A stretch of DNA of 64,000 nt from Thermus thermophilus (GTDB lineage Bacteria; Deinococcota; Deinococci; Deinococcales; Thermaceae): assembly GCF_019974155.1 (NCBI RefSeq), contig NZ_AP025158.1:1798001-1862000 (forward strand). The letters are read 5' to 3'. How positions within the stretch are numbered: position 1 is the stretch's first letter; the number at the start of each line of letters is the position of its first letter. A program made the translations under genes and the position numbers. The notes below the pieces were generated by a model. It saw only the letters and a list, made by a program, of their open reading frames with translations, had not been told where the DNA came from and ran no database searches. This document shows positions 1 to 64,000 of the stretch, piece by piece.

Positions 1-797
<797 letters not shown>

Positions 798-924
798 TTC
801 CCCTTCTGTGTAGCCCACCCCCTTGCGCCCCACCCTGGGGTGATAAGATGGGCGGGAAATGAGGCCGGCCCCTATGGGGCTTTGGGGACCGGTTTCGTGA
901 AGAAAGGCACGAAAGGAGGGGACC

Positions 925-1284
925 TTGGCGCCGATCCAAGAGTACGTGGGCACGCTGGTCTACGTGGGGGTGGCCCTCTTCATCGGGGTGGCGGCCCTTT
1001 TGGTGGGGGCCCTCCTCGGCCCCAAGAAGCCCGGGCGGGCCAAGCTCATGCCCTACGAGTCGGGGAACGACCCCGCCGGGGAGGTGAAGCGCTTTCCCGT
1101 CCACTTCTACGTGGTGGCCATGCTCTTCATCCTCTTTGACGTGGAGGTGGCCTTCCTTTGGCCCTACGCCGTGAGCGCAGGGGGGCTTGGCCTCTACGGC
1201 TTTTTGGGGGTCCTGGCCTTCACCCTCCTCCTCTTCGTGGGCTTCCTCTACGAGTGGTGGAAGGGGGTGATGCGGTGGCACTGA
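925..1284 (+). CDS. nqo7: NADH-quinone oxidoreductase subunit 7 (NuoA)
   Basis: Small membrane subunit of proton-pumping complex I; first gene of the 14-gene operon. The 119-residue protein has three hydrophobic segments (about 8-30, 60-85, 92-113) separated by the conserved loop MPYESGNDP. The TTG start at 925 is chosen because it follows the strong Shine-Dalgarno AAAGGAGGGG and gives the known family length; no better ATG exists. Its 3' end overlaps nqo6 by 10 bases, implying translational coupling. Confidence 0.95.
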
Positions 1285-1820
1285 AGGACCTCTTTGAGCG
1301 GGACGTCCAGGAGCTGGAGAGGGAGGGGATCCTCTTCACCACCCTGGAGAAGCTCGTGGCCTGGGGGCGGAGCAACTCCCTGTGGCCCGCCACCTTCGGC
1401 CTCGCCTGTTGCGCCATTGAGATGATGGCCTCCACGGACGCCCGCAACGACCTGGCCCGCTTCGGGAGCGAGGTCTTCCGCGCAAGCCCCCGCCAGGCGG
1501 ACGTGATGATCGTGGCCGGGAGGCTTTCCAAGAAGATGGCCCCGGTGATGCGCCGGGTCTGGGAGCAGATGCCCGACCCCAAGTGGGTGATCTCCATGGG
1601 GGCCTGCGCGAGCTCGGGAGGCATGTTCAACAACTACGCCATCGTGCAGAACGTGGACTCCGTGGTGCCTGTGGACGTCTACGTGCCCGGCTGCCCCCCC
1701 AGGCCCGAGGCCCTGATCTACGCGGTGATGCAACTGCAGAAGAAGGTGCGGGGCCAGGCCTACAACGAGCGGGGGGAGAGGCTTCCCCCGGTGGCGGCCT
1801 GGAAGCGGGCGAGGGGGTGA
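1275..1820 (+). CDS. nqo6: NADH-quinone oxidoreductase subunit 6 (NuoB), cluster N2
   Basis: Peripheral-arm subunit that holds the terminal [4Fe-4S] cluster N2, which passes electrons to quinone. GTG start at 1275 gives 181 residues with the cluster cysteines at 45 and 46 (LACCAIEMM), about 111 (MGACASSGG) and about 140 ([10 protein letters not shown]), matching the family. A longer reading upstream only runs back through nqo7 and is not the gene. The 10-base overlap with nqo7 and the 3-base gap to nqo5 fit a coupled operon. Confidence 0.96.
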
Positions 1821-1823
1821 GGC

Positions 1824-2447
1824 ATGCGGCTAGAGCGCGTCCTGGAAGAGGCCCGGGCCAAAGGCTACCCCATAGAGGACAACGGCCTCGGCAACCTCTG
1901 GGTGGTCCTGCCAAGGGAGCGCTTCAAGGAGGAGATGGCCCGGTACAAGGAGATGGGCTTCAACTACCTGGCGGACATCGTGGGCCTGGACTACCTGACC
2001 TACCCGGAGAGGAAGCCCGAGCGCTTCGCCGTGGTCTACGAGCTCGTCTCCCTCCCGGGCTGGAAGGACGGGGACGGGAGCCGCTTCTTCGCCCGGGTCT
2101 ACGTGCCCGAGGAGGACCCCAGGCTCCCCACGGTCACCGACCTCTGGGGGAGCGCCAACTTCCTGGAACGGGAGGTTTACGACATGTTCGGCATCGTCTT
2201 TGAGGGCCACCCCGACCTCCGCAAGATCCTCACCCCGGAGGACCTCGAGGGCCACCCCTTGCGCAAGGACTACCCCTTGGGGGAGACCCCCACCCTCTTC
2301 CGCGAGGGGCGGTACATCATCCCGGCGGAGTTCCGCGCCGCCCTCACCGGCAAGGACCCCGGCCTCACCTTCTACAAGGGCGGGAGCCGCAAGGGCTACA
2401 GGTCCCTTTGGGCCGACCTGAAGAAGGCCCGGGAGGTTAAAGGATGA
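1824..2447 (+). CDS. nqo5: NADH-quinone oxidoreductase subunit 5 (NuoC)
   Basis: Peripheral-arm scaffold subunit of complex I without cofactors, 207 residues. The family signature around residues 108-145 is visible ([18 protein letters not shown], then HPLRKDYPL). It begins three bases after nqo6 and ends in an ATGA overlap with nqo4, as expected for stoichiometric production of neighbouring subunits. Confidence 0.96.
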
Positions 2448-3673
2448 GGGAAGAGTTCCTGGAGGAGATCCCCCTAGACGCCCCCCCGGAGGAGGCCAAG
2501 GAGCTCCGCACCGAGGTGATGACCCTGAACGTGGGCCCCCAGCACCCCTCCACCCACGGGGTACTCCGCCTCATGGTGACCCTCTCCGGGGAGGAGGTCC
2601 TGGAGGTGGTGCCCCACATCGGCTACCTCCACACGGGCTTTGAGAAGACCATGGAGCACCGCACCTACCTCCAGAACCTCACCTACACGCCCCGGATGGA
2701 CTACCTCCACTCCTTCGCTCACGACCTGGCCTACGCCCTGGCGGTGGAGAAGCTGGTGGGGGCCGTGGTGCCCCCCCGGGCGGAAACCATACGGGTCATC
2801 CTGAACGAGCTTTCCCGCCTGGCGAGCCACCTGGTCTTCCTGGGGACGGGGCTTTTGGACCTCGGGGCCCTCACCCCCTTCTTCTACGCCTTCCGCGAGC
2901 GCGAAACCATCCTGGACCTCTTTGAGTGGGTCACGGGCCAGCGCTTCCACCACAACTACATCCGCATCGGCGGGGTGAAGGAAGACCTCCCCGAGGAGTT
3001 CGTCCCCGAGCTCAAGAAGTTCCTGGAGGTCATGCCCCACCGCATTGACGAGTACGAGGCCCTCTTCGCCGAAAGCCCCATCTTCTACGAGAGGGCCCGG
3101 GGCGTGGGGGTGATCCCGCCCGAGGTGGCCATCCATCTCGGCCTCACCGGGGGGTCCCTAAGGGCGAGCGGGGTGAACTACGACGTGCGCAAGGCCTACC
3201 CCTACTCGGGCTACGAGACCTACACCTTTGACGTGCCCCTGGGGGAGAGGGGGGACGTGTTTGACCGGATGCTCGTCCGCATCCGGGAGATGCGGGAATC
3301 GGTGAAGATCATCCGGCAGGCCCTGGAGCGCCTAGAACCGGGCCCCGTCCGCGACCCCAACCCCCAGATCACCCCGCCCCCCCGCCCCCTCCTGGAGACC
3401 TCCATGGAGGCGGTCATCTACCACTTCAAGCACTACACCGAGGGCTTCCACCCCCCCAAGGGGGAGGTCTACGTGCCCACGGAGTCGGCCCGGGGGGAAC
3501 TCGGCTACTACATCGTCTCCGACGGCGGCTCCATGCCCTACCGGGTCAAGGTGCGGGCGCCGAGCTTCGTCAACCTGCAAAGCCTCCCCTATGCCTGCAA
3601 GGGGGAGCAGGTCCCCGACATGGTGGCCATCATCGCCAGCCTTGACCCCGTGATGGGGGACGTGGACCGCTAA
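2444..3673 (+). CDS. nqo4: NADH-quinone oxidoreductase subunit 4 (NuoD), quinone site
   Basis: 49-kDa-type subunit that forms the quinone-reduction pocket with Nqo6; it descends from the large subunit of NiFe hydrogenases but lacks the nickel ligands. 409 residues; conserved [12 protein letters not shown] near residue 30, [11 protein letters not shown] near 60 and the C-terminal DPVMGDVDR are present. Overlaps nqo5 by four bases and is followed by nqo2 after a 10-base gap with Shine-Dalgarno GGGAGG. Confidence 0.96.
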
Positions 3674-3683
3674 GGGAGGGAAG

Positions 3684-4229
3684 ATGGGGTTCTTTGACGA
3701 CAAGCAGGACTTTCTGGAGGAGACCTTCGCCAAGTACCCGCCGGAAGGGCGCCGCGCCGCCATCATGCCCCTCCTTAGGCGGGTGCAGCAGGAGGAGGGC
3801 TGGATCCGGCCCGAGCGCATAGAGGAGATCGCCCGCCTCGTGGGCACCACCCCCACGGAGGTCATGGGGGTGGCGAGCTTCTACTCCTACTACCAGTTCG
3901 TGCCCACCGGGCGCTACCACCTCCAGGTCTGCGCCACCCTAAGCTGCAAGCTCGCCGGGGCCGAGGAGCTTTGGGACTACCTCACCGAGACCCTGGGCAT
4001 CGGCCCGGGGGAGGTGACCCCGGACGGGCTTTTCAGCGTGCAGAAGGTGGAGTGCCTGGGAAGCTGCCACACCGCCCCCGTGGTCCAGGTGAACGACGAG
4101 CCCTACGTGGAGTGCGTGACCCGGGCGAGGCTTGAGGCCCTTCTCGCGGGCCTCAGGGCGGGGAAGCGGCTTGGGGAGATTGAGCTTCCCGGCAAGTGCG
4201 GCCACCACGTGCACGAGGTGGAGGTATGA
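3684..4229 (+). CDS. nqo2: NADH-quinone oxidoreductase subunit 2 (NuoE), cluster N1a
   Basis: 24-kDa-type thioredoxin-fold subunit of the NADH-dehydrogenase module. 181 residues; the [2Fe-2S] cluster N1a ligands are seen as C83 and C88 (QVCATLSCK) and C124/C128 ([11 protein letters not shown]). The stop overlaps the nqo1 start as ATGA. The gene order nqo4-nqo2-nqo1-nqo3 corresponds to nuoD-E-F-G. Confidence 0.96.
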
Positions 4230-5542
4230 CGGGCCCCATCGTCTCTGGACTTGACCCCAGGTTCCAAAGGACCCTCTACGCCCACGTGGGGAAGGAGGGG
4301 TCTTGGACCCTGGACTACTACCTCCGGCACGGGGGGTACGAGACGGCGAAGCGCGTCCTTAAGGAGAAGACCCCGGACGAGGTCATAGAGGAGGTGAAGC
4401 GCTCAGGGCTCAGGGGCCGGGGCGGGGCGGGCTTCCCCACGGGGCTCAAGTGGAGCTTCATGCCCAAGGACGACGGGAAGCAACACTACCTCATCTGCAA
4501 CGCCGACGAGTCCGAGCCCGGGAGCTTCAAGGACCGGTACATCCTGGAGGACGTCCCCCACCTCCTCATTGAGGGGATGATCCTCGCCGGGTACGCCATC
4601 CGGGCCACGGTGGGCTACATCTACGTCCGCGGGGAGTACCGCCGGGCGGCGGACCGGCTAGAACAAGCCATCAAGGAGGCCCGGGCCCGGGGCTACCTGG
4701 GGAAGAACCTCTTCGGCACGGACTTCTCCTTTGACCTCCACGTCCACCGGGGGGCCGGGGCCTACATCTGCGGCGAGGAGACGGCCCTCATGAACTCCCT
4801 GGAGGGCCTTAGGGCGAACCCCCGCTTGAAGCCCCCCTTCCCCGCCCAGGCGGGGCTTTGGGGCAAGCCCACCACCATCAACAACGTGGAGACCCTGGCC
4901 TCCGTGGTGCCCATCATGGAACGGGGGGCCGACTGGTTCGCGGGGATGGGCACGGAGCAGTCCAAGGGGATGAAGCTCTACCAGATCTCCGGGCCCGTGA
5001 AACGCCCCGGGGTGTACGAGCTCCCCATGGGCACCACGTTCCGCGAGCTCATCTACGAGTGGGCGGGCGGGCCCCTGGAGCCCATCCAGGCCCTCATCCC
5101 CGGGGGGTCCTCCACCCCGCCTCTGCCCTTCACGGACGAGGTCCTGGACACCCCCATGAGCTACGAGCACCTGCAGGCCAAGGGCTCCATGCTGGGAACA
5201 GGGGGCGTGATCCTCATCCCCGAACGGGTGAGCATGGTGGACGCCATGTGGAACCTCACCCGCTTCTACGCCCACGAGTCCTGCGGCAAGTGCACCCCCT
5301 GCCGGGAGGGGGTGGCGGGGTTCATGGTGAACCTCTTCGCCAAGATCGGCACCGGCCAGGGGGAGGAGAAGGACGTGGAGAACCTGGAAGCCCTCCTCCC
5401 CCTCATTGAAGGGCGGAGCTTCTGCCCCCTGGCGGACGCGGCGGTGTGGCCGGTGAAGGGCTCGCTAAGGCACTTCAAGGATCAGTACCTGGCCCTGGTG
5501 CGGGAGAAGCGCCCCGTGCCCAGGCCTTCCCTCTGGAGGTGA
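4226..5542 (+). CDS. nqo1: NADH-quinone oxidoreductase subunit 1 (NuoF), FMN and NADH site
   Basis: 51-kDa-type subunit that binds FMN and NADH and oxidises NADH. ATG at 4226, overlapping the nqo2 stop, gives 438 residues; an earlier in-frame start would intrude into nqo2. The glycine-rich FMN/NADH motif [10 protein letters not shown] is at residues 64-73 and the N3 cluster motif CGKCTPC is near residues 353-359, with the fourth cysteine near 400 (SFCPLAD). Two bases separate it from nqo3. Confidence 0.96.
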
Positions 5543-5543
5543 G

Positions 5544-7895
5544 ATGGTCCGGGTCAAGGTGAACGACCGCATCGTGGAGGTGCCCCCGGGGACGAGCGTC
5601 ATGGACGCCGTCTTCCACGCGGGGTACGACGTGCCCCTCTTCTGCTCGGAGCGCTACCTCTCCCCCATCGGGGCCTGCCGCATGTGCCTGGTGCGGGTGG
5701 GCCTTCCCAAAAAGGGCCCCGACGGGAAGCCCCTCCTCAACGAGAAGGGCGAGCCCGAGATCCAGTGGCAGCCCAAGCTCGCCGCAAGCTGCGTGACGGC
5801 GGTGGCGGACGGGATGGTGGTGGACACCCTCTCGGACGTGGTACGGGAGGCCCAGGCGGGGATGGTGGAGTTCACCCTCTTAAACCACCCCTTGGACTGC
5901 CCCACCTGCGACAAGGGCGGGGCCTGCGAGCTCCAGGACCGCACCGTGGAGTACGGGCTTTACGAGAAGTACTACCAGAAGGGCCCCCTGGAGCTTCCCG
6001 TCTACACCCGCTTTGAGTTCACCCGCCGCCACGTGGACAAGCACCATCCCCTCTCCCCCTTCGTCATCCTGGACCGGGAGCGGTGCATCCACTGCAAGCG
6101 GTGCGTGCGCTACTTTGAGGAGGTCCCCGGGGACGAGGTCCTGGACTTCATTGAGCGGGGGGTGCACACCTTCATCGGCACCATGGACTTCGGTCTCCCC
6201 TCGGGCTTCTCCGGGAACATCACGGACATCTGCCCCGTGGGGGCCCTTCTGGACCTCACCGCCCGCTTCCGCGCCCGGAACTGGGAGATGGAGGAGACCC
6301 CCACCACCTGCGCCCTCTGCCCCGTGGGGTGCGGGATCACCGCGGACACCCGTAGCGGCGAGCTCCTAAGGGTGCGGGCCCGGGAGGTGCCCGAGGTCAA
6401 CGAGATCTGGATCTGCGACGCGGGCCGCTTCGGCCACGAGTGGGCGGACCAAAACCGCCTCAAGACCCCCCTGGTGCGGAAGGAGGGGAGGCTCGTGGAG
6501 GCCACCTGGGAGGAGGCCTTCCTCGCCCTCAAGGAGGGCCTGAAGGGGGCGAGGGGCGAGGAGGTGGGGCTTTACCTGGCCCACGACGCCACCCTAGAGG
6601 AAGGCCTCCTGGCCTCCGAGCTCGCCAAGGCCCTGAAGACCCCCCACCTGGACTTCCAGGGCCGCACCGCCGCCCCGGCGAGCCTCTTCCCGGCGGCCAC
6701 CCTGGAGGACCTCCTCCAGGCGGACTTCGCCCTGGTTCTGGGGGACCCCACGGAGGAAGCCCCCATCCTCCACCTCCGCCTCTCCGAGTTCGTGCGCGAC
6801 CTCAAGCCCCCCCACCGCTACAACCACGGCACCCCCTTCGCCGACCTGCAGATCAAGGAAAGGATGCCCCGCCGCACGGACAAGATGGCCCTCTTCGCCC
6901 CGTACCGCGCCCCCCTCATGCGGTGGGCCGCCATCCACGGGGTCCACAGGCCCGGGGAGGAGCGGGAGATCCTCCTCGCCCTCCTCGGGGAGAAGGAGGG
7001 GAGCGAAACGGTGGCGAAGGCGAAGGAGGCCTGGGAGAAGGCGAAGAACCCGGTGCTCATCCTCGGGGCCGGTGTCCTCCAGGACGCCGTGGCCGCGGAA
7101 AGGGCCCGCCTTCTCGCCGAGCGCAAGGGGGCCAAGGTCCTCGCCATGACCCCGGCGGCGAACGCCCGGGGCCTCGAGGCCATGGGGGTCCTCCCCGGGG
7201 CGAAGGGGGCCTCCTGGGACGAACCCGGGGCCCTCTACGCCTACTACGGCTTCGTGCCCCCGGAGGAGGCCCTTAAGGGCAAGCGCTTCGTGGTGATGCA
7301 CCTAAGCCACCTCCACCCCCTGGCGGAGCGCCACGCCCACGTGGTCCTCCCCGCCCCCACCTTCTACGAGAAGCGGGGGCACCTCGTGAACCTGGAGGGC
7401 CGGGTCCTCCCCCTAAGCCCCGCCCCCATAGAGAACGGGGAGGCGGAGGGCGCCCTCCAGGTCCTCGCCCTCCTGGCCGAGGCCCTGGGGGTGAGGCCCC
7501 CCTTCCGGCTCCACCTCGAGGCGCAGAAGGCGCTGAAGGCCCGGAAGGTCCCGGAGGCCATGGGCCGCCTCTCTTTCCGCCTCAAGGAACTCCGGCCCAA
7601 GGAGCGGGAGGGCGCCTTCTACCTCCGGCCCACCATGTGGAAGGCCCACCAGGCGGTGGGCAAGGCCCAAGAGGCGGCCCGGGCGGAACTCTGGGCCCAC
7701 CCGGAGACGGCGCGGGCCGAGGCCCTGCCCGAGGGGGCCCAGGTGGCCGTGGAGACCCCCTTCGGCCGGGTGGAGGCCCGGGTGGTCCACCGGGAGGACG
7801 TGCCCAAAGGCCACCTCTACCTCTCGGCCCTGGGGCCCGCGGCGGGCCTCCGGGTGGAGGGGCGCGTCCTGGTGCCCGCGGGAGGTGAAGCGTGA
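5544..7895 (+). CDS. nqo3: NADH-quinone oxidoreductase subunit 3 (NuoG)
   Basis: Largest peripheral subunit (783 residues) of the electron wire. N-terminal ferredoxin-like region with [2Fe-2S] N1b cysteines ([15 protein letters not shown]), an HxxxC-type site ([14 protein letters not shown]), a two-cluster ferredoxin domain (CIHCKRC near residue 180), then the extra off-pathway cluster N7 motif CALCPVGC near residue 256, which Thermus and E. coli retain. The C-terminal two-thirds resembles the molybdopterin oxidoreductase fold but carries no catalytic molybdenum in this family. ATGA overlap with nqo8. Confidence 0.96.
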
Positions 7896-8989
7896 CCTGG
7901 TCCTACCCCGTAGACCCCTATTGGATGGTGGCCCTGAAGGCCCTCTTGGTGGTGGTGGGCCTCCTCACCGCCTTCGCCTTCATGACCCTCGTTGAGCGGC
8001 GGCTCCTCGCCCGCTTCCAGGTGCGCATGGGGCCGAACCGGGTGGGGCCCTTTGGCCTCCTCCAGCCCCTCGCCGACGCCATCAAGAGCATCTTCAAGGA
8101 AGACATCGTGGTGGCCCAGGCGGACCGGTTCCTCTTCGTCCTCGCCCCCCTCATCTCCGTGGTCTTCGCCCTCCTCGCCTTCGGGCTCATCCCCTTTGGC
8201 CCGCCGGGAAGCTTCTTCGGCTACCAGCCCTGGGTGATCAACCTGGACCTGGGGATCCTCTACCTCTTCGCCGTGAGCGAGCTCGCCGTCTACGGGATCT
8301 TCCTCTCCGGGTGGGCCTCGGGGAGCAAGTACAGCCTCTTGGGCTCCCTTCGCTCCTCGGCGAGCCTCATCTCCTACGAGCTCGGCCTGGGCCTCGCCCT
8401 CCTCGCCCCCGTGCTCCTCGTGGGCAGCCTCAACCTGAACGACATCGTGAACTGGCAGAAGGAGCACGGCTGGCTCTTCCTCTACGCCTTCCCCGCCTTC
8501 TTGGTCTACCTCATCGCCAGCATGGCCGAGGCCGCCCGCACCCCCTTTGACCTCCCCGAAGCGGAGCAGGAACTCGTGGGCGGGTACCACACGGAGTACA
8601 GCTCCATCAAGTGGGCCCTCTTCCAGATGGCGGAGTACATCCACTTCATCACCGCCAGCGCCCTCATCCCCACCCTCTTCCTGGGCGGCTGGACCATGCC
8701 CGTCCTCGAGGTCCCCTACCTCTGGATGTTCCTCAAGATCGCCTTCTTCCTCTTCCTCTTCATCTGGATCCGGGCCACCTGGTTCCGCCTGCGCTACGAC
8801 CAGCTCCTCCGCTTCGGCTGGGGCTTCCTCTTCCCGGTGGCCCTCCTCTGGTTCCTCATCACCGCCCTCGTGGTGGCCCTGGACCTCCCCAGGACCTACC
8901 TCCTCTACCTCTCCGCCCTGAGCTTCCTCGCCCTTCTCTGGGCGGTCCTCTACACCCCTAAGCCCGCCCGCAAAGGAGGTGGCGCATGA
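7892..8989 (+). CDS. nqo8: NADH-quinone oxidoreductase subunit 8 (NuoH)
   Basis: Membrane subunit that lines the quinone chamber and joins the peripheral arm to the antiporter-like subunits. 365 residues with about eight to nine hydrophobic helices; the conserved cytoplasmic loops [11 protein letters not shown] near residue 45 and [15 protein letters not shown] near 215 are present. GTG start in an overlap with the nqo3 stop; the downstream overlap with nqo9 is also four bases. Confidence 0.96.
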
Positions 8990-9534
8990 CCCTGAAGGCC
9001 CTCGCCCAAAGCCTCGGCATCACCCTGAAGTACCTCTTCTCCAAGCCGGTGACCGTCCCCTACCCCGACGCCCCCGTGGCCCTGAAGCCCCGCTTCCACG
9101 GGCGGCACGTCCTCACCCGCCACCCGAACGGCCTGGAGAAGTGCATCGGCTGCTCCCTCTGCGCCGCCGCCTGCCCCGCCTACGCCATCTACGTGGAGCC
9201 GGCGGAGAACGACCCGGAAAACCCGGTCTCCGCGGGGGAGCGCTACGCCAAGGTCTACGAGATCAACATGCTCCGGTGCATCTTCTGCGGCCTCTGCGAG
9301 GAGGCCTGCCCCACGGGGGCCATCGTCCTGGGGTACGACTTTGAGATGGCGGACTACGAGTACTCCGACCTCGTCTACGGCAAGGAGGACATGCTGGTGG
9401 ACGTGGTGGGCACCAAGCCCCAGCGCCGCGAGGCCAAGATGACGGGCAAGCCGGTGAAGGTGGGCTACGTGGTGCCCTACGTGCGGCCCGAGCTGGAGGG
9501 GTTCAAGGCCCCCACGGAAGGGGGGAAGCGATGA
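8986..9534 (+). CDS. nqo9: NADH-quinone oxidoreductase subunit 9 (NuoI), clusters N6a/N6b
   Basis: Ferredoxin-like subunit of complex I, 182 residues, with two [4Fe-4S] motifs: [12 protein letters not shown] near residues 48-59 and [12 protein letters not shown] near 98-109. They carry electrons from Nqo3 to cluster N2 in Nqo6. Overlaps both neighbours by four bases. Confidence 0.96.
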
Positions 9535-10064
9535 GCCCCTTTGAAGGCCTGGCCCTCTTCCTCCTCCTCCTGAGCGGGGTCCTGGTGGTGACCCTAAGAA
9601 ACGCCATCCACGCCGCCTTGGCCCTGATCCTAAACTTTCTTGTGCTGGCCGGGGTCTACGTGGCCCTGGACGCCCGCTTTTTAGGCTTTATCCAGATCAT
9701 CGTCTACGCCGGGGCCATCGTGGTCCTCTTCCTCTTCGTCATCATGCTCCTCTTCGCCGCCCAGGGGGAGGTGGGCTTTGACCCCCTGGTGCGTTCCAAG
9801 CCCCTCGCCGCCCTCTTGGCCTTAGGGGTGGCGGGGGCCCTCCTCTCGGGGCTTTGGGGGCTGGACCTCGCCTTCACCCAGGACCTCAAAGGCGGCCTTC
9901 CCCAGGCCCTGGGACCCCTGCTCTACGGCGACTGGCTCTTCGTCCTCCTTGCGGCAGGCTTCCTCCTCATGGCCGCCACGGTGGTGGCCGTGGCCCTGGT
10001 GGAGCCCGCCCGTCCCCTGGACGCCCTGCCCCGGGAAGAGCGGGAGAAGGAGGTGGTGCGGTGA
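9531..10064 (+). CDS. nqo10: NADH-quinone oxidoreductase subunit 10 (NuoJ)
   Basis: Hydrophobic membrane subunit, 177 residues, five predicted helices. The segment [20 protein letters not shown] near residues 54-74 is the conserved helix that contains the pi-bulge in this family. Overlaps nqo9 by four bases and nqo11 by four (GTGA). Confidence 0.95.
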
Positions 10065-10348
10065 GCTACCTCCTCGCCTCCGCCCTCCTCTTCGCCCTCG
10101 GGGTCTACGGGGTCCTCACCCGGAGGACCGCCATCCTGGTCTTCCTCTCCATTGAGCTCATGCTGAACGCGGCCAACCTCTCCCTGGTGGGCTTCGCCCG
10201 GGCCTATGGACTTGACGGCCAGGTGGCCGCCCTCATGGTCATCGCCATCGCCGCCGCCGAGGTGGCCGTGGGCCTCGGCCTCATCGTGGCCATCTTCCGC
10301 CACCGGGAAAGCACCGCGGTGGACGACCTCTCGGAGCTTCGGGGGTAA
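10061..10348 (+). CDS. nqo11: NADH-quinone oxidoreductase subunit 11 (NuoK)
   Basis: Small antiporter-like membrane subunit with three helices, 95 residues. GTG at 10061 is the start because it overlaps the nqo10 stop and gives the family length. Conserved acidic residue in [11 protein letters not shown] and second in [11 protein letters not shown], part of the proton path. Ends two bases before nqo12. Confidence 0.95.
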
Positions 10349-10350
10349 GC

Positions 10351-12171
10351 ATGGCGCTTCTCGGGACGATTCTCCTGCCCCTCTTCGGCTTCGCCCTCCT
10401 CGGCCTCTTCGGCAAGCGGATGCGAGAGCCCCTCCCCGGGGTCCTGGCCTCGGGGCTCGTCCTCGCCTCCTTCCTCCTGGGGGCGGGGCTTCTCCTCTCG
10501 GGCGGGGCCCGGTTCCAGGCGGAGTGGCTTCCCGGCATCCCCTTCAGCCTCCTTCTGGACTCTCTCTCCGGCTTCATGCTCCTCATCGTCACCGGCGTGG
10601 GCTTCCTCATCCACGTCTACGCCATCGGCTACATGGCGGGGGACCCGGGCTACAGCCGCTTCTTCGCCTACTTCAACCTCTTCATCGCCATGATGCTCAC
10701 CCTGGTCCTCGCCGACAGCTACCCGGTGATGTTCATCGGCTGGGAAGGGGTGGGCCTGGCGAGTTTCCTCCTCATCGGCTTCTGGTACAAAAACCCCCAG
10801 TACGCCGACAGCGCCCGCAAGGCCTTCATCGTGAACCGCATCGGCGACCTGGGCTTCATGCTGGGGATGGCCATCCTCTGGGCCCTCTTCGGGACCCTCT
10901 CCATCAGCGAGCTTAAGGAGGCCATGGAGGGCCCCCTGAAGAACCCCGACCTCCTCGCCCTGGCGGGCCTCCTCCTCTTCCTCGGGGCCGTGGGCAAAAG
11001 CGCCCAGATCCCCCTCATGGTCTGGCTTCCCGACGCCATGGCCGGCCCCACCCCCGTCTCCGCCCTGATCCACGCGGCCACCATGGTGACGGCCGGGGTC
11101 TACCTCATCGCCCGGAGCTCCTTCCTCTATAGCGTCCTCCCCGACGTCTCCTACACCATCGCCGTGGTCGGCCTCCTCACCGCGGCTTATGGGGCGCTTG
11201 CCGCCTTCGGCCAGACGGACATCAAGAAAATCGTCGCCTACTCCACCATCAGCCAGCTCGGGTACATGTTCCTGGCGGCCGGGGTGGGGGCCTACTGGGT
11301 GGCCCTCTTCCACGTTTTCACCCACGCCTTCTTCAAGGCCCTCCTCTTCCTGGCCTCGGGCAGCGTGATCCACGCCCTGGGGGGCGAGCAGGACGTGCGC
11401 AAGATGGGAGGCCTCTGGAAGCACCTCCCCAAGACCCGCTGGCACGCCCTCATCGGGGCCTTGGCCCTGGGCGGCCTTCCCCTGCTTTCCGGATTTTGGT
11501 CCAAGGACGCCATCCTCACCGCCACCCTCACCTACCCCTTCGGGGGGGTGGGGTTCTACGTGGGGGCGCTCCTCGTGGCGGTCCTCACCGCCATGTACGC
11601 CATGCGCTGGTTCGTCCTGGTCTTTTTGGGGGAGGAAAGGGGCCACCACCACCCCCACGAGGCCCCGCCGGTGATGCTCTGGCCCAACCACCTCCTGGCC
11701 CTGGGTTCGGTCCTCGCGGGGTACCTGGCCCTGCCCCACCCCCTGCCTAACCTCCTGGAACCCTTCCTGAAGCCCGCCCTGGCGGAGGTGGAGGCCCACC
11801 ACCTCTCCTTAGGGGTGGAGTGGGCCCTCATCGCCCTCTCGGGGGCGGTGGCCCTTCTGGGGCTTTGGGGGGGCTACGTCTTCTTCCAACGCAAGGCCCT
11901 CCCCGCCTGGTACCTGGCCTTTGAGGCGGCGAGCCGGGAGGCCTTCTACGTGGACCGGGCCTACAACGCCCTCATCGTGAACCCCTTGAAGGCCCTGGCG
12001 GAGGCCCTCTTCTACGGGGACCGGGGCCTCCTGGGGGGTTACTTCGGCCTAGGCGGGGGGGTAAGGAACCTGGGCCAGGCCCTGGCCCGCCTGCAGACCG
12101 GCTACCTTAGGCTTTACGCCCTGCTTTTCGTGCTGGGCGCGCTTCTGCTTCTGGGGGTGATGCGGTGGTAG
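10351..12171 (+). CDS. nqo12: NADH-quinone oxidoreductase subunit 12 (NuoL)
   Basis: Distal antiporter-like proton-pumping subunit, 606 residues with about 16 helices, the last ones forming the long lateral arm. Proton-antiporter motifs are visible: [50 protein letters not shown], and [17 protein letters not shown]. Overlaps nqo13 by seven bases. Confidence 0.96.
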
Positions 12172-13574
12172 TCCTGGCGGTCCTTCTACCGGTGGTCTTC
12201 GGGGCCCTGCTCCTTTTGGGCCTGCCCCGGGCCCTCGGGGTTTTGGGGGCGGGGCTTTCCTTCCTCCTCAACCTCTACCTCTTCCTCACCCACCCGGGGG
12301 GGGTGGCCCACGCCTTCCAAGCCCCCCTCCTCCCCGGGGCGGGGGTGTACTGGGCCTTCGCTCTGGACGGGCTTTCCGCCCTCTTCTTCCTCACCGTCGC
12401 CCTCACCGTCTTCCTGGGGGCTTTGGTGGCGAGGGTGGAGGGGCGCTTTTTGGGCCTCGCCCTCCTCATGGAGGGGCTTCTCCTCGGCCTCTTCGCCGCC
12501 CGGGACCTCCTCGTCTTCTACGTCCTCTTTGAGGCCGCCCTCATCCCCGCCCTCCTCATGCTCTACCTCTACGGGGGGGAGGGGCGGACGCGGGCCCTCT
12601 ACACCTTCGTCCTCTTCACCCTGGCGGGCTCCTTGCCCATGCTCGCCGCCGTCCTCGCGGCGAAGGCCCTGGGAGGAAGCCCCACCTTCCTCCTGGAGGA
12701 CCTCCTCGCCCACCCCCTCCAGGAAGAGGCCGCCTTCTGGGTCTTCCTGGGCTTCGCCCTGGCCTTCGCCATTAAAACGCCCCTCTTCCCCCTCCACGCC
12801 TGGCTTCCCCCCTTCCACCAGGAAAACCACCCCTCGGGCCTCGCCGACGCCCTGGGCACCCTCTACAAGGTGGGGGTCTTCGCCTTCTTCCGCTTCGCCA
12901 TCCCCCTGGCCCCCGAGGGCTTCGCCCAGGTCCAGGGCCTCCTCCTCTTCCTCGCCGCCCTTTCCGCCCTCTACGGTGCCTGGGTGGCCTTCGCCGCCAA
13001 GGACTTCAAGACCCTCCTGGCCTACGCCGGGCTTTCCCACATGGGGGTGGCGGCCCTGGGGGTCTTCTCGGGCACGCCGGAAGGGGCCATGGGGGGGCTA
13101 TACCTCCTGGCGGCCAGCGGGGTCTACACCGGGGGGCTCTTCCTCCTCGCGGGGAGGCTTTACGAGCGGACGGGCACCCTGGAGATCGGACGCTACCGGG
13201 GCCTGGCGCAGAGCGCTCCGGGCATGGCCGCCCTGGCCCTCATCCTCTTCCTCGCCATGGTGGGCCTCCCCGGGCTTTCCGGCTTCCCCGGGGAGTTTCT
13301 GACCCTCCTCGGGGCCTACAAGGCGAGCCCCTGGCTCGCCGCCTTGGCCTTCCTCTCCGTGATCGCCTCCGCGGCCTACGCCCTCACCGCCTTCCAGAAG
13401 ACCTTCTGGGAGGAGGGGGGGTCTGGGGTGAAGGACCTCGCGGGGGCGGAGTGGGGCTTCGCCCTGCTTAGCGTCCTCGCCCTCCTCCTCATGGGGGTCT
13501 TCCCCGGCTACTTCGCCCGGGGGCTCCACCCCCTGGCGGAGGCCTTCGCCAAGCTTCTTGGAGGTGGCGCATGA
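12165..13574 (+). CDS. nqo13: NADH-quinone oxidoreductase subunit 13 (NuoM)
   Basis: Antiporter-like proton-pumping subunit, 469 residues with about 14 helices. Key motifs: [31 protein letters not shown] and [23 protein letters not shown] start within the end of nqo12, and a four-base overlap with nqo14. Confidence 0.96.
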
Positions 13575-14854
13575 CCCTGGCGATCCTCGCGGTCTTCTCC
13601 GTGGCCTTGACCCTTCTCGGTTTCGTCCTCCCGCCCCAGGGCGTGAAGCGGGCCACGCTCCTGGGCCTGGCCTTGGCCCTCGTAAGCCTCCTCCTCACCT
13701 GGGGGAGGCCCTTCGCCTTCGGGCCCTACGCGGTGGACGGCGTCTCCCAGGTCTTCACCCTCCTCGCCCTCCTAGGGGCCTTGTGGACCGTGGGCCTCGT
13801 GCGCTCGGGGCGGTTTGAGTTCTACCTCCTCGTCCTCTACGCCGCCTTGGGCATGCACCTCCTCGCCTCCACCCGGCACCTCCTCCTGATGCTCGTGGCC
13901 CTCGAGGCCCTCTCCCTCCCCCTCTACGCCCTCGCCACCTGGCGCCGGGGGCAGGGCCTCGAGGCCGCCCTCAAGTACTTCCTCCTGGGAGCCTTGGCCG
14001 CCGCCTTCTTCCTCTACGGGGCGGCCCTCCACTACGGGGCCACGGGGAGCCTCGTCCTCGGCGCCCCCGGGGAAGGCCCCCTCTACGCCCTGGCCCTGGG
14101 CCTCCTCCTCGTGGGCCTGGGCTTCAAGGCGGCCCTCGCCCCCTTCCACTTCTGGACCCCCGACGTCTACCAGGGAAGCCCCACCCCCGTGGTCCTCTTC
14201 ATGGCCACGGGGGTGAAGGCCGCGGCCTTCGCCGCCCTCCTCCGGGTGGCCGCACCCCCCGAGGCCCTCGCCCTTCTCGTGGCCCTCTCTGTGGTGGTGG
14301 GGAACCTGGCGGCCCTGGCGCAGAAGGAGGCCAAGCGGCTTCTCGCCTACTCCTCCATCGCCCACGCCGGGTACATGGCCCTCGCCCTCTACACCGGGAA
14401 CGCCCAGGCCCTGGGCTTCTACCTCCTCACCTACGTCCTGGCCACGGGCCTCGCCTTCGCCGTCTTAAGCCAGGTCTCCCCGGACCGGGTGCCCCTGGAG
14501 GCCCTCCGGGGCCTCTACCGGAAAGACCCCCTCCTGGGCCTCGCCTTCCTGGTGGCCATGCTCTCCCTGCTGGGCCTGCCGCCCCTTGCGGGCTTCTGGG
14601 GCAAGTACCTGGCCTTCGCCGAGGCGGCCCGGGCCGGGGCCTGGGGGGTCTTGGTCCTGGCCCTCGTCACCAGCGCCGTGAGCGCCTACTACTACCTCGG
14701 GCTTGGGCTTGCCGTCTTCGCGCGGCCCGAGGAGACCCCCTTCCGCCCAGGCCCTCCCTGGGCCCGGGCCGCGGTCGTGGCCGCCGGGGTCCTCCTCCTC
14801 GCCTTGGGGCTCCTCCCCGGCCTCGCCCTCCCCGCCTTGGCCGCGGGGGGTTAA
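13571..14854 (+). CDS. nqo14: NADH-quinone oxidoreductase subunit 14 (NuoN)
   Basis: Third antiporter-like subunit and last gene of the operon, 427 residues. Motifs VALEALSLPLYALATW, FKAALAPFHFWTPDVYQGSPTPVV and KEAKRLLAYSSIAHAGYMAL match the NuoN family. Its stop lies in a short inverted repeat (14846-14864) that also contains the candidate argS -10 box. The known Thermus accessory subunits Nqo15 and Nqo16 are not in this operon. Confidence 0.95.
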   Translation: MTLAILAVFSVALTLLGFVLPPQGVKRATLLGLALALVSLLLTWGRPFAFGPYAVDGVSQVFTLLALLGALWTVGLVRSGRFEFYLLVLYAALGMHLLASTRHLLLMLVALEALSLPLYALATWRRGQGLEAALKYFLLGALAAAFFLYGAALHYGATGSLVLGAPGEGPLYALALGLLLVGLGFKAALAPFHFWTPDVYQGSPTPVVLFMATGVKAAAFAALLRVAAPPEALALLVALSVVVGNLAALAQKEAKRLLAYSSIAHAGYMALALYTGNAQALGFYLLTYVLATGLAFAVLSQVSPDRVPLEALRGLYRKDPLLGLAFLVAMLSLLGLPPLAGFWGKYLAFAEAARAGAWGVLVLALVTSAVSAYYYLGLGLAVFARPEETPFRPGPPWARAAVVAAGVLLLALGLLPGLALPALAAGG

Positions 14855-14866
14855 GATAACCCCCTG

Positions 14867-16645
14867 ATGCTGCGGCGCGCTCTGGAAGAGGCCATCGCCC
14901 AGACCCTAAAGGAGATGGGGGTTCCGGTCCGCCTCAAGGTGGCCCGGGCTCCCAAGGACAAACCGGGGGACTACGGCGTCCCCCTTTTCGCCTTGGCCAA
15001 GGAACTTAAGAAGCCCCCCCAGGCCATCGCCCAGGAGCTCAAGGACCGGCTTCCCCTGCCCGAGTTCGTGGAGGAGGCCATCCCCGTGGGGGGGTACCTG
15101 AACTTCCGCCTCTCCACGGAGGCCCTCCTGAAGGAGGCCTTGAAGGAGAGGAAGCCCTTTCCCAAGCGGGAGGGCCTGGTGCTCATTGACCACACCTCGG
15201 TGAACCCCAACAAGGAGCTCCACATGGGCCACCTGCGGAACATCGCCCTGGGGGACGCCATCGCCCGCATCCTGGCCTATGCAGGCCGGGAGGTCCTGGT
15301 CCTCAACTACATTGACGACACGGGCCGCCAGGCGGCGGAGACCCTCTTCGCCCTCCGCCACTACGGCCTCACCTGGGACGGGAAGGAGAAGTACGACCAC
15401 TTCGCCGGCCGGGCCTACGTCCGCCTGCACCAGGACCCCGAGTACGAGAGGCTCCAGGCGGGCATTGAGGAAGTCCTCCACGCCCTGGAGCGGGGGGAGC
15501 TTCGGGAGGAGGTGAACCGGATCCTCCTCGCCCAGATGGCCACCATGCGCGCCCTGAACGCCCGCTACGACCTCCTCGTCTGGGAGTCCGACATCGTCCG
15601 GGCGGGGCTCCTCCAGAAGGCCCTCGCCCTCCTGGAGCAAAGCCCCCACGTCTTCCGCCCCCAGGAGGGGAAGTACGCCGGGGCCCTGGTCATGGACGCG
15701 AGCTCCGTGATCCCGGGCCTCGAGGACCCCTTCTTCGTCCTCCTGCGCTCCAACGGCACGGCCACCTACTACGCCAAGGACATCGCCTTCCAGTTCTGGA
15801 AGATGGGCATCCTGGAGGGCCTCCGCTTCCGCCCCTACGAGAACCCCTACTACCCCGGCCTCCGCACGAGCGCCCCCGAGGGGGAGGCCTACACCCCCAA
15901 GGCGGAGGAGACCATCAACGTCATTGACGTGCGGCAAAGCCACCCCCAGGCCCTGGTGCGGGCCGCCCTAGCCCTCGCGGGCTACCCCGCGCTTGCGGAG
16001 AAGGCCCACCACCTGGCCTACGAGACCGTCCTCCTGGAGGGGCGGCAGATGTCGGGGCGGAAGGGGCTTGCCGTGAGCGTGGACGAGGTGCTGGAGGAGG
16101 CCACCCGGAGGGCCCGGGCCATCGTGGAGGAGAAGAACCCCGACCACCCCGACAAGGAGGAAGCGGCGCGGATGGTGGCCCTGGGGGCGATCCGCTTCAG
16201 CATGGTCAAGACCGAGCCCAAGAAGCAGATTGACTTCCGCTACCAGGAGGCCCTCTCCTTTGAAGGGGACACCGGCCCCTACGTCCAGTACGCCCACGCC
16301 CGGGCCCACAGCATCCTGCGCAAGGCGGGGGAGTGGGGAGCGCCGGACCTCTCCCAGGCCACCCCTTACGAGCGGGCCCTGGCCCTGGACCTCCTGGACT
16401 TTGAGGAGGCGGTGCTGGAGGCGGCCGAGGAGAAGACCCCCCACGTCCTCGCCCAGTACCTCCTGGACCTCGCGGCGAGCTGGAACGCCTACTACAACGC
16501 CCGGGAAAACGGCCGGCCCGCCACCCCCGTCCTCACTGCCCCCCAAGGGCTTAGGGAACTCCGCCTAAGCCTCGTCCAAAGCCTGCAAAGGACCCTGGCC
16601 ACGGGCCTGGACCTCCTCGGCATCCCCGCGCCTGAGGTAATGTAG
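14867..16645 (+). CDS. argS: Arginyl-tRNA synthetase
   Basis: Class I aminoacyl-tRNA synthetase that charges tRNA-Arg, 592 residues. The ArgRS additional domain is at the N-terminus; the HIGH-type motif is NPNKELHMGHLRN near residue 115, and the MSGRKG stretch near residue 398 occupies the KMSKS position. C-terminal DALR anticodon-binding domain (YVQYAHARAHSILRK onward). ATG lies 9 bases after TAAGAT (14852-14857) inside the inverted repeat GGGGGTTA-AGA-TAACCCCC, so a near-leaderless promoter at the end of the nqo operon is possible. Confidence 0.96.
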   Translation: MLRRALEEAIAQTLKEMGVPVRLKVARAPKDKPGDYGVPLFALAKELKKPPQAIAQELKDRLPLPEFVEEAIPVGGYLNFRLSTEALLKEALKERKPFPKREGLVLIDHTSVNPNKELHMGHLRNIALGDAIARILAYAGREVLVLNYIDDTGRQAAETLFALRHYGLTWDGKEKYDHFAGRAYVRLHQDPEYERLQAGIEEVLHALERGELREEVNRILLAQMATMRALNARYDLLVWESDIVRAGLLQKALALLEQSPHVFRPQEGKYAGALVMDASSVIPGLEDPFFVLLRSNGTATYYAKDIAFQFWKMGILEGLRFRPYENPYYPGLRTSAPEGEAYTPKAEETINVIDVRQSHPQALVRAALALAGYPALAEKAHHLAYETVLLEGRQMSGRKGLAVSVDEVLEEATRRARAIVEEKNPDHPDKEEAARMVALGAIRFSMVKTEPKKQIDFRYQEALSFEGDTGPYVQYAHARAHSILRKAGEWGAPDLSQATPYERALALDLLDFEEAVLEAAEEKTPHVLAQYLLDLAASWNAYYNARENGRPATPVLTAPQGLRELRLSLVQSLQRTLATGLDLLGIPAPEVM

Positions 16646-16649
16646 GCCC

Positions 16650-17696
16650 ATGCGGGCCCTTCTCCTCCTAGCCCTCCTCCTGGCCCTGGTCCTAGGGCAG
16701 CGCCTGGTTGCCCCCGAGGAGGTGGCCCGGGCCCAGGTGATCCAAAAGGCCCTTCCTGCGGTGGTGCGCGTCCAAGGAAGCGCCCTCTCCCCCGGAGGGG
16801 AGGACGTGGTAGGCACGGGCTTCTTCGTGGGGCCGAGCCGGGTGGTCACCAACTACCACGTGATCCGGGACCTCAAGGACCTCACCGTCCGGCTCGCCGA
16901 CGGGAGGACGTTTCTCGCGGAGCGCTACGCCGTGGACCCCGGGATTGACCTCGCCCTCCTCACCGTCCGGGGGGCGCGGGCCCCCGGGGTGCTGGCCTTC
17001 GCCCAGGTGGAGGCAAGGCGCCTCCCCTTGGGGATGGGGGTGGTCCTGGTGGGCTTCCCCTATGGCCAGGGGCCTCTAGCCTCCTTCGGCATCCTCTCGG
17101 GGGTGGGCCCCCTGGAGGTCCCCCTGCCGGACCCGAGCGTGGGAGCCGAGGTGGGGGAGTACCTCTTCACCGACGCTCCCCTCACCGTGGGGAACTCGGG
17201 AAGCCCCCTGCTCAACCTCCAGGGCGAGGTGGTGGGGCTCGTGGCCGACGTCATCGGGGGGCCGGCCGGGATCGGGGGCATCGGGGTGGCCGTGCCCGGG
17301 GACCTGGTGGCCCAAAGCATCGCCGACCTGGAGCGCTTCGGCATCCCCCAAAGGGGGTGGCTCGGGGCCAGCCTCATCAGCCTGGACGAACTCCCCCCCG
17401 TCCTCCTCCGGGCCGTGGGCCTCACCTCCGCCCAGGGGGCGATGGTGGACCGGGTGGAGCCGGGAAGCCCCGCGGCCAGGGCCGGCCTCAAAGGGGCCCA
17501 GCGGGACACCCAGGGGAGGCTCCTCGCCCTGGGGGACGTGATCCTGGCCGTGGACGGGGTGGCGGTGAAGGGCAAGGCGGACGTCGTCCGCCTGGTGGCC
17601 CAGCGCCGCCCCGGGGACCGGGTCCGCCTCACCCTCTGGCGGGACCGGAGGCGGCTAGAGGTCACCGTGGTCCTGATGGCCCGGCCGCGGGAGTGA
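16650..17696 (+). CDS. HtrA/DegP-like secreted serine protease with PDZ domain
   Basis: 348 residues. N-terminal hydrophobic signal (MRALLLLALLLALVLG), then a trypsin-like S1C domain with catalytic His in NYHVIRD, Asp in GIDLALLTV and Ser in TVGNSGSPLLN, followed by a C-terminal PDZ domain (GWLGASLISL...GDVILAVDGVAVKGKADVV). Likely cell-envelope protein quality control. The ATG is six bases after TAATGT (16638-16643), which overlaps the argS stop, so a leaderless transcript is likely. Single PDZ domain, so closer to DegS/HtrA than to two-PDZ DegP. Confidence 0.9.
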   Translation: MRALLLLALLLALVLGQRLVAPEEVARAQVIQKALPAVVRVQGSALSPGGEDVVGTGFFVGPSRVVTNYHVIRDLKDLTVRLADGRTFLAERYAVDPGIDLALLTVRGARAPGVLAFAQVEARRLPLGMGVVLVGFPYGQGPLASFGILSGVGPLEVPLPDPSVGAEVGEYLFTDAPLTVGNSGSPLLNLQGEVVGLVADVIGGPAGIGGIGVAVPGDLVAQSIADLERFGIPQRGWLGASLISLDELPPVLLRAVGLTSAQGAMVDRVEPGSPAARAGLKGAQRDTQGRLLALGDVILAVDGVAVKGKADVVRLVAQRRPGDRVRLTLWRDRRRLEVTVVLMARPRE

Positions 17697-17763
17697 GGCG
17701 GAAGCCGGCGCGGGCTGTGGGAAAACGGGCTGCGGAAGCCCGCACCTTCGGAGGAACGAGGCC

Positions 17764-19212
17764 ATGCCCACCTTGAAGGAACTCTTCGCCCTCTTCGGTA
17801 AGGACGCCCCGGAGGTGCCCGTCAGGGGCCTCACCCTGGACTCGAGGCGGGTGGAGCCCGGCTTCGTCTTCGTGGCCGTACCCGGGGTTCCCCTCCCCCA
17901 CCGGAAGCCCCTGGACGGGCACGACTTCGTCCCCGAGGCCCTGGCCCGGGGGGCGGTGGCCGTGGTGGGGGAGAGGCCCCTCGCCCTCCCCGTCCCCTAC
18001 CTCCAGGTGGCCGACGGCCGCGAGGCCCTCGCCCTCCTGGCCCGGCGCTTCCACGGGGAACCGGACCGGAAGCTCCTCCTCGTGGGGGTCACGGGGTCCA
18101 AGGGCAAGAGCACCACGGCAAGCCTCCTCCACCACCTCCTCCAGCGGGCCCAGGGCGGAAGCGCCCTCCTCTCCACCGTGGGCCTTCGCCTGGGGGAGGA
18201 GGCCCGCCCCCCCGTGGGCCACTTCACCACCCCGGAGGCCCCCGAGGTCTACGCCTTCCTCCGGGAGGCGGCAGACCGCGGCCTGAAAAGCGCCGTGCTG
18301 GAGGTCTCCAGCCACGCCCTGGCCCTGAAGCGGGTGGAGGGCCTCACCTTCCGGGTGGGGGTCTTCGTGAACTTCTACCCCGACGACCACCTGGACTTCC
18401 ACGGCACCGCCGAGGCCTACTTCCGGGCCAAGGCCCTCCTGGTGGAGCGGTCGGAGTTCGCCGTCCTCGCCCGTAGCCTCCCCCACTTCCCCCGGCTCGC
18501 CCAAAGGCCCCACCTGAGCTTCGGGGAGGGAGGGGAGGTCTTCGCGGAGGGGCTTCGGGAAACCCCGGAGGGCCTGGCCTTCCGCCTCCACACCCCCTGG
18601 GGGTCAGGGGAGGCCTTCTTGCCCCTCCTCGGGGCCTACAACCTGGAAAACGCCCTCGCCGCAAGCGCCGCCGCCCTGGCCCTGGGGGTAGGCCTCGAGG
18701 CGGTGCTGGGGGGCCTCGCCGCCTTCCCCGGGGTGCCGGGCCGGATGGAGGTGGTCCTCAAGGCCCCTTTCCGCGTGGTCATTGACTTCGCCCACACCGG
18801 CAAGAGCCTGGAGGCCGCCCTGAAGACCCTCCGCCCCACCACCCCGGGGAGGCTCCTTCTGGTGGTGGGGGCGGCCGGGGAGCGGGACCCCCAGCGGCGC
18901 GTGGACATCGGCCGGGTGGCGGCCCGCCTCGCGGACAAGGCCTTCTTCACCGAGGAGGACCACCGGGGCGAGGACCTCTTCGCCATCCTGGAGGCCATGG
19001 CCCAGGCGGCCCGGGCCGAGGGCGGGGTCTACGAGCTCGTCCCCGACCGGGAGGAAGCCATCCTCAAGGCCATCCTCGAGGCCCGCCCCGGGGACACGGT
19101 CCTCCTCGCCGGCAAGGGGCACGAAACCACCTTGGAGCGGGGCCAGGTGGCCCTGCCCTGGAACGAGCGGGAGGCCGCCCTCAAAGCCCTCCGGGCGCGG
19201 GGGCTTCTCTGA
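17764..19212 (+). CDS. murE: UDP-N-acetylmuramyl-tripeptide synthetase (MurE-type Mur ligase)
   Basis: ATP-dependent ligase adding the third amino acid to the peptidoglycan precursor; Thermus peptidoglycan contains ornithine there, so ornithine is the likely substrate. 482 residues: N-terminal UDP-binding domain (LTLDSRRVEPGFVFVAVPG), P-loop GVTGSKGKSTTAS near residue 116, central motifs LEVSSHALALKRV and NFYPDDHLDFHG, C-terminal ligase domain (IDFAHTGKSLEAAL, AGKGHETT). A Mur-type paralogue of other specificity cannot be ruled out. The 3' end overlaps fadR by 32 bases on the other strand. Confidence 0.85.
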   Translation: MPTLKELFALFGKDAPEVPVRGLTLDSRRVEPGFVFVAVPGVPLPHRKPLDGHDFVPEALARGAVAVVGERPLALPVPYLQVADGREALALLARRFHGEPDRKLLLVGVTGSKGKSTTASLLHHLLQRAQGGSALLSTVGLRLGEEARPPVGHFTTPEAPEVYAFLREAADRGLKSAVLEVSSHALALKRVEGLTFRVGVFVNFYPDDHLDFHGTAEAYFRAKALLVERSEFAVLARSLPHFPRLAQRPHLSFGEGGEVFAEGLRETPEGLAFRLHTPWGSGEAFLPLLGAYNLENALAASAAALALGVGLEAVLGGLAAFPGVPGRMEVVLKAPFRVVIDFAHTGKSLEAALKTLRPTTPGRLLLVVGAAGERDPQRRVDIGRVAARLADKAFFTEEDHRGEDLFAILEAMAQAARAEGGVYELVPDREEAILKAILEARPGDTVLLAGKGHETTLERGQVALPWNEREAALKALRARGLL

Positions 19213-19798
19213 CGAGCATCCCCTCGAGGAGGAGCCTGAGGTTCTTCTCCAGCTCCTCGGCCAGGTCCCGCCCCGGGGTGTAGGCGGCCCAGCGCAGGGC
19301 GGAGAGGAAGTAGAGGTCGGCCAAGGTGCGGCCCATGCGCTCCAGGGAGAAGTCCTGGCGCAGCACCCCCTGTTCCCTAAGGGGCTTCAGGATCTCGGCG
19401 ATCAGGTCCCCCAGGGGCAGGGCCTCAAAGGCCGCCCGGGCCCGCACGGGGTCGGGGTTGAGGAGCTCGTAGAACATGGGCAGGAGGAGGTCCCTCTCCC
19501 GCGCCGTCCCCTCGGCCAGGACGCGGAAGAGGTGGCGCAGGACCTCCACGGGCTCCCTGCCCTGGGCGAGGAGGCGCCGCACCTCCTCCCGCAGGCCAGC
19601 GAGGAGCTGGCTCCCGTAGTCCAGAAGCACCGCCTCCTTGTAGGGGTAGTAGTTGAAGAAGGTGCCCCGGGAGACGTGGGCCGCCTTGGCGATCTCCGTG
19701 GCCGTGGTCTCCTGGAAGCCCCGGTTGCGGAAAAGCTCCATGGCGGCGCGGAAGATCCGCTCCCGCCGCCTCCTTTTCTGGTACTCGCGCACGGCCAT
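19181..19798 (-). CDS. fadR: TetR-family repressor, FadR-like
   Basis: 205 residues. N-terminal TetR helix-turn-helix (TATEIAKAAHVSRGTFFNYYPYKE near residues 34-58) and a helical ligand-binding C-terminal domain. Position (directly after nqo, argS, protease and murE) matches from memory the T. thermophilus FadR, a repressor of fatty-acid degradation genes that responds to acyl-CoA; that assignment is by synteny and family, not proven here. ATG lies seven bases after TAGACT (19806-19811), which overlaps the stop of the upstream DJ-1-like gene, so it can be transcribed leaderless on its own. Confidence 0.8.
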   Translation of the reverse strand: MAVREYQKRRRRERIFRAAMELFRNRGFQETTATEIAKAAHVSRGTFFNYYPYKEAVLLDYGSQLLAGLREEVRRLLAQGREPVEVLRHLFRVLAEGTARERDLLLPMFYELLNPDPVRARAAFEALPLGDLIAEILKPLREQGVLRQDFSLERMGRTLADLYFLSALRWAAYTPGRDLAEELEKNLRLLLEGMLVREAPAPGGL

Positions 19799-19803
19799 GG
19801 CAC

Positions 19804-20313
19804 CTAGTCTACAAGGGGAACCGGCCGCCCCATCCAGGCCCCCAGGGCCTCGAGGAGGTAAAGCCCCCCCCGGGTCGTGTAGACCTTTCCCTCCCGGTGA
19901 ACGCCCCCAGGCACCACCCGGTAGCCCCGGGCAAGGAGGGCTTCCGCCACCTCCCCGGGGGCCGCCACCTCCTGGGGAAGCCTTCCCGCCTCCTCCAGGA
20001 AAAGGTGGGCGTTGAAGCCCACGAAAACGGCCTCCAAACCCTCCCAGACCTCCTCCAGGAAGGCCAGGTAGGCAGGGTCCCGGGCCCTCTCCCTGGGCCG
20101 CCTCGCCCCCGGGAGGACCAGGGCCCTAGGCTGTGGGGCCGCGGGAAAGGCGTAGGTGGGGGTCCAGACGGAGCCTGCCAGGGCCAAGGTGCCCTTCCGC
20201 CCCTTGGCCACGGTGTAGGCGGGAAGGCCGAGGCGCCTCGCCGCCTCCAAGGCCAAGGCCGCCTCCAGCTCGCTGAACTCGGGGAGCAAAAGGACCGCGA
20301 GGGCCTTCTCCAT
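19804..20313 (-). CDS. DJ-1/PfpI-like class I glutamine amidotransferase-fold protein
   Basis: 169 residues. N-terminal strand-helix pattern (ALAVLLLPEFSELEAALALEAARR) and the middle LVLPGA segment match the DJ-1/PfpI fold, but the usual nucleophile-elbow cysteine (AxCxG) is not evident: the equivalent position seems to be VFVGFNAHLFL. It may therefore be a non-catalytic member. The stop is 5 bases before fadR and the start abuts the flavoprotein gene, forming a small minus-strand operon. Confidence 0.6.
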   Translation of the reverse strand: MEKALAVLLLPEFSELEAALALEAARRLGLPAYTVAKGRKGTLALAGSVWTPTYAFPAAPQPRALVLPGARRPRERARDPAYLAFLEEVWEGLEAVFVGFNAHLFLEEAGRLPQEVAAPGEVAEALLARGYRVVPGGVHREGKVYTTRGGLYLLEALGAWMGRPVPLVD

Positions 20314-21168
20314 TCACGGAAGCCCGGCCTTCGCCGCCCGGTACTCCTCCACCAGGCGGGCCACCACCTCCTTGGCCGAGGGGATCTCCCGGAGGAAGGC
20401 CACCCCGTGCCCGGCGGAGTAAACCTCCTTCCAGGCCTTCCCCCCGCCCTGACGGAACCGCTCCAGGGACTCCCTGAGGAAGTTGGCGGGCACCCCGGTG
20501 ACCTCGGGGGTGTACTCTATATCTTCCGGAGAGGCCCGAAGCAGGGCCTCCTTGTACTCCAAGGGCGCCCCCGACTCCAGGGTGGCGATGAAGCGGGTGC
20601 CGATGTAGACCCCGTCCCCCAGGGCCAAGGCGGCGAGCACCTGCCTCCCCGTGGCGATCCCCCCGGCGATGAGGACGGGCACCCCAAGTTCTTCCCTAAG
20701 CCAAGGCCCGAGGACGAAGGGGCTCACCCTCCCGGCGTGCCCCCCGGCCCCGCAGGCCACGGCCACCAGGGCGTCCGCCCCGGCCTCCACCGCCTTCTTG
20801 GCGTGCCTCAGGCCCACCACGTCGCACCAGACCACCCCGCCGTAGGCCTTGACCCGCTCCACCACCCGGGTGGGGTCCCCCAGGGAGGTGACCACGAGGG
20901 GGACCTTGCGCTCGGCCACCGCCTCCAGGTCCTCCTCGAGGCGGGGGTTGTCCTTCAGGATGAGGTTCACCCCAAAGGGCACCCCTTGGGGGAAACTCTC
21001 CAGGAACTCCCGGAAGGCCTCGTGGGTGCGGAAGTTGAGGCTCGGGATCACCCCGATCCCCCCGGCCTCGGCCACCGCCTGGAGGAGGGGGGCGTTGGAC
21101 ACCAAGAACATGGGGGCGGCCACGATGGGGTAGCGGATCCCCAGCATTCGGGTGATGGCGGTCTCCAT
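20314..21168 (-). CDS. Nitronate monooxygenase / enoyl-ACP reductase II-like flavoprotein
   Basis: 284 residues, TIM-barrel FMN protein. MLGIRYPIVAAPM at the N-terminus, GVNLIL, the central ACGAGGHAGR loop and VLIAGGIATGRQVLAALALG are diagnostic of the 2-nitropropane dioxygenase / FabK family. Because it is transcribed with a fatty-acid regulator, a role in lipid metabolism (FabK-like) is possible, but sequence alone does not separate the two. The ATG is seven bases after TAAAAT (21176-21181), a likely leaderless start. Confidence 0.75.
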   Translation of the reverse strand: METAITRMLGIRYPIVAAPMFLVSNAPLLQAVAEAGGIGVIPSLNFRTHEAFREFLESFPQGVPFGVNLILKDNPRLEEDLEAVAERKVPLVVTSLGDPTRVVERVKAYGGVVWCDVVGLRHAKKAVEAGADALVAVACGAGGHAGRVSPFVLGPWLREELGVPVLIAGGIATGRQVLAALALGDGVYIGTRFIATLESGAPLEYKEALLRASPEDIEYTPEVTGVPANFLRESLERFRQGGGKAWKEVYSAGHGVAFLREIPSAKEVVARLVEEYRAAKAGLP

Positions 21169-21267
21169 GGGGGAGATTTTACCGGGTTCAAGGAGCGCGC
21201 AGACCAGGTGGCCCGCATCCCCTTAGGCCCAAGCCCCTATCACCTGCCCATCCTGGCCTCCATGAGC

Positions 21268-22686
21268 CTAAGGCTTCTTCTGGTCTGGCGCTTCCGCCTC
21301 TAGGCCCTTGCGCCGCATCTCCCCCCACACCCCTCGCTTGCGCCACACCCGGAAGGTGGCCCCAAAGCGCACCAAGGCCAAGGCCTGGCGGTACCCAAGC
21401 CCCTCCACCACGCTGAGAAAGAGGAGCCAAAGCCGGTCGCGAAGCCGCGGGTAGCGCTTGAGGAGCAGGGTCTCCATGCCCACGGCGAGCTGGGAGAGGA
21501 GAACCCCGTAGCCCACGGCCAAAAGCAAGTAGAGCAGGGCGAACTCCAGGTTGAGGAGGCCCAAGAGGTGGAAGACGGGAAGCATCAGGTACCCCAGCAC
21601 CTCCACCACCGGGGCCAGGGCTTCAAAAAAGAAGAAGTAGGGCATGGCCACGAGGCCCAAGCGGCCGTAGCGGGGGTTGAAGAGCATGGCCCGGTGGATC
21701 CAGAGCACCTCCCAAAGCCCCCGGTGCCAGCGGTCCCGCTGCCGCCTTAGGGTGGCCCAGTCCGAGGGCACCTCGGTGTAGCAGATGGGGTCCGGGGTGT
21801 AGAGGATGCGGTACTCCCTCCCCTCCTCCCGGGCCCGGCGGTGGAGGCGCACCACCAGCTCCATGTCCTCCCCCACGGTGTCCGTGCGGTACCCGCCCAC
21901 CCTAAGGACCTCCGCCCGGCGGAAGACCCCGAAGGCCCCGGAGATGATGAGGAGGGCGTCCATGGCGCTCCACCCGGCGCGCCCCAGGAAAAAAGCCCGG
22001 GCGTACTCAATGATCTGCATCTTCTCCAGAAAGCCCCGGGGAAGGCCCAGGGCCTCCACCACCCCCTCCCGCACCCGGGCCCCGTTTAGGGGCCTTATGG
22101 TCCCCCCCACGGCCAGCACCCGGTCGTCCTCCAGGAAGAGGCGGCTTGCCCGCAGCAGGGCCTGGGCGTCCAGGAGGCTGTCCGCGTCCACGGCGCAGAA
22201 AAGGGGGTAGCGGGCCAGGTTGAGCCCGGCGTTCAGGGCGTCGGCCTTGCCGCCGTTTTCCTTGTCCACCACCAGGAGGTTGGGATGGGTGAGGGAGCGG
22301 TAGACCCCCCGGATGGGCTTGGTGGGAAGCGCCCTGCGGAAGACCGCCTCCACCGGCACCAGGCGGAAGGCCTCCTTAAGGACCTCCAGGGTGCGGTCCT
22401 TGGGGCCGTCGGCCACCACCACCACCTCAAACTCCGGGTAGTGCAGGGCCAGGAAGGAGCGCACCGAGGCGGCGATGGTCTTCTCCTCGTTGTAGGTGGG
22501 GACCAGGATGGAGACGGGCAGGTAGGCCTCCCGCTCCAAGAGGTCCTTGAGGGCGAGCTCGGAGAGCTCCCGGGCGTAGCGGGCCACCATGCGGACGCCG
22601 AAGAGGGCGAAGAGGGCGTAGAGGAGGTTGAGGAGGGCGAAGTAGACGAGGACGAAGAGCTGGTAGGTGAGGAAAAGAAGCTTCAT
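21268..22686 (-). CDS. Processive family 2 glycosyltransferase, membrane-bound
   Basis: 472 residues. One or two N-terminal membrane segments, then a GT-A domain with VPTYNEEKTI, VVVADGPKD, CAVDADSLLD, TVGEDMELV and the QxxRW motif (QRDRWHRGLWE near residue 317) that marks processive polysaccharide synthases such as cellulose, hyaluronan and poly-GlcNAc synthases. Several C-terminal membrane segments follow. It is the last gene of a minus-strand cassette with a kinase, receiver and HEAT-repeat protein, and overlaps the latter by four bases. Product unknown; an exopolysaccharide under two-component control is the simplest reading. Confidence 0.85.
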   Translation of the reverse strand: MKLLFLTYQLFVLVYFALLNLLYALFALFGVRMVARYARELSELALKDLLEREAYLPVSILVPTYNEEKTIAASVRSFLALHYPEFEVVVVADGPKDRTLEVLKEAFRLVPVEAVFRRALPTKPIRGVYRSLTHPNLLVVDKENGGKADALNAGLNLARYPLFCAVDADSLLDAQALLRASRLFLEDDRVLAVGGTIRPLNGARVREGVVEALGLPRGFLEKMQIIEYARAFFLGRAGWSAMDALLIISGAFGVFRRAEVLRVGGYRTDTVGEDMELVVRLHRRAREEGREYRILYTPDPICYTEVPSDWATLRRQRDRWHRGLWEVLWIHRAMLFNPRYGRLGLVAMPYFFFFEALAPVVEVLGYLMLPVFHLLGLLNLEFALLYLLLAVGYGVLLSQLAVGMETLLLKRYPRLRDRLWLLFLSVVEGLGYRQALALVRFGATFRVWRKRGVWGEMRRKGLEAEAPDQKKP

Positions 22687-23822
22687 GTGGCCTCCCGCAG
22701 CACCTGCCCGGCCATGGCCCGGCCGTAAGGGTCAGGGTGGGCTCGGGCGGCCTCGGCCAGGGCCTCAAGGCCGAGCTCCTTAAGCCCCTCCGCCGCCGCC
22801 CGGCGCACGTAGAAGGAGGGGTCGGAAAGGGCCCCCCAAAGGCCCCTTCGCGCCAAGGCCCCCCCGAGGAGGGGAAGAAGCCGCACCGCTTGAAGCCTCA
22901 AAAACTCCTCCGGGGCCTTCAGGTGGGCTAAGACCGCCCCCTCCAGGCCCGGGGGCAGGAAGCCCAGCCGCCAAAGGGCCCGAAGGGCGGCCGCCCTGAG
23001 CTCCGGGTCGGGGTCCTCCAGGAAGGGGGCGATCCTCTCCGCGAGGGGATGGAGCTTAAGGCGGCCCAGGGCTTCCAAGGCCGCCCAGCGCTCCTCCCTC
23101 CCCCCCTTCTCCAGGAAGAGGGCCACCACGGGAAGGGCCCTTTCTTCCAGGAGGAGGAGGGCCTCCAGAAGGGCCCCCCGGGGAAGCCCCGAGGCGAGGA
23201 GGGCCCGGGCCAAGGCCTCCACCCCCTCCCCCTGGGCGATCCTGGCCCCGGCCCGGGCCGCGGCCAGGCGGAGCACGGGGTCCGGGTGCCCCAGGTAGGG
23301 GAGGACCAGGTCCAGGGTCTCGGGAAGCCGGGCCTGGGCCAGGGCCTCGAGGGCCTCCAGGCGGGCAGGGCGGGAGGCCCACCGCCCCCGAAGCGCCCTC
23401 GCCCAGGGAAGGCCCGCCTGGCGAAGCCAAAGGGCGAGGCGCTCGGCCAAATCCCCCTGGAGGGTCTCCCGGAGGCGCAAGAGGGCCTCCAGGGCGGGCC
23501 TCGGCCAGGGAGGCGGGGGGAGGGGTTCCTCTTCAAAGAGGGCCCGGGCGAAGCGCACAAGCCACTCCTCGTAGGCCCTGCGGTCCCTCTCCTCCCGAAG
23601 GGCGGTGTAGGCGTGGTAAAGGAGGATGTACGCGGAAAGGAGGACCAGGGCAAGCCCCGTGAGGAGGAGGGCCTGCAGGAGGGCCCAGTAGACCAGGGAG
23701 ACGCCCAAGAGGGAAAAGAGGCGGGCGGAAAAGACCCCCACCAGCTGCCCCAGGGCCAGGGCCTCGAGGGCCACCACCCCAAAGACCAAGAGGGCGTAGA
23801 GGCGCTCACCGCGCCGCCACAT
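22683..23822 (-). CDS. HEAT-repeat membrane protein
   Basis: 379 residues. Two N-terminal membrane segments (about 8-28 and 40-66: LVYWALLQALLLTGLALVLL) precede a basic linker and then a long run of HEAT-type helical pairs with repeated LxxLGxxxDPxLRxAAxxALxxLG patterns. Start chosen at ATG 23822 (MWRRGERLY), overlapping the receiver gene by 17 bases. Overlaps the glycosyltransferase by four bases, so production is coupled. Likely a cytoplasmic scaffold tied to the membrane synthase; function not known. Confidence 0.75.
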   Translation of the reverse strand: MWRRGERLYALLVFGVVALEALALGQLVGVFSARLFSLLGVSLVYWALLQALLLTGLALVLLSAYILLYHAYTALREERDRRAYEEWLVRFARALFEEEPLPPPPWPRPALEALLRLRETLQGDLAERLALWLRQAGLPWARALRGRWASRPARLEALEALAQARLPETLDLVLPYLGHPDPVLRLAAARAGARIAQGEGVEALARALLASGLPRGALLEALLLLEERALPVVALFLEKGGREERWAALEALGRLKLHPLAERIAPFLEDPDPELRAAALRALWRLGFLPPGLEGAVLAHLKAPEEFLRLQAVRLLPLLGGALARRGLWGALSDPSFYVRRAAAEGLKELGLEALAEAARAHPDPYGRAMAGQVLREAT

Positions 23823-24168
23823 ACCGCTCCAGGCGGAGGAGGAGCTCTTTAGGGCTAAAGGGCTTGGTGAGGTAGTCCTGGGCCCCAAGCCTGAGGGCCT
23901 CCAGCACGTGGCGCTCCTGCTTGAGCCCGGTGAGGACCACCACCGGCGTGGTTTTCCCGAGCTCCTGGCGGAGGTGGCGCAAGAGGTCCAGGCCGAAGCC
24001 CCCGGGGAGGTTTAGGTCCAGCACCACCGCCTCCACGTCCTCCGCCAAGGCCGCCTTCGCCGAGGGGAAGTCCCGGGCCAGGCGCACCTCGTGCCCCGCC
24101 CGTCTCAAGGCCATCTCCACCACGGCGGCCACCGCGGGGTCGTCCTCCACCACCAGGACCCGCGCCAC
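23806..24168 (-). CDS. Stand-alone response-regulator receiver domain
   Basis: 120 residues, CheY-like fold with no output domain. Acidic pocket ED at residues 8-10 (VVEDDPAV), phospho-acceptor aspartate near 51 (VVLDLNLPGG), Thr in VVVLTG and Lys in LTKPFSPKE. GTG start four bases after the kinase stop. With no DNA-binding part it must act by protein contact, plausibly on the HEAT protein or synthase encoded next. Confidence 0.9.
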   Translation of the reverse strand: MARVLVVEDDPAVAAVVEMALRRAGHEVRLARDFPSAKAALAEDVEAVVLDLNLPGGFGLDLLRHLRQELGKTTPVVVLTGLKQERHVLEALRLGAQDYLTKPFSPKELLLRLERYVAAR

Positions 24169-24172
24169 GCCC

Positions 24173-26338
24173 TCATTCTAGGCGGGCCAAAAGCGCCCTC
24201 ACCTCGGGGTCGGGGTTTTGGCGAAGCTCCTCCCGCAAAAGCGCCTTGGCCTCCTCCTTCTTCCCCTGCTCCAGGAGGGCCTTGGCCAGGGTGAAGCGGG
24301 CCAGGGGGTAATCGGGCCTGAGGCCTAGCACCTGCCGGGCGAGGAGCTCCGCCTCCTTGGCCCGGCCCAGGGCCAGGGCCACCTCCGCCAGGCCCCAGCG
24401 GGCGTCCAGGTTGCCGGGGTCCTGGGCCAGGACCCGGCGGTAGGCCTCCTCGGCCTCGGCGTAGCGGCCCAGGTGGTAGAGGAGGCGGCCGTAGCGCACC
24501 CGGAGGTCGGGGCCGTCCAGGAGGGCCAGGGCCTTCTCGTAAAGGGGCTTGGCCTCGGCGTGCCGCCCCTGGAGGTAGAGGGCGAAGGCGAGCTCCCCTA
24601 GGGCCTCGGCGTCGTCGGGAAAGGCCTCCACTGCCCGCCTCAAGAAGCCCTCCGCCCCCTTGGGGTCCTGGGGGAGGCGGCGCTTGCCCTCGTAGAAGCT
24701 CTTCCGCTCCCGGAAGGGCACGGGGTCCGAGGGGTAGCCCTCGAGGCCCACCTCGTCCAGGGCGAAGGCCCTCAGCTCGCTCAGGCGGTCCCCCTGGGGC
24801 AGGTAGCGGAAGAGGCCGCCCTCCCCCCGGGCGGAGAGGACCACGGCCCCTCCGCTTCGCACCTCCACCCGGAAGCCCCGGGCCCCCGGGGGAAGGAGGA
24901 GGCGGAAGACCACCTCCCCTTCCGGCCCCGGGGCGGGGCGCACCAGGGGGGCGGGGAGAAGCTTCTTGCGCACCCCCGTCCCCAGCACCGCCCCCTCCCC
25001 GGCGGGGAGGCGCCCTTCCCCTAAGGCCACCTCGCCCCGGTAAAGGGAAAGCCGGCTCCCCTCGGCCCGGTTCAGGCGCAGATGGGTGCCCATGGGCCGC
25101 ACCTCGCCCTCCGGGGTAGCGAGGGAGAGGGGCACGGGGGCCTCCCGCACCGCCTCCACCCCCCCGCCTTCCAGGGCCACCCGCACCCTCTCCCCCCCGC
25201 CCCAAAGGCTCCGCCAGCGCCGGGCCTCCCCTTGGGCGTCCGGGCTAAAGGCGAGCTCCAGGCCCGGAAGGCGCACCACCTCCCCCGCAGGCACCTCCCC
25301 GAAGGCCTTGGAGCCCAGGGGGGCCGGGAAGAGGGGGAGACGGGCCAGGGCGATGAGGGCCACCATGAGGAGGAGGAGCCGCCCCACGGGGGCCCGCTGT
25401 CCGGGCCTGGGCCTCGGCAGGAGGAGGAGGAAGGTGCTTCCCCGGCCCAGGCGGCTTCTCAGGCGCACCTCCCCCCCGTGGGCCTCGAGGACCCGCTTCA
25501 CCAGGGCAAGCCCAAGCCCCGTGCCCTCCACCTCCCCCCGGGTGGAGGCCCGGTAGAAGGGCTCAAAGACCTTGTCCTGCTCCTCCTCGGGGATGCCCGG
25601 CCCGGTGTCGGCCACGGCGATGCCGTAATGGTCCCGCCCCACCAGGAGGCGCACCCTCACCCGGCCCCCTTCGGGGGTGTACTTAATGGCGTTGTTCAGC
25701 ACGTTGAGGACCGCCTGGTAGAGCCAGTCCGGGTCCCCGTAGACCCAGGTCTCCCCTCGAGGCAGGGCGAGCCTTAAGGCGATGCCCTTCCTTCGGGCGA
25801 GGGGCCTCACCTCCTCGGCCGCCTGGCGGAGGAGGGCCTTCAGGTCCACCCGCTCGCTCTTGAGGCGCACCCCCTGGCCGAGCCTCAGGTAGTCCTGGGC
25901 CTTCTGCAGAAGCTCCTGGATGCGCCGGGCGGAGCGCTCGGCGATCTCCAAGAGCTCCTTGGCCTCCTCGGGCAGGCCCTCGGTCTCCAGGGCGAGCTCC
26001 AGGGCCCCGAGGACGCTCATCAGGGGGTTTTTGATCTCGTGGAGGAGAAGCCTAAGAAGCCTCCCCGTCTCGTCCTGGGCCTTGAGGAGGGCAAGCTCCC
26101 GCTCCCTCAGGGCCAGGACCTCCTGGAAGGCCTTAAGGAGGAGGCGCAGGGCCTCGAGGGTTTCTGGAGCGGGGGGGCGGCTTCCCGCCCAGTAAAGGGC
26201 CACCTCCCCCTCCTCCCAAAGCTTCTCCCCCCGCAAAGGCCCCTCGGGCAGGACCGTCCCCCGCCAGACCACCTGCACCGGGTAGCGGCGCAAGAGGTCG
26301 GCGAGGAAGGCCAGGTCGGCGGGGAGGCTCTGGACCAC
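24173..26338 (-). CDS. Histidine kinase with C-terminal membrane segment, FecR-like region and TPRs
   Basis: 721 residues in an unusual order. Cytoplasmic N-terminal region (about 1-90), HisKA with phospho-histidine H100 in LLHEIKNPL, HATPase with N box NVLNNAIKYTP (212-222), G1 DTGPGIP (244-250) and G2 GTGLGLALVK (262-271). A single hydrophobic segment follows at about 318-338, then a region with FecR-like elements (LYRGEVALGEGRLPAGEGAVL) and a C-terminal block of TPR-like repeats (about 565-721: ALGELAFALYLQGRHAEAKPLYEKAL and so on). GTG start is seven bases after TATACT (26346-26351), suggesting a leaderless message. First gene of the four-gene cassette. Confidence 0.85.
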   Translation of the reverse strand: MVQSLPADLAFLADLLRRYPVQVVWRGTVLPEGPLRGEKLWEEGEVALYWAGSRPPAPETLEALRLLLKAFQEVLALRERELALLKAQDETGRLLRLLLHEIKNPLMSVLGALELALETEGLPEEAKELLEIAERSARRIQELLQKAQDYLRLGQGVRLKSERVDLKALLRQAAEEVRPLARRKGIALRLALPRGETWVYGDPDWLYQAVLNVLNNAIKYTPEGGRVRVRLLVGRDHYGIAVADTGPGIPEEEQDKVFEPFYRASTRGEVEGTGLGLALVKRVLEAHGGEVRLRSRLGRGSTFLLLLPRPRPGQRAPVGRLLLLMVALIALARLPLFPAPLGSKAFGEVPAGEVVRLPGLELAFSPDAQGEARRWRSLWGGGERVRVALEGGGVEAVREAPVPLSLATPEGEVRPMGTHLRLNRAEGSRLSLYRGEVALGEGRLPAGEGAVLGTGVRKKLLPAPLVRPAPGPEGEVVFRLLLPPGARGFRVEVRSGGAVVLSARGEGGLFRYLPQGDRLSELRAFALDEVGLEGYPSDPVPFRERKSFYEGKRRLPQDPKGAEGFLRRAVEAFPDDAEALGELAFALYLQGRHAEAKPLYEKALALLDGPDLRVRYGRLLYHLGRYAEAEEAYRRVLAQDPGNLDARWGLAEVALALGRAKEAELLARQVLGLRPDYPLARFTLAKALLEQGKKEEAKALLREELRQNPDPEVRALLARLE

Positions 26339-26380
26339 CGCTTGGAGTATAGGGCCAGCCCTTGAAAACCCCGTGAAAAC

Positions 26381-26698
26381 CTAGGGCTTGGGGGCCGTGA
26401 CCACGAGGAGCAGGGCGGGGCTCGCCGACTCGTTCCGCACCCCGTGGGGGGCGCCCGCCGGGGCGAAGGCGGCCATCCCGGGGGCGAGGAGGGCCTCCTC
26501 CTCCCCCACCCGCACCACCACCTCCCCCTCCAGGGCGTAGTAGACCTTGTCCGAGTCCTCGTGGACGTGCACCTTCTGGGCCTGGCCCGGAAGGAGGGCG
26601 TAGAGGTCGTAGAGCATCCGCTCCGACTGGAAGACGGGGATCTTGGCCATCTTCTCCGGGTTGTAGCGGGCGAGGCGCTTCAGGTCCTTGATCTCCAT
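26381..26698 (-). CDS. Cupin-domain protein
   Basis: 105 residues forming a single small beta-barrel cupin. Metal-binding motif 1 is HVHEDSDKVYYALEGE (two His and a Glu) and motif 2 contains GAPHGVRN. Substrate unknown. ATG is six bases after TAGACT (26705-26710), indicating a leaderless transcript that diverges from tRNA-Pro. Confidence 0.85.
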   Translation of the reverse strand: MEIKDLKRLARYNPEKMAKIPVFQSERMLYDLYALLPGQAQKVHVHEDSDKVYYALEGEVVVRVGEEEALLAPGMAAFAPAGAPHGVRNESASPALLLVVTAPKP

Positions 26699-26711
26699 GC
26701 CCGAAGTCTAC

Positions 26712-26740
26712 TTGACGGGGGCCCGGAAGAGGGCTAGACT
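26712..26740 (+). promoter_or_regulatory. Promoter of tRNA-Pro
   Basis: TTGACG (26712-26717), 17-base spacer, TAGACT (26735-26740), 13 bases before the tRNA. The spacing and hexamers fit a housekeeping sigma promoter. Confidence 0.8.
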
Positions 26741-26753
26741 AACCTTTGCGCGC

Positions 26754-26830
26754 CGGGGAGTAGCGCAGCCTGGTAGCGCACACGCTTGGGGTGCGTGGGG
26801 TCGTCGGTTCAAATCCGGCCTCCCCGACCA
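26754..26830 (+). tRNA. tRNA-Pro (GGG)
   Basis: 77 bases folding into a full cloverleaf: acceptor CGGGGAG/CTCCCCG, D arm GCGC...GCGC, anticodon stem CACGC/GCGTG with loop TTGGGGT (anticodon GGG), T loop TTCAAAT, encoded CCA. Followed by a hairpin at 26839. Confidence 0.95.
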
Positions 26831-26838
26831 GCGCGAAG

Positions 26839-26860
26839 GGCCCGCCCAAAAGGGCGGGCC
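26839..26860 (+). terminator. Hairpin after tRNA-Pro
   Basis: Perfect 9-bp stem GGCCCGCCC / GGGCGGGCC with AAAA loop, followed by TTCGGTT. Probably ends the tRNA-Pro transcript; the T-run is weak. Confidence 0.65.
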
Positions 26861-26879
26861 TTCGGTTACCCTAGAGGGC

Positions 26880-27415
26880 GTGCGCCTCCTCCTTCTTCTC
26901 GCCCTCCTCCCCGCCTGCGCCGGGCAGGGGGCCGACCCCGTCCTCGAGGCCCTAAACCGGATCCGGGCCGAGGGGCGGGCTTGCGGGAGCGTTTACCACC
27001 CTGCGGCCCCTCCCCTGGCCTGGGAGGCTAAGTGGCTGCACGTTGATCTCGCAACATGGGTCGCCCGAAATAAGGCTTGGGAAGGCCCTTTTGGAGCCCC
27101 CACCGCGGCGAAAGCCGCGGTGGGGTGCTTAAGCTCACGGCCGCGGCCAGGGCCCACACGGAGGACATGGCCACCCACGGCTTCCTGGGGCACGTGGGCA
27201 CGGACGGCTCCACCGTCCGGGAGCGGGAAGGGTACCTCTGGTCCGCCCTGGGCGAGAACGTGGCCTACGACCCTGCCCAGGCGGAGGCGGCCCTTCGCGC
27301 CTGGGCGGAAAGCCCCGGCCACTGCGCCAACCTCATGGCCCCCCGCTTCGTCCACGCGGGGCTCTGGGGGCGGGAAGGGTACTGGACCCTCGTCCTGGGG
27401 CGCCCAAGGCCGTAA
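26880..27415 (+). pseudogene. CAP (SCP/PR-1) domain lipoprotein, interrupted by a 101-bp insert
   Basis: The 5' frame starts at GTG 26880, seven bases after TACCCT, and encodes a lipoprotein-type signal ending LLPACAG, then LNRIRAEGRACGSVYHPAAPPLAWEAK. The CAP domain resumes in a different frame from about 27134 as LTAAARAHTEDMATHGFLGHVG...GENVAYDP...SPGHCANLM and ends at 27415. Between them, bases 27033-27133 are extra: removing them joins WEAK directly to LTAAARAH, the normal CAP sequence, in frame. The insert shifts frame by two, so the intact protein cannot be made without frameshifting. CAP proteins are secreted and of mostly unknown role in bacteria. Confidence 0.8.
27033..27133. repeat. 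101-bp insert with a GAAA-capped 12-bp hairpin
   Basis: Sequence inserted in the CAP-domain gene. It ends in a perfect hairpin CCCCACCGCGGC (27098-27109), loop GAAA, GCCGCGGTGGGG (27114-27125). The flanks GCTAAG (27027-27032) and CTTAAG (27128-27133) may represent a short target duplication (TAAG). It codes for nothing evident; a small non-autonomous element (MITE- or REP-like) is the best guess. Confidence 0.65.
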
Positions 27416-27456
27416 GCCCCGTCCACACCCCCCGCTTGCTTCAGCATGGGGTGGCC

Positions 27457-28119
27457 TTAGCCCAGCAGGGCGAGGCGGAGGGCCTTCAGGTTCTCCGCCA
27501 CGGGCCTGTCGTTGAAGAGGGCACTCCCCGCCACGGCCACGTCCGCCCCCGCCCGCCGGGCCTCGGCCACGGTCTCCCGGTTGATGCCGCCGTCCACCAC
27601 GATGAGGCAGGCGGGGTTCAACCGATCCCGCATGGCCTTGAGGCGCCGGAGCCTCTCCGTGGCCGTGGGGAGGTAGCGCTGGCCGCCGAAGCCGGGGTTG
27701 ACGCTCATGAGGAGGGCCAGGTCCAGATCCGGGAGCAGGGGCTCAAAGGCCTCCAGGGGCGTCCCCGGGTTCACGGCGAGCCCCGCCTTTTTTCCCAGCT
27801 CCTTCACCTTCTGCACCGCCCGGTGGGGGTGGTAGGTGGCCTCAAAGTGGACGGTGATGTGGTCCGCCCCCGCCTTGGCGAAGTCCTCGAGGTAGCGCTC
27901 CGGCTGGACGATCATGAGGTGCACGTCCAGGGGCAAGGAGGTGACCCGCCTCACCGCCTCCACGAGGAGGGGCCCGAAGGTGAGGTTGGGGACGAATACC
28001 CCGTCCATCACGTCCAGGTGGATCCAGTCCACCCCGGCCGCCTCCGCCTCCCTTATGGCCTCCCCTAGCCTCGCCAGGTCCGCCGTGAGGATGGAGGGCG
28101 CGAACCGCACGGGCCCCAC
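27457..28119 (-). CDS. rpe: Ribulose-phosphate 3-epimerase
   Basis: Interconverts ribulose 5-phosphate and xylulose 5-phosphate in the pentose phosphate pathway. 220 residues, TIM barrel; RFAPSILTADLARLGE at the N-terminus, HLDVMDGVFVPNLTFGP (catalytic Asp and metal His), DVHLMI, MSVNPGFGGQ and VDGGIN motifs all present. GTG start overlaps the stop of the PsiE-like gene by one base (TAGTG). It lies near tkt, the enzyme that uses its product. Confidence 0.95.
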   Translation of the reverse strand: MGPVRFAPSILTADLARLGEAIREAEAAGVDWIHLDVMDGVFVPNLTFGPLLVEAVRRVTSLPLDVHLMIVQPERYLEDFAKAGADHITVHFEATYHPHRAVQKVKELGKKAGLAVNPGTPLEAFEPLLPDLDLALLMSVNPGFGGQRYLPTATERLRRLKAMRDRLNPACLIVVDGGINRETVAEARRAGADVAVAGSALFNDRPVAENLKALRLALLG

Positions 28120-28544
28120 TATACCCCGCGCACCAGGCGGTAGGCCCAGGCCAGGGTCAACACCATGAGGGAGAGGAGGAGAAGCTCCACCAAAACCGCC
28201 TGGAAGCCGGGGTCCTGGAGGGAGAAGGAGAACTTCTGCAACCCCTCGGCGGTGACCACGAGGATCCGCCGCACCCCGGCGATGAGGCCGATGACGAGGA
28301 AGGGCTCCACCTGAAGCTGCCCCTCCCGGGCGAAGCGGACGAGGGTGTAGAGGATCTCGGCCATCATCAGGGCGAGGAGCACCCGGTCCAGGAGGAAGAC
28401 GGCCGCCTTGCTCCCCTCGCCCCCCAGGAAAAGCCCCACCCCCTGGACCAGGGCCTCGCCCAAGACGTAGACCGCTCCCAGGACCACGAGAAGCCCGGCG
28501 AAGAGGTAGATGGCCGCCTCGGCCTTGCGAAACACCTCCCCCAT
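28119..28544 (-). CDS. PsiE-like phosphate-starvation-inducible membrane protein
   Basis: 141 residues with four hydrophobic segments (about 10-32, 48-68, 86-104, 114-136). The pattern FLLDRVLLALMMAEILYTLVRF followed by PFLVIGLIAGVRRILVVTAE matches the PsiE family, whose function is unknown. It precedes rpe with a one-base stop/start overlap. Confidence 0.7.
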   Translation of the reverse strand: MGEVFRKAEAAIYLFAGLLVVLGAVYVLGEALVQGVGLFLGGEGSKAAVFLLDRVLLALMMAEILYTLVRFAREGQLQVEPFLVIGLIAGVRRILVVTAEGLQKFSFSLQDPGFQAVLVELLLLSLMVLTLAWAYRLVRGV

Positions 28545-28598
28545 ACCCCTAGCCTAAGCCCCTCCCCTGGGGGCCTTCCCCCGGTAAATCCCGCCCTT

Positions 28599-30554
28599 TT
28601 ACACCAGGGAGAGGAAGGCCTCCGCCACCCGCTCCGGGGTGAAGCCGAGCCGCTCGTAGACCTCGGGGTAGGGGGCGCTGGCCCCGAAGCGGTCCAGGGC
28701 CACCACCTTGTGGGCGTACCGCTCCCACCCCAGGCTGGCCCCCGCCTCCACAGCCACCACCGGAAGCCCCGGGGGCAGGACCTCTTGGCGGTAAGCCTCG
28801 GGCTGGGCGGCGAAGAGCTCAAAGGAAGGCAGGCTCACCACCCGGACCCGCACCCCCTTCTCCCGGAGGAGGGCCTGGGCCCTAAGGGCCAGGTGCACCT
28901 CGCTCCCCGAGGCCACGAGGACCCCTTGGGGCTCCTCCACGTCCTCCAGGACGTAGCCTCCCCGCAAAAGCCCCTTGGCCTTCTCCGGGGAGAGGAGGGG
29001 CACCGCCTGGCGGGTGAGGACAAGGGCGGTGGGGCCCTCCTTGCGCCTTAAGGCCACCTGCCAGGCGTAAAAGGTCTCGTAGGCGTCCGCAGGGCGGATC
29101 ACAAAGAGGTTCGGCATGGCCCGAAGGCTCATGAGGTGCTCCACGGGCTGGTGGGTGGGGCCGTCCTCGCCCAGGGCGATGGAGTCGTGGGTGAAGACGA
29201 AGACCGTGGGGGTTTCCATGAGGGCGGCGAGGCGGATGGCGGGGCGCATGTAGTCGGAGAAGACGAGGAAGGTCCCGCCGTAGGCCCGGTACCCCCCGTG
29301 GAGGTTGAGGCCGTTCAGGATGGCCCCCATGGCGTGCTCCCGCACCCCGAAGTGGAGGTAGCGGCCCAAGGGGTTCGCCCGGGAGAAGTCCTCCATCCCC
29401 TCGGCCTTGGTGTTGTTGGAGGGGGTGAGGTCGGCGCTTCCCCCAAGGAGCTCAGGCATGCGGGGAGCGAGGAGGTCCAGGGCCCGGCCGCTCGCCGCCC
29501 GGGTGGCGATGGGCTTGTCAAAGGATGGGGGCGCTTCGGGCAAAGGCGGAAGCTCCCCTCGCAGGCGCCGTATGAGCTCCTGGTGGAGGTCCGGGTATTC
29601 CCGGGCGTAGGCCTCGAGGGCCTTCTCCCAGGCCTCCTGCCAGGCCCGCCCCTTCTCCCGCATGTCCATGTGGCGGTAGACCTCCTCGGGCACCACGAAG
29701 GGGGGGTAGGGCCAGCCCAGGTTCTTTCGGGTGGCCTCCACCGCCTCAGGGCCCAAGGGCTCCCCGTGGGCCTTGTGGGAGTCCTGCTTGGGGGAGCCGA
29801 AGCCGATGTGGCTCCTGACGGCGATGAGGGTGGGGCGCTCGTCCAGCTTGGCGAGTTTGATGGCCTTGCGGAGGGCCTCGAGGTCGTTGGCGTCCTCCAC
29901 CTTTAGGGTCTGCCAGCCATAGGCCCGGTAACGGGCGAGGACGTCCTCGGTGAAGGCGAGGTCCGTGGGGCCGTCAATGGAGATGCGGTTGTCGTCCCAG
30001 AAGACGATGAGCTTGGAGAGGCCCCAGTGCCCCGCCAAGGAGGCGGCCTCCCCGGAGACCCCCTCCATCAGGTCCCCGTCCGAGGCGAGGACGTAGGTGT
30101 AGTGGTCCACCACCACGTGCCCCGGGCGGTTGAACTCGGCGGCGAGCTTCCTTTCCGCCAGGGCAAGCCCCACGGCGGTGGAGATCCCCTGCCCCAAGGG
30201 CCCCGTGGTCACCTCCACCCCCGGGGTGTGGCCGCGCTCGGGGTGGCCCGGGGTCTTGGACCCCCACTGGCGGAAGCTTTTCAGCTCCTCCAGGGGAAGG
30301 TCGTAGCCCGTGAGGTGGAGGACGGCGTAGAGGAGCATGGAGCCGTGCCCGGCGGAGAGGACGAAGCGGTCGCGGTCGGGCCAGGCGGGGTCTAAGGGGT
30401 TGTGGCGCATGACCTCCCGGAAGAGGAGGTAGGCCAAGGGCGCCATGGCCATGGGCATCCCGGGGTGGCCGCTTTTCGCCTTCTCCACCGCGTCTATGGC
30501 CAGGAAGCGGATGGCGTTCACCGAAAGGGTCTCTAGGTCCCGCGTCTCCTTCAT
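28599..30554 (-). CDS. tkt: Transketolase
   Basis: Thiamine-diphosphate enzyme transferring two-carbon units in the non-oxidative pentose phosphate pathway. 651 residues. N-terminal [28 protein letters not shown]/metal motif [15 protein letters not shown] with a later DDNRIS, pyrimidine-domain [15 protein letters not shown] and [12 protein letters not shown] (catalytic His region). ATG with Shine-Dalgarno AGGAGGAAGG; a TATAGT box (30591-30596, minus strand) lies upstream. Confidence 0.95.
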
Positions 30555-30612
30555 CCTTCCTCCTGGCGGGGAACCCCCTCCGCCAGTGAAACTATACCCC
30601 GGCGGGCCGGGC

Positions 30613-30641
30613 TTGCCTCTCTTGGAGGAAGGGTGTACAAT
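30613..30641 (+). promoter_or_regulatory. Promoter of tRNA-Arg
   Basis: TTGCCT (30613-30618), 17-base spacer, TACAAT (30636-30641), 12 bases before the mature tRNA 5' end. Good housekeeping promoter geometry. Confidence 0.75.
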
Positions 30642-30653
30642 CCCTCCCTGTGG

Positions 30654-30730
30654 GCGCCCGTAGCTCAGCAGGATAGAGCGGGGGCTTCCTAAGCCCTAGG
30701 TCGGGGGTTCGAATCCCTCCGGGCGCACCA
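30654..30730 (+). tRNA. tRNA-Arg (CCT), integration site
   Basis: 77 bases, full cloverleaf with acceptor GCGCCCG/CGGGCGC, anticodon stem GGGGC/GCCCT, loop TTCCTAA (anticodon CCT), T arm GGGGG-TTCGAAT-CCCTC, encoded CCA. Its 3' 46 bases plus one downstream G are repeated at 46203-46249, showing that a mobile element has integrated here and rebuilt the tRNA. Confidence 0.96.
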
Positions 30731-30731
30731 G
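30685..30731. repeat. attL: direct repeat copy 1
   Basis: 47-bp repeat identical to 46203-46249, starting in the anticodon stem-loop of the intact tRNA-Arg and running one base past CCA. Crossover occurs somewhere inside it. Confidence 0.95.
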
Positions 30732-30748
30732 CACCAGGACGCAATCCT

Positions 30749-30782
30749 CCCGCCCACGGAAGCGTGGGCGGGGCCTTTTTTA
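30749..30782 (+). terminator. Terminator after tRNA-Arg, element-borne copy
   Basis: 10-bp stem CCCGCCCACG / CGTGGGCGGG with loop GAAG, then GCC and a T-run. The same stem with loop CTTC occurs after attR (46261-46293). Being inside the element boundary, this copy was brought by the element and replaces the original terminator of the tRNA. Confidence 0.85.
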
Positions 30783-30802
30783 CCCCCATGTTCTACCCCC
30801 AT
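30781..30802. repeat. Paired TACCCCCAT sites near attL
   Basis: TACCCCCAT at 30781-30789 and 30794-30802. The same motif forms a phased array inside the other end of the element (46066-46107). Candidate arm-type binding sites for the integrase or its accessory protein. Confidence 0.5.
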
Positions 30803-30829
30803 AGCGCCAAGCTTCCCTCATGCGCCCCC

Positions 30830-31963
30830 CTACGCCTGCCCCCTGGGCCGGCTCGTCAGCTCCTCGGGGTCCACGACCCAGGCCGCCCGCTCGTGGGCCA
30901 GGAGGTGGCGGTAGATGCCCAGGGTGATGCTGGGGTTGGCGTGGCCCATGCGCTCCGCCACAAGCTCAAGGGGGGCCCCGTTGGCGAGGAGCAGGCTTCC
31001 GTAGGTGTGGCGAAGGTCGTGGACGCGGATGGGGGGAAGGCCCAGGCGGGTGGCCATCTTCCGTAAGGCGTGCCCCAGGGTGTGAGGGTTCAAGGGCCCC
31101 CCCGTCCGCCCCGGAAACACCCAGGCCAACCTGAGCTCCCCGGGCGGGATCCCCAGCCCGAGGAGCTCCTGGTAGCGGGCGCGAAGGCGGGCCAGGGTGG
31201 CGTGGGGGATGGGGATGCTCCGCCTCGAGGAGGGCGTTTTCGGCTCGGTGAGGACCCCCCGCCCGCCCATCGCAGTCCACGCCCGGCGCACATGGAGGAC
31301 CCCCGCCTCGAGGTCCACGTCCTCCCACCGGAGCGCCAGCGCCTCGCCCGCGCGCAGCCCCAGGGCCAGGCAGAGGCGCAGGGCCATGCCCACCTCCCAG
31401 GTGGGCCACGCGTCAAAGGCCCGGAGCAAGGCCTCCACCTCGTGGGGCTCGAGGGCGCGGCCCACGGGGGGCCTTGAGGGGGCCTCCACCCGCACGGCGG
31501 CGGTGGGGTCCCGCGCCACCAGCTCGAGGGCCAGGGCCTCCCGGAACACGGCCCGGGCCCGCTCCAGGACCTTCCTCAGCGACCTGGGAGAAAGCCCCTT
31601 GCGGGCCAGGGCGTCTAGAGCGGCGCGGATGTCGCTTGGGACGATGTCCTGGAGGCGTTTGTTGCCCAGGGTGGGCAGCAGGTACCGCAACTCTCTCTCG
31701 TAGGCCCGGATGGTGGTGGGGCCACGCACCCGGGCCTTGCGCTCAAGCCAGGCCTGGGCGAACTCGGCAAAGGTCCGGGGGTCGCGCTTAGGGATGAGCC
31801 CCAGCCGGTGCTTGACCTGGTACTCCGCCGCCTTCGCCTGCGCCTCCTTGGCCGTCTTGCCGTAAAAGGAGCGGCGCAGGCGTTTGCCGTCCTCCACCAC
31901 ATACACCCGGACCTCCCAAAGGCCCGAGGCGTGGCGGCGCGGTTTAGCGCCCCGTTTCGGCAC
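30830..31963 (-). CDS. int: Tyrosine-recombinase integrase of the element
   Basis: 377 residues. N-terminal AP2-like arm-binding segment (VYVVEDGKRLRRSFYGKTAKEAQAKAAEY), core-binding domain (about 65-150), and catalytic domain with Arg in LGLRAGEALALRWEDVD, HxxR in VHDLRHTYGSLLLANG, His in MGHANPSITLGIY with the nucleophile Tyr in IYRHL. GTG start with Shine-Dalgarno GGAGGTG, overlapping the upstream XRE gene by 20 bases. Directly beside the tRNA copy it recombines, the usual layout of tRNA-integrating elements. Confidence 0.95.
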   Translation of the reverse strand: MPKRGAKPRRHASGLWEVRVYVVEDGKRLRRSFYGKTAKEAQAKAAEYQVKHRLGLIPKRDPRTFAEFAQAWLERKARVRGPTTIRAYERELRYLLPTLGNKRLQDIVPSDIRAALDALARKGLSPRSLRKVLERARAVFREALALELVARDPTAAVRVEAPSRPPVGRALEPHEVEALLRAFDAWPTWEVGMALRLCLALGLRAGEALALRWEDVDLEAGVLHVRRAWTAMGGRGVLTEPKTPSSRRSIPIPHATLARLRARYQELLGLGIPPGELRLAWVFPGRTGGPLNPHTLGHALRKMATRLGLPPIRVHDLRHTYGSLLLANGAPLELVAERMGHANPSITLGIYRHLLAHERAAWVVDPEELTSRPRGQA

Positions 31964-32228
31964 CTTCCACCTCCTCTACCCGCAGGAGCACACACAGGTC
32001 CACGGGCTCGCCCGTGAGCCGCTCGAGGCCCTCCAACACCTGGGCGAGCGTGCTGAGCCTAACGCTTTCAATCCTACCTGCGGCGATCGCGTAGACCGTA
32101 GACGGGTGCATTTCGGGCAAGAGCTTCACCAGCTTGTAGACGCTGAGCCCCCGCTCCTTCAGGTACTCCCGCAGTCGCAACCGAATGCGCTTCCGCCCCA
32201 TTGTCCGGTAGTCTACTACGTCAATCAT
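31944..32228 (-). CDS. XRE-family DNA-binding regulator
   Basis: Up to 94 residues; HTH of the XRE/Cro type (LKERGLSVYKLVKLLPEMHPSTVYAIAAGRIESVRLSTLAQVLEGLERLTGEPVD). ATG 32228 begins the longest frame, but ATG 32201 (MGRKRIRL, 85 residues) is eight bases after TAGACT (minus strand, 32210-32215) and would be a leaderless start, which I prefer. Two near-palindromic TAGT-containing sites flank the start region, suggesting autoregulation. Probably the lysogeny-type repressor of the element, co-transcribed with int. Confidence 0.8.
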   Translation of the reverse strand: MIDVVDYRTMGRKRIRLRLREYLKERGLSVYKLVKLLPEMHPSTVYAIAAGRIESVRLSTLAQVLEGLERLTGEPVDLCVLLRVEEVEGAETGR

Positions 32229-32245
32229 CTCCTTTACTAGACTAC
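32207..32245. promoter_or_regulatory. Divergent promoter/operator region of the XRE regulator
   Basis: GTAGTCTACTA (32208-32218) and TACTAGACTAC (32235-32245) are inverted copies with one mismatch. Each covers a -10 box: AGTCTA at 32210-32215 read leftward as TAGACT for the XRE gene, and TAGACT at 32238-32243 read rightward. The geometry resembles a two-operator repressor switch. Rightward product uncertain: a GTG at 32250 opens an 82-codon basic frame of doubtful reality. Confidence 0.55.
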
Positions 32246-32342
32246 TCTTGTGGAGCTAAAGCCCAGGTGGCCCAGGGGGGTGTGGGAAGGGAGCACCCTG
32301 CCCAAGAAGGGGCCGCCCCTCAAGCCCCTGCAAGCAAAAGGA

Positions 32343-32375
32343 CCTGCCTCCCTCGCCAAGCGCAAGGGAGGCAGG
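32343..32375. terminator. Perfect 11-bp hairpin
   Basis: CCTGCCTCCCT (32343-32353) and AGGGAGGCAGG (32365-32375) with an 11-base loop. No strong T-run; could terminate or attenuate the rightward transcript from 32243. Confidence 0.4.
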
Positions 32376-32404
32376 CTTGTGGTGCGGATGGGTCGCCGTG
32401 CAAG

Positions 32405-32485
32405 GCCTGGCCTTACCGCGCCAGCCGCGCCACGCCGGGCCACGCCTCGCCATGCCGGGCCGTGCCACGCCGCGCCAAGCCCCAC
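32405..32485. repeat. Imperfect GCCACGCC-type tandem repeats
   Basis: A run of short related units (GCGCCA, GCCACGCC, GGGCCACGCC, TCGCCATGCC, GGGCCGTGCC, ACGCCGCGCC) with a period near 10 bases. Composition is unlike neighbouring intergenic DNA. May be a protein-binding region or slippage-expanded sequence. Confidence 0.5.
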
Positions 32486-32730
32486 AAAGCCGAGGTAGAA
32501 GGCTTGGCTTTCAGGGTCTGGCGCGCGAGCCCATGCGCAGGCACGTCCTCAGTATGCCCCGACGCTCCCCCCTGTCAACGGATAACGGTCCTTATCCCGT
32601 TCCCCTTTCGCCCTCCGCCTCTCCCGCAGGTGGGCCGGGCTACCCTCCCTGGGAGTTTGCCTCCGCAGCCGCCTCGTCATCAAAGGCGCCCTGGAACAGT
32701 TCTGGTATAAGCTGGTGACGGAGGCCCGCC

Positions 32731-33093
32731 GTGCTTAAGGAAGGACCAGGAAAGGAGCTCCTCGAGGGGGTGGCCACGCTCCTGAGGATGGACCCCATGA
32801 GCTACGTGGCCTTCGGCCCCTACTGGTGGTGGATCAAGCGCTGGCTGCAAGAGGCCTACGGGGAGGACTCCCCCGTGCAGGGGGACGCGGACGACCCCGT
32901 GGCCCGGGAGCACCTGGCCGCCTACTGGAAGGGGGACTGGAAGAAGCTCTGGAGGGCGGCCATCCGCCACTACCAGCAGAAGGTGGCCTGGGGAGAACGC
33001 TACGAGCCCCACAGCTACATGCCCCCTCACGAGGAGGCCTACGTGGTGAACGACCCGGACATGGTCCCGCCCTCCCTGCCCCGGATGCGGTAG
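32731..33093 (+). CDS. Hypothetical small acidic/aromatic protein
   Basis: 120 residues, unrecognised. Trp- and Tyr-rich centre (AFGPYWWWIKRWLQEAYG, AAYWKGDWKKLWRAAIRHYQQ) and an acidic loop; no membrane segment or known motif. GTG start supported by GGAGG six bases upstream and a TATAAG box at 32705-32710. Lies alone on + between the regulator and the DarTG pair; third-position GC is typical of a real gene. Could be an element-specific accessory protein. Confidence 0.65.
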   Translation: MLKEGPGKELLEGVATLLRMDPMSYVAFGPYWWWIKRWLQEAYGEDSPVQGDADDPVAREHLAAYWKGDWKKLWRAAIRHYQQKVAWGERYEPHSYMPPHEEAYVVNDPDMVPPSLPRMR

Positions 33094-33104
33094 CTAACGC
33101 GTAG

Positions 33105-33127
33105 CCCCCGGGGCGGTTTCCCGGGGG
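33105..33127. terminator. Hairpin between convergent genes
   Basis: CCCCCGGG / CCCGGGGG (8-bp stem, loop GCGGTTT) between the ends of the 120-residue gene and darG; a possible bidirectional terminator without clear T-runs. Confidence 0.45.
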
Positions 33128-33153
33128 TCGGGGAAGGCGCGGGCGCGAGTGGC

Positions 33154-34236
33154 CTAGGCTTCCTGGGCCACATTGGCGGGCGGTTTAGGAAGCCGGTCCC
33201 GCCACTCCTCGGGGCGGAGGGCCCCCCGCTTCAAGAGGGCGTCCAGGGCTACCTGAATGTGGGTCCGGGGAAAAGTGGCCTTGCGGGGGCTCCAGGTTTG
33301 GAGCAACTTTTGCAGGGTGGCCCAGTCCCGGGCCCCTTCGTGGCGCACGACCCAGTGGACCGTGGCCAAAAGCTCTAAGCCATAAGGGGTCTCAAACCCC
33401 TTGACCCATTCCGCCGCCCGGGTGGCGGCCTCGTCGGCCTCAGGGTGGTCGGCCAAGTAGAGGATGGCCTCGTTCAGGGCCTGAGGCTCGAGGCGTATCT
33501 GGGAAGCCCCCGCGCGGTCTCCGAAGCCCCGGATGTAGTGGCCCTCGAGGCGGACCAGCACGTGGTTCAAGGGCTCGGCGTAGGGGCCAAACCGCTGACG
33601 GACAAAGGCAAGCCTAAGATCCAAACCCGCTTCCTGAAGGAAGTAGGCCAGCTTTTGGGCCTCGAGGCGGCCCAAGGGTTCCCCAAGCGCCCCATAAAGG
33701 CCGAAGAGCTTGAGCAGGGCGGCCCGGGCAGGGGTGAGGCGGGGCTTGGTCCCTTGGGGAGCGATGGGGTGGGTCTGGGGTTCCCCCGGAGGTTCGTAGA
33801 CCAAGACCTCCACGTCCTCGAGGGGCGCCAGGGCCTCCTGGATGCGCCGCTTGACCTCGGGCCAGGGAAGCTTCCCGTTCCCGGCCCCCAAGGGGGGCAA
33901 GGCGATGGAGCGGACCCGAAGCTCCCGGATTTGGCGCACCAGGTCCTTTAGCCCCTCCTCCACGTACTCCATGCGGGCGGGATGGCGCCAGTGCTTCTTA
34001 GTGGGGAAGTTGAAGATGTAGCGGGGCTGGGCCAGGGGCCCCCGGTCGTGGACGAAGATGCGGCCAATCTGGACCTCGCCCCGCTTACAGGCCTGCACGT
34101 AGGCCTGGTAGTTGTCCGGGAAAGCCCGCTTGAACTGCAAGGCCACCCCCTTGCCCATGACCCCCACGGTGTTCACCGTGTTGACCAGGGCTTCCACTGG
34201 GGCTTTGAGGAGGTCGCCTCGTACGAAGCGGAGCAT
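33154..34236 (-). CDS. darG: DarG antitoxin: DNA ADP-ribosylglycohydrolase (macrodomain)
   Basis: 360 residues. N-terminal macrodomain (about 1-155): MLRFVRGDLLKAPVEALVN, NTVGVMGKGVALQFK, IALPPLGAGNGKLPW, the signature of DarG, which removes ADP-ribose from thymidine in DNA. A C-terminal domain (about 180-350) supplies the second, protein-binding antitoxin activity in the family; it contains LEAQKLAYFLQEAG, reminiscent of Panacea/DUF4065-type domains (inference). ATG 34236 preferred over TTG 34257 because AGAAGGG precedes it. Downstream of darT with a short gap, the standard toxin-first order. Confidence 0.92.
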   Translation of the reverse strand: MLRFVRGDLLKAPVEALVNTVNTVGVMGKGVALQFKRAFPDNYQAYVQACKRGEVQIGRIFVHDRGPLAQPRYIFNFPTKKHWRHPARMEYVEEGLKDLVRQIRELRVRSIALPPLGAGNGKLPWPEVKRRIQEALAPLEDVEVLVYEPPGEPQTHPIAPQGTKPRLTPARAALLKLFGLYGALGEPLGRLEAQKLAYFLQEAGLDLRLAFVRQRFGPYAEPLNHVLVRLEGHYIRGFGDRAGASQIRLEPQALNEAILYLADHPEADEAATRAAEWVKGFETPYGLELLATVHWVVRHEGARDWATLQKLLQTWSPRKATFPRTHIQVALDALLKRGALRPEEWRDRLPKPPANVAQEA

Positions 34237-34244
34237 AGACCCTT

Positions 34245-34874
34245 CTAATAGTACCAACTCCGGCGCACCCGCACCGGGGGATGGGGTAGACCGGGGAACC
34301 GGGCGAGGACGGACTCCACCTCGGCCTTAATGGACTCGTCTATGACGCCGATCTCCTCAATCAACCCCCAGGGAAAGAGGCCCTTGACCAGGAACTCGGC
34401 CTGCTTCTTCTCCCGGCTTTCGGCCCAGTAAGTAGACCGAATGGCCTCCCAGTCCAAAGCCTTCAGGTGCTCCAACTTGTGGAAGAAGCGAACGTACTGA
34501 ACGGCCGCGTGGCGGTCGGTGAACACGAAGGGCAGACGCTCTTCCGCCACCCTTTGGGCGGTGGAGACCAGGTGCAGGATGGGGCGCTGGCCCCCTTGGT
34601 ATTCGGTAGATCCGGTGTGGATAGCGTAGAGCATGGGAGAGCGGGGGCAGAAGTAAAACGGCACGTAATCGTGGAGCTTGCCCCTCGGGCCCACGGGCAC
34701 CACGACTTCTGCCCGGCGGGCCTGGATGTGCCCGTAGGCCACGTTCTGCCGCTTGGGGGGCTTTTGGGATTGGGGGAGGAGGCCCCCCTTTTGGAGGATG
34801 CCCTCGAGGTTTTCCAGGTGGGTGATGTGGTAGATGCGCGTGGGCACCGGATAGACCGGGCTTTGCTGTGGCAT
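34245..34874 (-). CDS. darT: DarT toxin: DNA thymidine ADP-ribosyltransferase
   Basis: 209 residues. ART fold: RIYHITHLENLEGILQKGGLL, VPFYFCPRSPMLYAIHTG, VFTDRHAAV, and E160 in REKKQAEFLVKG, which is the position of the catalytic glutamate described for Thermus aquaticus DarT. It attaches ADP-ribose from NAD+ to thymidines of single-stranded DNA, blocking replication, and acts as an anti-phage system with DarG. ATG 34874 is six bases after a perfect TATAAT (34881-34886, minus strand), so the message should be leaderless; the frame before it is not coding-like. Confidence 0.93.
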   Translation of the reverse strand: MPQQSPVYPVPTRIYHITHLENLEGILQKGGLLPQSQKPPKRQNVAYGHIQARRAEVVVPVGPRGKLHDYVPFYFCPRSPMLYAIHTGSTEYQGGQRPILHLVSTAQRVAEERLPFVFTDRHAAVQYVRFFHKLEHLKALDWEAIRSTYWAESREKKQAEFLVKGLFPWGLIEEIGVIDESIKAEVESVLARFPGLPHPPVRVRRSWYY

Positions 34875-34880
34875 GGTTCC

Positions 34881-34900
34881 ATTATACCTGGGGATATACT
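34881..34900. promoter_or_regulatory. Divergent -10 boxes of darT and mod
   Basis: TATAAT read leftward (34881-34886) six bases before darT ATG, and TATACT read rightward (34895-34900) seven bases before mod ATG. Only 33 bases separate the two starts, so both mRNAs are probably leaderless and the promoters share space. Confidence 0.7.
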
Positions 34901-34907
34901 CTTCCTC

Positions 34908-36350
34908 ATGCCAGCCTTGGAGTGGATCGGCAAGCAGGCGGTGGTGCGGCACCACTTGGAAGTCCCTTACCGCATCCTCGCCCCGGTGCCCGAACTCTCC
35001 TACGGTGAGGGCGAGAACCTTTTGGTGGAGGGGGACAACCTCGAGGCCCTAAAGGCCCTCCTCCCTGAGTACCGGGGGCGGGTGAGGCTCATCTACATAG
35101 ACCCCCCCTACAACACGGGCAACGAGGGCTGGGTCTACAACGACAACGTGAGCAGCCCCGAAATCCAGGCCTGGCTGAAGAAGGCGGTAGGCCCGGAAGC
35201 GGAAGACCTCTCCCGGCACGACAAGTGGCTTTCCATGATGTATCCCAGGCTCAGGCTCCTCCACGAGCTTTTGCGGGAAGACGGAAGCCTGTGGATGAGC
35301 ATAGACGACAACGAGGTCCACCGGGCGAGGATGCTCCTAGACGAGATTTTTGGGCCTCAAAATTTTGTAGCCACGGTGGTTTGGGAACGTTCGGATAGTC
35401 CTAGAATGGACGCTTCCTATTTTTCGGTGCGACACGATTACGTTTTGGTGTATGCGAAAAACAAACCTTTTTTCAGGGTAAAGAGATTGCGTGACAACGG
35501 GGGAGCACCTTCGCACTACAACCGTATTGACGAACACGGAAGACGTTATTATCTGAAGCCTCTTCGGGCTATGGGACAGGCAGATAGGCGTGAGGACAGG
35601 CCGTCAATGTACTACCCGATAGAGGCCCCAGATGGTAGTTTGGTTTATCCCCAAAAACAAGATGGTTCGGCTGGGAGATGGCGCTGGTCAAGGGAAAAAC
35701 TTCTCCAGAAGCAACATCTCTTAGAGTGGGTAAGGGGACCTGAGGGTTGGACTCCCTACTATCGCATCTATTATGCAGGAGATCAGGGTACGGAACGCCC
35801 TCCCGAAACCATCTGGTTTCACACAGAAGTGGGCAGCAACCGAACAGCGGCTAAGGAAACGAAAGAAGCCTTCGGTGGCCAAGACCTATTTGACACACCA
35901 AAACCCTTAGGGCTTCTCCAGCGCATCCTGCAGATTGCCACCAACCCCCATGACGGGGACATCGTCCTGGACTCCTTTGCCGGTAGCGGCACCACGGGGC
36001 ACGCGGTGCTCAAGCAAAACGCCGAGGACGGGGGCAACCGGCGCTTCATCCTGGTGGAGCTGGACCCTAGGATCGCACAGAACATCACCCGCAAGCGCCT
36101 GGAGTACGCCGCCAGGACGCATGGGGGCGGCTTCCGGTACCTGCGCCTGGGGGAACCCCTCTTCACCCCAGACGGGCGCATCCGGGAAGGGGTGGACTAC
36201 CTCACCTTGGCCCGGTACGTCTACTACCGGGAGACGGGAGAACCCTTGCCCGAGACCTTCACCCCCCCTCTTTTAGGCGTGTCCCAGCGCGGGGTGGCGG
36301 TCTACCTCCTCTATAACGGGGTGCTGAAGGACAAGTCCCCCAAGGGCTGA
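34908..36350 (+). CDS. mod: Type III restriction-modification Mod (adenine methyltransferase), C-terminus lost to IS
   Basis: Site-specific DNA adenine-N6 methyltransferase and target-recognition subunit. 480 residues remain: catalytic motif IV DPPYNT at about 65-70 precedes the SAM motif FAGSGTTG near 358, a beta-class order typical of type III Mod. Between them lies the target-recognition region (about residues 145-330), markedly AT-richer than its flanks. ATG 34908 chosen; the longer frame upstream is antisense to darT. An IS4-family element inserted after codon 480 supplies a TGA as its first bases; the original last 49 codons lie at 37521-37680. Catalytic motifs are intact, so activity may persist. 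Confidence 0.92.
   Translation: MPALEWIGKQAVVRHHLEVPYRILAPVPELSYGEGENLLVEGDNLEALKALLPEYRGRVRLIYIDPPYNTGNEGWVYNDNVSSPEIQAWLKKAVGPEAEDLSRHDKWLSMMYPRLRLLHELLREDGSLWMSIDDNEVHRARMLLDEIFGPQNFVATVVWERSDSPRMDASYFSVRHDYVLVYAKNKPFFRVKRLRDNGGAPSHYNRIDEHGRRYYLKPLRAMGQADRREDRPSMYYPIEAPDGSLVYPQKQDGSAGRWRWSREKLLQKQHLLEWVRGPEGWTPYYRIYYAGDQGTERPPETIWFHTEVGSNRTAAKETKEAFGGQDLFDTPKPLGLLQRILQIATNPHDGDIVLDSFAGSGTTGHAVLKQNAEDGGNRRFILVELDPRIAQNITRKRLEYAARTHGGGFRYLRLGEPLFTPDGRIREGVDYLTLARYVYYRETGEPLPETFTPPLLGVSQRGVAVYLLYNGVLKDKSPKG
36338..36346. repeat. 9-bp target duplication, left copy
   Basis: CCCCAAGGG, identical to 37521-37529 on the other side of the IS. Both copies lie in the mod reading frame. Confidence 0.9.
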
Positions 36351-37520
36351 GCTCTCATCACTTTCCTCCCCCCAGTTCCTGAAGCAACCTGACCAGCTCC
36401 TCCACCACTGCTTCCCTCCAAGGCGGGGGCCCCTGGGCCAGGGCGATCCGGCCCAGACGGAAGAGGCTTTGCCGCTCGGGATGGGCCAGAAGCCGGGGAA
36501 GCCATTCCCTGCCCTGCAAGCGCGCCCCCAGAAGGACCAAGAGCGCCATCCCCAAGGCCAGAAGCCATAACCACCCCCTGAGGCTCGCCCCCGTCCGCAG
36601 CCGATGGCGGTCCAGCCCAAACCCCTGCCCCTTCAGGTCCCTAAACCCCTCTTCAATCCACATCCGCCACCCATAGGGCGGCTCCCCCCCAAAAGGGCCC
36701 GAATAGGCCAGATACCAGGGATCCCGACCCCCTGGGTACACCAGGAGGGTGACTTCTACCCCCTCCCCACCGTGTCCGAAAAGGCGGACCTCCTCCCGCA
36801 GGGGGTGGACCACACGCTGGTAGCCCTCCTTCAGGGGAAGGCGCTTCCCCCCTTGGGGTTCCACCTCCCGGTTCTGCCGCAGGCGGATGAGGAAGCCCAT
36901 GCCCCACCCCTGGAGCTTTCGCATCAGGGAGACCCGGTCAAAGCCGCGGTCCAGGAGGAAGAGGGGGGTATATCCCAGGTCCTGGACGGCGCGGCCCAGG
37001 CGGTGGAGGAACTCCTCCTCCACCCGGTTTTGACTGGGGAAAGGGGAGAGGGGGTGAAGAGCGAAGGCCACCACCAGGGCCCTTCCCTTGAGGGGAAGGG
37101 CGGCCACCAGGGCTTGGTGCCTACCGTCCTCTGTGAAGGTCCAGTCCACGATGAGGGGGAGGGGGCGGTCTTTGGGGAAACGAGGGACGAGGAGGGGGAG
37201 GAGGGCTTCGGTGAGGGCCCAGGGGTCTTGCAGGGTGGGGTGATGGAGGAAGCGCCAGAGGCGATTGAGGCGGCTTTGGGCCAGGGTGGGGAGGGGGGTT
37301 CTGCGGGCGAGGTCGGAGAGGGTGGGGTCCAGGGGGGTAGTGAGGAGGGTGGACAGGAAGAGGGCGAGGTTGGAGCGGATGGTTTTCCTGAGGGAGGCGA
37401 AGACCTTATGGACCCAGAGGGTGATAACTTGGGAAAGGGGGGTGGTGGGCGGCACACCTTACTTACCCCCCTCTTCTCTTCCCTTGTCAAGCCCCAGCCC
37501 TCAAAGTGATGAGAGCTCAG
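36347..37520 (-). mobile_element. IS4-family insertion sequence, 1174 bp
   Basis: Perfect 18-bp terminal inverted repeats (CTGAGCTCTCATCACTTT at 36347-36364 and its complement at 37503-37520), flanked by a 9-bp target duplication and containing one transposase gene on -. All ends are intact, so the insertion is probably recent and may still be mobile. Confidence 0.96.
36358..37455 (-). CDS. tnp: IS4-family DDE transposase
   Basis: 365 residues. First Asp in PLIVDWTFTEDGRHQ, second in PLFLLDRGFDRVSL, and the IS4 hallmark Y-(2)-R-(3)-E-(6)-K in YGWRMWIEEGFRDLKG. GTG start at 37455; the TGA stop lies within the left terminal repeat. Full length, no frameshift. Inserted opposite to mod. Confidence 0.95.
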   Translation of the reverse strand: MPPTTPLSQVITLWVHKVFASLRKTIRSNLALFLSTLLTTPLDPTLSDLARRTPLPTLAQSRLNRLWRFLHHPTLQDPWALTEALLPLLVPRFPKDRPLPLIVDWTFTEDGRHQALVAALPLKGRALVVAFALHPLSPFPSQNRVEEEFLHRLGRAVQDLGYTPLFLLDRGFDRVSLMRKLQGWGMGFLIRLRQNREVEPQGGKRLPLKEGYQRVVHPLREEVRLFGHGGEGVEVTLLVYPGGRDPWYLAYSGPFGGEPPYGWRMWIEEGFRDLKGQGFGLDRHRLRTGASLRGWLWLLALGMALLVLLGARLQGREWLPRLLAHPERQSLFRLGRIALAQGPPPWREAVVEELVRLLQELGGGK

Positions 37521-37680
37521 CCCCAAGGGGGGAAACGCCCTCACCCGGGAGGTCCTGGCCCACCTGCCCCCTTTTGACGGCCCCAAGGTGGTCTACGGCA
37601 CCTCCTGCCGCCTGAACCCCGCCACCCTGAAGGCTTTGGGCATCACCTTCCGCCACATCCCTTATGAGGTGGCCCAATGA
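37521..37680 (+). pseudogene. Severed 3' end of mod
   Basis: Starts with the second CCCCAAGGG and continues the mod frame: GNALTREVLAHLPPFDGPK...HIPYEVAQ, 49 codons then TGA. The stop overlaps the res start (ATGATGG), showing that res was translationally coupled to mod before the IS landed. No own start codon is evident. Confidence 0.9.
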
Positions 37681-40163
37681 TGGAGCTGAAAACCTATCAA
37701 GAGGAGGCTCTAAAGGCTCTGGAGGACTTCCTCCACCGGGTAAGGGTTCACGCGGACGCCGGCCTTCCCAACCCCTTGGAGCAGGCCTACCGCGAAGTGG
37801 CGGGGAGGTATCTGGACAACCCACCTCCTTACTACGAACCGGTGGGCCTCGAGGGGATCCCCTACGTGTGCTTCCGCATCCCCACGGGCGGGGGCAAAAC
37901 CCTCCTGGCGGCCCACGCCTTGGCCCCGGCCCGGCGCTTCCTGGGCCAAGACGCCCCCGCCGTGGTCTGGCTCACGCCCACGGAGGCCATCCGCCAGCAG
38001 ACCTTGCGGGCTTTGAAGGACCCCCGCCATCCCTACCGTCAGGCCCTCGAGGGGGCTCTGGGTGAGGTCCGGGTCATGGACCTACGGGAGGCCCTGGCCC
38101 TGACTCCCGGGGACGTAGGCGCGGTCGGCCTGGTGCTGGTGGCCACCCTCCAGGCCTTCCGGGTGGAGGAAACCGAGGGGCGCAAAGTCTACGAGGACAA
38201 CGGCCACCTCATGGCCGTCTTCGGGAACCTCGAGACCGCCCTTCCGGAAGGGGCATCCTCGCCCCCGGAAGGGGTGGGGCGGTACTCCCTGGCCAACCTC
38301 CTCCGCCTCATGCGTCCCATCGTGGTGGTGGACGAGGCCCACAACGCCCGCACCCCCCTCTCCTTTGACACCCTGGCCCGCTTGGAGCCCGGGGTCATCC
38401 TGGAGTTCACCGCCACGCCCCGGGAGGACTCCAACGTCCTCTTCGCCGCCACGGCCCACGAGCTTCACCGGGAGGGCATGATCAAGCTGCCCATAGAGCT
38501 CGTGGTGCTGAAGGACCGGGAGGCGGTCCTACAGGCGGCCCTGGCCAAGCGGAAGGACCTCGAGGCCCTGGCCGAGGGAAGCCGGGAGTACCTCCGCCCC
38601 ATCCTCCTGATCCAGGCCGAACCCAAACGTGGCGAGGACCCCTTCACTTGGGAAAGGGTCCGCTCCTTCCTCCTGGAGCTCGGGGTAAAGGAAGAACAGA
38701 TAGCGGTCTCCACGGGGGAACGGGACGACCTCACGGGCCAGGACCTCCTCTCTCCCTCCTCCCCCGTGCGCTACGTCATCACCGTGGACAAGCTCAAGGA
38801 GGGATGGGACTGCCCCTTCGCCTACGTGCTGGCCTCGGTGCGCTCCCTGAAGTCGTCCACGGCCATTGAACAGGTGCTGGGCCGGGTGCTGCGGATGCCG
38901 GGGGCCAGGCCCAAGGAGCGGGAGGAGCTCAACCGGGCCTACGCCTTCGCCGTGTCCGAGGACTTCTGGGAGGCGGCCAACACCCTCCGGGAAGCCCTGG
39001 TCCTCGAGGGGTTTGAGCGCTACGAGGCCGAGCGGGCCGTGTACGCCGTGGGCTTGGGCTTGGAGGAGCGCGTGCCCCTCAAAGCCCATCCCAAGCCAGA
39101 GGTCCTGGAGTCCCTAGGGTCCAAGATCGCCTACGACCCGAAGACCAAAACCCTGGTCCTCAAGGAGCCCCTGACCCCTAGCGAAAAGGCCATCCTCCGC
39201 GAGGGGCTGAAGGAGGAGGACCGGGACAAGCTTCCACAAACCGTTCGCACCCCCTCCGAGGAGGGCAGGGTCCTGGAAGTACCCCTCCTCGCCTGGCACG
39301 GGGAGCCCCTGGAGGCCGAGCACTTTCTGGAGGAGGGGTGGAGCCTGGCGGGTCGGGACGCCCACGTGGACTTCGTCCCGGGGCCCCTGGGGGTGAGGGG
39401 GGAGATCGGCCTGGAGGGGGGCCGGGTGCGCATCGCCCGCCTGGAGGGGTTGGACCGGGCGGGGAGGCTGTTCGGTCCCCACGTGGGCTGGACCCTGGAA
39501 AGCCTCGCCCTTTGGCTGGACCGCCACATCCCCCACCCCGACCTGCCCCAGGAGGAGACCCTGCCCTTCCTCTACAGGGCCTTGGGGGGGCTTCTGGAGC
39601 GGGGCTTCGCCCTAGAGGATCTGGTGGCGGAGAAGCGGCGGCTCAGAGACCTCCTGGAGGCCAAGATCCGCGCCCACCGGGAAGCGGCCCGAAAGGAGGT
39701 CTTTCAGCGCCTCTTGAAGAACCCTCCTGCCAGCCTGGGGACCCTCACCTTGCGGTTGGAGGGGGACTACTTCCCGTCCAACCCCTACCGGGGGGCTTAC
39801 GTCTTCCGCAAGCACTTCTTCCCGGTCATCGCCGACCTCGAGGACGGCACGGAGGAGTTCCAGTGCGCCCGCCTTCTGGACGAGCTAGACGAGGTGGAGT
39901 TCTGGGTGCGCAACTACCCCACCTGGCGCCACGCCTTCCGCCTGCCCTACCCCGGTGGCACCTTCTTCCCGGACTTCCTGGCCAAGCTTCGGAACGGGAC
40001 CCTTCTCGTGGTGGAGTACAAGGGGGCGCACCTGGCGCACACCCCCGAGACCTACGAGAAGGAGGCCATTGGCCAGCTCTGGGCCCGGAAGACGGGCAAC
40101 CGCTTCCTCATGGTGCGCACCCTCCAAGAGCTTGATGCCCTCCGCCAAGCGGCCCGTCTCTGA
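37677..40163 (+). CDS. res: Type III restriction endonuclease Res subunit
   Basis: 828 residues, the ATP-dependent translocase/nuclease that cleaves when paired with Mod. SF2 helicase motifs: Walker A PTGGGKTLLAAHAL near residue 65, DEAH box VVDEAHNART near 220, TATPR near 242, and motif VI EQVLGRVLRMPGA near 400. C-terminal PD-(D/E)xK nuclease: FFPDFLAKLRNGTLLVVEYKG (about 765-785). Intact. Because the IS separates it from the mod promoter, expression may depend on outward transcription or be reduced. Confidence 0.95.
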   Translation: MMELKTYQEEALKALEDFLHRVRVHADAGLPNPLEQAYREVAGRYLDNPPPYYEPVGLEGIPYVCFRIPTGGGKTLLAAHALAPARRFLGQDAPAVVWLTPTEAIRQQTLRALKDPRHPYRQALEGALGEVRVMDLREALALTPGDVGAVGLVLVATLQAFRVEETEGRKVYEDNGHLMAVFGNLETALPEGASSPPEGVGRYSLANLLRLMRPIVVVDEAHNARTPLSFDTLARLEPGVILEFTATPREDSNVLFAATAHELHREGMIKLPIELVVLKDREAVLQAALAKRKDLEALAEGSREYLRPILLIQAEPKRGEDPFTWERVRSFLLELGVKEEQIAVSTGERDDLTGQDLLSPSSPVRYVITVDKLKEGWDCPFAYVLASVRSLKSSTAIEQVLGRVLRMPGARPKEREELNRAYAFAVSEDFWEAANTLREALVLEGFERYEAERAVYAVGLGLEERVPLKAHPKPEVLESLGSKIAYDPKTKTLVLKEPLTPSEKAILREGLKEEDRDKLPQTVRTPSEEGRVLEVPLLAWHGEPLEAEHFLEEGWSLAGRDAHVDFVPGPLGVRGEIGLEGGRVRIARLEGLDRAGRLFGPHVGWTLESLALWLDRHIPHPDLPQEETLPFLYRALGGLLERGFALEDLVAEKRRLRDLLEAKIRAHREAARKEVFQRLLKNPPASLGTLTLRLEGDYFPSNPYRGAYVFRKHFFPVIADLEDGTEEFQCARLLDELDEVEFWVRNYPTWRHAFRLPYPGGTFFPDFLAKLRNGTLLVVEYKGAHLAHTPETYEKEAIGQLWARKTGNRFLMVRTLQELDALRQAARL

Positions 40164-40295
40164 CCCCGCTTGGCTCCGAGTCCTACGCGGAAGGATTAGG
40201 GGGGCCTGGAGCCCGCCCAAGACCTCCGGCGCCTCGGGCGATTGAAGGGCGGTTCAGAACCGGTTCGGGCGGGGCCTCGAGGGATGGGCTACCGA

Positions 40296-40865
40296 TTACC
40301 CTCCGCCCGCCTCGCCTGGAGCCTGAGGAAGGCTAGCCTGCCCCTGGACCTCCAGGAGAGCCGTCAGCAAGGGCACGCACCGCACCCCGAAGGCGAAGGC
40401 CACATAGGGTAGGCGTGGCCTTCCCGTGATTAGGCCACTCGCCCCGTCCAGCTGGGGCACCACGTGCCTTTCCTGGGTAATCAGGGTGAGGTTGTGGACC
40501 TTGGCCAGGGCCACCAGGGTCGGGTCAGCGCCTCGGAGAAAAGGCTCAGCGTCCTCAGGGGCATAGTGTTCCCTCACAAAGTGGGCCACCTTCTCCAAGG
40601 CGTCAAAAAAAGCTTCGGTAACTTCCAGAAGCTTGTACTGCCCGTCTAAGGACTTCAGGAGGTCATGGCCCGGACCCCGCTTTCGCAAGATCTCGTCCCT
40701 CACTTCGCGCCCTAGCCGAAGGATGCCCCTTTTGATTCCGTCCCGGAACCAGGCCTCCAGATGGGCCTTGGCCTCCTCTGGTGATCTCCCGAGGGCCTTA
40801 GCCAGGGCTTCCAGGAAGCCTGGGACGAAGGGAGTGATGATGGCGTTGGCGTCAAGTAGGTACAC
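40296..40865 (-). CDS. PIN-like (DUF4411-type) putative toxin
   Basis: 189 residues. Starts VYLLDANAIITPF, the first acidic motif of PIN-type RNases, with further acids in EVRDEILRK and the C-terminal GADPTLVALAKVHNLTLITQE. Overlaps the upstream XRE-ImmA/IrrE gene by 14 bases (GTG 40865). The two-gene arrangement matches DUF4411/ImmA toxin-antitoxin pairs, so this is probably the RNase toxin. RNase activity is inferred. Confidence 0.75.
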   Translation of the reverse strand: MYLLDANAIITPFVPGFLEALAKALGRSPEEAKAHLEAWFRDGIKRGILRLGREVRDEILRKRGPGHDLLKSLDGQYKLLEVTEAFFDALEKVAHFVREHYAPEDAEPFLRGADPTLVALAKVHNLTLITQERHVVPQLDGASGLITGRPRLPYVAFAFGVRCVPLLTALLEVQGQASLPQAPGEAGGG

Positions 40866-41985
40866 CCTTGCCCTCCAGGAAGGCCCAGGCCGTCCTGAGG
40901 TCCACATTGAGGAGAAAGGCCACGTCCTTGGCGTCCACTTCCCCCTCTAGGGCCGCCCGCCTGACCTCCCGCACGAAGGCGGGGCTGTTCTGGACCACCA
41001 GGGTCTTCCAGAAGTCCCCGCCCCCCTTCCTGGGACGGGGAGGCGCGGTCTTCCGCAGGGCCTCGAGGGCCTCCATGTACCCCTCCCGGTGCACAAGTTC
41101 CAAGCGAAAGGCCCGCTCCAGGGCGGCCCTCGGGCTCACGAAGAAGCACCGGGAAGCCTCCCGGGCGGCCTCCAAGGGGGGAAGGTGCCCGTTCCAAGCC
41201 ACGCGAAACTCCTCCTCGGGCATCAGAAGCTCCGCGGCCACGTGGTCCGCCCAGATCTCCACCTCGTCCCGGGCCTCCTCCTCCAGCCCGCCCTCCAGTC
41301 CCCCTTCTCCCCGCCACACGTGGGCCAGCTCGTGGGCCAGGGTGAAGACCTGGCGGGAAGGGTGCTCGCGGGCGTTCAGGAAGACCACGGGGGCCACGGG
41401 GTCCACCAGGGCGAAGCCGGAGAACTCCTCCGGGTCGTAGGTTCTCCGGGTGTGGGTGCCCACGTGCCCTTGCCGGAGGACCAGAACCCCAAGGGCTTCC
41501 GCCCCGTCCGCAAGGGCCTTGAGGAAGCCTTGATGGTCCCGGGCCCTCCTCCGCAAGGCTTCCACTTCCAGGAAGGTCGCCATCTCGCGGGCCACCTCCG
41601 CCGGGGAAGCGCCCTTGCCGCTTCCCACGAAGGGAAGGGGCTTCCCCTTGCGCTCCCGCCACCACTCCTGCTTACGCCGCGCGTCGTGGTAGGCCTCGAG
41701 GAGCTCCGGGCTTGGGGGGGCTTGCCGCCCTCTTCCCCGACGAAAGTCCCTCAAAGGAAGCTTGACCTCGGGCGGGGGCAGGAGGAGGTGCCCCAAGCCC
41801 AAATGAAGGGCCTGGGCCAGCTTCAGGGCCTGGGGGTAGGTGGGCTTCTCTTTCCCCTCTAGCCAGCGCTCCACCTTCTCCGGCTTGACCTGGACCTTCC
41901 GGGCGAGGCTTTCTGCCTCGAGGCCCGCCCAGTCCATGGCCCACCGGAGGGTTTCTGGCTTGATGGGTACCTCTACCGTTTTCAT
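40852..41985 (-). CDS. XRE HTH + ImmA/IrrE metallopeptidase, putative antitoxin
   Basis: 377 residues from ATG 41985 (earlier ATG 42009 also possible). N-terminal HTH (AMDWAGLEAESLARKVQVKPEKVERWLEGKEKP), then a central DUF955 zinc-peptidase domain with FTLAHELAHVWRGE and downstream acidic ligand region DEVEIWADHVAAELLMP. In mobile elements ImmA cleaves repressors; in pairs like this one it acts as regulator/antitoxin. A third possibility is control of the element's own repressor during DNA damage. Confidence 0.82.
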   Translation of the reverse strand: MKTVEVPIKPETLRWAMDWAGLEAESLARKVQVKPEKVERWLEGKEKPTYPQALKLAQALHLGLGHLLLPPPEVKLPLRDFRRGRGRQAPPSPELLEAYHDARRKQEWWRERKGKPLPFVGSGKGASPAEVAREMATFLEVEALRRRARDHQGFLKALADGAEALGVLVLRQGHVGTHTRRTYDPEEFSGFALVDPVAPVVFLNAREHPSRQVFTLAHELAHVWRGEGGLEGGLEEEARDEVEIWADHVAAELLMPEEEFRVAWNGHLPPLEAAREASRCFFVSPRAALERAFRLELVHREGYMEALEALRKTAPPRPRKGGGDFWKTLVVQNSPAFVREVRRAALEGEVDAKDVAFLLNVDLRTAWAFLEGKGVPT

Positions 41986-42022
41986 CCCGGCCCCCCTAGG
42001 GGACTCCATTCTACCCCCGGCC

Positions 42023-42322
42023 TTACGCTGGCAACGCACCCTTGCTCAAGGCCTCGAGGAGCCGGGCAAGTTCCTCCGGGGGGAAGCGGTTGCCCGCCAT
42101 GTTCCAGGCCCCCTGAACGCCGTGGACTTCGAGGACCGCCCCCACCTTGCGCATGACCTCGGGAGGGAGGGGGCGGGGCGGCGCGGCAAACCAGGCGGCC
42201 CGGATTTCGCGCCCGGTGGGCCGGACGGGCACCGCCCGATGGGGTTCCTCGCTCCCGGTGCAGACCTCTGGCGCAACAGGGGGCTCCACTACCCGGTCAG
42301 GCCGAAACCGCCGGTACCCCAT
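42023..42322 (-). CDS. Small hypothetical protein
   Basis: 99 residues, not recognised. N-terminal half basic and proline-rich (MGYRRFRPDRVVEPP...REIRAAWFAAPPRPLPP), C-terminal half helical and amphipathic (EELARLLEALSKGALPA). It begins right beside the iteron array and ends upstream of the ImmA/IrrE gene (ATG 41985), so it may be in one transcript with the TA pair. Confidence 0.5.
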   Translation of the reverse strand: MGYRRFRPDRVVEPPVAPEVCTGSEEPHRAVPVRPTGREIRAAWFAAPPRPLPPEVMRKVGAVLEVHGVQGAWNMAGNRFPPEELARLLEALSKGALPA

Positions 42323-42338
42323 ACGACCTCCTCCACGC

Positions 42339-42603
42339 GGCTATGGCTACGGTGGCTACTTTGGCTACTAAGGGGAATTTTCTCCGTCCTGGACGGAGAA
42401 AATCCCGTAGCCACAGGGTGGCTACGGAGTGGCTATTGTGGCTACGATCGGCTACGGTAGCCGGGGCCCCGGGATGGGGCTCCCCATGACCGTAGCCGTT
42501 CCGTAGCCAACCGTAGCCAACAGTAGCCAGGGGGTGGCTACTGTTTTTTTGCCGTCCTGGACAGCGCTTGTGGGGTTCAGTAGCCAAAATAGCCACTATA
42601 GCC
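42339..42603. repeat. 18-copy GGCTAC iteron-like array
   Basis: Hexamer GGCTAC/T or its complement GTAGCC occurs at 42339, 42345, 42354, 42363, 42407, 42420, 42431, 42440, 42450, 42457, 42492, 42503, 42513, 42523, 42536, 42580, 42589 and 42598. Within clusters the spacing is 9-11 bp, about one helical turn, as for arrays of a DNA-binding protein. No gene lies here. It sits directly downstream of the replication genes, so a replication origin, partition site or operator is plausible. Confidence 0.8.
42377..42403. promoter_or_regulatory. 27-bp palindrome inside the iteron array
   Basis: ATTTTCTCCGTCC - T - GGACGGAGAAAAT, perfect 13-bp arms around one base. The core GTCC-T-GGAC recurs at 42554-42562 after a run of seven T. 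Likely a dimer binding site or origin cruciform. Confidence 0.65.
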
Positions 42604-42612
42604 ACCCCCCGC

Positions 42613-44175
42613 TCAAAGCGCCCGGGGGTTCAACTCCCAGACCTCCCTGCGCCCCTCCCGATGGACGCGAACGTACCCGTGGGCCTCGAGGAGCCGCAGG
42701 GCCTCCCGCACGGCCTGGGTGGTGCGCCCCACGGCCCGGGGGCCGTAGCGCACCACGTCCGGCGTGGCGATGGGCGACGCGCCCCCCCGCGCCCGCTCCC
42801 GCAGCCACTCCAGGAGGCGCGCGGCCCGCCGAAGGGGCTCGGGCACCCGGGCCCCCTCCATCAGCCGCCGGTGTTCCAGCATGTACCACTCGGCTAGGGC
42901 GATGCCCCGCTCCATGTGCTCGGGGCCCAGGCGGGTGAGGGAAGGGTCCTCGAAGAGGCCCAGGACCAGGGCGAGGCGCACCGCGTGCTCAGGCGTTTTG
43001 GCTGCGAACGCCCGGGCCTCCCCAAGTTCCTCCTTCTGCGCCTCCAGGTGCTCAAAAAACGCCACGTACAGCCGCTTGGCGGCGGGGTGCAGGGGGAGGC
43101 TGGGGAGTTCCAGCCCCCGCACCCGGGCCTCGGGGTCGTCCCGGACGTTCCCGGCGGTGGCCTCGAGGAGGGCGTCCAGACGGCCCTGGTAGGCGATGTA
43201 GGCGGGGTTTCGCGTCAGGTCCTCCTCCACGTAGCGCCGGGGGCCCACCTGGGGGGCCCAGGCGGTGAAGAAGCGCGCCAAGAGTCCCTGGTTTCGCACC
43301 AGGCGGTCCTCGAGGAGGTCCCGGGCCACCTCGGGTTGCATGCCCAGGTGGACGCTGAGCCGCCTCCCGAGGAGGAGGCGCTTCCCGTCCCCCTGCCGGG
43401 CCCGCTCCACTCCCTGCCCGTCCCAGAGGCGGCTCAGGACGGAGATGGTGTAGAGGCGCCTCTCCTCGCTCATGGCGTGGCCGCCCAGGAACACGCCGGC
43501 CTCGGAGACGAACAGCCCCACGCTGGGCCAGTCGTCCGCCAGGGCGCTCACGATGGCCTCGGTGGTGGCGTCCGAGAGGAGGAACATCCCGCTCCACGGC
43601 CTGGCCGGGGGGAGGCCCAGGGCCTTCAGGGCCTCGGCCCGCTCCTCCCGGGAGAGGCCCTTCTCCCCCTGGATGCGCCGGCGCTCCGCCTCCCAGGCCT
43701 CGCGCTCCGCGCGCCAGGCCTCCTCGGCCAAGGCGGCAACCTCCGCCTTCGCGGTCTGCCACGCCCGGGCGGGCAGGAGGGCGAGGCGGTCCAACTCCGT
43801 TTTGCGCTCCCCCGAGTCGGCCACGGTCAGGAAAAACAGGCTCGCCGGGTACGTCCGCCCGTCCACCACGGCGTTGGCGATGCCCTGGGCCCCCAGGGAC
43901 GCCCCGGCGAGGAACGCGGCGGCGGTCAGGGCCTCCGCGCCCTGGACCACGCGCAGGGCCTCCCGCACCACGCCCTCCAGGGGCCCGAGGGCCTCGAGGG
44001 GGTAGGGCTCGGGCGGGTCGGCCTCCCGGAACAGGGGCAGGGGCTCCGGCCAATCGTCCACGTCCTCGGGCCGCACGTAGGGGGCGTTGCGCAGGGCCTC
44101 GAGGGCCTTCTCGGGGTCCAACTCATCGGCCTGTTGCGAAATACCGTTCAAAACCTTAGAGTGTTCCTTGAGCAT
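42613..44175 (-). CDS. DUF3987 protein, helicase-like replication protein of the element
   Basis: 520 residues. ATG 44175 follows GAGGAGG. Pattern EALTAAAFLAGASLGAQGIAN then ASLFFLTVADSGERKTELDRL, where GERKT sits at the P-loop position (normally GxGKS/T), then SGMFLLSDATTEAIVSAL, LFVSEAGVFLGGHAM and a C-terminal winged-helix-like region (ATPDVVRYGPRAVGRTTQAVREALRLLEAHGYV). DUF3987 proteins accompany primases on phages and integrative elements. Overlaps the primase gene by 20 bases. Confidence 0.8.
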   Translation of the reverse strand: MLKEHSKVLNGISQQADELDPEKALEALRNAPYVRPEDVDDWPEPLPLFREADPPEPYPLEALGPLEGVVREALRVVQGAEALTAAAFLAGASLGAQGIANAVVDGRTYPASLFFLTVADSGERKTELDRLALLPARAWQTAKAEVAALAEEAWRAEREAWEAERRRIQGEKGLSREERAEALKALGLPPARPWSGMFLLSDATTEAIVSALADDWPSVGLFVSEAGVFLGGHAMSEERRLYTISVLSRLWDGQGVERARQGDGKRLLLGRRLSVHLGMQPEVARDLLEDRLVRNQGLLARFFTAWAPQVGPRRYVEEDLTRNPAYIAYQGRLDALLEATAGNVRDDPEARVRGLELPSLPLHPAAKRLYVAFFEHLEAQKEELGEARAFAAKTPEHAVRLALVLGLFEDPSLTRLGPEHMERGIALAEWYMLEHRRLMEGARVPEPLRRAARLLEWLRERARGGASPIATPDVVRYGPRAVGRTTQAVREALRLLEAHGYVRVHREGRREVWELNPRAL

Positions 44176-45193
44176 CAGTTTCCTCCTCTCCCGGGGCGGC
44201 CTCCACCCGCCCCGCAAGCTTTTTCGCCACCAGAACATCAAGCCAGTCCGCGCCGTCTGGCGGCACGGCCAGCTTCACCGCGATCCCCAGCGCCAAAAGC
44301 TGCTTCGCCAGTTTTTTCCCAGCTTCCACCCCCCTCTCGTCCCCGTCAGCCGCGATCAAGACCTCTCCCACCCCGGGTGGGGGCTCCCACGCCTCGAGGC
44401 CCCCCGCGCTCACGGCGGCCCAGGCGGGAAGGCCCGCGGCCTCGCGCACCGCGAGGGCGGTCTCCACCCCCTCGGCCACGGCCAGGACCCCGCCCTCCGG
44501 GGCGTAGAGGCGGATGGCCGCCCCCTTCAGGCCCCCCTCGAGGACCGCCTTGGTGAGCTTTTTGGGGCTCCCCACCGGGGCCTTCCCCCTCCCGTCCGGG
44601 CTCAGATAGACGCGGTGCAGGGCCACCAGGCCGTGCTGAGTGTGCTCCACCCGGGCGAGGAGGGCGGGGAAGGCCCCCAGGATCTTCCCCTCCTCCCGGT
44701 ACTCCAGGCCGGGGTGGAGGCGGAGGTTCTGGAGGCCGGGGAGGACGGCCTCGAGGCTCAGGCCCCGGGCCTCGAGGTAGCGCCGGCCCAGCTCCGCGCC
44801 GGGGCGGTCAAGGGGGACGGCCCGGGCCCAGATGGCCTCGAGGAGCCTCCGCCGCCCCTCGTCCGGTCGGGGCTCGGGGCGGGGAGAGGGCGCGGGCCGA
44901 ACGCGGCGGAAAACCTTCCCCGCAAGCTCCTCGTGGGAGTCGGGAAACAGGTCGCGCCACGCAAGGCCTAGGGCCTCGAGGACGGCCTCCGTGGGGCAAC
45001 CCGCGAAGCAATGGATCAAGAGCCGCCCCTGGGGGCTGAGGCAGATGGAGAGGCTGGGATCCCTGTCCTCGTGGGCGGGGCAATGGCCGATCCACCGGCC
45101 CTGGCCCGAAGGGCGAGCCCGGGTGGCCCAGAGGATGTGCTCGAGGACCCCCTCGGGGCCTAGGGTGCGAGTACCGGCGGGCACCGGGTTCAT
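44156..45193 (-). CDS. CHC2 zinc-finger and Toprim primase of the element
   Basis: 345 residues. N-terminal CHC2-type zinc finger (IGHCPAHEDRDPSLSICLS...IHCFAGCP) and a C-terminal Toprim domain with Glu in LAVAEGVETALAV and DxD in IAADGDERGVEAG. Synthesises RNA primers, probably at an origin on the element. ATG 45193 chosen for GGAGGTGA just upstream. Cotranscribed with DUF3987. Confidence 0.88.
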   Translation of the reverse strand: MNPVPAGTRTLGPEGVLEHILWATRARPSGQGRWIGHCPAHEDRDPSLSICLSPQGRLLIHCFAGCPTEAVLEALGLAWRDLFPDSHEELAGKVFRRVRPAPSPRPEPRPDEGRRRLLEAIWARAVPLDRPGAELGRRYLEARGLSLEAVLPGLQNLRLHPGLEYREEGKILGAFPALLARVEHTQHGLVALHRVYLSPDGRGKAPVGSPKKLTKAVLEGGLKGAAIRLYAPEGGVLAVAEGVETALAVREAAGLPAWAAVSAGGLEAWEPPPGVGEVLIAADGDERGVEAGKKLAKQLLALGIAVKLAVPPDGADWLDVLVAKKLAGRVEAAPGEEETDAQGTL

Positions 45194-45198
45194 CGTGC

Positions 45199-45378
45199 TC
45201 ACCTCCCTCGCCCCTCGAGGGCGGGGGCGGTTTTTTCCGCCCCCTCCTCTTCGCGGTGCAGGTCCCAATCAACCGCCTCGTTGGCCGCGTACAGCGCGTC
45301 AACGCGCCCCTCTGGCGTGAGCACCCGGAGAAGTGCCCGAATAACGGCCAACAACAGCGCGTCAATCGCCCTACGCAT
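45199..45378 (-). CDS. Small helical protein, 59 residues
   Basis: Unrecognised short gene: MRRAIDALLLAVIRALLRV..., then VDALYAANEAVDWDLHREEE and an Arg/Gly end. ATG follows GGAGGGTA and overlaps the stop of the upstream HTH gene; its own stop lies six bases before the primase ATG. The tight packing in the replication operon supports a real gene. Confidence 0.6.
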   Translation of the reverse strand: MRRAIDALLLAVIRALLRVLTPEGRVDALYAANEAVDWDLHREEEGAEKTAPALEGRGR

Positions 45379-45574
45379 TACCCTCCTCCCCGGGCAGGCG
45401 GCCGTGCTCCAGAAGGGCCTCGAGGACGCTGCGGTGGATGAAGAGCTTACGACCGATTTTCACGCCGTAGCGCCGCATGAACCGCCGCACGCCGTCCCGC
45501 CCCAGGCCCAGTTGCGCGCCCAGGATGGGGGCAACCTCGTTGAAACCCAGAAGCTTCTTCTCGCCCTTCATCAC
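45371..45574 (-). CDS. Small excisionase/MerR-type HTH protein
   Basis: 67 residues: LLGFNEVAPILGAQLGLGRDGVRRFMRRYGVKIGRKLFIHRSVLEALLEHG, the layout of helix-turn-helix 17 / excisionase-like proteins (HTH, then wing with Lys/Arg, then helix). First gene of the replication block; overlaps the 59-residue gene by eight bases. Likely an element regulator. Confidence 0.7.
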   Translation of the reverse strand: MMKGEKKLLGFNEVAPILGAQLGLGRDGVRRFMRRYGVKIGRKLFIHRSVLEALLEHGRLPGEEGNA

Positions 45575-45713
45575 GCTCGCACCCTAGCGGCCATTGCCGT
45601 CAGGTTGCGTAGGGGGTAGGAGAGGGCCGCCCGTTCCCGGTTTCCAGGGCGGGGTTGCAAGGTTGCGTTTGGGTGGATAAGCTGAACCTTGCGCATCAGC
45701 CGGATCGCGCGTA

Positions 45714-45746
45714 CGCTCCCACGCCCCCCGTGGGAGCGCCTTTTTT
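45714..45746 (+). terminator. Strong rho-independent terminator on +
   Basis: Perfect 10-bp stem CGCTCCCACG / CGTGGGAGCG, five-C loop, CC and six T. It points rightward although every annotated gene here reads leftward. A TTGCCG (45594-45599), 17 bases, TAGGAG (45617-45622) pair upstream could start a transcript of about 115 bases that ends here. Confidence 0.7.
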
Positions 45747-45942
45747 ACCTCCTTCCCCCCAATCCCCTTTCCAGAAACGCCTCGAGTTCCTTGTACGGGA
45801 TGAGCGTGCGCGCCCCGATTTTCATGGCCTTGAGCTCCCCGCGCCAGATCGCGCGGTAGATCGTAACCCTGCTCACCGAAAGCAAACGCGCGGCCTCGTT
45901 CACGCTCACGGCCAGGGGGGGCTGCCCGGTGCTCTGTTTCAT
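45745..45942 (-). CDS. xis: Excisionase-type HTH protein (AlpA/Xis-like)
   Basis: 65 residues: SVNEAARLLSVSRVTIYRAIWRGELKAMKIGARTLIPYKELEAFLERG, a classic helix-turn-helix 17 excisionase fold. Located near attR at the opposite end from the integrase. Probably directs excision or activates the element; name assigned by position and fold. Confidence 0.75.
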   Translation of the reverse strand: MKQSTGQPPLAVSVNEAARLLSVSRVTIYRAIWRGELKAMKIGARTLIPYKELEAFLERGLGGRR

Positions 45943-46202
45943 CTGCTATCCCTCCGCTTCCACTTGTACCCCAACATATAGTGGTGTCGCAAGTGGCTAC
46001 CTCTACATGTTGTGGTTACCCGCCCCTCGGGGGGCGGGAAAGAGGTTAGCCCTTTTCCAAAGTTTTACCCCCCTTTTTACCCCCATACTACCCCCACGGC
46101 TACCCCTAAACGGAGAAACACCAGGAAACAGCCAAGCGAATAAATCGCGTCCCCGTGCCCCTCCATGGGTCCCCACGGAGCACAGGAAACGTTTTCCAAG
46201 GA
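45943..46202. other. Element right-end region without genes
   Basis: 260 bases upstream of the excisionase gene. Contains hairpin CCCGCCCC-TC-GGGGGGCGGG (about 46019-46038), a phased TACCCC array (46066-46107) and AT-richer patches (ACATATAGTGG, CTACATGTTGTGG) that could hold the xis promoter and accessory-protein sites. No convincing coding frame. Confidence 0.6.
46066..46107. repeat. Phased TACCCC array near attR
   Basis: TACCCCCC (46066), TACCCCCAT (46078), TACCCCCAC (46089) and TACCCCT (46101), spaced 12, 11 and 12 bp, about one helical turn. The same motif is doubled next to attL (30781, 30794). Candidate arm-type sites for integrase or excisionase. Confidence 0.6.
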
Positions 46203-46249
46203 CTTCCTAAGCCCTAGGTCGGGGGTTCGAATCCCTCCGGGCGCACCAG
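46203..46249. repeat. attR: direct repeat copy 2
   Basis: 47-bp repeat of the tRNA-Arg 3' half (anticodon loop through CCA plus one base), identical to 30685-30731. This is the original chromosomal 3' end displaced by integration; it has no acceptor 5' half and is not a functional tRNA. Confidence 0.95.
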
Positions 46250-46260
46250 AACGTAACCCT

Positions 46261-46293
46261 CCCGCCCACGCTTCCGTGGGCGGGGCCTTTTTT
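46261..46293 (+). terminator. Original tRNA-Arg terminator, now beyond attR
   Basis: Stem CCCGCCCACG / CGTGGGCGGG with loop CTTC followed by GCC and six T. Stem identical to the element copy at 30749, loop reverse-complementary. Between here and 46413 I see no convincing gene. Confidence 0.8.
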
Positions 46294-46413
46294 ACGGCAA
46301 ACCTCGTTCCCTCCCTGTACCTTCGGACCCCCGGGGGGAGGGCCTAGGCCCGGAGGTCTTCGTGGTAGACCTGGGCGTAGCGGGCGAGGAGGAGGCGGCC
46401 TTGACCCCCGCGC

Positions 46414-47943
46414 CTAGACCCGGCTACGGCCACGGGGGCGGGAAGGGCCTTCCACAAGGCCCTCCACCCTCTTGGCGGGCTCCAGGTGGAGGCCCGGGAC
46501 CTCCGGCTTGGCCTCGGGGCGGAGGTCCACGTAAAAGCCCCCCTCGGCCTCGGCGATCTTGCCCACCTCGAGGCCCCGCTCCTTGAGAAGGGCCACGAGC
46601 CGGGGCAGGGAGAGCCTCGGCCCCGTGGCCCTGTGGGTGCGCCAGCCCTCCTCCCCGGTGAGGAGGCTCTTCTCCTTGGGGGCCCCGCCCAGGAGGAGGG
46701 CCATGAGGGCCGCCACCACCTCCACCCTTCCCTCGGCGAAGAGCCTCCCGGCGAAGTCCAGGTAGAGCTTGTAGTCCTTCTCCGGAACCCGGGCCAGGCG
46801 GGCCAGGAGGTGGTGCCACTTGGCCTCGAGGACCTCCTCGGGGGTGGGCGGGTTCACCCGCTTGAAGGTGCGGCCCACCGCCTTTTCCAGCTCGGCAAGC
46901 TCCCGCTTCTCCCGGGGCCCGTAGAGGATCACCACCTCGCCTCCCCGGCCCGCGCGGCCCGTGCGCCCCGAGCGGTGCTGGTAGGTCTCCGGCTTGTCGG
47001 GGAGGCGGTGGTGCACCACCAGGTCCACCTCGGGGATGTCCAGGCCCCGGGCGGCCACGTCCGTGGCCACCAGCACCCGCACCTCCCCCTCGCGGAAGGC
47101 CCGCATGACCTTTTCCCGGTCGCTTTGGGAGAGGTCCCCGTGGATGGCCCTGGCCGCGTGGCCCAGGCGGAGAAGCCCCGTGGCCACCTCCTCGGTCTCG
47201 GCCTTGGTGCGGGTGAAGACGATGGCCCGCTTGGGCGCCTTCACGTAGAGGAGGTCGGAAAGGAGGCCCAGGCGGTCGGAGGGGGCCAGGATGGCCTCCT
47301 CCTGGTAGGTCACCCCCTCCTCCCGCACCACGTTGATGACCACGGGGCTTCGCATGTAGCGCTCGGCAAGCCGCCGGGCCCAGGAGGGAAGGGTGGCGGA
47401 GAAGAGGAGGGTCTGCCGGGAAGGGGGCGTGGCGGAAAGCAGGGCCTCCACCTCCTCCTCAAAGCCCATGGAGAGCATCTCGTCCGCCTCGTCCAAGACG
47501 GCGATCTCCACCTGCGAGAGGTCCAAGACCCCTTGCTTCAGGTAGTCCAGGGCCCGCCCCGGGGTGGCCACCACCACGTCCGCCCCCCGGAGAAGCTCTT
47601 CCTTCTGCTTGGCGTAGCCCGTGCCCCCGTACACCGCGACCACCTTCAGGTGGGGGGCCACGGCCTGAAGCTCCCCGGAGACCTGCAGGGCGAGCTCCCG
47701 CGTGGGGGTGAGGACCAACGCCCTGGGCTTCCTGCCCTTTTCCCGGCTCGGGGAGAGCCTCTGGGCGATGGGCAGGGCGAAGGCCAGGGTCTTGCCCGTG
47801 CCCGTGCGGGCCTGGCCGATGAGGTCCTTGCCCTCTAGGGCCAAAGGCAACGCCGCCGCCTGGATGGGGGTGGGGGTGGTGAGGCCGCGCCCGTGGAGGG
47901 CCTCCAGGATCTCCTGCTTCAGGGGAAAGTCTTTAAACTCCAT
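46414..47943 (-). CDS. hera: DEAD-box RNA helicase Hera
   Basis: 509 residues. Q motif and motif I (ARTGTGKTLAFALP), II VLDEADEML, III FSATLPSWA, V VATDVAARGLDIP, VI HRSGRTGRAGRG; then a helical dimerisation domain and C-terminal RNA-binding domain (PRLSLPRLVALLKERGLEVGKIAEAEGGFYVDL) with basic tail. This matches the heat-resistant RNA-dependent ATPase of T. thermophilus, a dimeric helicase implicated in ribosome and RNase P RNA remodelling. ATG 47943 chosen because it gives the known N-terminus MEFKDFPL. Confidence 0.93.
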   Translation of the reverse strand: MEFKDFPLKQEILEALHGRGLTTPTPIQAAALPLALEGKDLIGQARTGTGKTLAFALPIAQRLSPSREKGRKPRALVLTPTRELALQVSGELQAVAPHLKVVAVYGGTGYAKQKEELLRGADVVVATPGRALDYLKQGVLDLSQVEIAVLDEADEMLSMGFEEEVEALLSATPPSRQTLLFSATLPSWARRLAERYMRSPVVINVVREEGVTYQEEAILAPSDRLGLLSDLLYVKAPKRAIVFTRTKAETEEVATGLLRLGHAARAIHGDLSQSDREKVMRAFREGEVRVLVATDVAARGLDIPEVDLVVHHRLPDKPETYQHRSGRTGRAGRGGEVVILYGPREKRELAELEKAVGRTFKRVNPPTPEEVLEAKWHHLLARLARVPEKDYKLYLDFAGRLFAEGRVEVVAALMALLLGGAPKEKSLLTGEEGWRTHRATGPRLSLPRLVALLKERGLEVGKIAEAEGGFYVDLRPEAKPEVPGLHLEPAKRVEGLVEGPSRPRGRSRV

Positions 47944-48014
47944 GCTCTGCCTTTCCGGGCCCACCTGCGCCCGAAAAGGGAGGTAGCGCCCGTAAACCTT
48001 CCCAGCTTAGTGAA

Positions 48015-49226
48015 CTAAGGCACGAAAGTCAAGGGGATGACCTCCACCTCCTCCCCCTCCCGGGCGTCCTGGTCCGGGGGAAGGACCACCAGGGCGTTGC
48101 CGAAGGCCATGGAGCGGAGGACCCCGCTTGACTGGTTCCCCGTGCTCCGCACCGTCCCTTCGGCCAGGGAAAGCACCCCCCGGCGGAAGACCTTCTTCCC
48201 CTTGGCCCCCTTGAAGGGGGTGAGGGCCCGGGCCTTAAGGCGGCCGTAAGGGGGGTCGGTGCGCCCGAGGAGCCGGAAGAGGAAGGGCCTCCCGTAGAGG
48301 AAGAAGGTGACCATGCTGGAGACCGGGTTTCCCGGAAGGCCGAGGACGGGAAGCCCCCCTAGCCTGGCGAAGAGAAGGGGCCCCCCGGGCTGCTGCCGCA
48401 CCTTCCAGAAGACCACCTCCCCGTGGCGCTCCAGCACCTTGCGCACCACGTCGTACTCCCCCATGGACACCCCCCCCGAGGTGAGGAGGAGGTCCAAAGG
48501 CCCGGCCTTCCCAAGCCGCCCAAGCACCGCCTCGGGGTCGTCCGGGACCTTGCCCAGGAGGACGGGCTCCCCGCCCGCCTCGAGGACCAGGCCCAGGAGG
48601 CTGTAGGCGTTGGAGTTGTACACCCCGCCAAAGGGCAGGGGCTCCCCCGGCTCCACCACCTCGTCCCCCGTGGAGAGGATCCCCACCCGGGGCCTCCGGA
48701 AAACCTTGAGGCGGGCGTGGCCCATGGCCGCCGCCAGGCCGAGCCTCCCCGGGGTGAGGAGGTCCCCCCGCCTCAGGTACACCTCCCCCCGCCGGAGGTC
48801 GTCCCCCTTGGGGCGGATGTCCTTGGGGGAAGCGGGGGCGAAGAGGAGAACCCAGTCCCCTTCCCGCCTCGTGTCCTCCACCCGCACCACCGCGTCCGCC
48901 CCCTTGGGGACGGGGGCCCCGGTGTACACGGCCACGGCCTCCCCCCGCCCCACCGCGCCGGGGAAGGGCCTGCCCGCCGGGGCCTCGCCGACCACCTTGA
49001 GGCGCACGGGGGTTTCGGGAGAGGCCCCCAGGGTGTCCTCCGCCCGGCAGGCGTAGCCGTCTATGGCGGTGTCGTCCTGGTCCGGGTGGTCCACCAAGGA
49101 GGCGAGGTCTTCGGCCAAAACGCGGCCAAAGGCCTCCCTTAGGGGAAGCTCCTCCACGGGAAGCCCCGCCTTGGCCTCGGCGAGGACCAGCTCCAACGCT
49201 TCCTCCACGGAGAGGTTCGTCCGCAT
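48015..49226 (-). CDS. moeA: Molybdopterin molybdenumtransferase MoeA
   Basis: Inserts molybdate into molybdopterin in cofactor synthesis. 403 residues: N-terminal SVEEALELVLAEA, DQDDTAIDGYACRAEDT, domain III with STGDEVVEPGEPLPFGGVYNSNAYSL and LLTSGGVSMGEYDVV, and C-terminal beta domain (LPGNPVSSMVTFFLYGRPFL). The stop lies beside the palindrome CTTAGT-GA-ACTAAG (48006-48019). ATG follows GAGG overlapping the MFS gene end. Confidence 0.94.
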   Translation of the reverse strand: MRTNLSVEEALELVLAEAKAGLPVEELPLREAFGRVLAEDLASLVDHPDQDDTAIDGYACRAEDTLGASPETPVRLKVVGEAPAGRPFPGAVGRGEAVAVYTGAPVPKGADAVVRVEDTRREGDWVLLFAPASPKDIRPKGDDLRRGEVYLRRGDLLTPGRLGLAAAMGHARLKVFRRPRVGILSTGDEVVEPGEPLPFGGVYNSNAYSLLGLVLEAGGEPVLLGKVPDDPEAVLGRLGKAGPLDLLLTSGGVSMGEYDVVRKVLERHGEVVFWKVRQQPGGPLLFARLGGLPVLGLPGNPVSSMVTFFLYGRPFLFRLLGRTDPPYGRLKARALTPFKGAKGKKVFRRGVLSLAEGTVRSTGNQSSGVLRSMAFGNALVVLPPDQDAREGEEVEVIPLTFVP

Positions 49227-49232
49227 CGGACC

Positions 49233-50387
49233 TCAGTCTACCTGCTTGAGCCCCCGGAAGGCCCAGGGCCAAAGGAGGATGCCCAGGGTGTAGAGGGCCA
49301 GGGTCCCCCCGAAGAGGAGGTCAAAGGCCCTAAGGCCCAGGGCCTCCTGCACCACTCCGGAAAGGGCACTCGCCAGGGCGAAGAGGAGGCTCCAGAGGGC
49401 GCTTTCCAGGAGGAAGAAGCCGGGGCGCTCCTCCTCGGCCAGGTAGTCCATGACCAAGGCGGCGTACACGGGCCCGGCGGCGTTCATGAGGGCCCCCCGG
49501 ATGAGGAGGGCCAGGGTGACCAGGGGAAGCCAGGGGGCCCAGGCCAAGGCGCCGAGGAAGGGAAGGGAAAGGGCCTGGACGAAGACGATGGCCCCAAGCC
49601 GCCCAAGCCTCTGGACCAGGAGGGGCTGGAGGAGCATGGCCGCCCCCGTGGCCAGGGAGGAGAGGGCGAAGACGAGCCCCGTGGCCCCGTAGCTTAGGCC
49701 GAACTTCTCCTTGAGGAAAAGGTTCAGGAAGGGGATGACGAGCCCCGCCCCGAAGCCGATAACCACCTGGGGCAAAAGGAGCCTGAGCCACACCCGCACC
49801 CGGCCCCAAAGGCGGGGGGGCTTCCCCTCCCCCGTCCCGGGGGAAAGGCCCCGCACCAGGGGGAAGGAGAGCAGGAAAAAGGGCAGGGCGAAGAGGAGGA
49901 CCCACCGCGCCCCGAGGAGGTCCGAGAGGTAGCCCGCAAGCAGGGTGGAGAAGAAGCCGCTCGCCGTGGTCAGGGCCGCCTGCAGGCTGAAGAGGGCCAC
50001 CCGCCTTTCCGGGGGCGCAAGCCGGGCCATCAGGGGGGCCGCCGTGCCCTGCAGAAGGGCCCCCGCCAGGCCGTAACCCGCCAGGGAGGGAAAGACCAGG
50101 ACCCCGAGGCCCAGAAGGAGCCCGCTCGCCACGGCGAGGAAAAAGGACAGGTAGAGGCTTTTCAGGTAGCCGAGGCGGGGGATGAGGTAGGCCAGGGGCA
50201 GGGCGAAGGCCACCCCGGAGAGGAGGACCACCGCCTGGGCCAGGCCGATGGCCTGGCGGGAGAAGCCCAGGGCCTCGAGGTGGAAGTTGAGGAAGAAGTA
50301 GACCAGGTTCCCCCCGAAGGACCAGAGGAAGCTGGCGAGGACCAGGCGGTGGGCGGGCGAAAGGCGTTCTCCCACGGGTTTCTCCAA
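49233..50387 (-). CDS. MFS transporter
   Basis: 384 residues with about twelve hydrophobic helices and a major-facilitator pattern (FGGNLVYFFLNFHLEALGFSRQAIGLAQ at the N-terminus, APPERRVALFSLQAALTTASGFFSTLLAGYLSDLLGARW in the middle). Substrate unknown. Starts shortly after nth ends and runs into moeA, but a functional link to molybdenum metabolism is not shown. Confidence 0.88.
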   Translation of the reverse strand: MEKPVGERLSPAHRLVLASFLWSFGGNLVYFFLNFHLEALGFSRQAIGLAQAVVLLSGVAFALPLAYLIPRLGYLKSLYLSFFLAVASGLLLGLGVLVFPSLAGYGLAGALLQGTAAPLMARLAPPERRVALFSLQAALTTASGFFSTLLAGYLSDLLGARWVLLFALPFFLLSFPLVRGLSPGTGEGKPPRLWGRVRVWLRLLLPQVVIGFGAGLVIPFLNLFLKEKFGLSYGATGLVFALSSLATGAAMLLQPLLVQRLGRLGAIVFVQALSLPFLGALAWAPWLPLVTLALLIRGALMNAAGPVYAALVMDYLAEEERPGFFLLESALWSLLFALASALSGVVQEALGLRAFDLLFGGTLALYTLGILLWPWAFRGLKQVD

Positions 50388-50402
50388 AAAGGGCCCGGCC
50401 CC

Positions 50403-51056
50403 CTAGGCCTGGCGGCTCGGGCAGTGGGGCGCAAGAACGCAGGCCCCGCAGCGGGGCCTCCTCGCGGTGCAGACGTAGCGGCCGTGGAGGACGAGGGCGT
50501 GGTGGACGAAGACCCAGTCCTCCTTGGGAAAGAGGGCCTCGAGGTCCTTCCCGATCCTCTCCGGGGCCTTGGCCTCGGAGAAGCAGAGCCTCTTGGCGAG
50601 GCGGGCCACGTGGGTGTCCACGGCGATCCCCGGCACCCCAAAGGCCGCCCCCAACACCACGGTGGCCGTCTTCCAGCCCACCCCGGGAAGGCGCATGAGG
50701 GCCTCCTTCTCCTTGGGCACCTCTCCCCCGTACTCCTCCAAAAGCCTCCTCGCCAGGGCCACGAGGTTTTTCGCCTTGGTGCGGTAAAGCCCGATGCGGC
50801 GGATGTAGGGCTCCACCTCCTCGGGGGTGGCCGAAGCCAGGGCCTTGGCGTCGGGAAAGCGGGCGAAGAGGGCCGGGGTGGCCTCGTTCACGCTTTTATC
50901 GGTGGCCTGGGCGGAGAGGACCGTGGCCACGAGGAGCTGGAAGGGGCTATTGTGCCTAAGCTCCGTGCGGGCCCCGGGGTAGGCGGCCTTGAGGGCCTTT
51001 AAGACCTCCCGGGCCCGGGCCTTCTTCTCCTTTGGCCCTTCCTTCGGGCACGCCAC
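50403..51056 (-). CDS. nth: Endonuclease III (DNA glycosylase/AP lyase)
   Basis: Removes oxidised pyrimidines. 217 residues from GTG 51056 (MACPKEGPK), which lies seven bases after TAGAGT (51064-51069, minus strand), a leaderless start; an earlier GTG at 51065 would overlap the -10 box. Helix-hairpin-helix with catalytic Lys in LPGVGWKTATVVLG, catalytic Asp in IAVDTHVARLAKRL, and C-terminal [4Fe-4S] cysteines in CTARRPRCGACVLAPHC. Confidence 0.94.
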   Translation of the reverse strand: MACPKEGPKEKKARAREVLKALKAAYPGARTELRHNSPFQLLVATVLSAQATDKSVNEATPALFARFPDAKALASATPEEVEPYIRRIGLYRTKAKNLVALARRLLEEYGGEVPKEKEALMRLPGVGWKTATVVLGAAFGVPGIAVDTHVARLAKRLCFSEAKAPERIGKDLEALFPKEDWVFVHHALVLHGRYVCTARRPRCGACVLAPHCPSRQA

Positions 51057-51063
51057 GCCCCCC

Positions 51064-51073
51064 ACTCTACAAT
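51064..51073. promoter_or_regulatory. Overlapping opposed -10 boxes of nth and the ASCH gene
   Basis: TAGAGT read leftward (51064-51069) and TACAAT read rightward (51068-51073) share two bases; the start codons lie seven and six bases beyond. Polymerase can probably occupy only one at a time. Confidence 0.6.
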
Positions 51074-51079
51074 GAGGGG

Positions 51080-51445
51080 ATGGAAAGGCCCAAGCTCGGC
51101 CTCATCGTCCGGGAGCCCTACGCCAGCCTCATCGTGGACGGCAAGAAGACCTGGGAGCTTCGCAAGCGCAAGGCCCACCACCGGGGGCCCTTGGGCATCG
51201 TCGCCGGGGGGTGGCTCATCGGGCAGGCGGACCTCGTGGGGGTGGAGGGGCCCTTTAGCGTGGAGGAGCTTTTTGCCCACCAGGAAAAGCACCTGGCGGA
51301 GGAGGCCTTCCTCCGGGCCTACGCCAAGGGCGAGCCCCTTTACGCCTGGGTCCTGGAAAACGCCTTCCGCTACGAGAAGCCCCTCCACGTGCCCAGGCGC
51401 CCGGGCCGGGTCATGTTCGTGGACCTCTCCGAGGTACGGTGGTAA
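51080..51445 (+). CDS. ASCH-domain protein
   Basis: 121 residues: KLGLIVREPYASLIVDGKKTWELRKRKAHHRGPLGIVAGGWLIGQADLVGVEG, the ASCH fold related to PUA domains, with the conserved GxKxxExR-like segment (DGKKTWELRKR). Probably binds RNA or modified nucleosides. ATG 51080 is six bases after TACAAT (51068-51073). The 3' end overlaps the next gene on the other strand by 35 bases. Confidence 0.85.
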   Translation: MERPKLGLIVREPYASLIVDGKKTWELRKRKAHHRGPLGIVAGGWLIGQADLVGVEGPFSVEELFAHQEKHLAEEAFLRAYAKGEPLYAWVLENAFRYEKPLHVPRRPGRVMFVDLSEVRW

Positions 51446-53147
51446 GCCCCCCGTAGCCCACGTAGACGAGGAGGTCGGGGTCCAGGGCGGCCACCACCTC
51501 GGGCCGGTGGGTGGCGGCCACCAGGGTGACCCCCGCCTCCCGGCAGAGCTTCCCCAGGCCCAGGGCCACCCGCCTCGCCGTGGGCACGTCCAGGTGGGCG
51601 GCGAACTCGTCTATGAGGAGGAGGTCGGGCCTTTCCGCGAGGAGGAGGGCCAAGCGGAAGCGCTCCCTCTGCCCGGTGGAAAGCTCCTTGGGCCTTGCCC
51701 GGTAGAGCACGGCGTCGGAGAGGCCCACCCGGTTCAGCACCTCTATGGCCGCCCCCACGTCCTTAAGCTTCCGGTACAGGGCCTCGAGGATGGGCGCCTC
51801 CCCCAGGTCCACCTCCACCTCCCCGGGGATGTAGGCCACCCGCCTCCCCGGGGGAAGGGCCACCTCCCCGAGGTCCGGAAGCTCCCCCAGGAGGAGGCGG
51901 AGCAGGGTGGTCTTCCCCGCCCCGCTCGCCCCCGCCAGGACCACGAGGCTTCCCGGGGGGATCTCCAGGCTCGCCCCCCGGAGCACCGCCCGCTCCACCA
52001 CCCGGGCCTTCACCCCGAAGGCGAGGAGGGCCTCCTGAACCTCCCGGGAAAGGCCCCCTAGGTCCAGGTGGCTCCGGTAGGCCTTGTGGACCCCGGCAAG
52101 GCGGATGGGGCCAGGAAGCCCCGAAACCCGCCCGAACCGGGGCCTATAGAGCCTCCCCCCGTGGGCACGGGCGTAGAGGTCCTCCCGGAGGAAGCGCTCC
52201 AGGTGGGCCTCGGCCTCCTCGGTGAGGGGGCAGAAGAGGACGGGCCTTCCCGAGGCGGTGTCAAAGAGGTAGCGGAAACCCACCTTCTCAAAGAAGGGGT
52301 GGTAACGGGCCATCTGGGCGATGGTGTAGACGAGGTGCTTCTCCCGCCTCCCCTCGGGGGCCCCCCGCGCCCTCGCCCACTCCAGGGCCACCCGCACGAG
52401 AAGGGCCCCGAAGCCCTCGGAGCGGTAGTCGGGGTGGACCACCACCCGGGCGATGCGGCTGGCAGCCGTCCTCACCCGGTCCAGGGCCTTCTGCCAGTCG
52501 GCCCCGCCCTCGTAGGTGGGGTGGAACCAGTCCCGGGGGAAGATCCTTTCCCGGATGTCCCGCTCCACGCCCTCGGGGGTCCTCCGGTGCATCCGGGGGA
52601 TGGGGGGGTCCAGGCGGAGGTAGCCCAGGATCCTGGGCTCAAAGGGGAGGCGCTCCGCGAGCTCCAAAACGAGGAAGCGGCTTGCCGGGGTGGAGCCCCG
52701 GATCTCCTTAAGCCTCGCCTCCCCGCCGCAGTCGCAGAGGGGCTTGGCGTTGGCGGGGATGGTCTTCTGGCACTCGGTGCAGACCCAGAGGGCCACCACC
52801 TCCTTCTCCGAGGCGTAGTGGAACTGCTCCAGCTCGGCGATGGCCTCAAAGTCGCTTTCATAGGTGGCCTCCCGCACCTTAAGGCGGTAGCGGTAGGCCT
52901 CGCCCCCCAGGGGGCTTTCCCGCACGTGCTCCAGGGTCTTGGCAAAGGGGGGCCAGAGGGGGAAGGCGCCCTCGAGGGCGTACTCGTCAAAGCCGAGGAC
53001 GGGCTTCTTGAACTCGGTGCGAAGCCTCACCCGCTCCCCGGGCCTCAGCCACTTGGCCGCGTCCCCGCTCATGCGCAAGGTCACGCCCCCCTCCAGGAGG
53101 ACCTCCCCGTACCAGCGCCAGTAGACCCTCCGCCCTAGGACGCGCAT
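51411..53147 (-). CDS. GNAT acetyltransferase-ABC ATPase fusion
   Basis: 578 residues from ATG 53147. N-terminal beta region (1-85), then a GNAT-like domain (about 90-320; ARVVVHPDYRSEGFGALLVRVALEWA is the acetyl-CoA loop) interrupted by a zinc-ribbon-like CTECQKTIPANAKPLCDCGG. C-terminal ABC ATPase: Walker A GASGAGKTT, signature LSTGQRERFRLA, Walker B DLLLIDEFAAHLD, H-loop ATHRPE. No membrane part, so not a transporter. Domain order fits COG2401 as I recall it, whose role is not established. Confidence 0.88.
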   Translation of the reverse strand: MRVLGRRVYWRWYGEVLLEGGVTLRMSGDAAKWLRPGERVRLRTEFKKPVLGFDEYALEGAFPLWPPFAKTLEHVRESPLGGEAYRYRLKVREATYESDFEAIAELEQFHYASEKEVVALWVCTECQKTIPANAKPLCDCGGEARLKEIRGSTPASRFLVLELAERLPFEPRILGYLRLDPPIPRMHRRTPEGVERDIRERIFPRDWFHPTYEGGADWQKALDRVRTAASRIARVVVHPDYRSEGFGALLVRVALEWARARGAPEGRREKHLVYTIAQMARYHPFFEKVGFRYLFDTASGRPVLFCPLTEEAEAHLERFLREDLYARAHGGRLYRPRFGRVSGLPGPIRLAGVHKAYRSHLDLGGLSREVQEALLAFGVKARVVERAVLRGASLEIPPGSLVVLAGASGAGKTTLLRLLLGELPDLGEVALPPGRRVAYIPGEVEVDLGEAPILEALYRKLKDVGAAIEVLNRVGLSDAVLYRARPKELSTGQRERFRLALLLAERPDLLLIDEFAAHLDVPTARRVALGLGKLCREAGVTLVAATHRPEVVAALDPDLLVYVGYGGLTTVPRRGPRT

Positions 53148-53187
53148 CGTGCCCCCATGGTACCCCACTTAATGTTAAGCTCATCCC

Positions 53188-53394
53188 ATGAAACGATCCC
53201 TTGCCCTGATTCTGGCCTTGTTCAGCCCGTTGGCCCTCACCCAGTCCCCCAAGGAAGCGGTGGAATCCGCCCTCAAGGCCGCCTTCGGCAACTGGAGGGG
53301 CAGGACCTACCAGGGCCTGGACCGGGTGGCCTACTACACCCCCGAGGGCCAGGAAACTCAGGTCTTGGCTAAGGCTCAGTATCCGCGGGAGTAG
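53188..53394 (+). CDS. Short secreted protein, probably truncated
   Basis: 68 residues with a clear signal peptide (MKRSLALILALFSPLALTQS) and a stretch PKEAVESALKAAFGNWRGRTYQGLDRVAYYTPEGQ. It stops where GC-rich DNA gives way to an AT-rich patch at about 53385, and overlaps the end of the next gene on the other strand by 19 bases. It probably lost its C-terminal part when that patch arrived. Confidence 0.6.
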   Translation: MKRSLALILALFSPLALTQSPKEAVESALKAAFGNWRGRTYQGLDRVAYYTPEGQETQVLAKAQYPRE

Positions 53395-53663
53395 AAAAGA
53401 ACAACAAGAAATGATAAACCCACAACAATTAAGGCGACCAAGGAAAGAACGCCCAAAGCACGCCATTCGCCAACCTTTTTCACCCAAGAGAGTGTGGCAT
53501 GATACAGGAAACTGAAGAAAAAGGCCTGCAACAGTAGCCCAGGAGCTTCTCTAGCCTCTACTCTTTTGTCGAGCACCAACGTAAACAGGTTAATGAGTCC
53601 AAAGAAAGCTAAAGCCACAAGAAGAAAGGATTGCCAAGGCCTAAGTTTCCACATCATCGCCAT
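53376..53663 (-). CDS. Small three-helix membrane protein in AT-rich patch
   Basis: 95 residues, three hydrophobic segments (about 11-30, 43-62, 70-92). No family recognised. Starts three bases after the stop of the 124-residue secreted protein, so the two are co-translated. Codon use is clearly AT-richer than neighbours. Could be an immunity or export partner of the upstream product (inference). Confidence 0.65.
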   Translation of the reverse strand: MAMMWKLRPWQSFLLVALAFFGLINLFTLVLDKRVEAREAPGLLLQAFFFSFLYHATLSWVKKVGEWRALGVLSLVALIVVGLSFLVVLFYSRGY

Positions 53664-53666
53664 ACC

Positions 53667-54041
53667 TCACCAAGGCGAAGTTAAGAGTCCAAACACAAAT
53701 CCATAAACAAAACCTTTACCAACGTTCGCCGCAAAGTCACGAGCATTCGCATCGCAACGCCCGGTATTGCAACCTATGGCTGCATCTACCGTATACGCTA
53801 AAGCAGCACTAATCGCCCCTGAAAGACCACCAATAACCCCCGCGATAACTCCCTCTCCCTCGTAAAGAGCTAGCTCCTCATCCGAAAAAAGCGAAGGAGA
53901 TTCAAGCAAGGAAGTAGCCCACTCAACTGTTTGAACTTCACCCCGTACTCCCAGGGCCAGGATGTGCCCCTGCGCCCTAGCGCCCAACGGGGCATAGGCC
54001 AAAAGCCCAAAGGCCATGAGCACAAAGAGGAACCTGCGCAT
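53667..54041 (-). CDS. Secreted glycine-rich protein, bacteriocin-like
   Basis: 124 residues. Sec signal (MRRFLFVLMAFGLLAYAPLGARA), acidic middle, then GEGVIAGVIGGLSGAISAALAY, a glycine-zipper-like hydrophobic stretch, a CNTGRC pair of cysteines and a second hydrophobic stretch (NVGKGFVYGFVFGLLTSPW). The signal-encoding DNA is GC-rich like the host, the mature part AT-rich. Glycine-zipper peptides paired with a small membrane protein resemble bacteriocin-immunity units; a holin-like or envelope protein is the alternative. Confidence 0.6.
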   Translation of the reverse strand: MRRFLFVLMAFGLLAYAPLGARAQGHILALGVRGEVQTVEWATSLLESPSLFSDEELALYEGEGVIAGVIGGLSGAISAALAYTVDAAIGCNTGRCDANARDFAANVGKGFVYGFVFGLLTSPW

Positions 54042-54168
54042 GACTCAACCCCCTCAAGGGTGAGGTTACCACGCCCCCCCCCCCTTCCTGTCAAGAAGCT
54101 TTCAAGAAGGCGCAATCCCCCACCCCGCCCGTCCGGGACTGGCGAGAGGGGAGAAGGCGCCGAGAAGC

Positions 54169-56852
<2,684 letters not shown>

Positions 56853-56861
56853 AATGGGGAG

Positions 56862-57410
56862 ATGATCCGCCACCGCCTGAGCCTCGAGGAGTTCCAGGCC
56901 CTCCTGGAGAAGGCCCCAGAAGGGCTTCGCCTAGAGCTCTTGGACGGTGAGGTCTACGAGATGGCCCCCATCGGCAGCGGACACGCCAGCCTGGTGACCT
57001 ACCTGGCCAAGCAGCTGGAAAGGCTTTACGGGGACCGGGCCCTGGTCTACGTGCAAAACCCCCTTCGCCTTTCCCCCCACTCCCTGCCCCAACCGGACCT
57101 CGCCCTGCTCCGGCCGCGGGAGGATTTTTACCGGGAAAGGCTCCCCGAAGCCGGGGATGCCCTCTTGGTGGTGGAGGTCAGCTTCTCCACCCGGGAGGTG
57201 GACCTTAAGAAGCTCGCCCTCTACGCCCAAGGAGGCGTCCCCGAGGTGTGGCTCGTGGAGGAAGGGGGAAGCCTGGAGGCGTACCGGGAGCCCCGGGGCA
57301 ACCGTTACCGCCACCGCCTCCTTGTGGAGCCCGGGGAGGAGGTGGCCCCCCTCCTCCTCTCCCACCCCCCTCTCCTCTGGGACCCCCCTAGAGGTACCCC
57401 GCCCGCGTGA
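56862..57410 (+). CDS. Uma2/DUF820-family PD-(D/E)xK nuclease-like protein
   Basis: 182 residues: LELLDGEVYEMAPIGSGHASLVTYLAKQL, QPDLALLRPRE, LLVVEVSFSTREVDLKKLALYAQGGVPEVWLVE, the Uma2 pattern with acidic residues (Asp in QPDLAL, Glu in VVEVS) and Lys in DLKK. Families like this are abundant in thermophiles and cyanobacteria; true function unknown. The likely -10 TAAAAT (56850-56855) overlaps the apgM stop, six bases before the ATG. Its end overlaps nrnA by 23 bases on the opposite strand. Confidence 0.85.
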   Translation: MIRHRLSLEEFQALLEKAPEGLRLELLDGEVYEMAPIGSGHASLVTYLAKQLERLYGDRALVYVQNPLRLSPHSLPQPDLALLRPREDFYRERLPEAGDALLVVEVSFSTREVDLKKLALYAQGGVPEVWLVEEGGSLEAYREPRGNRYRHRLLVEPGEEVAPLLLSHPPLLWDPPRGTPPA

Positions 57411-58365
57411 GCTCCTCCCGGACGGCCTCGAGGACGAGTTCGTAGGCGCGGTCCAGGTCTACCCCCCTCAGGGTGGCCCCGGCGGCGGGGACGTGCCCGC
57501 CGCCCCCGAGCTTTAGGGCGATGTTCTGGGCCGAAACCCCGCCCCGGGAGCGGATGGAGACCTTCACCCCCTCCTCCCGCTTGCGGAGGAAGACCGAGAC
57601 CACGCTGCCCTCCACGTAGCGGATCAGGCCCACGAAGTCGTCGGAGTCCTCCTCCTCCCGCCTGGCCTCCTCGGGGAGGTGGGCGGTGACGAGGAGCCCG
57701 CCAAAGTGGAAGGCCACCGTGGAAAGGACCTGCCCCATGAGGCGGAAGTAGGAGGGGGGGCGGAACTGGAGGCGGTCGGTGAGCTCGGCGAGCTTCACCC
57801 CGTAGCCCAAAAGCTCCGCCGCCACCCGGAGCACCTCGGGGGTGGTGTTGGCGAAGCGGAAGTTGCCGGTGTCCGTGAGGATGCCCGTGAGGACGGGGGT
57901 GGCGATCTCCGCCGTCCACTCCACGCCCAAGAGGTCAATGAGGTCCTTCACCATCTGGGCGGTGGCCGCCTTGGAGGGGTCCACCACGTGGAGGTGGCCG
58001 AAGCGGGGGTTGGTGCCGTGGTGGTCTATGTTGATGACGAAGCCCTCCACGGGGACCCCCACCACCCTCGAGGGCTCGGCGCTGTCCAAGGCCACCAGGG
58101 TGGCCCCGGGAGGAAGCTTCTCCACGGGGTCGGAGTACTCCTCCTCCTTGGGGAGGAAGCGGAGGAACCTCGGGGGCTCGGCCACCCAGCGGGCGTCCTT
58201 GCCCAGGGCCTTGAGGGCCCGGTAAAGCCCCAGGGAGCTTCCGATGGCGTCCCCGTCGGGGTCCACGTGGGTGGCGATGTAGATGGGGCCCTTCACCGCC
58301 TTGAGGACCTCCGCCACGAGCCGCATCTTCTCCCAGTACCTGGGTTCGGGCGCGTTGCCGTCCAT
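57388..58365 (-). CDS. nrnA: DHH phosphoesterase NrnA (nanoRNase/pAp phosphatase)
   Basis: Degrades short oligoribonucleotides and 3'-phosphoadenosine 5'-phosphate. 325 residues: DHH motifs ATHVDPDGDAIGSSLGLY, LVALDSAEPSR, INIDHHGTNPRFG, ILTDTGNFRF, then a DHHA1 domain with the substrate motif GGGGHVPAAGATLRG near the C-terminus. T. thermophilus has a characterised NrnA of this type. Long spacing to tRNA-Ile. Confidence 0.92.
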   Translation of the reverse strand: MDGNAPEPRYWEKMRLVAEVLKAVKGPIYIATHVDPDGDAIGSSLGLYRALKALGKDARWVAEPPRFLRFLPKEEEYSDPVEKLPPGATLVALDSAEPSRVVGVPVEGFVINIDHHGTNPRFGHLHVVDPSKAATAQMVKDLIDLLGVEWTAEIATPVLTGILTDTGNFRFANTTPEVLRVAAELLGYGVKLAELTDRLQFRPPSYFRLMGQVLSTVAFHFGGLLVTAHLPEEARREEEDSDDFVGLIRYVEGSVVSVFLRKREEGVKVSIRSRGGVSAQNIALKLGGGGHVPAAGATLRGVDLDRAYELVLEAVREELTRAGYL

Positions 58366-58445
58366 GCCGCTAAAAGGCTAGCACAAGCCAGCCCTCGGGA
58401 CCCGGGACAAAAGACTTCCCCCCCACTCGCGAGTAGGGGGGTCCT

Positions 58446-58522
<77 letters not shown>

Positions 58523-58563
58523 CCGCACGCACTCGTCAGTTTAGCCAAAAAAGCCCCACCCCG

Positions 58564-59451
58564 TCAAGAGCCTGCCTCCCTCGTTCCGAAGCCCGGGGGC
58601 AGAAAGTCGGGGTAGTCGGGGTTTCCCTTGCGGTCGGGAAGCTTAGGAACAAGGTCCGAGGGGTGGGGCTCCCCCTTGCGGCAGTAGGGGCAGTCGTGGC
58701 GGACCTTGTAGCGCACGGGCCTCGCGGGGACGCCCAGGGCGATGGCGTGGGGGGGGATGTCCTTGGTGACGATGGCCCCCGTACCCACCATGGCGTCGTC
58801 CCCAATGCGCACCCCCGCCAATACGGTGGCGTGGTAGGTGATGCGGACCCCGCTTCCAATGATGGTCTCCTTCAGGGTGACGTCGGGGGAGGCCAGGACG
58901 TGGTGGGTGTGGCTGTAGACGTTGACGTAGTCGGAAAGGGAGGTACGGTCCCCGATCTTGATGCCCCCGATGTCGTCCAGGAAGACGTAGCGGTGCACCA
59001 CCACGTCGTCCCCAAGCTCCAGGTTGTAGCCCACGGAGAACTCCACGTTCTGGAAGAACTTGGGGTTTTTCCCCACCCGCTTGAAGATGAAGGGGGCGAG
59101 GGCCCGCCTTATGGCCACCCCCGAGTGCACCGACTGGCCCAAGGGCGTGAGGTCCAAGACCTTCCAAAACCAGAGGAGGGGCTTGACCCGCCGGAACTTC
59201 TCCAGGTCGGTGGCGGCGTAGTACTCGGCCTCAAAGGTGATCCCCTCCGGGTCCAGGCCCATGGCCGCGAGCGGGTTCACCTCCAGAAGCTCCTCGTAGG
59301 GCCTCCCGTAGAGGAGGCGGGCGAGCTCCTCCCGCACCAAGGCGTTCCGGTCCACATTGGGGTCGGAAAGCCTCTCCGTGAGGCCCCCCAGATAGCGGTC
59401 CAGGGCCTTCTGGTGGAGGGGCGCGATCTCGCGGGGAAGAAGCCAGGGCAT
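58564..59451 (-). CDS. Left-handed beta-helix (hexapeptide) acyltransferase
   Basis: 295 residues. N-terminal alpha region (1-115), then hexapeptide repeats (about 140-245: LELGDDVVVHRYVFLDDIGGIKIGDRTSLSDYVNVYSHTHHV, VRIGDDAMVGTGAIVTKDIPPHAIALGVPARPV) as in xenobiotic/serine/NodL acetyltransferases; catalytic His probably in YSHTHH. A C-terminal tail with CPYC may bind metal. ATG is six bases after TAGCAT (59458-59463, minus strand). Substrate unknown. Confidence 0.85.
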   Translation of the reverse strand: MPWLLPREIAPLHQKALDRYLGGLTERLSDPNVDRNALVREELARLLYGRPYEELLEVNPLAAMGLDPEGITFEAEYYAATDLEKFRRVKPLLWFWKVLDLTPLGQSVHSGVAIRRALAPFIFKRVGKNPKFFQNVEFSVGYNLELGDDVVVHRYVFLDDIGGIKIGDRTSLSDYVNVYSHTHHVLASPDVTLKETIIGSGVRITYHATVLAGVRIGDDAMVGTGAIVTKDIPPHAIALGVPARPVRYKVRHDCPYCRKGEPHPSDLVPKLPDRKGNPDYPDFLPPGFGTREAGS

Positions 59452-59495
59452 AGGCCTATGCTACTCCCCAAGGTCCGGGGAAACACCCTCCTGCC

Positions 59496-60401
<906 letters not shown>

Positions 60402-60485
60402 GGTTTCTCCAGGTGATCCCGACCCTGAGGATTCGCCCTTGGGGGCGGGGGCCGGACCTTCCAAGGCCTCCAGTATACTCCAGGC

Positions 60486-61490
60486 GTGGACCCCTTGGCC
60501 CTCGCCCTCCTCCCGGGCATCGGCCCCAAGCGGCTTTTGGAGGTTCTAAAGGCGGAGGACCCTCTAGGCTTCCTGCGGGAGCGCTTCCCCGAGGCCTGGC
60601 GGCACCTCCCCCAGGCCGAGGCCCGGGCGGAAAGGGAAAGGCGCCTTGCCGAGGCCATGGGCGTGCGCCTCCTGGGGCTCTGGGAGGAGGGCTTCCCCGA
60701 GGGGCTGAAGGCGCTTCCCCAGCCCCCCACCCACCTCTACCTCAAAGGGGAGCTTCCCAAGGAGGGGAAGGCCGTGGCCCTGGTGGGCACCCGCCGCGCC
60801 TCCCCTTGGGCCTTGGCCTTCGCCCGGAGGCTCGCCCGGGAGCTTGCCGAGGCCGGGCTTTGGGTGGTCTCGGGCCTCGCCCGGGGCATAGACCGGGAGG
60901 CCCACCTCGGGGCCCTGGAGGGGGGCGGGCGCACCCTGGGCGTCCTGGGAAGCGCCCTGGACCGGGTCTACCCCCCGGAGAACCGCCCCTTGGCCCAACG
61001 GATGGACCTCCTCTCCGAGTTCCCCTTCGGGACGGGCCCCAAGCCCGAGTTCTTTCCCCGGAGGAACCGCCTCATCGCCGGGCTCTCCCGGGCGGTGGTC
61101 GTGGTGGAGGCCCCCCTGGACTCCGGGGCCCTCATCACCGCCCGCCACGCCTTGGAGCTCGGCAAGGAGGTGCTCGCCGTCCCCGGAAGACCCACGGACG
61201 AGCGTTCCTTAGGAGCCAACCGCCTCATCCAGGACGGGGCCTACCCGGTGCTCTCCGCCGAAGACGTCCTGTCCTACCTGGGGATGGCCGCAAGGCCTAA
61301 GCCCCCCCCGGGCCTCTCCCCGGAGGAGGAGGCCCTTTACGCCCTCCTGCAGGAAAAGGGGGAGACCCTCCCCGAGGCCCTGGCCACGGCCCTGGGGATC
61401 CCCCCGGAGCGGGTGCTCTCCCTCCTCACCCTTCTGGAGCTCAAGGGCCTGGCCCGGGCCCTCCCGGGAGGGCGCTACGGGCCAGGCTAG
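60486..61490 (+). CDS. dprA: DNA-processing protein DprA
   Basis: Loads RecA on incoming single-stranded DNA during natural transformation, for which Thermus is known. 334 residues: N-terminal SAM-like helices, Rossmann-like core with [48 protein letters not shown] and [17 protein letters not shown], and a C-terminal winged-helix ([28 protein letters not shown]). GTG start six bases after TATACT (60474-60479): leaderless. Confidence 0.95.
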
Positions 61491-61493
61491 GGG

Positions 61494-62402
61494 TTACTTG
61501 GCCTTCTCGTAGAGCTTCTTGGCGATCTCGTAAAGCTCGCCCGGGTGGAACTCGGGAGCAAACTCGGCGGCGTCGTGGCCCGCGTCAAAGACGGGACCCC
61601 CCGTGGGCGGGCCGTCCACCACCACCACCTCGGTGCCGTCCTCAGGGGAGGCCCCCTTCCAGATGAGCCCGAGGTCCCTGTAGTCCTCGGGGCTGAAGCG
61701 GTAGAGGTTCCGGTGGAAGCCCAGGTCCATGTACTTCTTGGCCTCGGGGATCTTGCTGTTGTCAATCTTGGGGATGGGGAGCATCTTGGTCATCTCCACC
61801 CCGGTGAGGCTTTCCAGGGCCTTGCCGTAGGCGGCGGCGTGCACCCCGCCCCGCACCAGGAGGTAGCCGATCATCTCCCGGGCCACGGGGTTGTCGGTCA
61901 TCTCGTAGACCCGGAGCTTGTGGGTGCGGGCCGCCACCTCCAGGAAGAAGTTGTGGAGGAGGTCCAGGATGAGGTTACCGCTGGTGAAGACGTACTCCCC
62001 GTGCCAGTGCTCCCCCATGGCCCCCATGACCAGGCTGTTGGCTCCCCCGGCGATGAAGTGGGCGGCGTTGCGCACGTCCTTGGCGAAGCCCAGGGGGGCG
62101 CTCACGGGGTCCACACCCTCTTCCAGGTCCTTCCCCGGGTTCTTGGCCAGGAGGCTGTTGATGGTGGCCGCCACCAGCTCAATGTGGCCCAGCTCCTCGG
62201 TGGCGATGTTGGCGATGAGGTCGTAGTAGGGCTTCAGGGCCTTCTTCCCCCGGAAGTTGAAGGACTGGTACATGTAGTTCATCAGGGTGGACATCTCCCC
62301 GAAGCGCCCGCCCAGAAGGGCCTGGACCGCGGCGGCGGCGTTGGGGTCCTGCTCCTTGGGCATGGGCAACTCAATCTGCAGGCGGTCTATCCTCAGGAAC
62401 AT
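61494..62402 (-). CDS. Manganese catalase
   Basis: Di-manganese enzyme that disproportionates hydrogen peroxide. 302 residues. The five known metal ligands of the Thermus enzyme are all in place: E36, E70, H73, E155 and H188. C-terminal arm (YEIAKKLYEKAK) wraps the hexamer. Good Shine-Dalgarno GAGGAGGGA. Divergent from an OxyR regulator across a 110-base gap that holds operator-like repeats. Confidence 0.97.
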   Translation of the reverse strand: MFLRIDRLQIELPMPKEQDPNAAAAVQALLGGRFGEMSTLMNYMYQSFNFRGKKALKPYYDLIANIATEELGHIELVAATINSLLAKNPGKDLEEGVDPVSAPLGFAKDVRNAAHFIAGGANSLVMGAMGEHWHGEYVFTSGNLILDLLHNFFLEVAARTHKLRVYEMTDNPVAREMIGYLLVRGGVHAAAYGKALESLTGVEMTKMLPIPKIDNSKIPEAKKYMDLGFHRNLYRFSPEDYRDLGLIWKGASPEDGTEVVVVDGPPTGGPVFDAGHDAAEFAPEFHPGELYEIAKKLYEKAK

Positions 62403-62482
62403 CTTCTCCCTCCTCTCGCCCGGGGGGGTTCCCCGACGGGCACCCTCACCTTAGAAGAAGGGCCGGTTATAAGTCCAATACA

Positions 62483-62501
62483 TCTCGCGTGACGCTAGAA
62501 T
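62483..62501. promoter_or_regulatory. Operator-like repeat and -10 between Mn catalase and oxyR
   Basis: TCTCGCG-TGA-CGCTAGA (62483-62499), an inverted repeat with one mismatch and the T-N11-A geometry expected of LysR regulators. It overlaps TAGAAT (62496-62501), a candidate oxyR -10 eleven bases before the ATG; this fits autoregulation plus control of the catalase gene. Confidence 0.5.
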
Positions 62502-62512
62502 AAGCAAAGGTT

Positions 62513-63466
62513 ATGAGACCGACGCTGGACCAGCTGCGCTACCTCGTGGCCCTGGCGGAGGAAGGGAGCTTCACCCGGGCCGCCGAACGGGTCTACCTCA
62601 CCCAGCCCGCCCTCTCCGTCCAGATCCGCAAGCTGGAGGAAGCCCTGGGGACGAGGCTCTTTGACCGGAGGAAGGGCACGCTCACGGAGGCGGGCCAGGT
62701 GGCCGTGGCCCAGGCCCGGAGGATCCTCGAGGAGGTGGAAAGGCTCAGGCTTTTGGTGCAGGGGGAGGCGGCCTGCTTCCAAGGATCCTTCCGGCTCGGG
62801 GTCATCCCTACCCTCGCCCCCTACCTCCTCCCCCGGCTCCTTCCGGAGCTGAAAGCACGTTTCCCCCGTCTTTCCCTCTCGGTGCGGGAGGAGCTCACCC
62901 CGGGGATCGTGCGGGGGCTAGAGGAAGGAAGCCTGGACGCAGGGCTCGTGGGCACAGAGGAACGGCACCCAGGCCTTAGAGCCGAACCCCTTTTTACCGA
63001 GGCCTTCTGGGTCTACGTGGCCCCGGGCCACCCCCTCTTTGAGCGGGAGGCGGTCCACCCTTTGGAGATCCCCCTCGAGGACACCTGGGTCCTCGCCGAA
63101 GGGCATTGCTTCCGGGACCAGGTCCTCTCCGTGTGCCGTCCAAGCCTCGGCAGGCGGTCTGTGGAGTTCCAAAGCGGGGACCTGGAGACCCTGGTCCGCC
63201 TGGTGGACGCCGCGGGGGGGCTCACCCTCCTCCCCGAGGTGGCCCTCTGGACCCTCTCTCCGGCCCAAAGGACCCGGTTGCGCCCCCTAAGTCCCCCTGG
63301 GGCCGGGCGCACCGTCCACCTCCTTTTCCGGGAGGGCAGCCTCAAGGCTCCCCTGCTCCAGGCCCTGGGCGAGGAAGCGCGGCGAGTCTTCACCCTATTG
63401 CGCTCCGACACGGGGATGCAAGAAAGCACTATGATGGGGGCGGAGGTTCGCCATGACCAAGCCTGA
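62513..63466 (+). CDS. oxyR: Hydrogen-peroxide sensor OxyR (LysR family)
   Basis: 317 residues. N-terminal LysR HTH (TRAAERVYLTQPALSVQIRKLEEALGTRLFDR) and a regulatory domain with C199 and C208 in GHCFRDQVLSVC, the same residue numbers and motif as the disulfide-forming cysteines of E. coli OxyR. The gene faces away from Mn catalase, as regulators of this family usually do relative to a target. Its stop overlaps the ilvE start by 14 bases. Confidence 0.9.
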   Translation: MRPTLDQLRYLVALAEEGSFTRAAERVYLTQPALSVQIRKLEEALGTRLFDRRKGTLTEAGQVAVAQARRILEEVERLRLLVQGEAACFQGSFRLGVIPTLAPYLLPRLLPELKARFPRLSLSVREELTPGIVRGLEEGSLDAGLVGTEERHPGLRAEPLFTEAFWVYVAPGHPLFEREAVHPLEIPLEDTWVLAEGHCFRDQVLSVCRPSLGRRSVEFQSGDLETLVRLVDAAGGLTLLPEVALWTLSPAQRTRLRPLSPPGAGRTVHLLFREGSLKAPLLQALGEEARRVFTLLRSDTGMQESTMMGAEVRHDQA

Positions 63467-64000
63467 GGCCAAGGGCGGCGATGTGCAGATCAGGGCCGGA
63501 CTCATCTGGATGAACGGGGCCCTGGTGCCCCAGGAGGAGGCCAAGACCAGCGTCCTAAGCCACGCCCTCCACTACGGCACCAGCGTCTTTGAGGGGATAA
63601 GGGCCTACGAGACCCCCAAAGGCCCCGCCATCTTCCGGCTCAAGGAGCACGTGAAGCGCTTCTACAACTCCGCCAAGGTGCTCCGCATGGAGATCCCCTT
63701 CGCCCCGGAGGAGCTGGAGGAGGCCATCAAGGAGGTGGTGCGGAAAAACGGCTACAGGAGCTGCTACATCCGCCCCCTGGCCTGGATGGGGGCGAAGGCC
63801 CTAGGGGTCAATCCCCTCCCCAACAACCCCGCCGAGGTGATGGTGGCCGCCTGGGAGTGGGGGGCCTACCTGGGGGAGGAGGCGGTGCGCAAGGGGGCCA
63901 GGCTCATCACCAGCTCCTGGGCCCGCTTCCCCGCGAACGTCATGCCCGGCAAGGCCAAGGTGGGCGGCAACTACGTGAACTCGGCCCTGGCCAAGATGGA
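63453..64000 (+). CDS. ilvE: Branched-chain amino acid aminotransferase, 3' end missing
   Basis: PLP enzyme of fold type IV that transaminates valine, leucine and isoleucine. Open from ATG 63453 (preceded by GGAGG) to the window end, about 182 codons. Motifs MNGALVPQEEAKTSVLSHALHYGTSVFEGIRAYE, FRLKEHVKRFYNSAKVLRM and SCYIRPLAWMGAKALG match IlvE; the run to NVMPGKAKVGGNYVNSALAKM includes the lysine region. A GTG at 63483 (MQIRAGLIWMNG) is an alternative start nearer the known N-terminus. Confidence 0.95.
   Translation, partial: MTKPEAKGGDVQIRAGLIWMNGALVPQEEAKTSVLSHALHYGTSVFEGIRAYETPKGPAIFRLKEHVKRFYNSAKVLRMEIPFAPEELEEAIKEVVRKNGYRSCYIRPLAWMGAKALGVNPLPNNPAEVMVAAWEWGAYLGEEAVRKGARLITSSWARFPANVMPGKAKVGGNYVNSALAKM

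Follow-up and report, generated by a model that had tools for sequence, protein, structure and literature searches.

Several described systems come close to the locus considered here. The phage-inducible chromosomal minimalist islands (PICMI) are known from Vibrionaceae (available part of PMC10803314). Within Thermus, the 11.3-kb ICETh2 of T. thermophilus HB27 occupies tRNA-Val with a 47-nt att and encodes int/xis, a primase-polymerase and helicase, a peptidase and, in some strains, a toxin-antitoxin pair; its excision has been shown experimentally (PMC7693054, in excerpt). Lalka viruses are P1-like Thermus myoviruses of 69-72 kb (PMC11437467, in excerpt). Ulx of phage P1 is a component of the head that helps DarB to localise, and the account of stepwise head loading mentions it last. 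The T. parvatiensis RL genome paper, in its available part, mentions a phage region of 23.2 kb, termed an “integron”, that has an integrase, a tRNA and attL/attR and is given without coordinates.

The locus lies in a 64,000-nucleotide stretch of T. thermophilus DNA (contig NZ_AP025158.1; the window). It is read here as a member of a Thermaceae family of self-integrating replicons with anti-phage cargo; the life of a phage satellite is the most likely one for it, at a probability of roughly one half. If true, this would place phage satellites in a further phylum and in hot springs, supply a thermostable excision and replication system in a genetically tractable genus, give a clean case of an origin that changes its recognition sequence while keeping its layout, and link an antirestriction protein of phage heads with a satellite, with a directly testable role for Ulx.

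Structure and integration site

The initial annotation described an integrative element in tRNA-Arg(CCT) bounded by exact 47-bp repeats, and this description holds: the repeats, 15,518 bp apart from start to start, are identical and overlap the 3' half of the tRNA gene (Table 1). Chance can be set aside because an exact match of this length falls at a tRNA with a tyrosine integrase adjacent. The element supplies a terminator-like stem behind the tRNA, and the original one is found at 46261-46284. The specific attachment site is accompanied by int and xis, as in phage-inducible chromosomal islands (PICI), and the tRNA 3'-end att, int and xis occur without conjugation genes, as in ICETh2-like elements.

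Families were searched with 17 element ORFs and two flank genes against Pfam and ten ORFs against PHROGs, together with a PADLOC scan of ten element ORFs, a set without the replication genes. The integrase at one repeat, the excisionase-type gene at the other, and the primase, DUF3987 gene and iteron array between them were all recovered as annotated, and the Pfam, PADLOC and PHROGs scans gave no capsid, terminase or transfer family, in agreement with the annotation as to capsid and transfer genes. A conjugative element was rejected, there being no relaxase, coupling protein or type IV secretion system among the ORFs scanned, as was a complete prophage, no structural family having been found among them. 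The first DUF3987 codons are probably untranslated, since G007 and G017, the other two carriers, have TAG near the start. Solved structures related to DUF3987 gave chance matches only; distant primase matches include Sphingomonas and others. Pattern-based scans of IMG/VR returned no DUF3987 or Ulx relative; the primase matched a single fragment, at 41%, and no integrase exceeded 37%. Additions to the initial annotation are the defence cargo, an insertion sequence cutting mod, five putative arm sites for the integrase, a segment of phage origin, and the mirror symmetry of the iteron array next to DUF3987.

Table 1. Features of the element and its target (positions in the window)
Feature	Position	Strand	Evidence
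tRNA-Arg(CCT), integration target, 3' half restored by the element's own copy	30654..30730	+	ARAGORN
attL core, 47 bp	30685..30731	.	exact repeat
Palindromic terminator-like stem behind tRNA, element-supplied	30749..30772	.	
Putative integrase arm sites, 2x TACCCCC(AT) repeats; also in G007 and G017	30781..30802	+	
Tyrosine integrase	30830..31963	-	PF00589 2.8e-27; H-x-x-R and Y motifs
Cro/C1-type HTH, probable repressor	31944..32228	-	
Second repeat array, GC-rich, 10-bp unit	32416..32481	.	
Phage-derived segment, ~450 bp: darB end, whole ulx, tail; 92-94% identical to Lalka phages	32670..33129	+	
Ulx-like protein; 114/118 aligned residues identical (97% aa) to phage Lalka27a	32731..33093	+	
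DarG antitoxin, macro domain	33154..34257	-	family match + PADLOC
DarT toxin, likely start 34874	34245..34874	-	family match + PADLOC
Type III Mod, IS-shortened; 49 C-terminal residues of the G007 ORF (560 residues) missing	34908..36350	+	
Mod target-recognition region, no DNA match in G007/G017	35388..35910	+	
IS, 1,174 bp, DDE_Tnp_1 transposase, 18-bp exact inverted repeats, 9-bp target duplication	36347..37520	.	
Type III Res, helicase + nuclease motifs	37677..40163	+	
DUF4411 protein, probable toxin	40296..40907	-	
HTH + M78 (HELAH) regulator/antitoxin	40852..42039	-	
98-aa protein, no family matched	42023..42322	-	
Mirror-symmetric iteron array, TGGCTA/TAGCCA core, putative replication origin	42344..42604	.	
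DUF3987 helicase/initiator	42613..44241	-	DUF3987 (PF13148) 1.2e-70
Primase: CHC2-like zinc finger, DUF7146, Toprim	44156..45268	-	
Small HTH_17-like protein; relative in G056	45371..45574	-	E 0.019
HTH_17 excisionase / AlpA-like protein	45745..45942	-	HTH_17 (PF12728) 6.3e-16; PHROG excisionase 1.6e-9
Putative arm sites at opposite end, 3x TACCCCC repeats (2 in G007 and G017)	46066..46095	+	
attR core, 47 bp, exact copy of attL	46203..46249	.	exact repeat

Distribution among Thermus species

Where the tRNA site was read, the element is present in three of 27 Thermus genomes and absent from 22; of the remaining two, G008 holds a different island and in G021 the site was not found. The site is empty in at least 15 of the 27. 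Two further Thermus species, represented by G007 and T. parvatiensis RL (G017), carry the same element at the same tRNA, with shared parts about 97% identical to the copy described here and a 504-bp stretch around the GC-rich 10-bp repeat array at 96-97%. Because the G007 and T. parvatiensis copies are 99.1% identical to each other while their host flanks are only 85.6-87.3% identical, the comparison indicates that the element has moved between Thermus species. Mobility, as first proposed, is supported by the sites without the element and by the near-identical copies in different hosts. The suggestion that the element was not described in Thermus survives only in part: the published chromosome of T. 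parvatiensis RL contains this same element, and the ICETh2 class was already known.

Longer tRNA-to-hera intervals in G003, G007, G008 and G011 were rejected as sister elements, since other genes lie inside. By Pfam, the G008 interval contains transport genes, an FGGY kinase, an FAD oxidoreductase and transposases; this island has a 66% identical integrase and, 65 kb away, an incomplete second att. G007 and G011 have thiamine/sulphate-type genes and G003 cas-type genes, named from ORF starts alone. The intervals of G010, G012, G019 and G022, searched with the element's own proteins, gave no match.

The replication region

The core of the family consists of an integrase, an HTH_17 excisionase, a Toprim primase, a DUF3987 helicase and a mirror-symmetric iteron array. 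The array lies directly 3' of the DUF3987 gene and comprises two inverted iteron sets, and this putative origin agrees in position and layout with that of PICI, immediately 3' of rep. No AT-rich region separates the sets in this genome, where the centre has a GC content of 0.79 and the 40-bp gaps 0.53-0.55. Iteron counts here and in G007 (14-15) do not exceed the dinucleotide-shuffle maximum (16-17), so that the case for an origin rests on the layout of the array. Minimal relatives measure 5.8-8 kb, and in three such elements from Meiothermus-like genomes the layout recurs with different iteron sequences. The element probably copies itself from the symmetrical iteron origin. A second array in the G056 element does not count as independent, because it belongs to an inverted duplication of 393 bp that shares 96% identity with the first. 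Separately, five genomes (G052, G053, G056, G058 and G066) encode proteins whose match to the DUF3987 profile is confined to its N-terminal ~140 positions, near clusters of CACTGA/ACTGAC repeats with 8-12 copies in 300 bp.

Defence cargo and the Ulx segment

The cargo consists of DarTG, a type III restriction system and a pair of M78 and DUF4411 proteins, the latter PIN-like. The DarT and DarG families are adjacent, and DarT has a Glu in the context KKQAEFLV, which we take to be the catalytic one; the darG region is 77% identical to Thermus phage phiMa. Mod has its DPPY motif and is accompanied by Res, the Mod C-terminus being lost in this genome, which contains a second, 100% identical copy of the insertion sequence elsewhere.

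The phage segment with ulx is present in all three Thermus copies, without a complete darB, and ulx is absent from the Meiothermus-like relatives. Divergence from Lalka amounts to a dS of 0.05-0.08, and nonsynonymous changes fall below expectation, at 4 of the 10 codons that differ (P 0.009, in a count that includes the phage branch). No promoter was found before ulx on its own strand. A Lalka-type capsid gene occurs in none of the three carriers, and a resident helper is not required. Outside ulx and the integrase, the search for a packaging site shared with Lalka27a gave a best BLAST score of 46.4 bits, against 44.6 and 42.8 for two control stretches of the window, and 15 common 18-mers against 21 and 19; short words held in common were dropped as a packaging site, not being above controls.

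A phage satellite?

Could the element travel in the particles of another phage? The sequence itself shows an element that is integrated in tRNA-Arg(CCT), has crossed between species, and carries the core genes, a symmetrical array, defence cargo and a gene for a phage virion protein. A satellite is favoured because int, HTH_17, primase, DUF3987 and an origin behind rep reproduce the PICI/PICMI layout. The initial annotation had raised this possibility, and the virion-protein gene, the satellite-type core and the PICI-like origin position lend it support; as to packaging it stays putative, neither terminase, capsid-size or head gene nor packaging site having been found in the element. The element may hitch-hike inside virus particles. 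The integrase and HTH_17 protein would excise a 15.5-kb circle, on which the DUF3987 helicase and primase would load at the iterons for replication. A Lalka-like, P1-type myophage could then package the DNA, probably as concatemers, by comparison with PICMI satellites. The element's Ulx would enter the head or tune Dar loading, so that satellite DNA is protected from type I restriction or the helper is weakened, while DarTG, the type III system and M78/DUF4411 would shield both the host and the element from other phages. A fuller version, with slightly less than even odds, posits one family with minimal members of 6-8 kb and others of 13-16 kb that are loaded with defence genes, all with mirror-paired iterons (symmetric within 1 bp), sequence swapped and layout kept, whose Thermus branch exploits P1-like Lalka phages through the captured head protein Ulx.

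A somewhat less probable alternative is a non-conjugative integrative element resembling ICETh2, which would excise and replicate itself and spread by natural competence or by transjugation through a DNA-secretion element such as ICETh1, with ulx as a gene taken up from a phage that serves against restriction or against phages. NurA, which we take to be part of ICETh1, occurs in 14 of the 27 Thermus genomes, this one and G007 included, but was not found in G017. This genome also carries an ICETh2-like element with Prim-Pol, whose integrase is 58% identical to the one studied here, and ICETh2 itself has the same plan and excises experimentally (available part of PMC7693054). However, the replication genes of the present element are a different, non-Prim-Pol set; the resident ICETh2-like DNA has only integrase and tRNA stretches in common with phages by megablast; and the ulx gene and PICI-like origin position would need a separate reason.

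It is unlikely that the ulx segment interferes dominantly with Lalka phages, its product disturbing Dar loading as a stray component of the head. The absence of darB and the last-named place of Ulx in P1 would suit such a device, but a protein almost identical to the phage version looks more like a working component than a poison. This interpretation is compatible with a packaged or an unpackaged element, and its odds overlap with those of the others. Improbable is a decaying defence island, once mobile and now fixed, retained for its toxin-antitoxin and restriction cargo. Decay is visible in the IS-cut mod of this genome, the mostly deleted DarTG of G007 and G017, and the frame-shifted DUF3987 and Res of G017; yet the att repeats are exact, int, xis, primase, DUF3987 and origin are intact in this genome and G007, and the near-identity of copies from different species shows that transfer was recent.

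Comparison with known elements

The element resembles ICETh2 in its tRNA target, 47-nt att, int and xis, primase and helicase, peptidase, the toxin-antitoxin genes of some strains and similar size, but uses a Toprim primase and DUF3987 in place of Prim-Pol and Hel and a different tRNA; no ulx is named in the excerpted account (PMC7693054). The combination of Prim-Pol (PF09250) with Hel was not found in the element, and the single Prim-Pol match of this genome is at a different locus, 1462599-1463057. Lalka phages share the ulx segment and an integrase 52% identical, but are complete phages with a tRNA-Ala att, DarB and other replication genes (PMC11437467, in part). As in the solved structures 7omv and 5m31 and in phage phiMa, DarT and DarG are complete, with the same Glu context; here they lie on an integrative element and are mostly deleted in the two sister copies. 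From PICI/SaPI, as excerpted in PMC6092414, come parallels in int, an AlpA-type gene, primase/rep, accessory genes and an origin with two iteron sets immediately 3' of rep, whereas the GC-rich centre, the lack of a terS or capsid family match and DUF3987 as rep set the element apart. Unlike PICMI, it inserts in tRNA genes (here tRNA-Arg) rather than beside fis, has separate Toprim primase and DUF3987 genes, and reaches 15.5 kb (available part of PMC10803314). Of the four genes that the PICMI search model requires, it has three, provided that DUF3987 by itself is accepted as the primase: PF00589 for the integrase, PF12728 (of PF05930 or PF12728) in the AlpA slot, and DUF3987 (PF13148) without DUF5906. 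In common with PICMI, as that source describes them, are the integrase, the HTH_17/AlpA-type regulator, the DUF3987 replication protein, the lack of capsid and packaging genes, the defence cargo and minimal forms of about 6 kb.

Integration site and transfer between species

The initial annotation had placed an element in tRNA-Arg(CCT) between exact 47-bp att repeats, and this holds: the 47 bp from the 3' part of the tRNA recur exactly at the far end, and the computed excised circle would measure 15,518 bp. The terminator-like stem that follows the tRNA is contributed by the element, the original having been displaced. TACCCCC repeats are grouped inside both ends, and the sister copies have them too (2 + 2); this is what would be expected of integrase arm sites.

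The element sits at this tRNA in three of the 27 Thermus genomes surveyed, the source genome (G000) and the carriers G007 and G017 (T. parvatiensis RL). Fourteen others (G001, G002, G004, G005, G009, G013-G016, G018, G020, G023, G024, G026) have the tRNA adjacent to hera without the element. Empty sites, which had been proposed as a check, therefore exist, and with the repeat exact the envisaged case against mobility (no empty site, diverged att copies) does not arise. Seven genomes (G003, G010, G011, G012, G019, G022, G025) have one att copy and no element proteins in the stretches examined; in G006 attR-flank sequence directly follows the tRNA (98%, 101 bp), with different DNA beyond it up to the end of the contig; and the site was not located in G021, which is 65% complete. 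In G008 the site is occupied by a different island of 65 kb, which has transport genes, FGGY-kinase genes, a partial att copy and an integrase 66% identical to the element's.

The sequences show that the element has spread by horizontal transfer, because the G007 and G017 copies are 99.08% identical (12,919 aligned columns) whereas their flanking transketolase and hera genes are 85.6% and 87.3% identical. The G000 element is 96.7-98.2% identical to both over large shared blocks.

Features of the element and of related loci (window positions unless a locus is named)
Feature	Position	Detail
Window	G000:C1:1798001-1862000	genome 2.17 Mb
tRNA-Arg(CCT)	30654-30730	
Second copy of 47 bp	46203-46249	exact
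Stem after tRNA	30749-30772	from element
Displaced stem	46261-46284	original
TACCCCC repeats	30781, 30794; 46066, 46078, 46089	one strand
GC-rich 10-bp repeat array	32416-32481	between HTH gene and ulx; surrounding stretch conserved in sister elements
Lalka DNA identity	32670-33129	end of darB included
ulx ORF	32731-33093	
G007/G017 match to mod	ends 35387, restarts 35911	target-recognition region unmatched
IS in G000 mod		1,174 bp; 18-bp inverted repeats; 9-bp duplication
TAGCC/GGCTA in G000 array	14< 23< 32< 73> 89< 99< 109< 120< 155< 159> 169> 178> 189> 205< 246> 255> 264> 270>	< and > mark direction
G008 island	G008:C1:1273866-1338730 (L091/L092)	tRNA-Arg(CCT)
ICETh2-like element	G000:C1:1454981-1468300 (L082:5982-19300)	tRNA-Arg(TCT)

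A putative origin behind the DUF3987 gene

The iteron array reported within the element is indeed present, as 260 bp immediately past the DUF3987 stop, with (in G000) nine copies of the 5-mer TAGCC/GGCTA per direction and eight mirror pairs within 1 bp of one axis. DUF3987 profiles match in 10 of 111 genomes of the phylum; long matches are confined to the three Thermus copies (that of G017 split in two), G065 (two) and G056, the rest being partial. G065 and G056, of what we label a Meiothermus-like genus, carry three elements of 5.8-8 kb with integrase (one interrupted) and primase; two lie in tRNA-Ala and tRNA-Gly, with repeats of 105 bp (98%) and 77 bp (exact), and Pfam confirms HTH_17 in one of the three. 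An array occupies the corresponding place in each of the three, TTAGCA or TTCGCA replacing TAGCC, with outer triplets spaced 9 and 8-9, a gap of 41-58 (in some of them holding a single reversed iteron) and inner sets spaced 9-12. Each array forms seven mirror pairs that agree on one axis to within 1 bp. The layouts resemble one another without being identical: G065-1 has no reversed copies, and gaps of 57/58 bp. A second G056 array beside the integrase (L179:12223-12612) was rejected as independent, being a 393-bp inverted duplicate (96%).

The outer inverted triplets were present in 14 of 186 sequences scanned (1.48 Mb with overlaps), all containing the DUF3987-array module, and in none of 1.28 Mb of mononucleotide-shuffled window. 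Iteron counts taken alone are weak for G000 and G007, where 14-15 copies compare with maxima of 16-17 in dinucleotide shuffles; for G065 and G056, 15 copies compare with 7-11. A constant layout with altered iterons is the trace that a cognate initiator-iteron pair would be expected to leave.

The stretch L177:10702-17202 holds a minimal 5.8-kb relative, behind which the initial part of that relative, xis included, is repeated (92%, 738 bp), as might result from tandem accretion of two elements; a tRNA was not found at this locus. More distant DUF3987-type genes near CACTGA/ACTGAC repeat clusters (stretches L191, L192, L193, L195, L198) perhaps form another branch with its own iterons.

Defence cargo

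PADLOC and Pfam identify DarG (1.7e-125), DarT (5.4e-72), type III Mod and Res, and an HTH-M78 protein, also scored by PADLOC's CapP and RmrA models, next to a DUF4411 protein with two solved relatives (E 2.4e-4 and 2.8e-4). DarT aligns to PDB 7omv (6e-80) and retains Glu where the crystallised chain, presumably an active-site mutant, has Ala. Over the darG region, identity to DNA of the Thermus phage phiMa is 77%, and a DarTG locus is noted for that phage (PMC11437467). In G007 and G017 darTG is mostly missing, two outer ends and one fragment being left. G007 Mod is an intact 560-residue ORF, compared with which G000 mod, interrupted by the IS, has lost 49 C-terminal residues. An identical IS lies in a second, ICETh2-like integrative element of G000, which encodes Prim-Pol, a neighbouring P-loop protein (read here as a helicase) and an integrase 58% identical to that of the tRNA-Arg(CCT) element. 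In another Thermus genome (G025:C3:40524-73451), an integrase, DarT and a capsid protein 50% identical to that of Lalka phages lie within 33 kb, possibly a DarTG-carrying prophage.

A phage-related ulx segment

The ulx ORF matches the PHROG 'Ulx-like anti-restriction' (9.6e-8, over 36 residues), and its product is identical at 114 of 118 residues to the Ulx-like protein of Lalka27a, a P1-like Thermus myovirus. At E 1e-3, the only Thermus genomes of the 27 with a Ulx match are the three that carry the element, and the only matches in 50,697 phage records are those of the three Lalka phages. Passage from phage to element would be the simpler direction, because in the phage darB and ulx are arranged as in P1. 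Between the element and phage copies, dS is 0.05-0.08 and dN 0.007-0.015; the codon counts are small, with 4 of 10 changed codons nonsynonymous between G000 and Lalka27a (nonsynonymous sites 79%; P 0.009; phage branch included) and, for G000 against G007, 2 of 6 (P 0.02). P1 Ulx is tabulated as a head protein aiding DarB localisation (PMC9024508); an account of ordered Dar loading names it last and links DarA/Hdf loss to small heads (PMC12810830). In Lalka8 and Lalka27a the attachment sequence is that of a tRNA-Ala (PMC11437467), and these phages therefore would not compete for tRNA-Arg(CCT).

Comparison with known systems

That the element is a mobile replicon with defence cargo has a probability of roughly 0.9 in our judgement; whether it is a phage satellite we consider an even call. 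No description of it as a satellite was found in listings of open-licence papers on Thermus, T. parvatiensis, phage satellites, DUF3987 and DarTG. The suggestion that it was not described in Thermus is only partly right, the element being present in the published T. parvatiensis RL chromosome.

The PICI origin lies immediately 3' of rep, with two iteron sets flanking an AT-rich region; the authors who describe this arrangement had seen it in no other replicon (PMC6092414). The element agrees in array position and inverted iteron sets, but not in the AT-rich centre: its own has a GC of 0.79, and the gaps 0.53-0.55. PICMI, which lack capsid genes and are packaged as concatemers, are searched for by int, AlpA (PF05930 or PF12728), primase (DUF3987 and DUF5906) and fis (PMC10803314); int, PF12728 and DUF3987 are found in the element, but not fis. 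ICETh2 of T. thermophilus HB27 has a plan in common with the element but differs from it in having Prim-Pol (PMC7693054).

Follow-up and report, generated by a model that had tools for sequence, protein, structure and literature searches.

A mirror-symmetric iteron array behind a DUF3987 helicase gene: a candidate replication origin of a tRNA-Arg island in Thermus thermophilus

In SaPIs, the iterons that the Rep helicase binds through its C-terminal domain, apparently as two hexamers, immediately follow the rep gene (PMC7581432), and the SaPI origin was described by Ubeda 2007, as cited in the same paper. SCCmec Cch2 also binds its downstream repeats in vitro via its C-terminal domain (PMC7581432). 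The arrangement is the same in the Gram-negative PICIs, where two iteron sets flank an AT-rich region (PMC6092414). DUF3987 proteins have been independently predicted to be replicative helicases of mobile elements (PMC5862659), and our literature search found no origin reported for them.

We analyzed 64,000 nucleotides of Thermus thermophilus DNA (the window, to which all plain coordinates refer) containing an array of short repeats behind a DUF3987 gene. As in the SaPI/PICI origins, the iterons lie immediately 3' of what is predicted to be a self-loading initiator helicase, the C-terminal domain is the predicted binder, the iteron word is element-specific, the primase is separate, and the element is an integrated island. 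There are two inverted iteron sets, with seven different cores in Thermaceae, and the C-terminal DNA-binding domain would here be a modeled winged helix on an MCM-like AAA+ protein. However, the helicase belongs to the DUF3987 family, not to the DUF927 or D5-type families. In place of two iteron sets around an AT-rich region, the Thermaceae array is strictly two-fold, has a divergent pair on the inside and a constant box in each half, and is GC-rich at its centre. The integrase, the site-specific att repeats and the empty sites are PICI-like. Because the centre is not AT-rich and a need for a helper phage would be no more than presumed, the element is not filed as a PICI; on the present analysis, we would class the array as a new variant of the SaPI/PICI mode of replication origin, in a DUF3987-type integrated element. 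The SCCmec Cch2 origin likewise has its repeats just downstream of the helicase gene, but it has only three direct repeats, no mirror array and a helicase of a different family. In the phage P4 alpha/ori1-crr system, the C-terminal domain of the helicase binds iterons, a further likeness to the binding predicted here; however, P4 alpha is a fused primase-helicase, and the P4 system has two separate sites.

Two other elements resemble this one in gene content. According to its excerpted description (PMC7693054), Thermus ICETh2 is also tRNA-integrated and has 47-nt att repeats, a tyrosine integrase, and a replication module of primase and helicase, but these are PrimPol and another helicase, whereas a Toprim/DUF7146 primase and DUF3987 are present here; the same excerpts gave no origin. 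The Vibrio PICMI satellites share the integrase, an AlpA-like regulator and a DUF3987 protein, there called a primase, but they have fis as the att site and a size of 6 kb (PMC10803314). No mention of iterons was found in the PICMI text (PMC10803314).

Architecture of the array and its constant box

The array holds 18 GGCTA(C/T) sites in 265 bp (14 GGCTAC/GTAGCC and 4 GGCTAT/ATAGCC), nine on each strand. The initial annotation had listed 18 hexamers, all of which were found where it placed them, and the comparison it proposed, hexamer density in shuffles and in the genome, sets the region apart. GGCTAC occurs 61 times in the whole window against 29 +/- 5 in shuffles, and the richest 265-bp stretch of the window outside the array has 3 sites. 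In the 2.17-Mb genome, where site counts are pattern searches, matches to GTGGCTACN{1,12}GGCTA are confined to the array; a triple-site pattern gave 6 matches, all within it, and close site pairs are likewise found only there.

The sites were also called helically phased. The steps of 9, 10 and 11 bp hold inside the blocks; however, the blocks are 15, 35 and 42 bp apart and therefore do not form one continuous helical face, and the best single period is ~9.5 bp, not 10.5 bp. The mirror symmetry and two palindromic CGTCCTGGAC boxes had been overlooked. The whole array is a large imperfect dyad, in which 16 of the 18 sites are matched, at the mirrored distance, by a site pointing the other way; this score was reached by none of 300 randomizations of spacing and orientation and by 3 of 300 shuffles of orientation only. 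Each half contains one palindromic box beside an A or T run. Starting at the helicase gene, an outer block is followed by a box, a divergent pair and an inner block up to the centre, beyond which the elements recur in reverse order (Table 1). The GC content dips to 50% at the boxes and the outer blocks. A scan for the DnaA box TTWTNCACA with up to one mismatch found none within the array, which differs in this respect from a classical iteron plasmid origin.

The divergent iteron pairs resemble outward-pointing intrinsic terminators (42404-42428 on the minus strand and 42519-42545 on the plus strand); the other arrays inspected by eye do not have such hairpins. A tRNA origin of the array was ruled out, the tRNAs being located elsewhere. 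Searching a plasmid collection with the array at the DNA level gave no match.

Table 1. Coordinates in the window of the array components, the element ends and the element genes.
Feature	Coordinates	Strand	Remark
Iteron array, candidate replication origin, 18 GGCTA(C/T) sites	42339..42603		dyad axis ~42474
Outer iteron block adjoining helicase stop codon, 3 sites, 9-bp steps	42580..42604	-	
Constant palindromic box copy 1, CCGTCCTGGACAG, adjoining T tract	42552..42564		
Divergent iteron pair (< >), inner side of box copy 1, also terminator-like on +	42523..42541		
Inner iteron block, gene-proximal half, 10-11 bp steps	42492..42528	-	
Central spacer, GC-rich 75-78%, with single unmatched inner site at 42457	42457..42491		
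Inner iteron block, distal half, 4 sites, 9-11 bp steps	42420..42455	+	
Divergent iteron pair, mirror of 42523-42541	42407..42425		
Constant palindromic box copy 2, core CCGTCCTGGACGG at 42384-42396, within TTTTCTCC...GGAGAAAA	42378..42402		
Outer iteron block, distal, 4 sites	42339..42368	+	
attL, 3' end of tRNA-Arg(CCT)	30685..30731		
attR, 47-nt copy of tRNA-Arg 3' end, element end	46203..46249		empty sites in relatives
Tyrosine integrase	30830..31963	-	Pfam 2.8e-27
Cro/C1-type repressor	31944..32228	-	
HTH + IrrE-type peptidase	40852..42039	-	
99-aa protein of unknown family, directly beyond array	42023..42322	-	
DUF3987 (YfjI-type) MCM-like AAA+ helicase, C-terminal winged helix, proposed origin-binding initiator	42613..44241	-	Pfam, AF2, VIA-align, PHROG DNA helicase
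Toprim primase (DUF7146 + Toprim_3)	44156..45268	-	
67-aa protein without family match	45371..45574	-	
65-aa HTH_17 protein (excisionase/AlpA-like)	45745..45942	-	

The constant box has a second context. CCGTCCWGGACGG is rare in Thermus genomes and occurs at 5 places in this one, where the reversed control pattern occurs at 0. The four copies outside the array (G000:C1 352971, 765224, 780386 and 1185212; loci L066-L069) each adjoin a CRISPR array, and such boxes stand in other Thermus CRISPR leaders (L072 and L074-L079). Across the genus, such a box mostly begins 31-33 bp ahead of the first CRISPR repeat. The box shared by element origins and CRISPR leaders hints at a common host factor. Since the same box occurs in both, a host protein is the simplest shared factor, and the box is probably bound by a second factor that is not element-specific, most likely a host DNA-architectural protein.

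The host element and its helicase

The array belongs to an island integrated at tRNA-Arg; its 15.5 kb include genes for an integrase, a primase, DarTG and type III restriction-modification. In 8 of the other Thermus loci examined the site is empty, with both flanks and the tRNA-Arg end falling within a few hundred bases. The genes for the primase and the 67-aa and 65-aa proteins are placed upstream of the DUF3987 gene, and the first iteron begins ~12 bp past the DUF3987 stop codon, directly 3' of the predicted initiator helicase gene. Among the element proteins tested by Pfam, there was no terminase or capsid gene product and no member of the ParA/ParB family.

The DarTG toxin-antitoxin/defence pair lies at 33154-34955, and the type III restriction-modification genes occupy 34467-40163, where a DDE transposase gene (36358-37455) separates mod from res. 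An IrrE-type protein with a DUF4411 or PIN-like ORF stands beside an array both here (40296-42039) and in an element of genome G005 (L035:2595-4323).

The product of the DUF3987 gene matched Pfam PF13148 at 1.2e-70, with 239 bits against a gathering score of 27. An AlphaFold2 model of the helicase built on 16 relatives had a pLDDT of 82. VIA-align superimposed it on the MCM protein 6mii_B with a Z of 18.5 over 267 residues (rmsd 3.5), and Foldseek returned 8 matches below 1e-3, all of them MCM-containing complexes. Searching solved structures by sequence with the DUF3987 alignment turned up no convincing match; therefore, the MCM relationship is one of fold comparison only. The modeled C-terminus is a winged helix of three helices (residues 479-496, 504-510 and 519-531, numbered in the 553-residue stop-to-stop frame) followed by a two-stranded wing. 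A search of a phage collection with the protein gave no match, and two scans of viral contigs, each with a single protein, found no relatives.

Conserved layout and changing repeat words

T. parvatiensis carries the same array in an element that is ~97% identical, and G007 has it minus one 10-bp unit. In 16 of the 19 Deinococcota loci examined, a short word, repeated 8-15 times with copies pointing both ways, forms an array directly 3' of the DUF3987 gene. The words differ by locus (GGCTA, TGCGAA, TGCTAA, ACCCGCA, ACTGAC, CCCGGCA and CCCGACA, and also the AAGGGGGGT and GACAAAAC types). The seven named words share, save for the number of units, the orientation string > > (>) box < > > > (>) axis < < < (<) > box < < (<); in some arrays, single sites are absent or a box is too degenerate to be scored. 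The Thermaceae layout, >>> box <>>>> axis <<<<> box <<<, follows DUF3987 genes with unrelated repeat sequences. The steps are 8-9 bp in the outer and 10-11 bp in the inner blocks, and within a word family the sites fall at almost the same distances from the axis, as in the ACTGAC loci, where sites stand at +/-10, 20, 31, 43, 89 and 97. Each half has 6 sites in ACTGAC arrays, 5 to 7 in CCCGGCA/CCCGACA arrays and 7 in ACCCGCA arrays. A strict search for box pairs across the phylum gave 2 matches, both unrelated, because the boxes vary.

Beyond the phylum, Psychrobacter plasmids have a GCTTAA array directly after the DUF3987 gene, a Legionella plasmid has 3 sites, a 40-bp gap and 3 inverted sites, and a Paracoccus plasmid has site sets of the forms >> <<< and >>> <<<. 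The inverted sets of Legionella and Paracoccus are simpler versions of the Thermaceae layout. No clear array follows the DUF3987 gene in the E. coli, Citrobacter and L041 examples, and the E. coli and Citrobacter cases mean that the rule is not universal. Nor is DUF3987 the only possible partner, because elements of G005 and G003 carry arrays like these next to replication genes of other types. Of three related array copies in G005, two are nearly identical; G003 and G004 have boxes within a GCGCACG array, which in G003 is near integrase and PrimPol genes. In G005 (L035 10620-10800), a similar GCGGCTATT array with box-like palindromes falls within the 3' coding end of an ORF of 652 aa. This ORF has no Pfam match but a P-loop motif by eye; it is part of a replication module and is preceded by RecT-like and Toprim primase genes.

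The genome from which the window comes (G000) has a second DUF3987 gene (G000:C1:1093388-1094377; L058, L070) with its own CCCGGCA array in the same layout. The helicases of L058 and of L051 in G011 share 96% identity over the ATPase region and 85% over the C-terminal 75 residues. Their arrays differ in each of the 12 iterons, always by the same base (CCCGGCA vs CCCGACA), and adjacent residues of the winged helix have changed as well (REVYTKEW vs REVYRNEW). A second case is a trio in which the helicases with TGCTAA arrays have EVYQFG at this position and the one with the TGCGAA array has EVYRLG. However, over all pairs the repeat core correlates no more strongly with the winged helix than with the whole helicase (Mantel r 0.80 vs 0.84); this co-variation cannot be separated from overall helicase relatedness, and co-evolution of iteron word and winged helix is therefore only suggestive. 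In G011:C9 (L051/L085), the CCCGACA array is directly followed by CCCGGCA sites, as if two related origins stood in tandem.

Origin reading, alternatives and mechanism

We consider it very likely that the array is the replication origin of the tRNA-Arg element, bound by the winged helix of the DUF3987 helicase in a SaPI/PICI-like mode. An origin was among the roles named in the initial annotation, and it is strongly supported by the fixed position 3' of the helicase gene, the layout kept while the words diverge, and the C-terminal winged helix of the model. The integrase, the att repeats and the clean empty sites in relatives also support it. The reading rests on position, architecture, conservation and the helicase fold class, from which we infer the binding step; the most likely binder of the iterons is the helicase as modeled, not the 65-, 67- or 99-residue proteins. 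The statement that no gene explains the array does not hold, since the adjoining DUF3987 gene does. Points against an origin are that there is no AT-rich centre for melting and no DnaA box in the array, and that some DUF3987 genes have no clear array.

The array is extremely self-complementary (fold z -11.0 as DNA and -12.3 as RNA), its mirrored iterons share more flanking bases than non-mirrored ones (3.18 vs 2.62 of 6), and two hairpins are terminator-like, so that the inverted iterons could be there to base-pair as foldback DNA or structured RNA, for example a regulatory RNA or a terminator after the helicase gene. However, any inverted iteron set folds in this way by construction, and the flank likeness could stem from shared context or inverted duplication. 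In the ACTGAC family the RNAalifold covariation term was unfavourable (+3.28), with many uncompensated mismatches; a stem partner in G007 has changed without compensation; and a search of the array against Rfam gave no match. The unfavourable covariation, the uncompensated spacer mismatches and the G005 array of the same style within the coding end of an ORF favour DNA sites over RNA, and a role in base-pairing is very unlikely.

The initial annotation had also proposed a master operator or a partition site, neither of which is supported, the array tracking the DUF3987 gene. Operators can be repeated, and the same element encodes an HTH_17 protein, one of the small proteins (65, 67 or 99 aa) by which an operator array could control the element. 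The array is nevertheless placed 3' of the operon, with no sigma-70-like site and hence no recognizable promoter; 18 sites with two-fold symmetry are beyond usual operators; and between L058 and L051, core and helicase winged helix have changed together. We give such an operator only a slim chance. Partition sites of the parS/parC type typically consist of short repeats in arrays, and a centromere-like site would be bound by a ParB-type or ribbon-helix protein; with no ParA/ParB family among the element genes tested, arrays trailing the helicase gene in many elements, and a chromosomally integrated host element, this is highly improbable. A chance insertion of a mobile palindromic repeat (MITE/REPIN-like) could produce multiple copies such as those in G005, but this genome has a single array with the GGCTA core, and the same gene-relative position is taken by unrelated sequences in other genera, which makes an insertion barely conceivable.

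If the array is the origin, replication may proceed as follows. The element would excise, and the MCM-like AAA+ ring of DUF3987 would then bind the GGCTA iterons via its C-terminal winged helix. One ring per inverted half would give two head-to-head helicases, an arrangement that the two halves would suit. The strands would open, the Toprim primase of the element would prime, and a host polymerase would copy the circle. Iterons and winged helix would co-evolve, leaving each element with a private origin. We offer tentatively, with more doubt than confidence, the fuller proposal that the array is a fixed template for loading two head-to-head MCM-like bacterial rings, in which iteron spacing is kept and the word is free to change with the winged helix, while the CGTCC-W-GGACG box and A-tract, common to Thermus CRISPR leaders, recruit a host architectural protein in the role that IHF has elsewhere.

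Satellites, islands and plasmids commonly encode DUF3987 proteins. If the origin reading is true, the array would provide a precise and portable rule for locating DUF3987 origins, each paired with its helicase, and the mirror layout would be a bacterial test case for the loading of MCM-like double hexamers. The one-base switch between CCCGGCA and CCCGACA, in helicases with nearly the same ATPase region, is a natural experiment on the change of initiator specificity. The constant box connects element origins to CRISPR leaders, and it may reveal an unknown Thermus DNA-bending factor.
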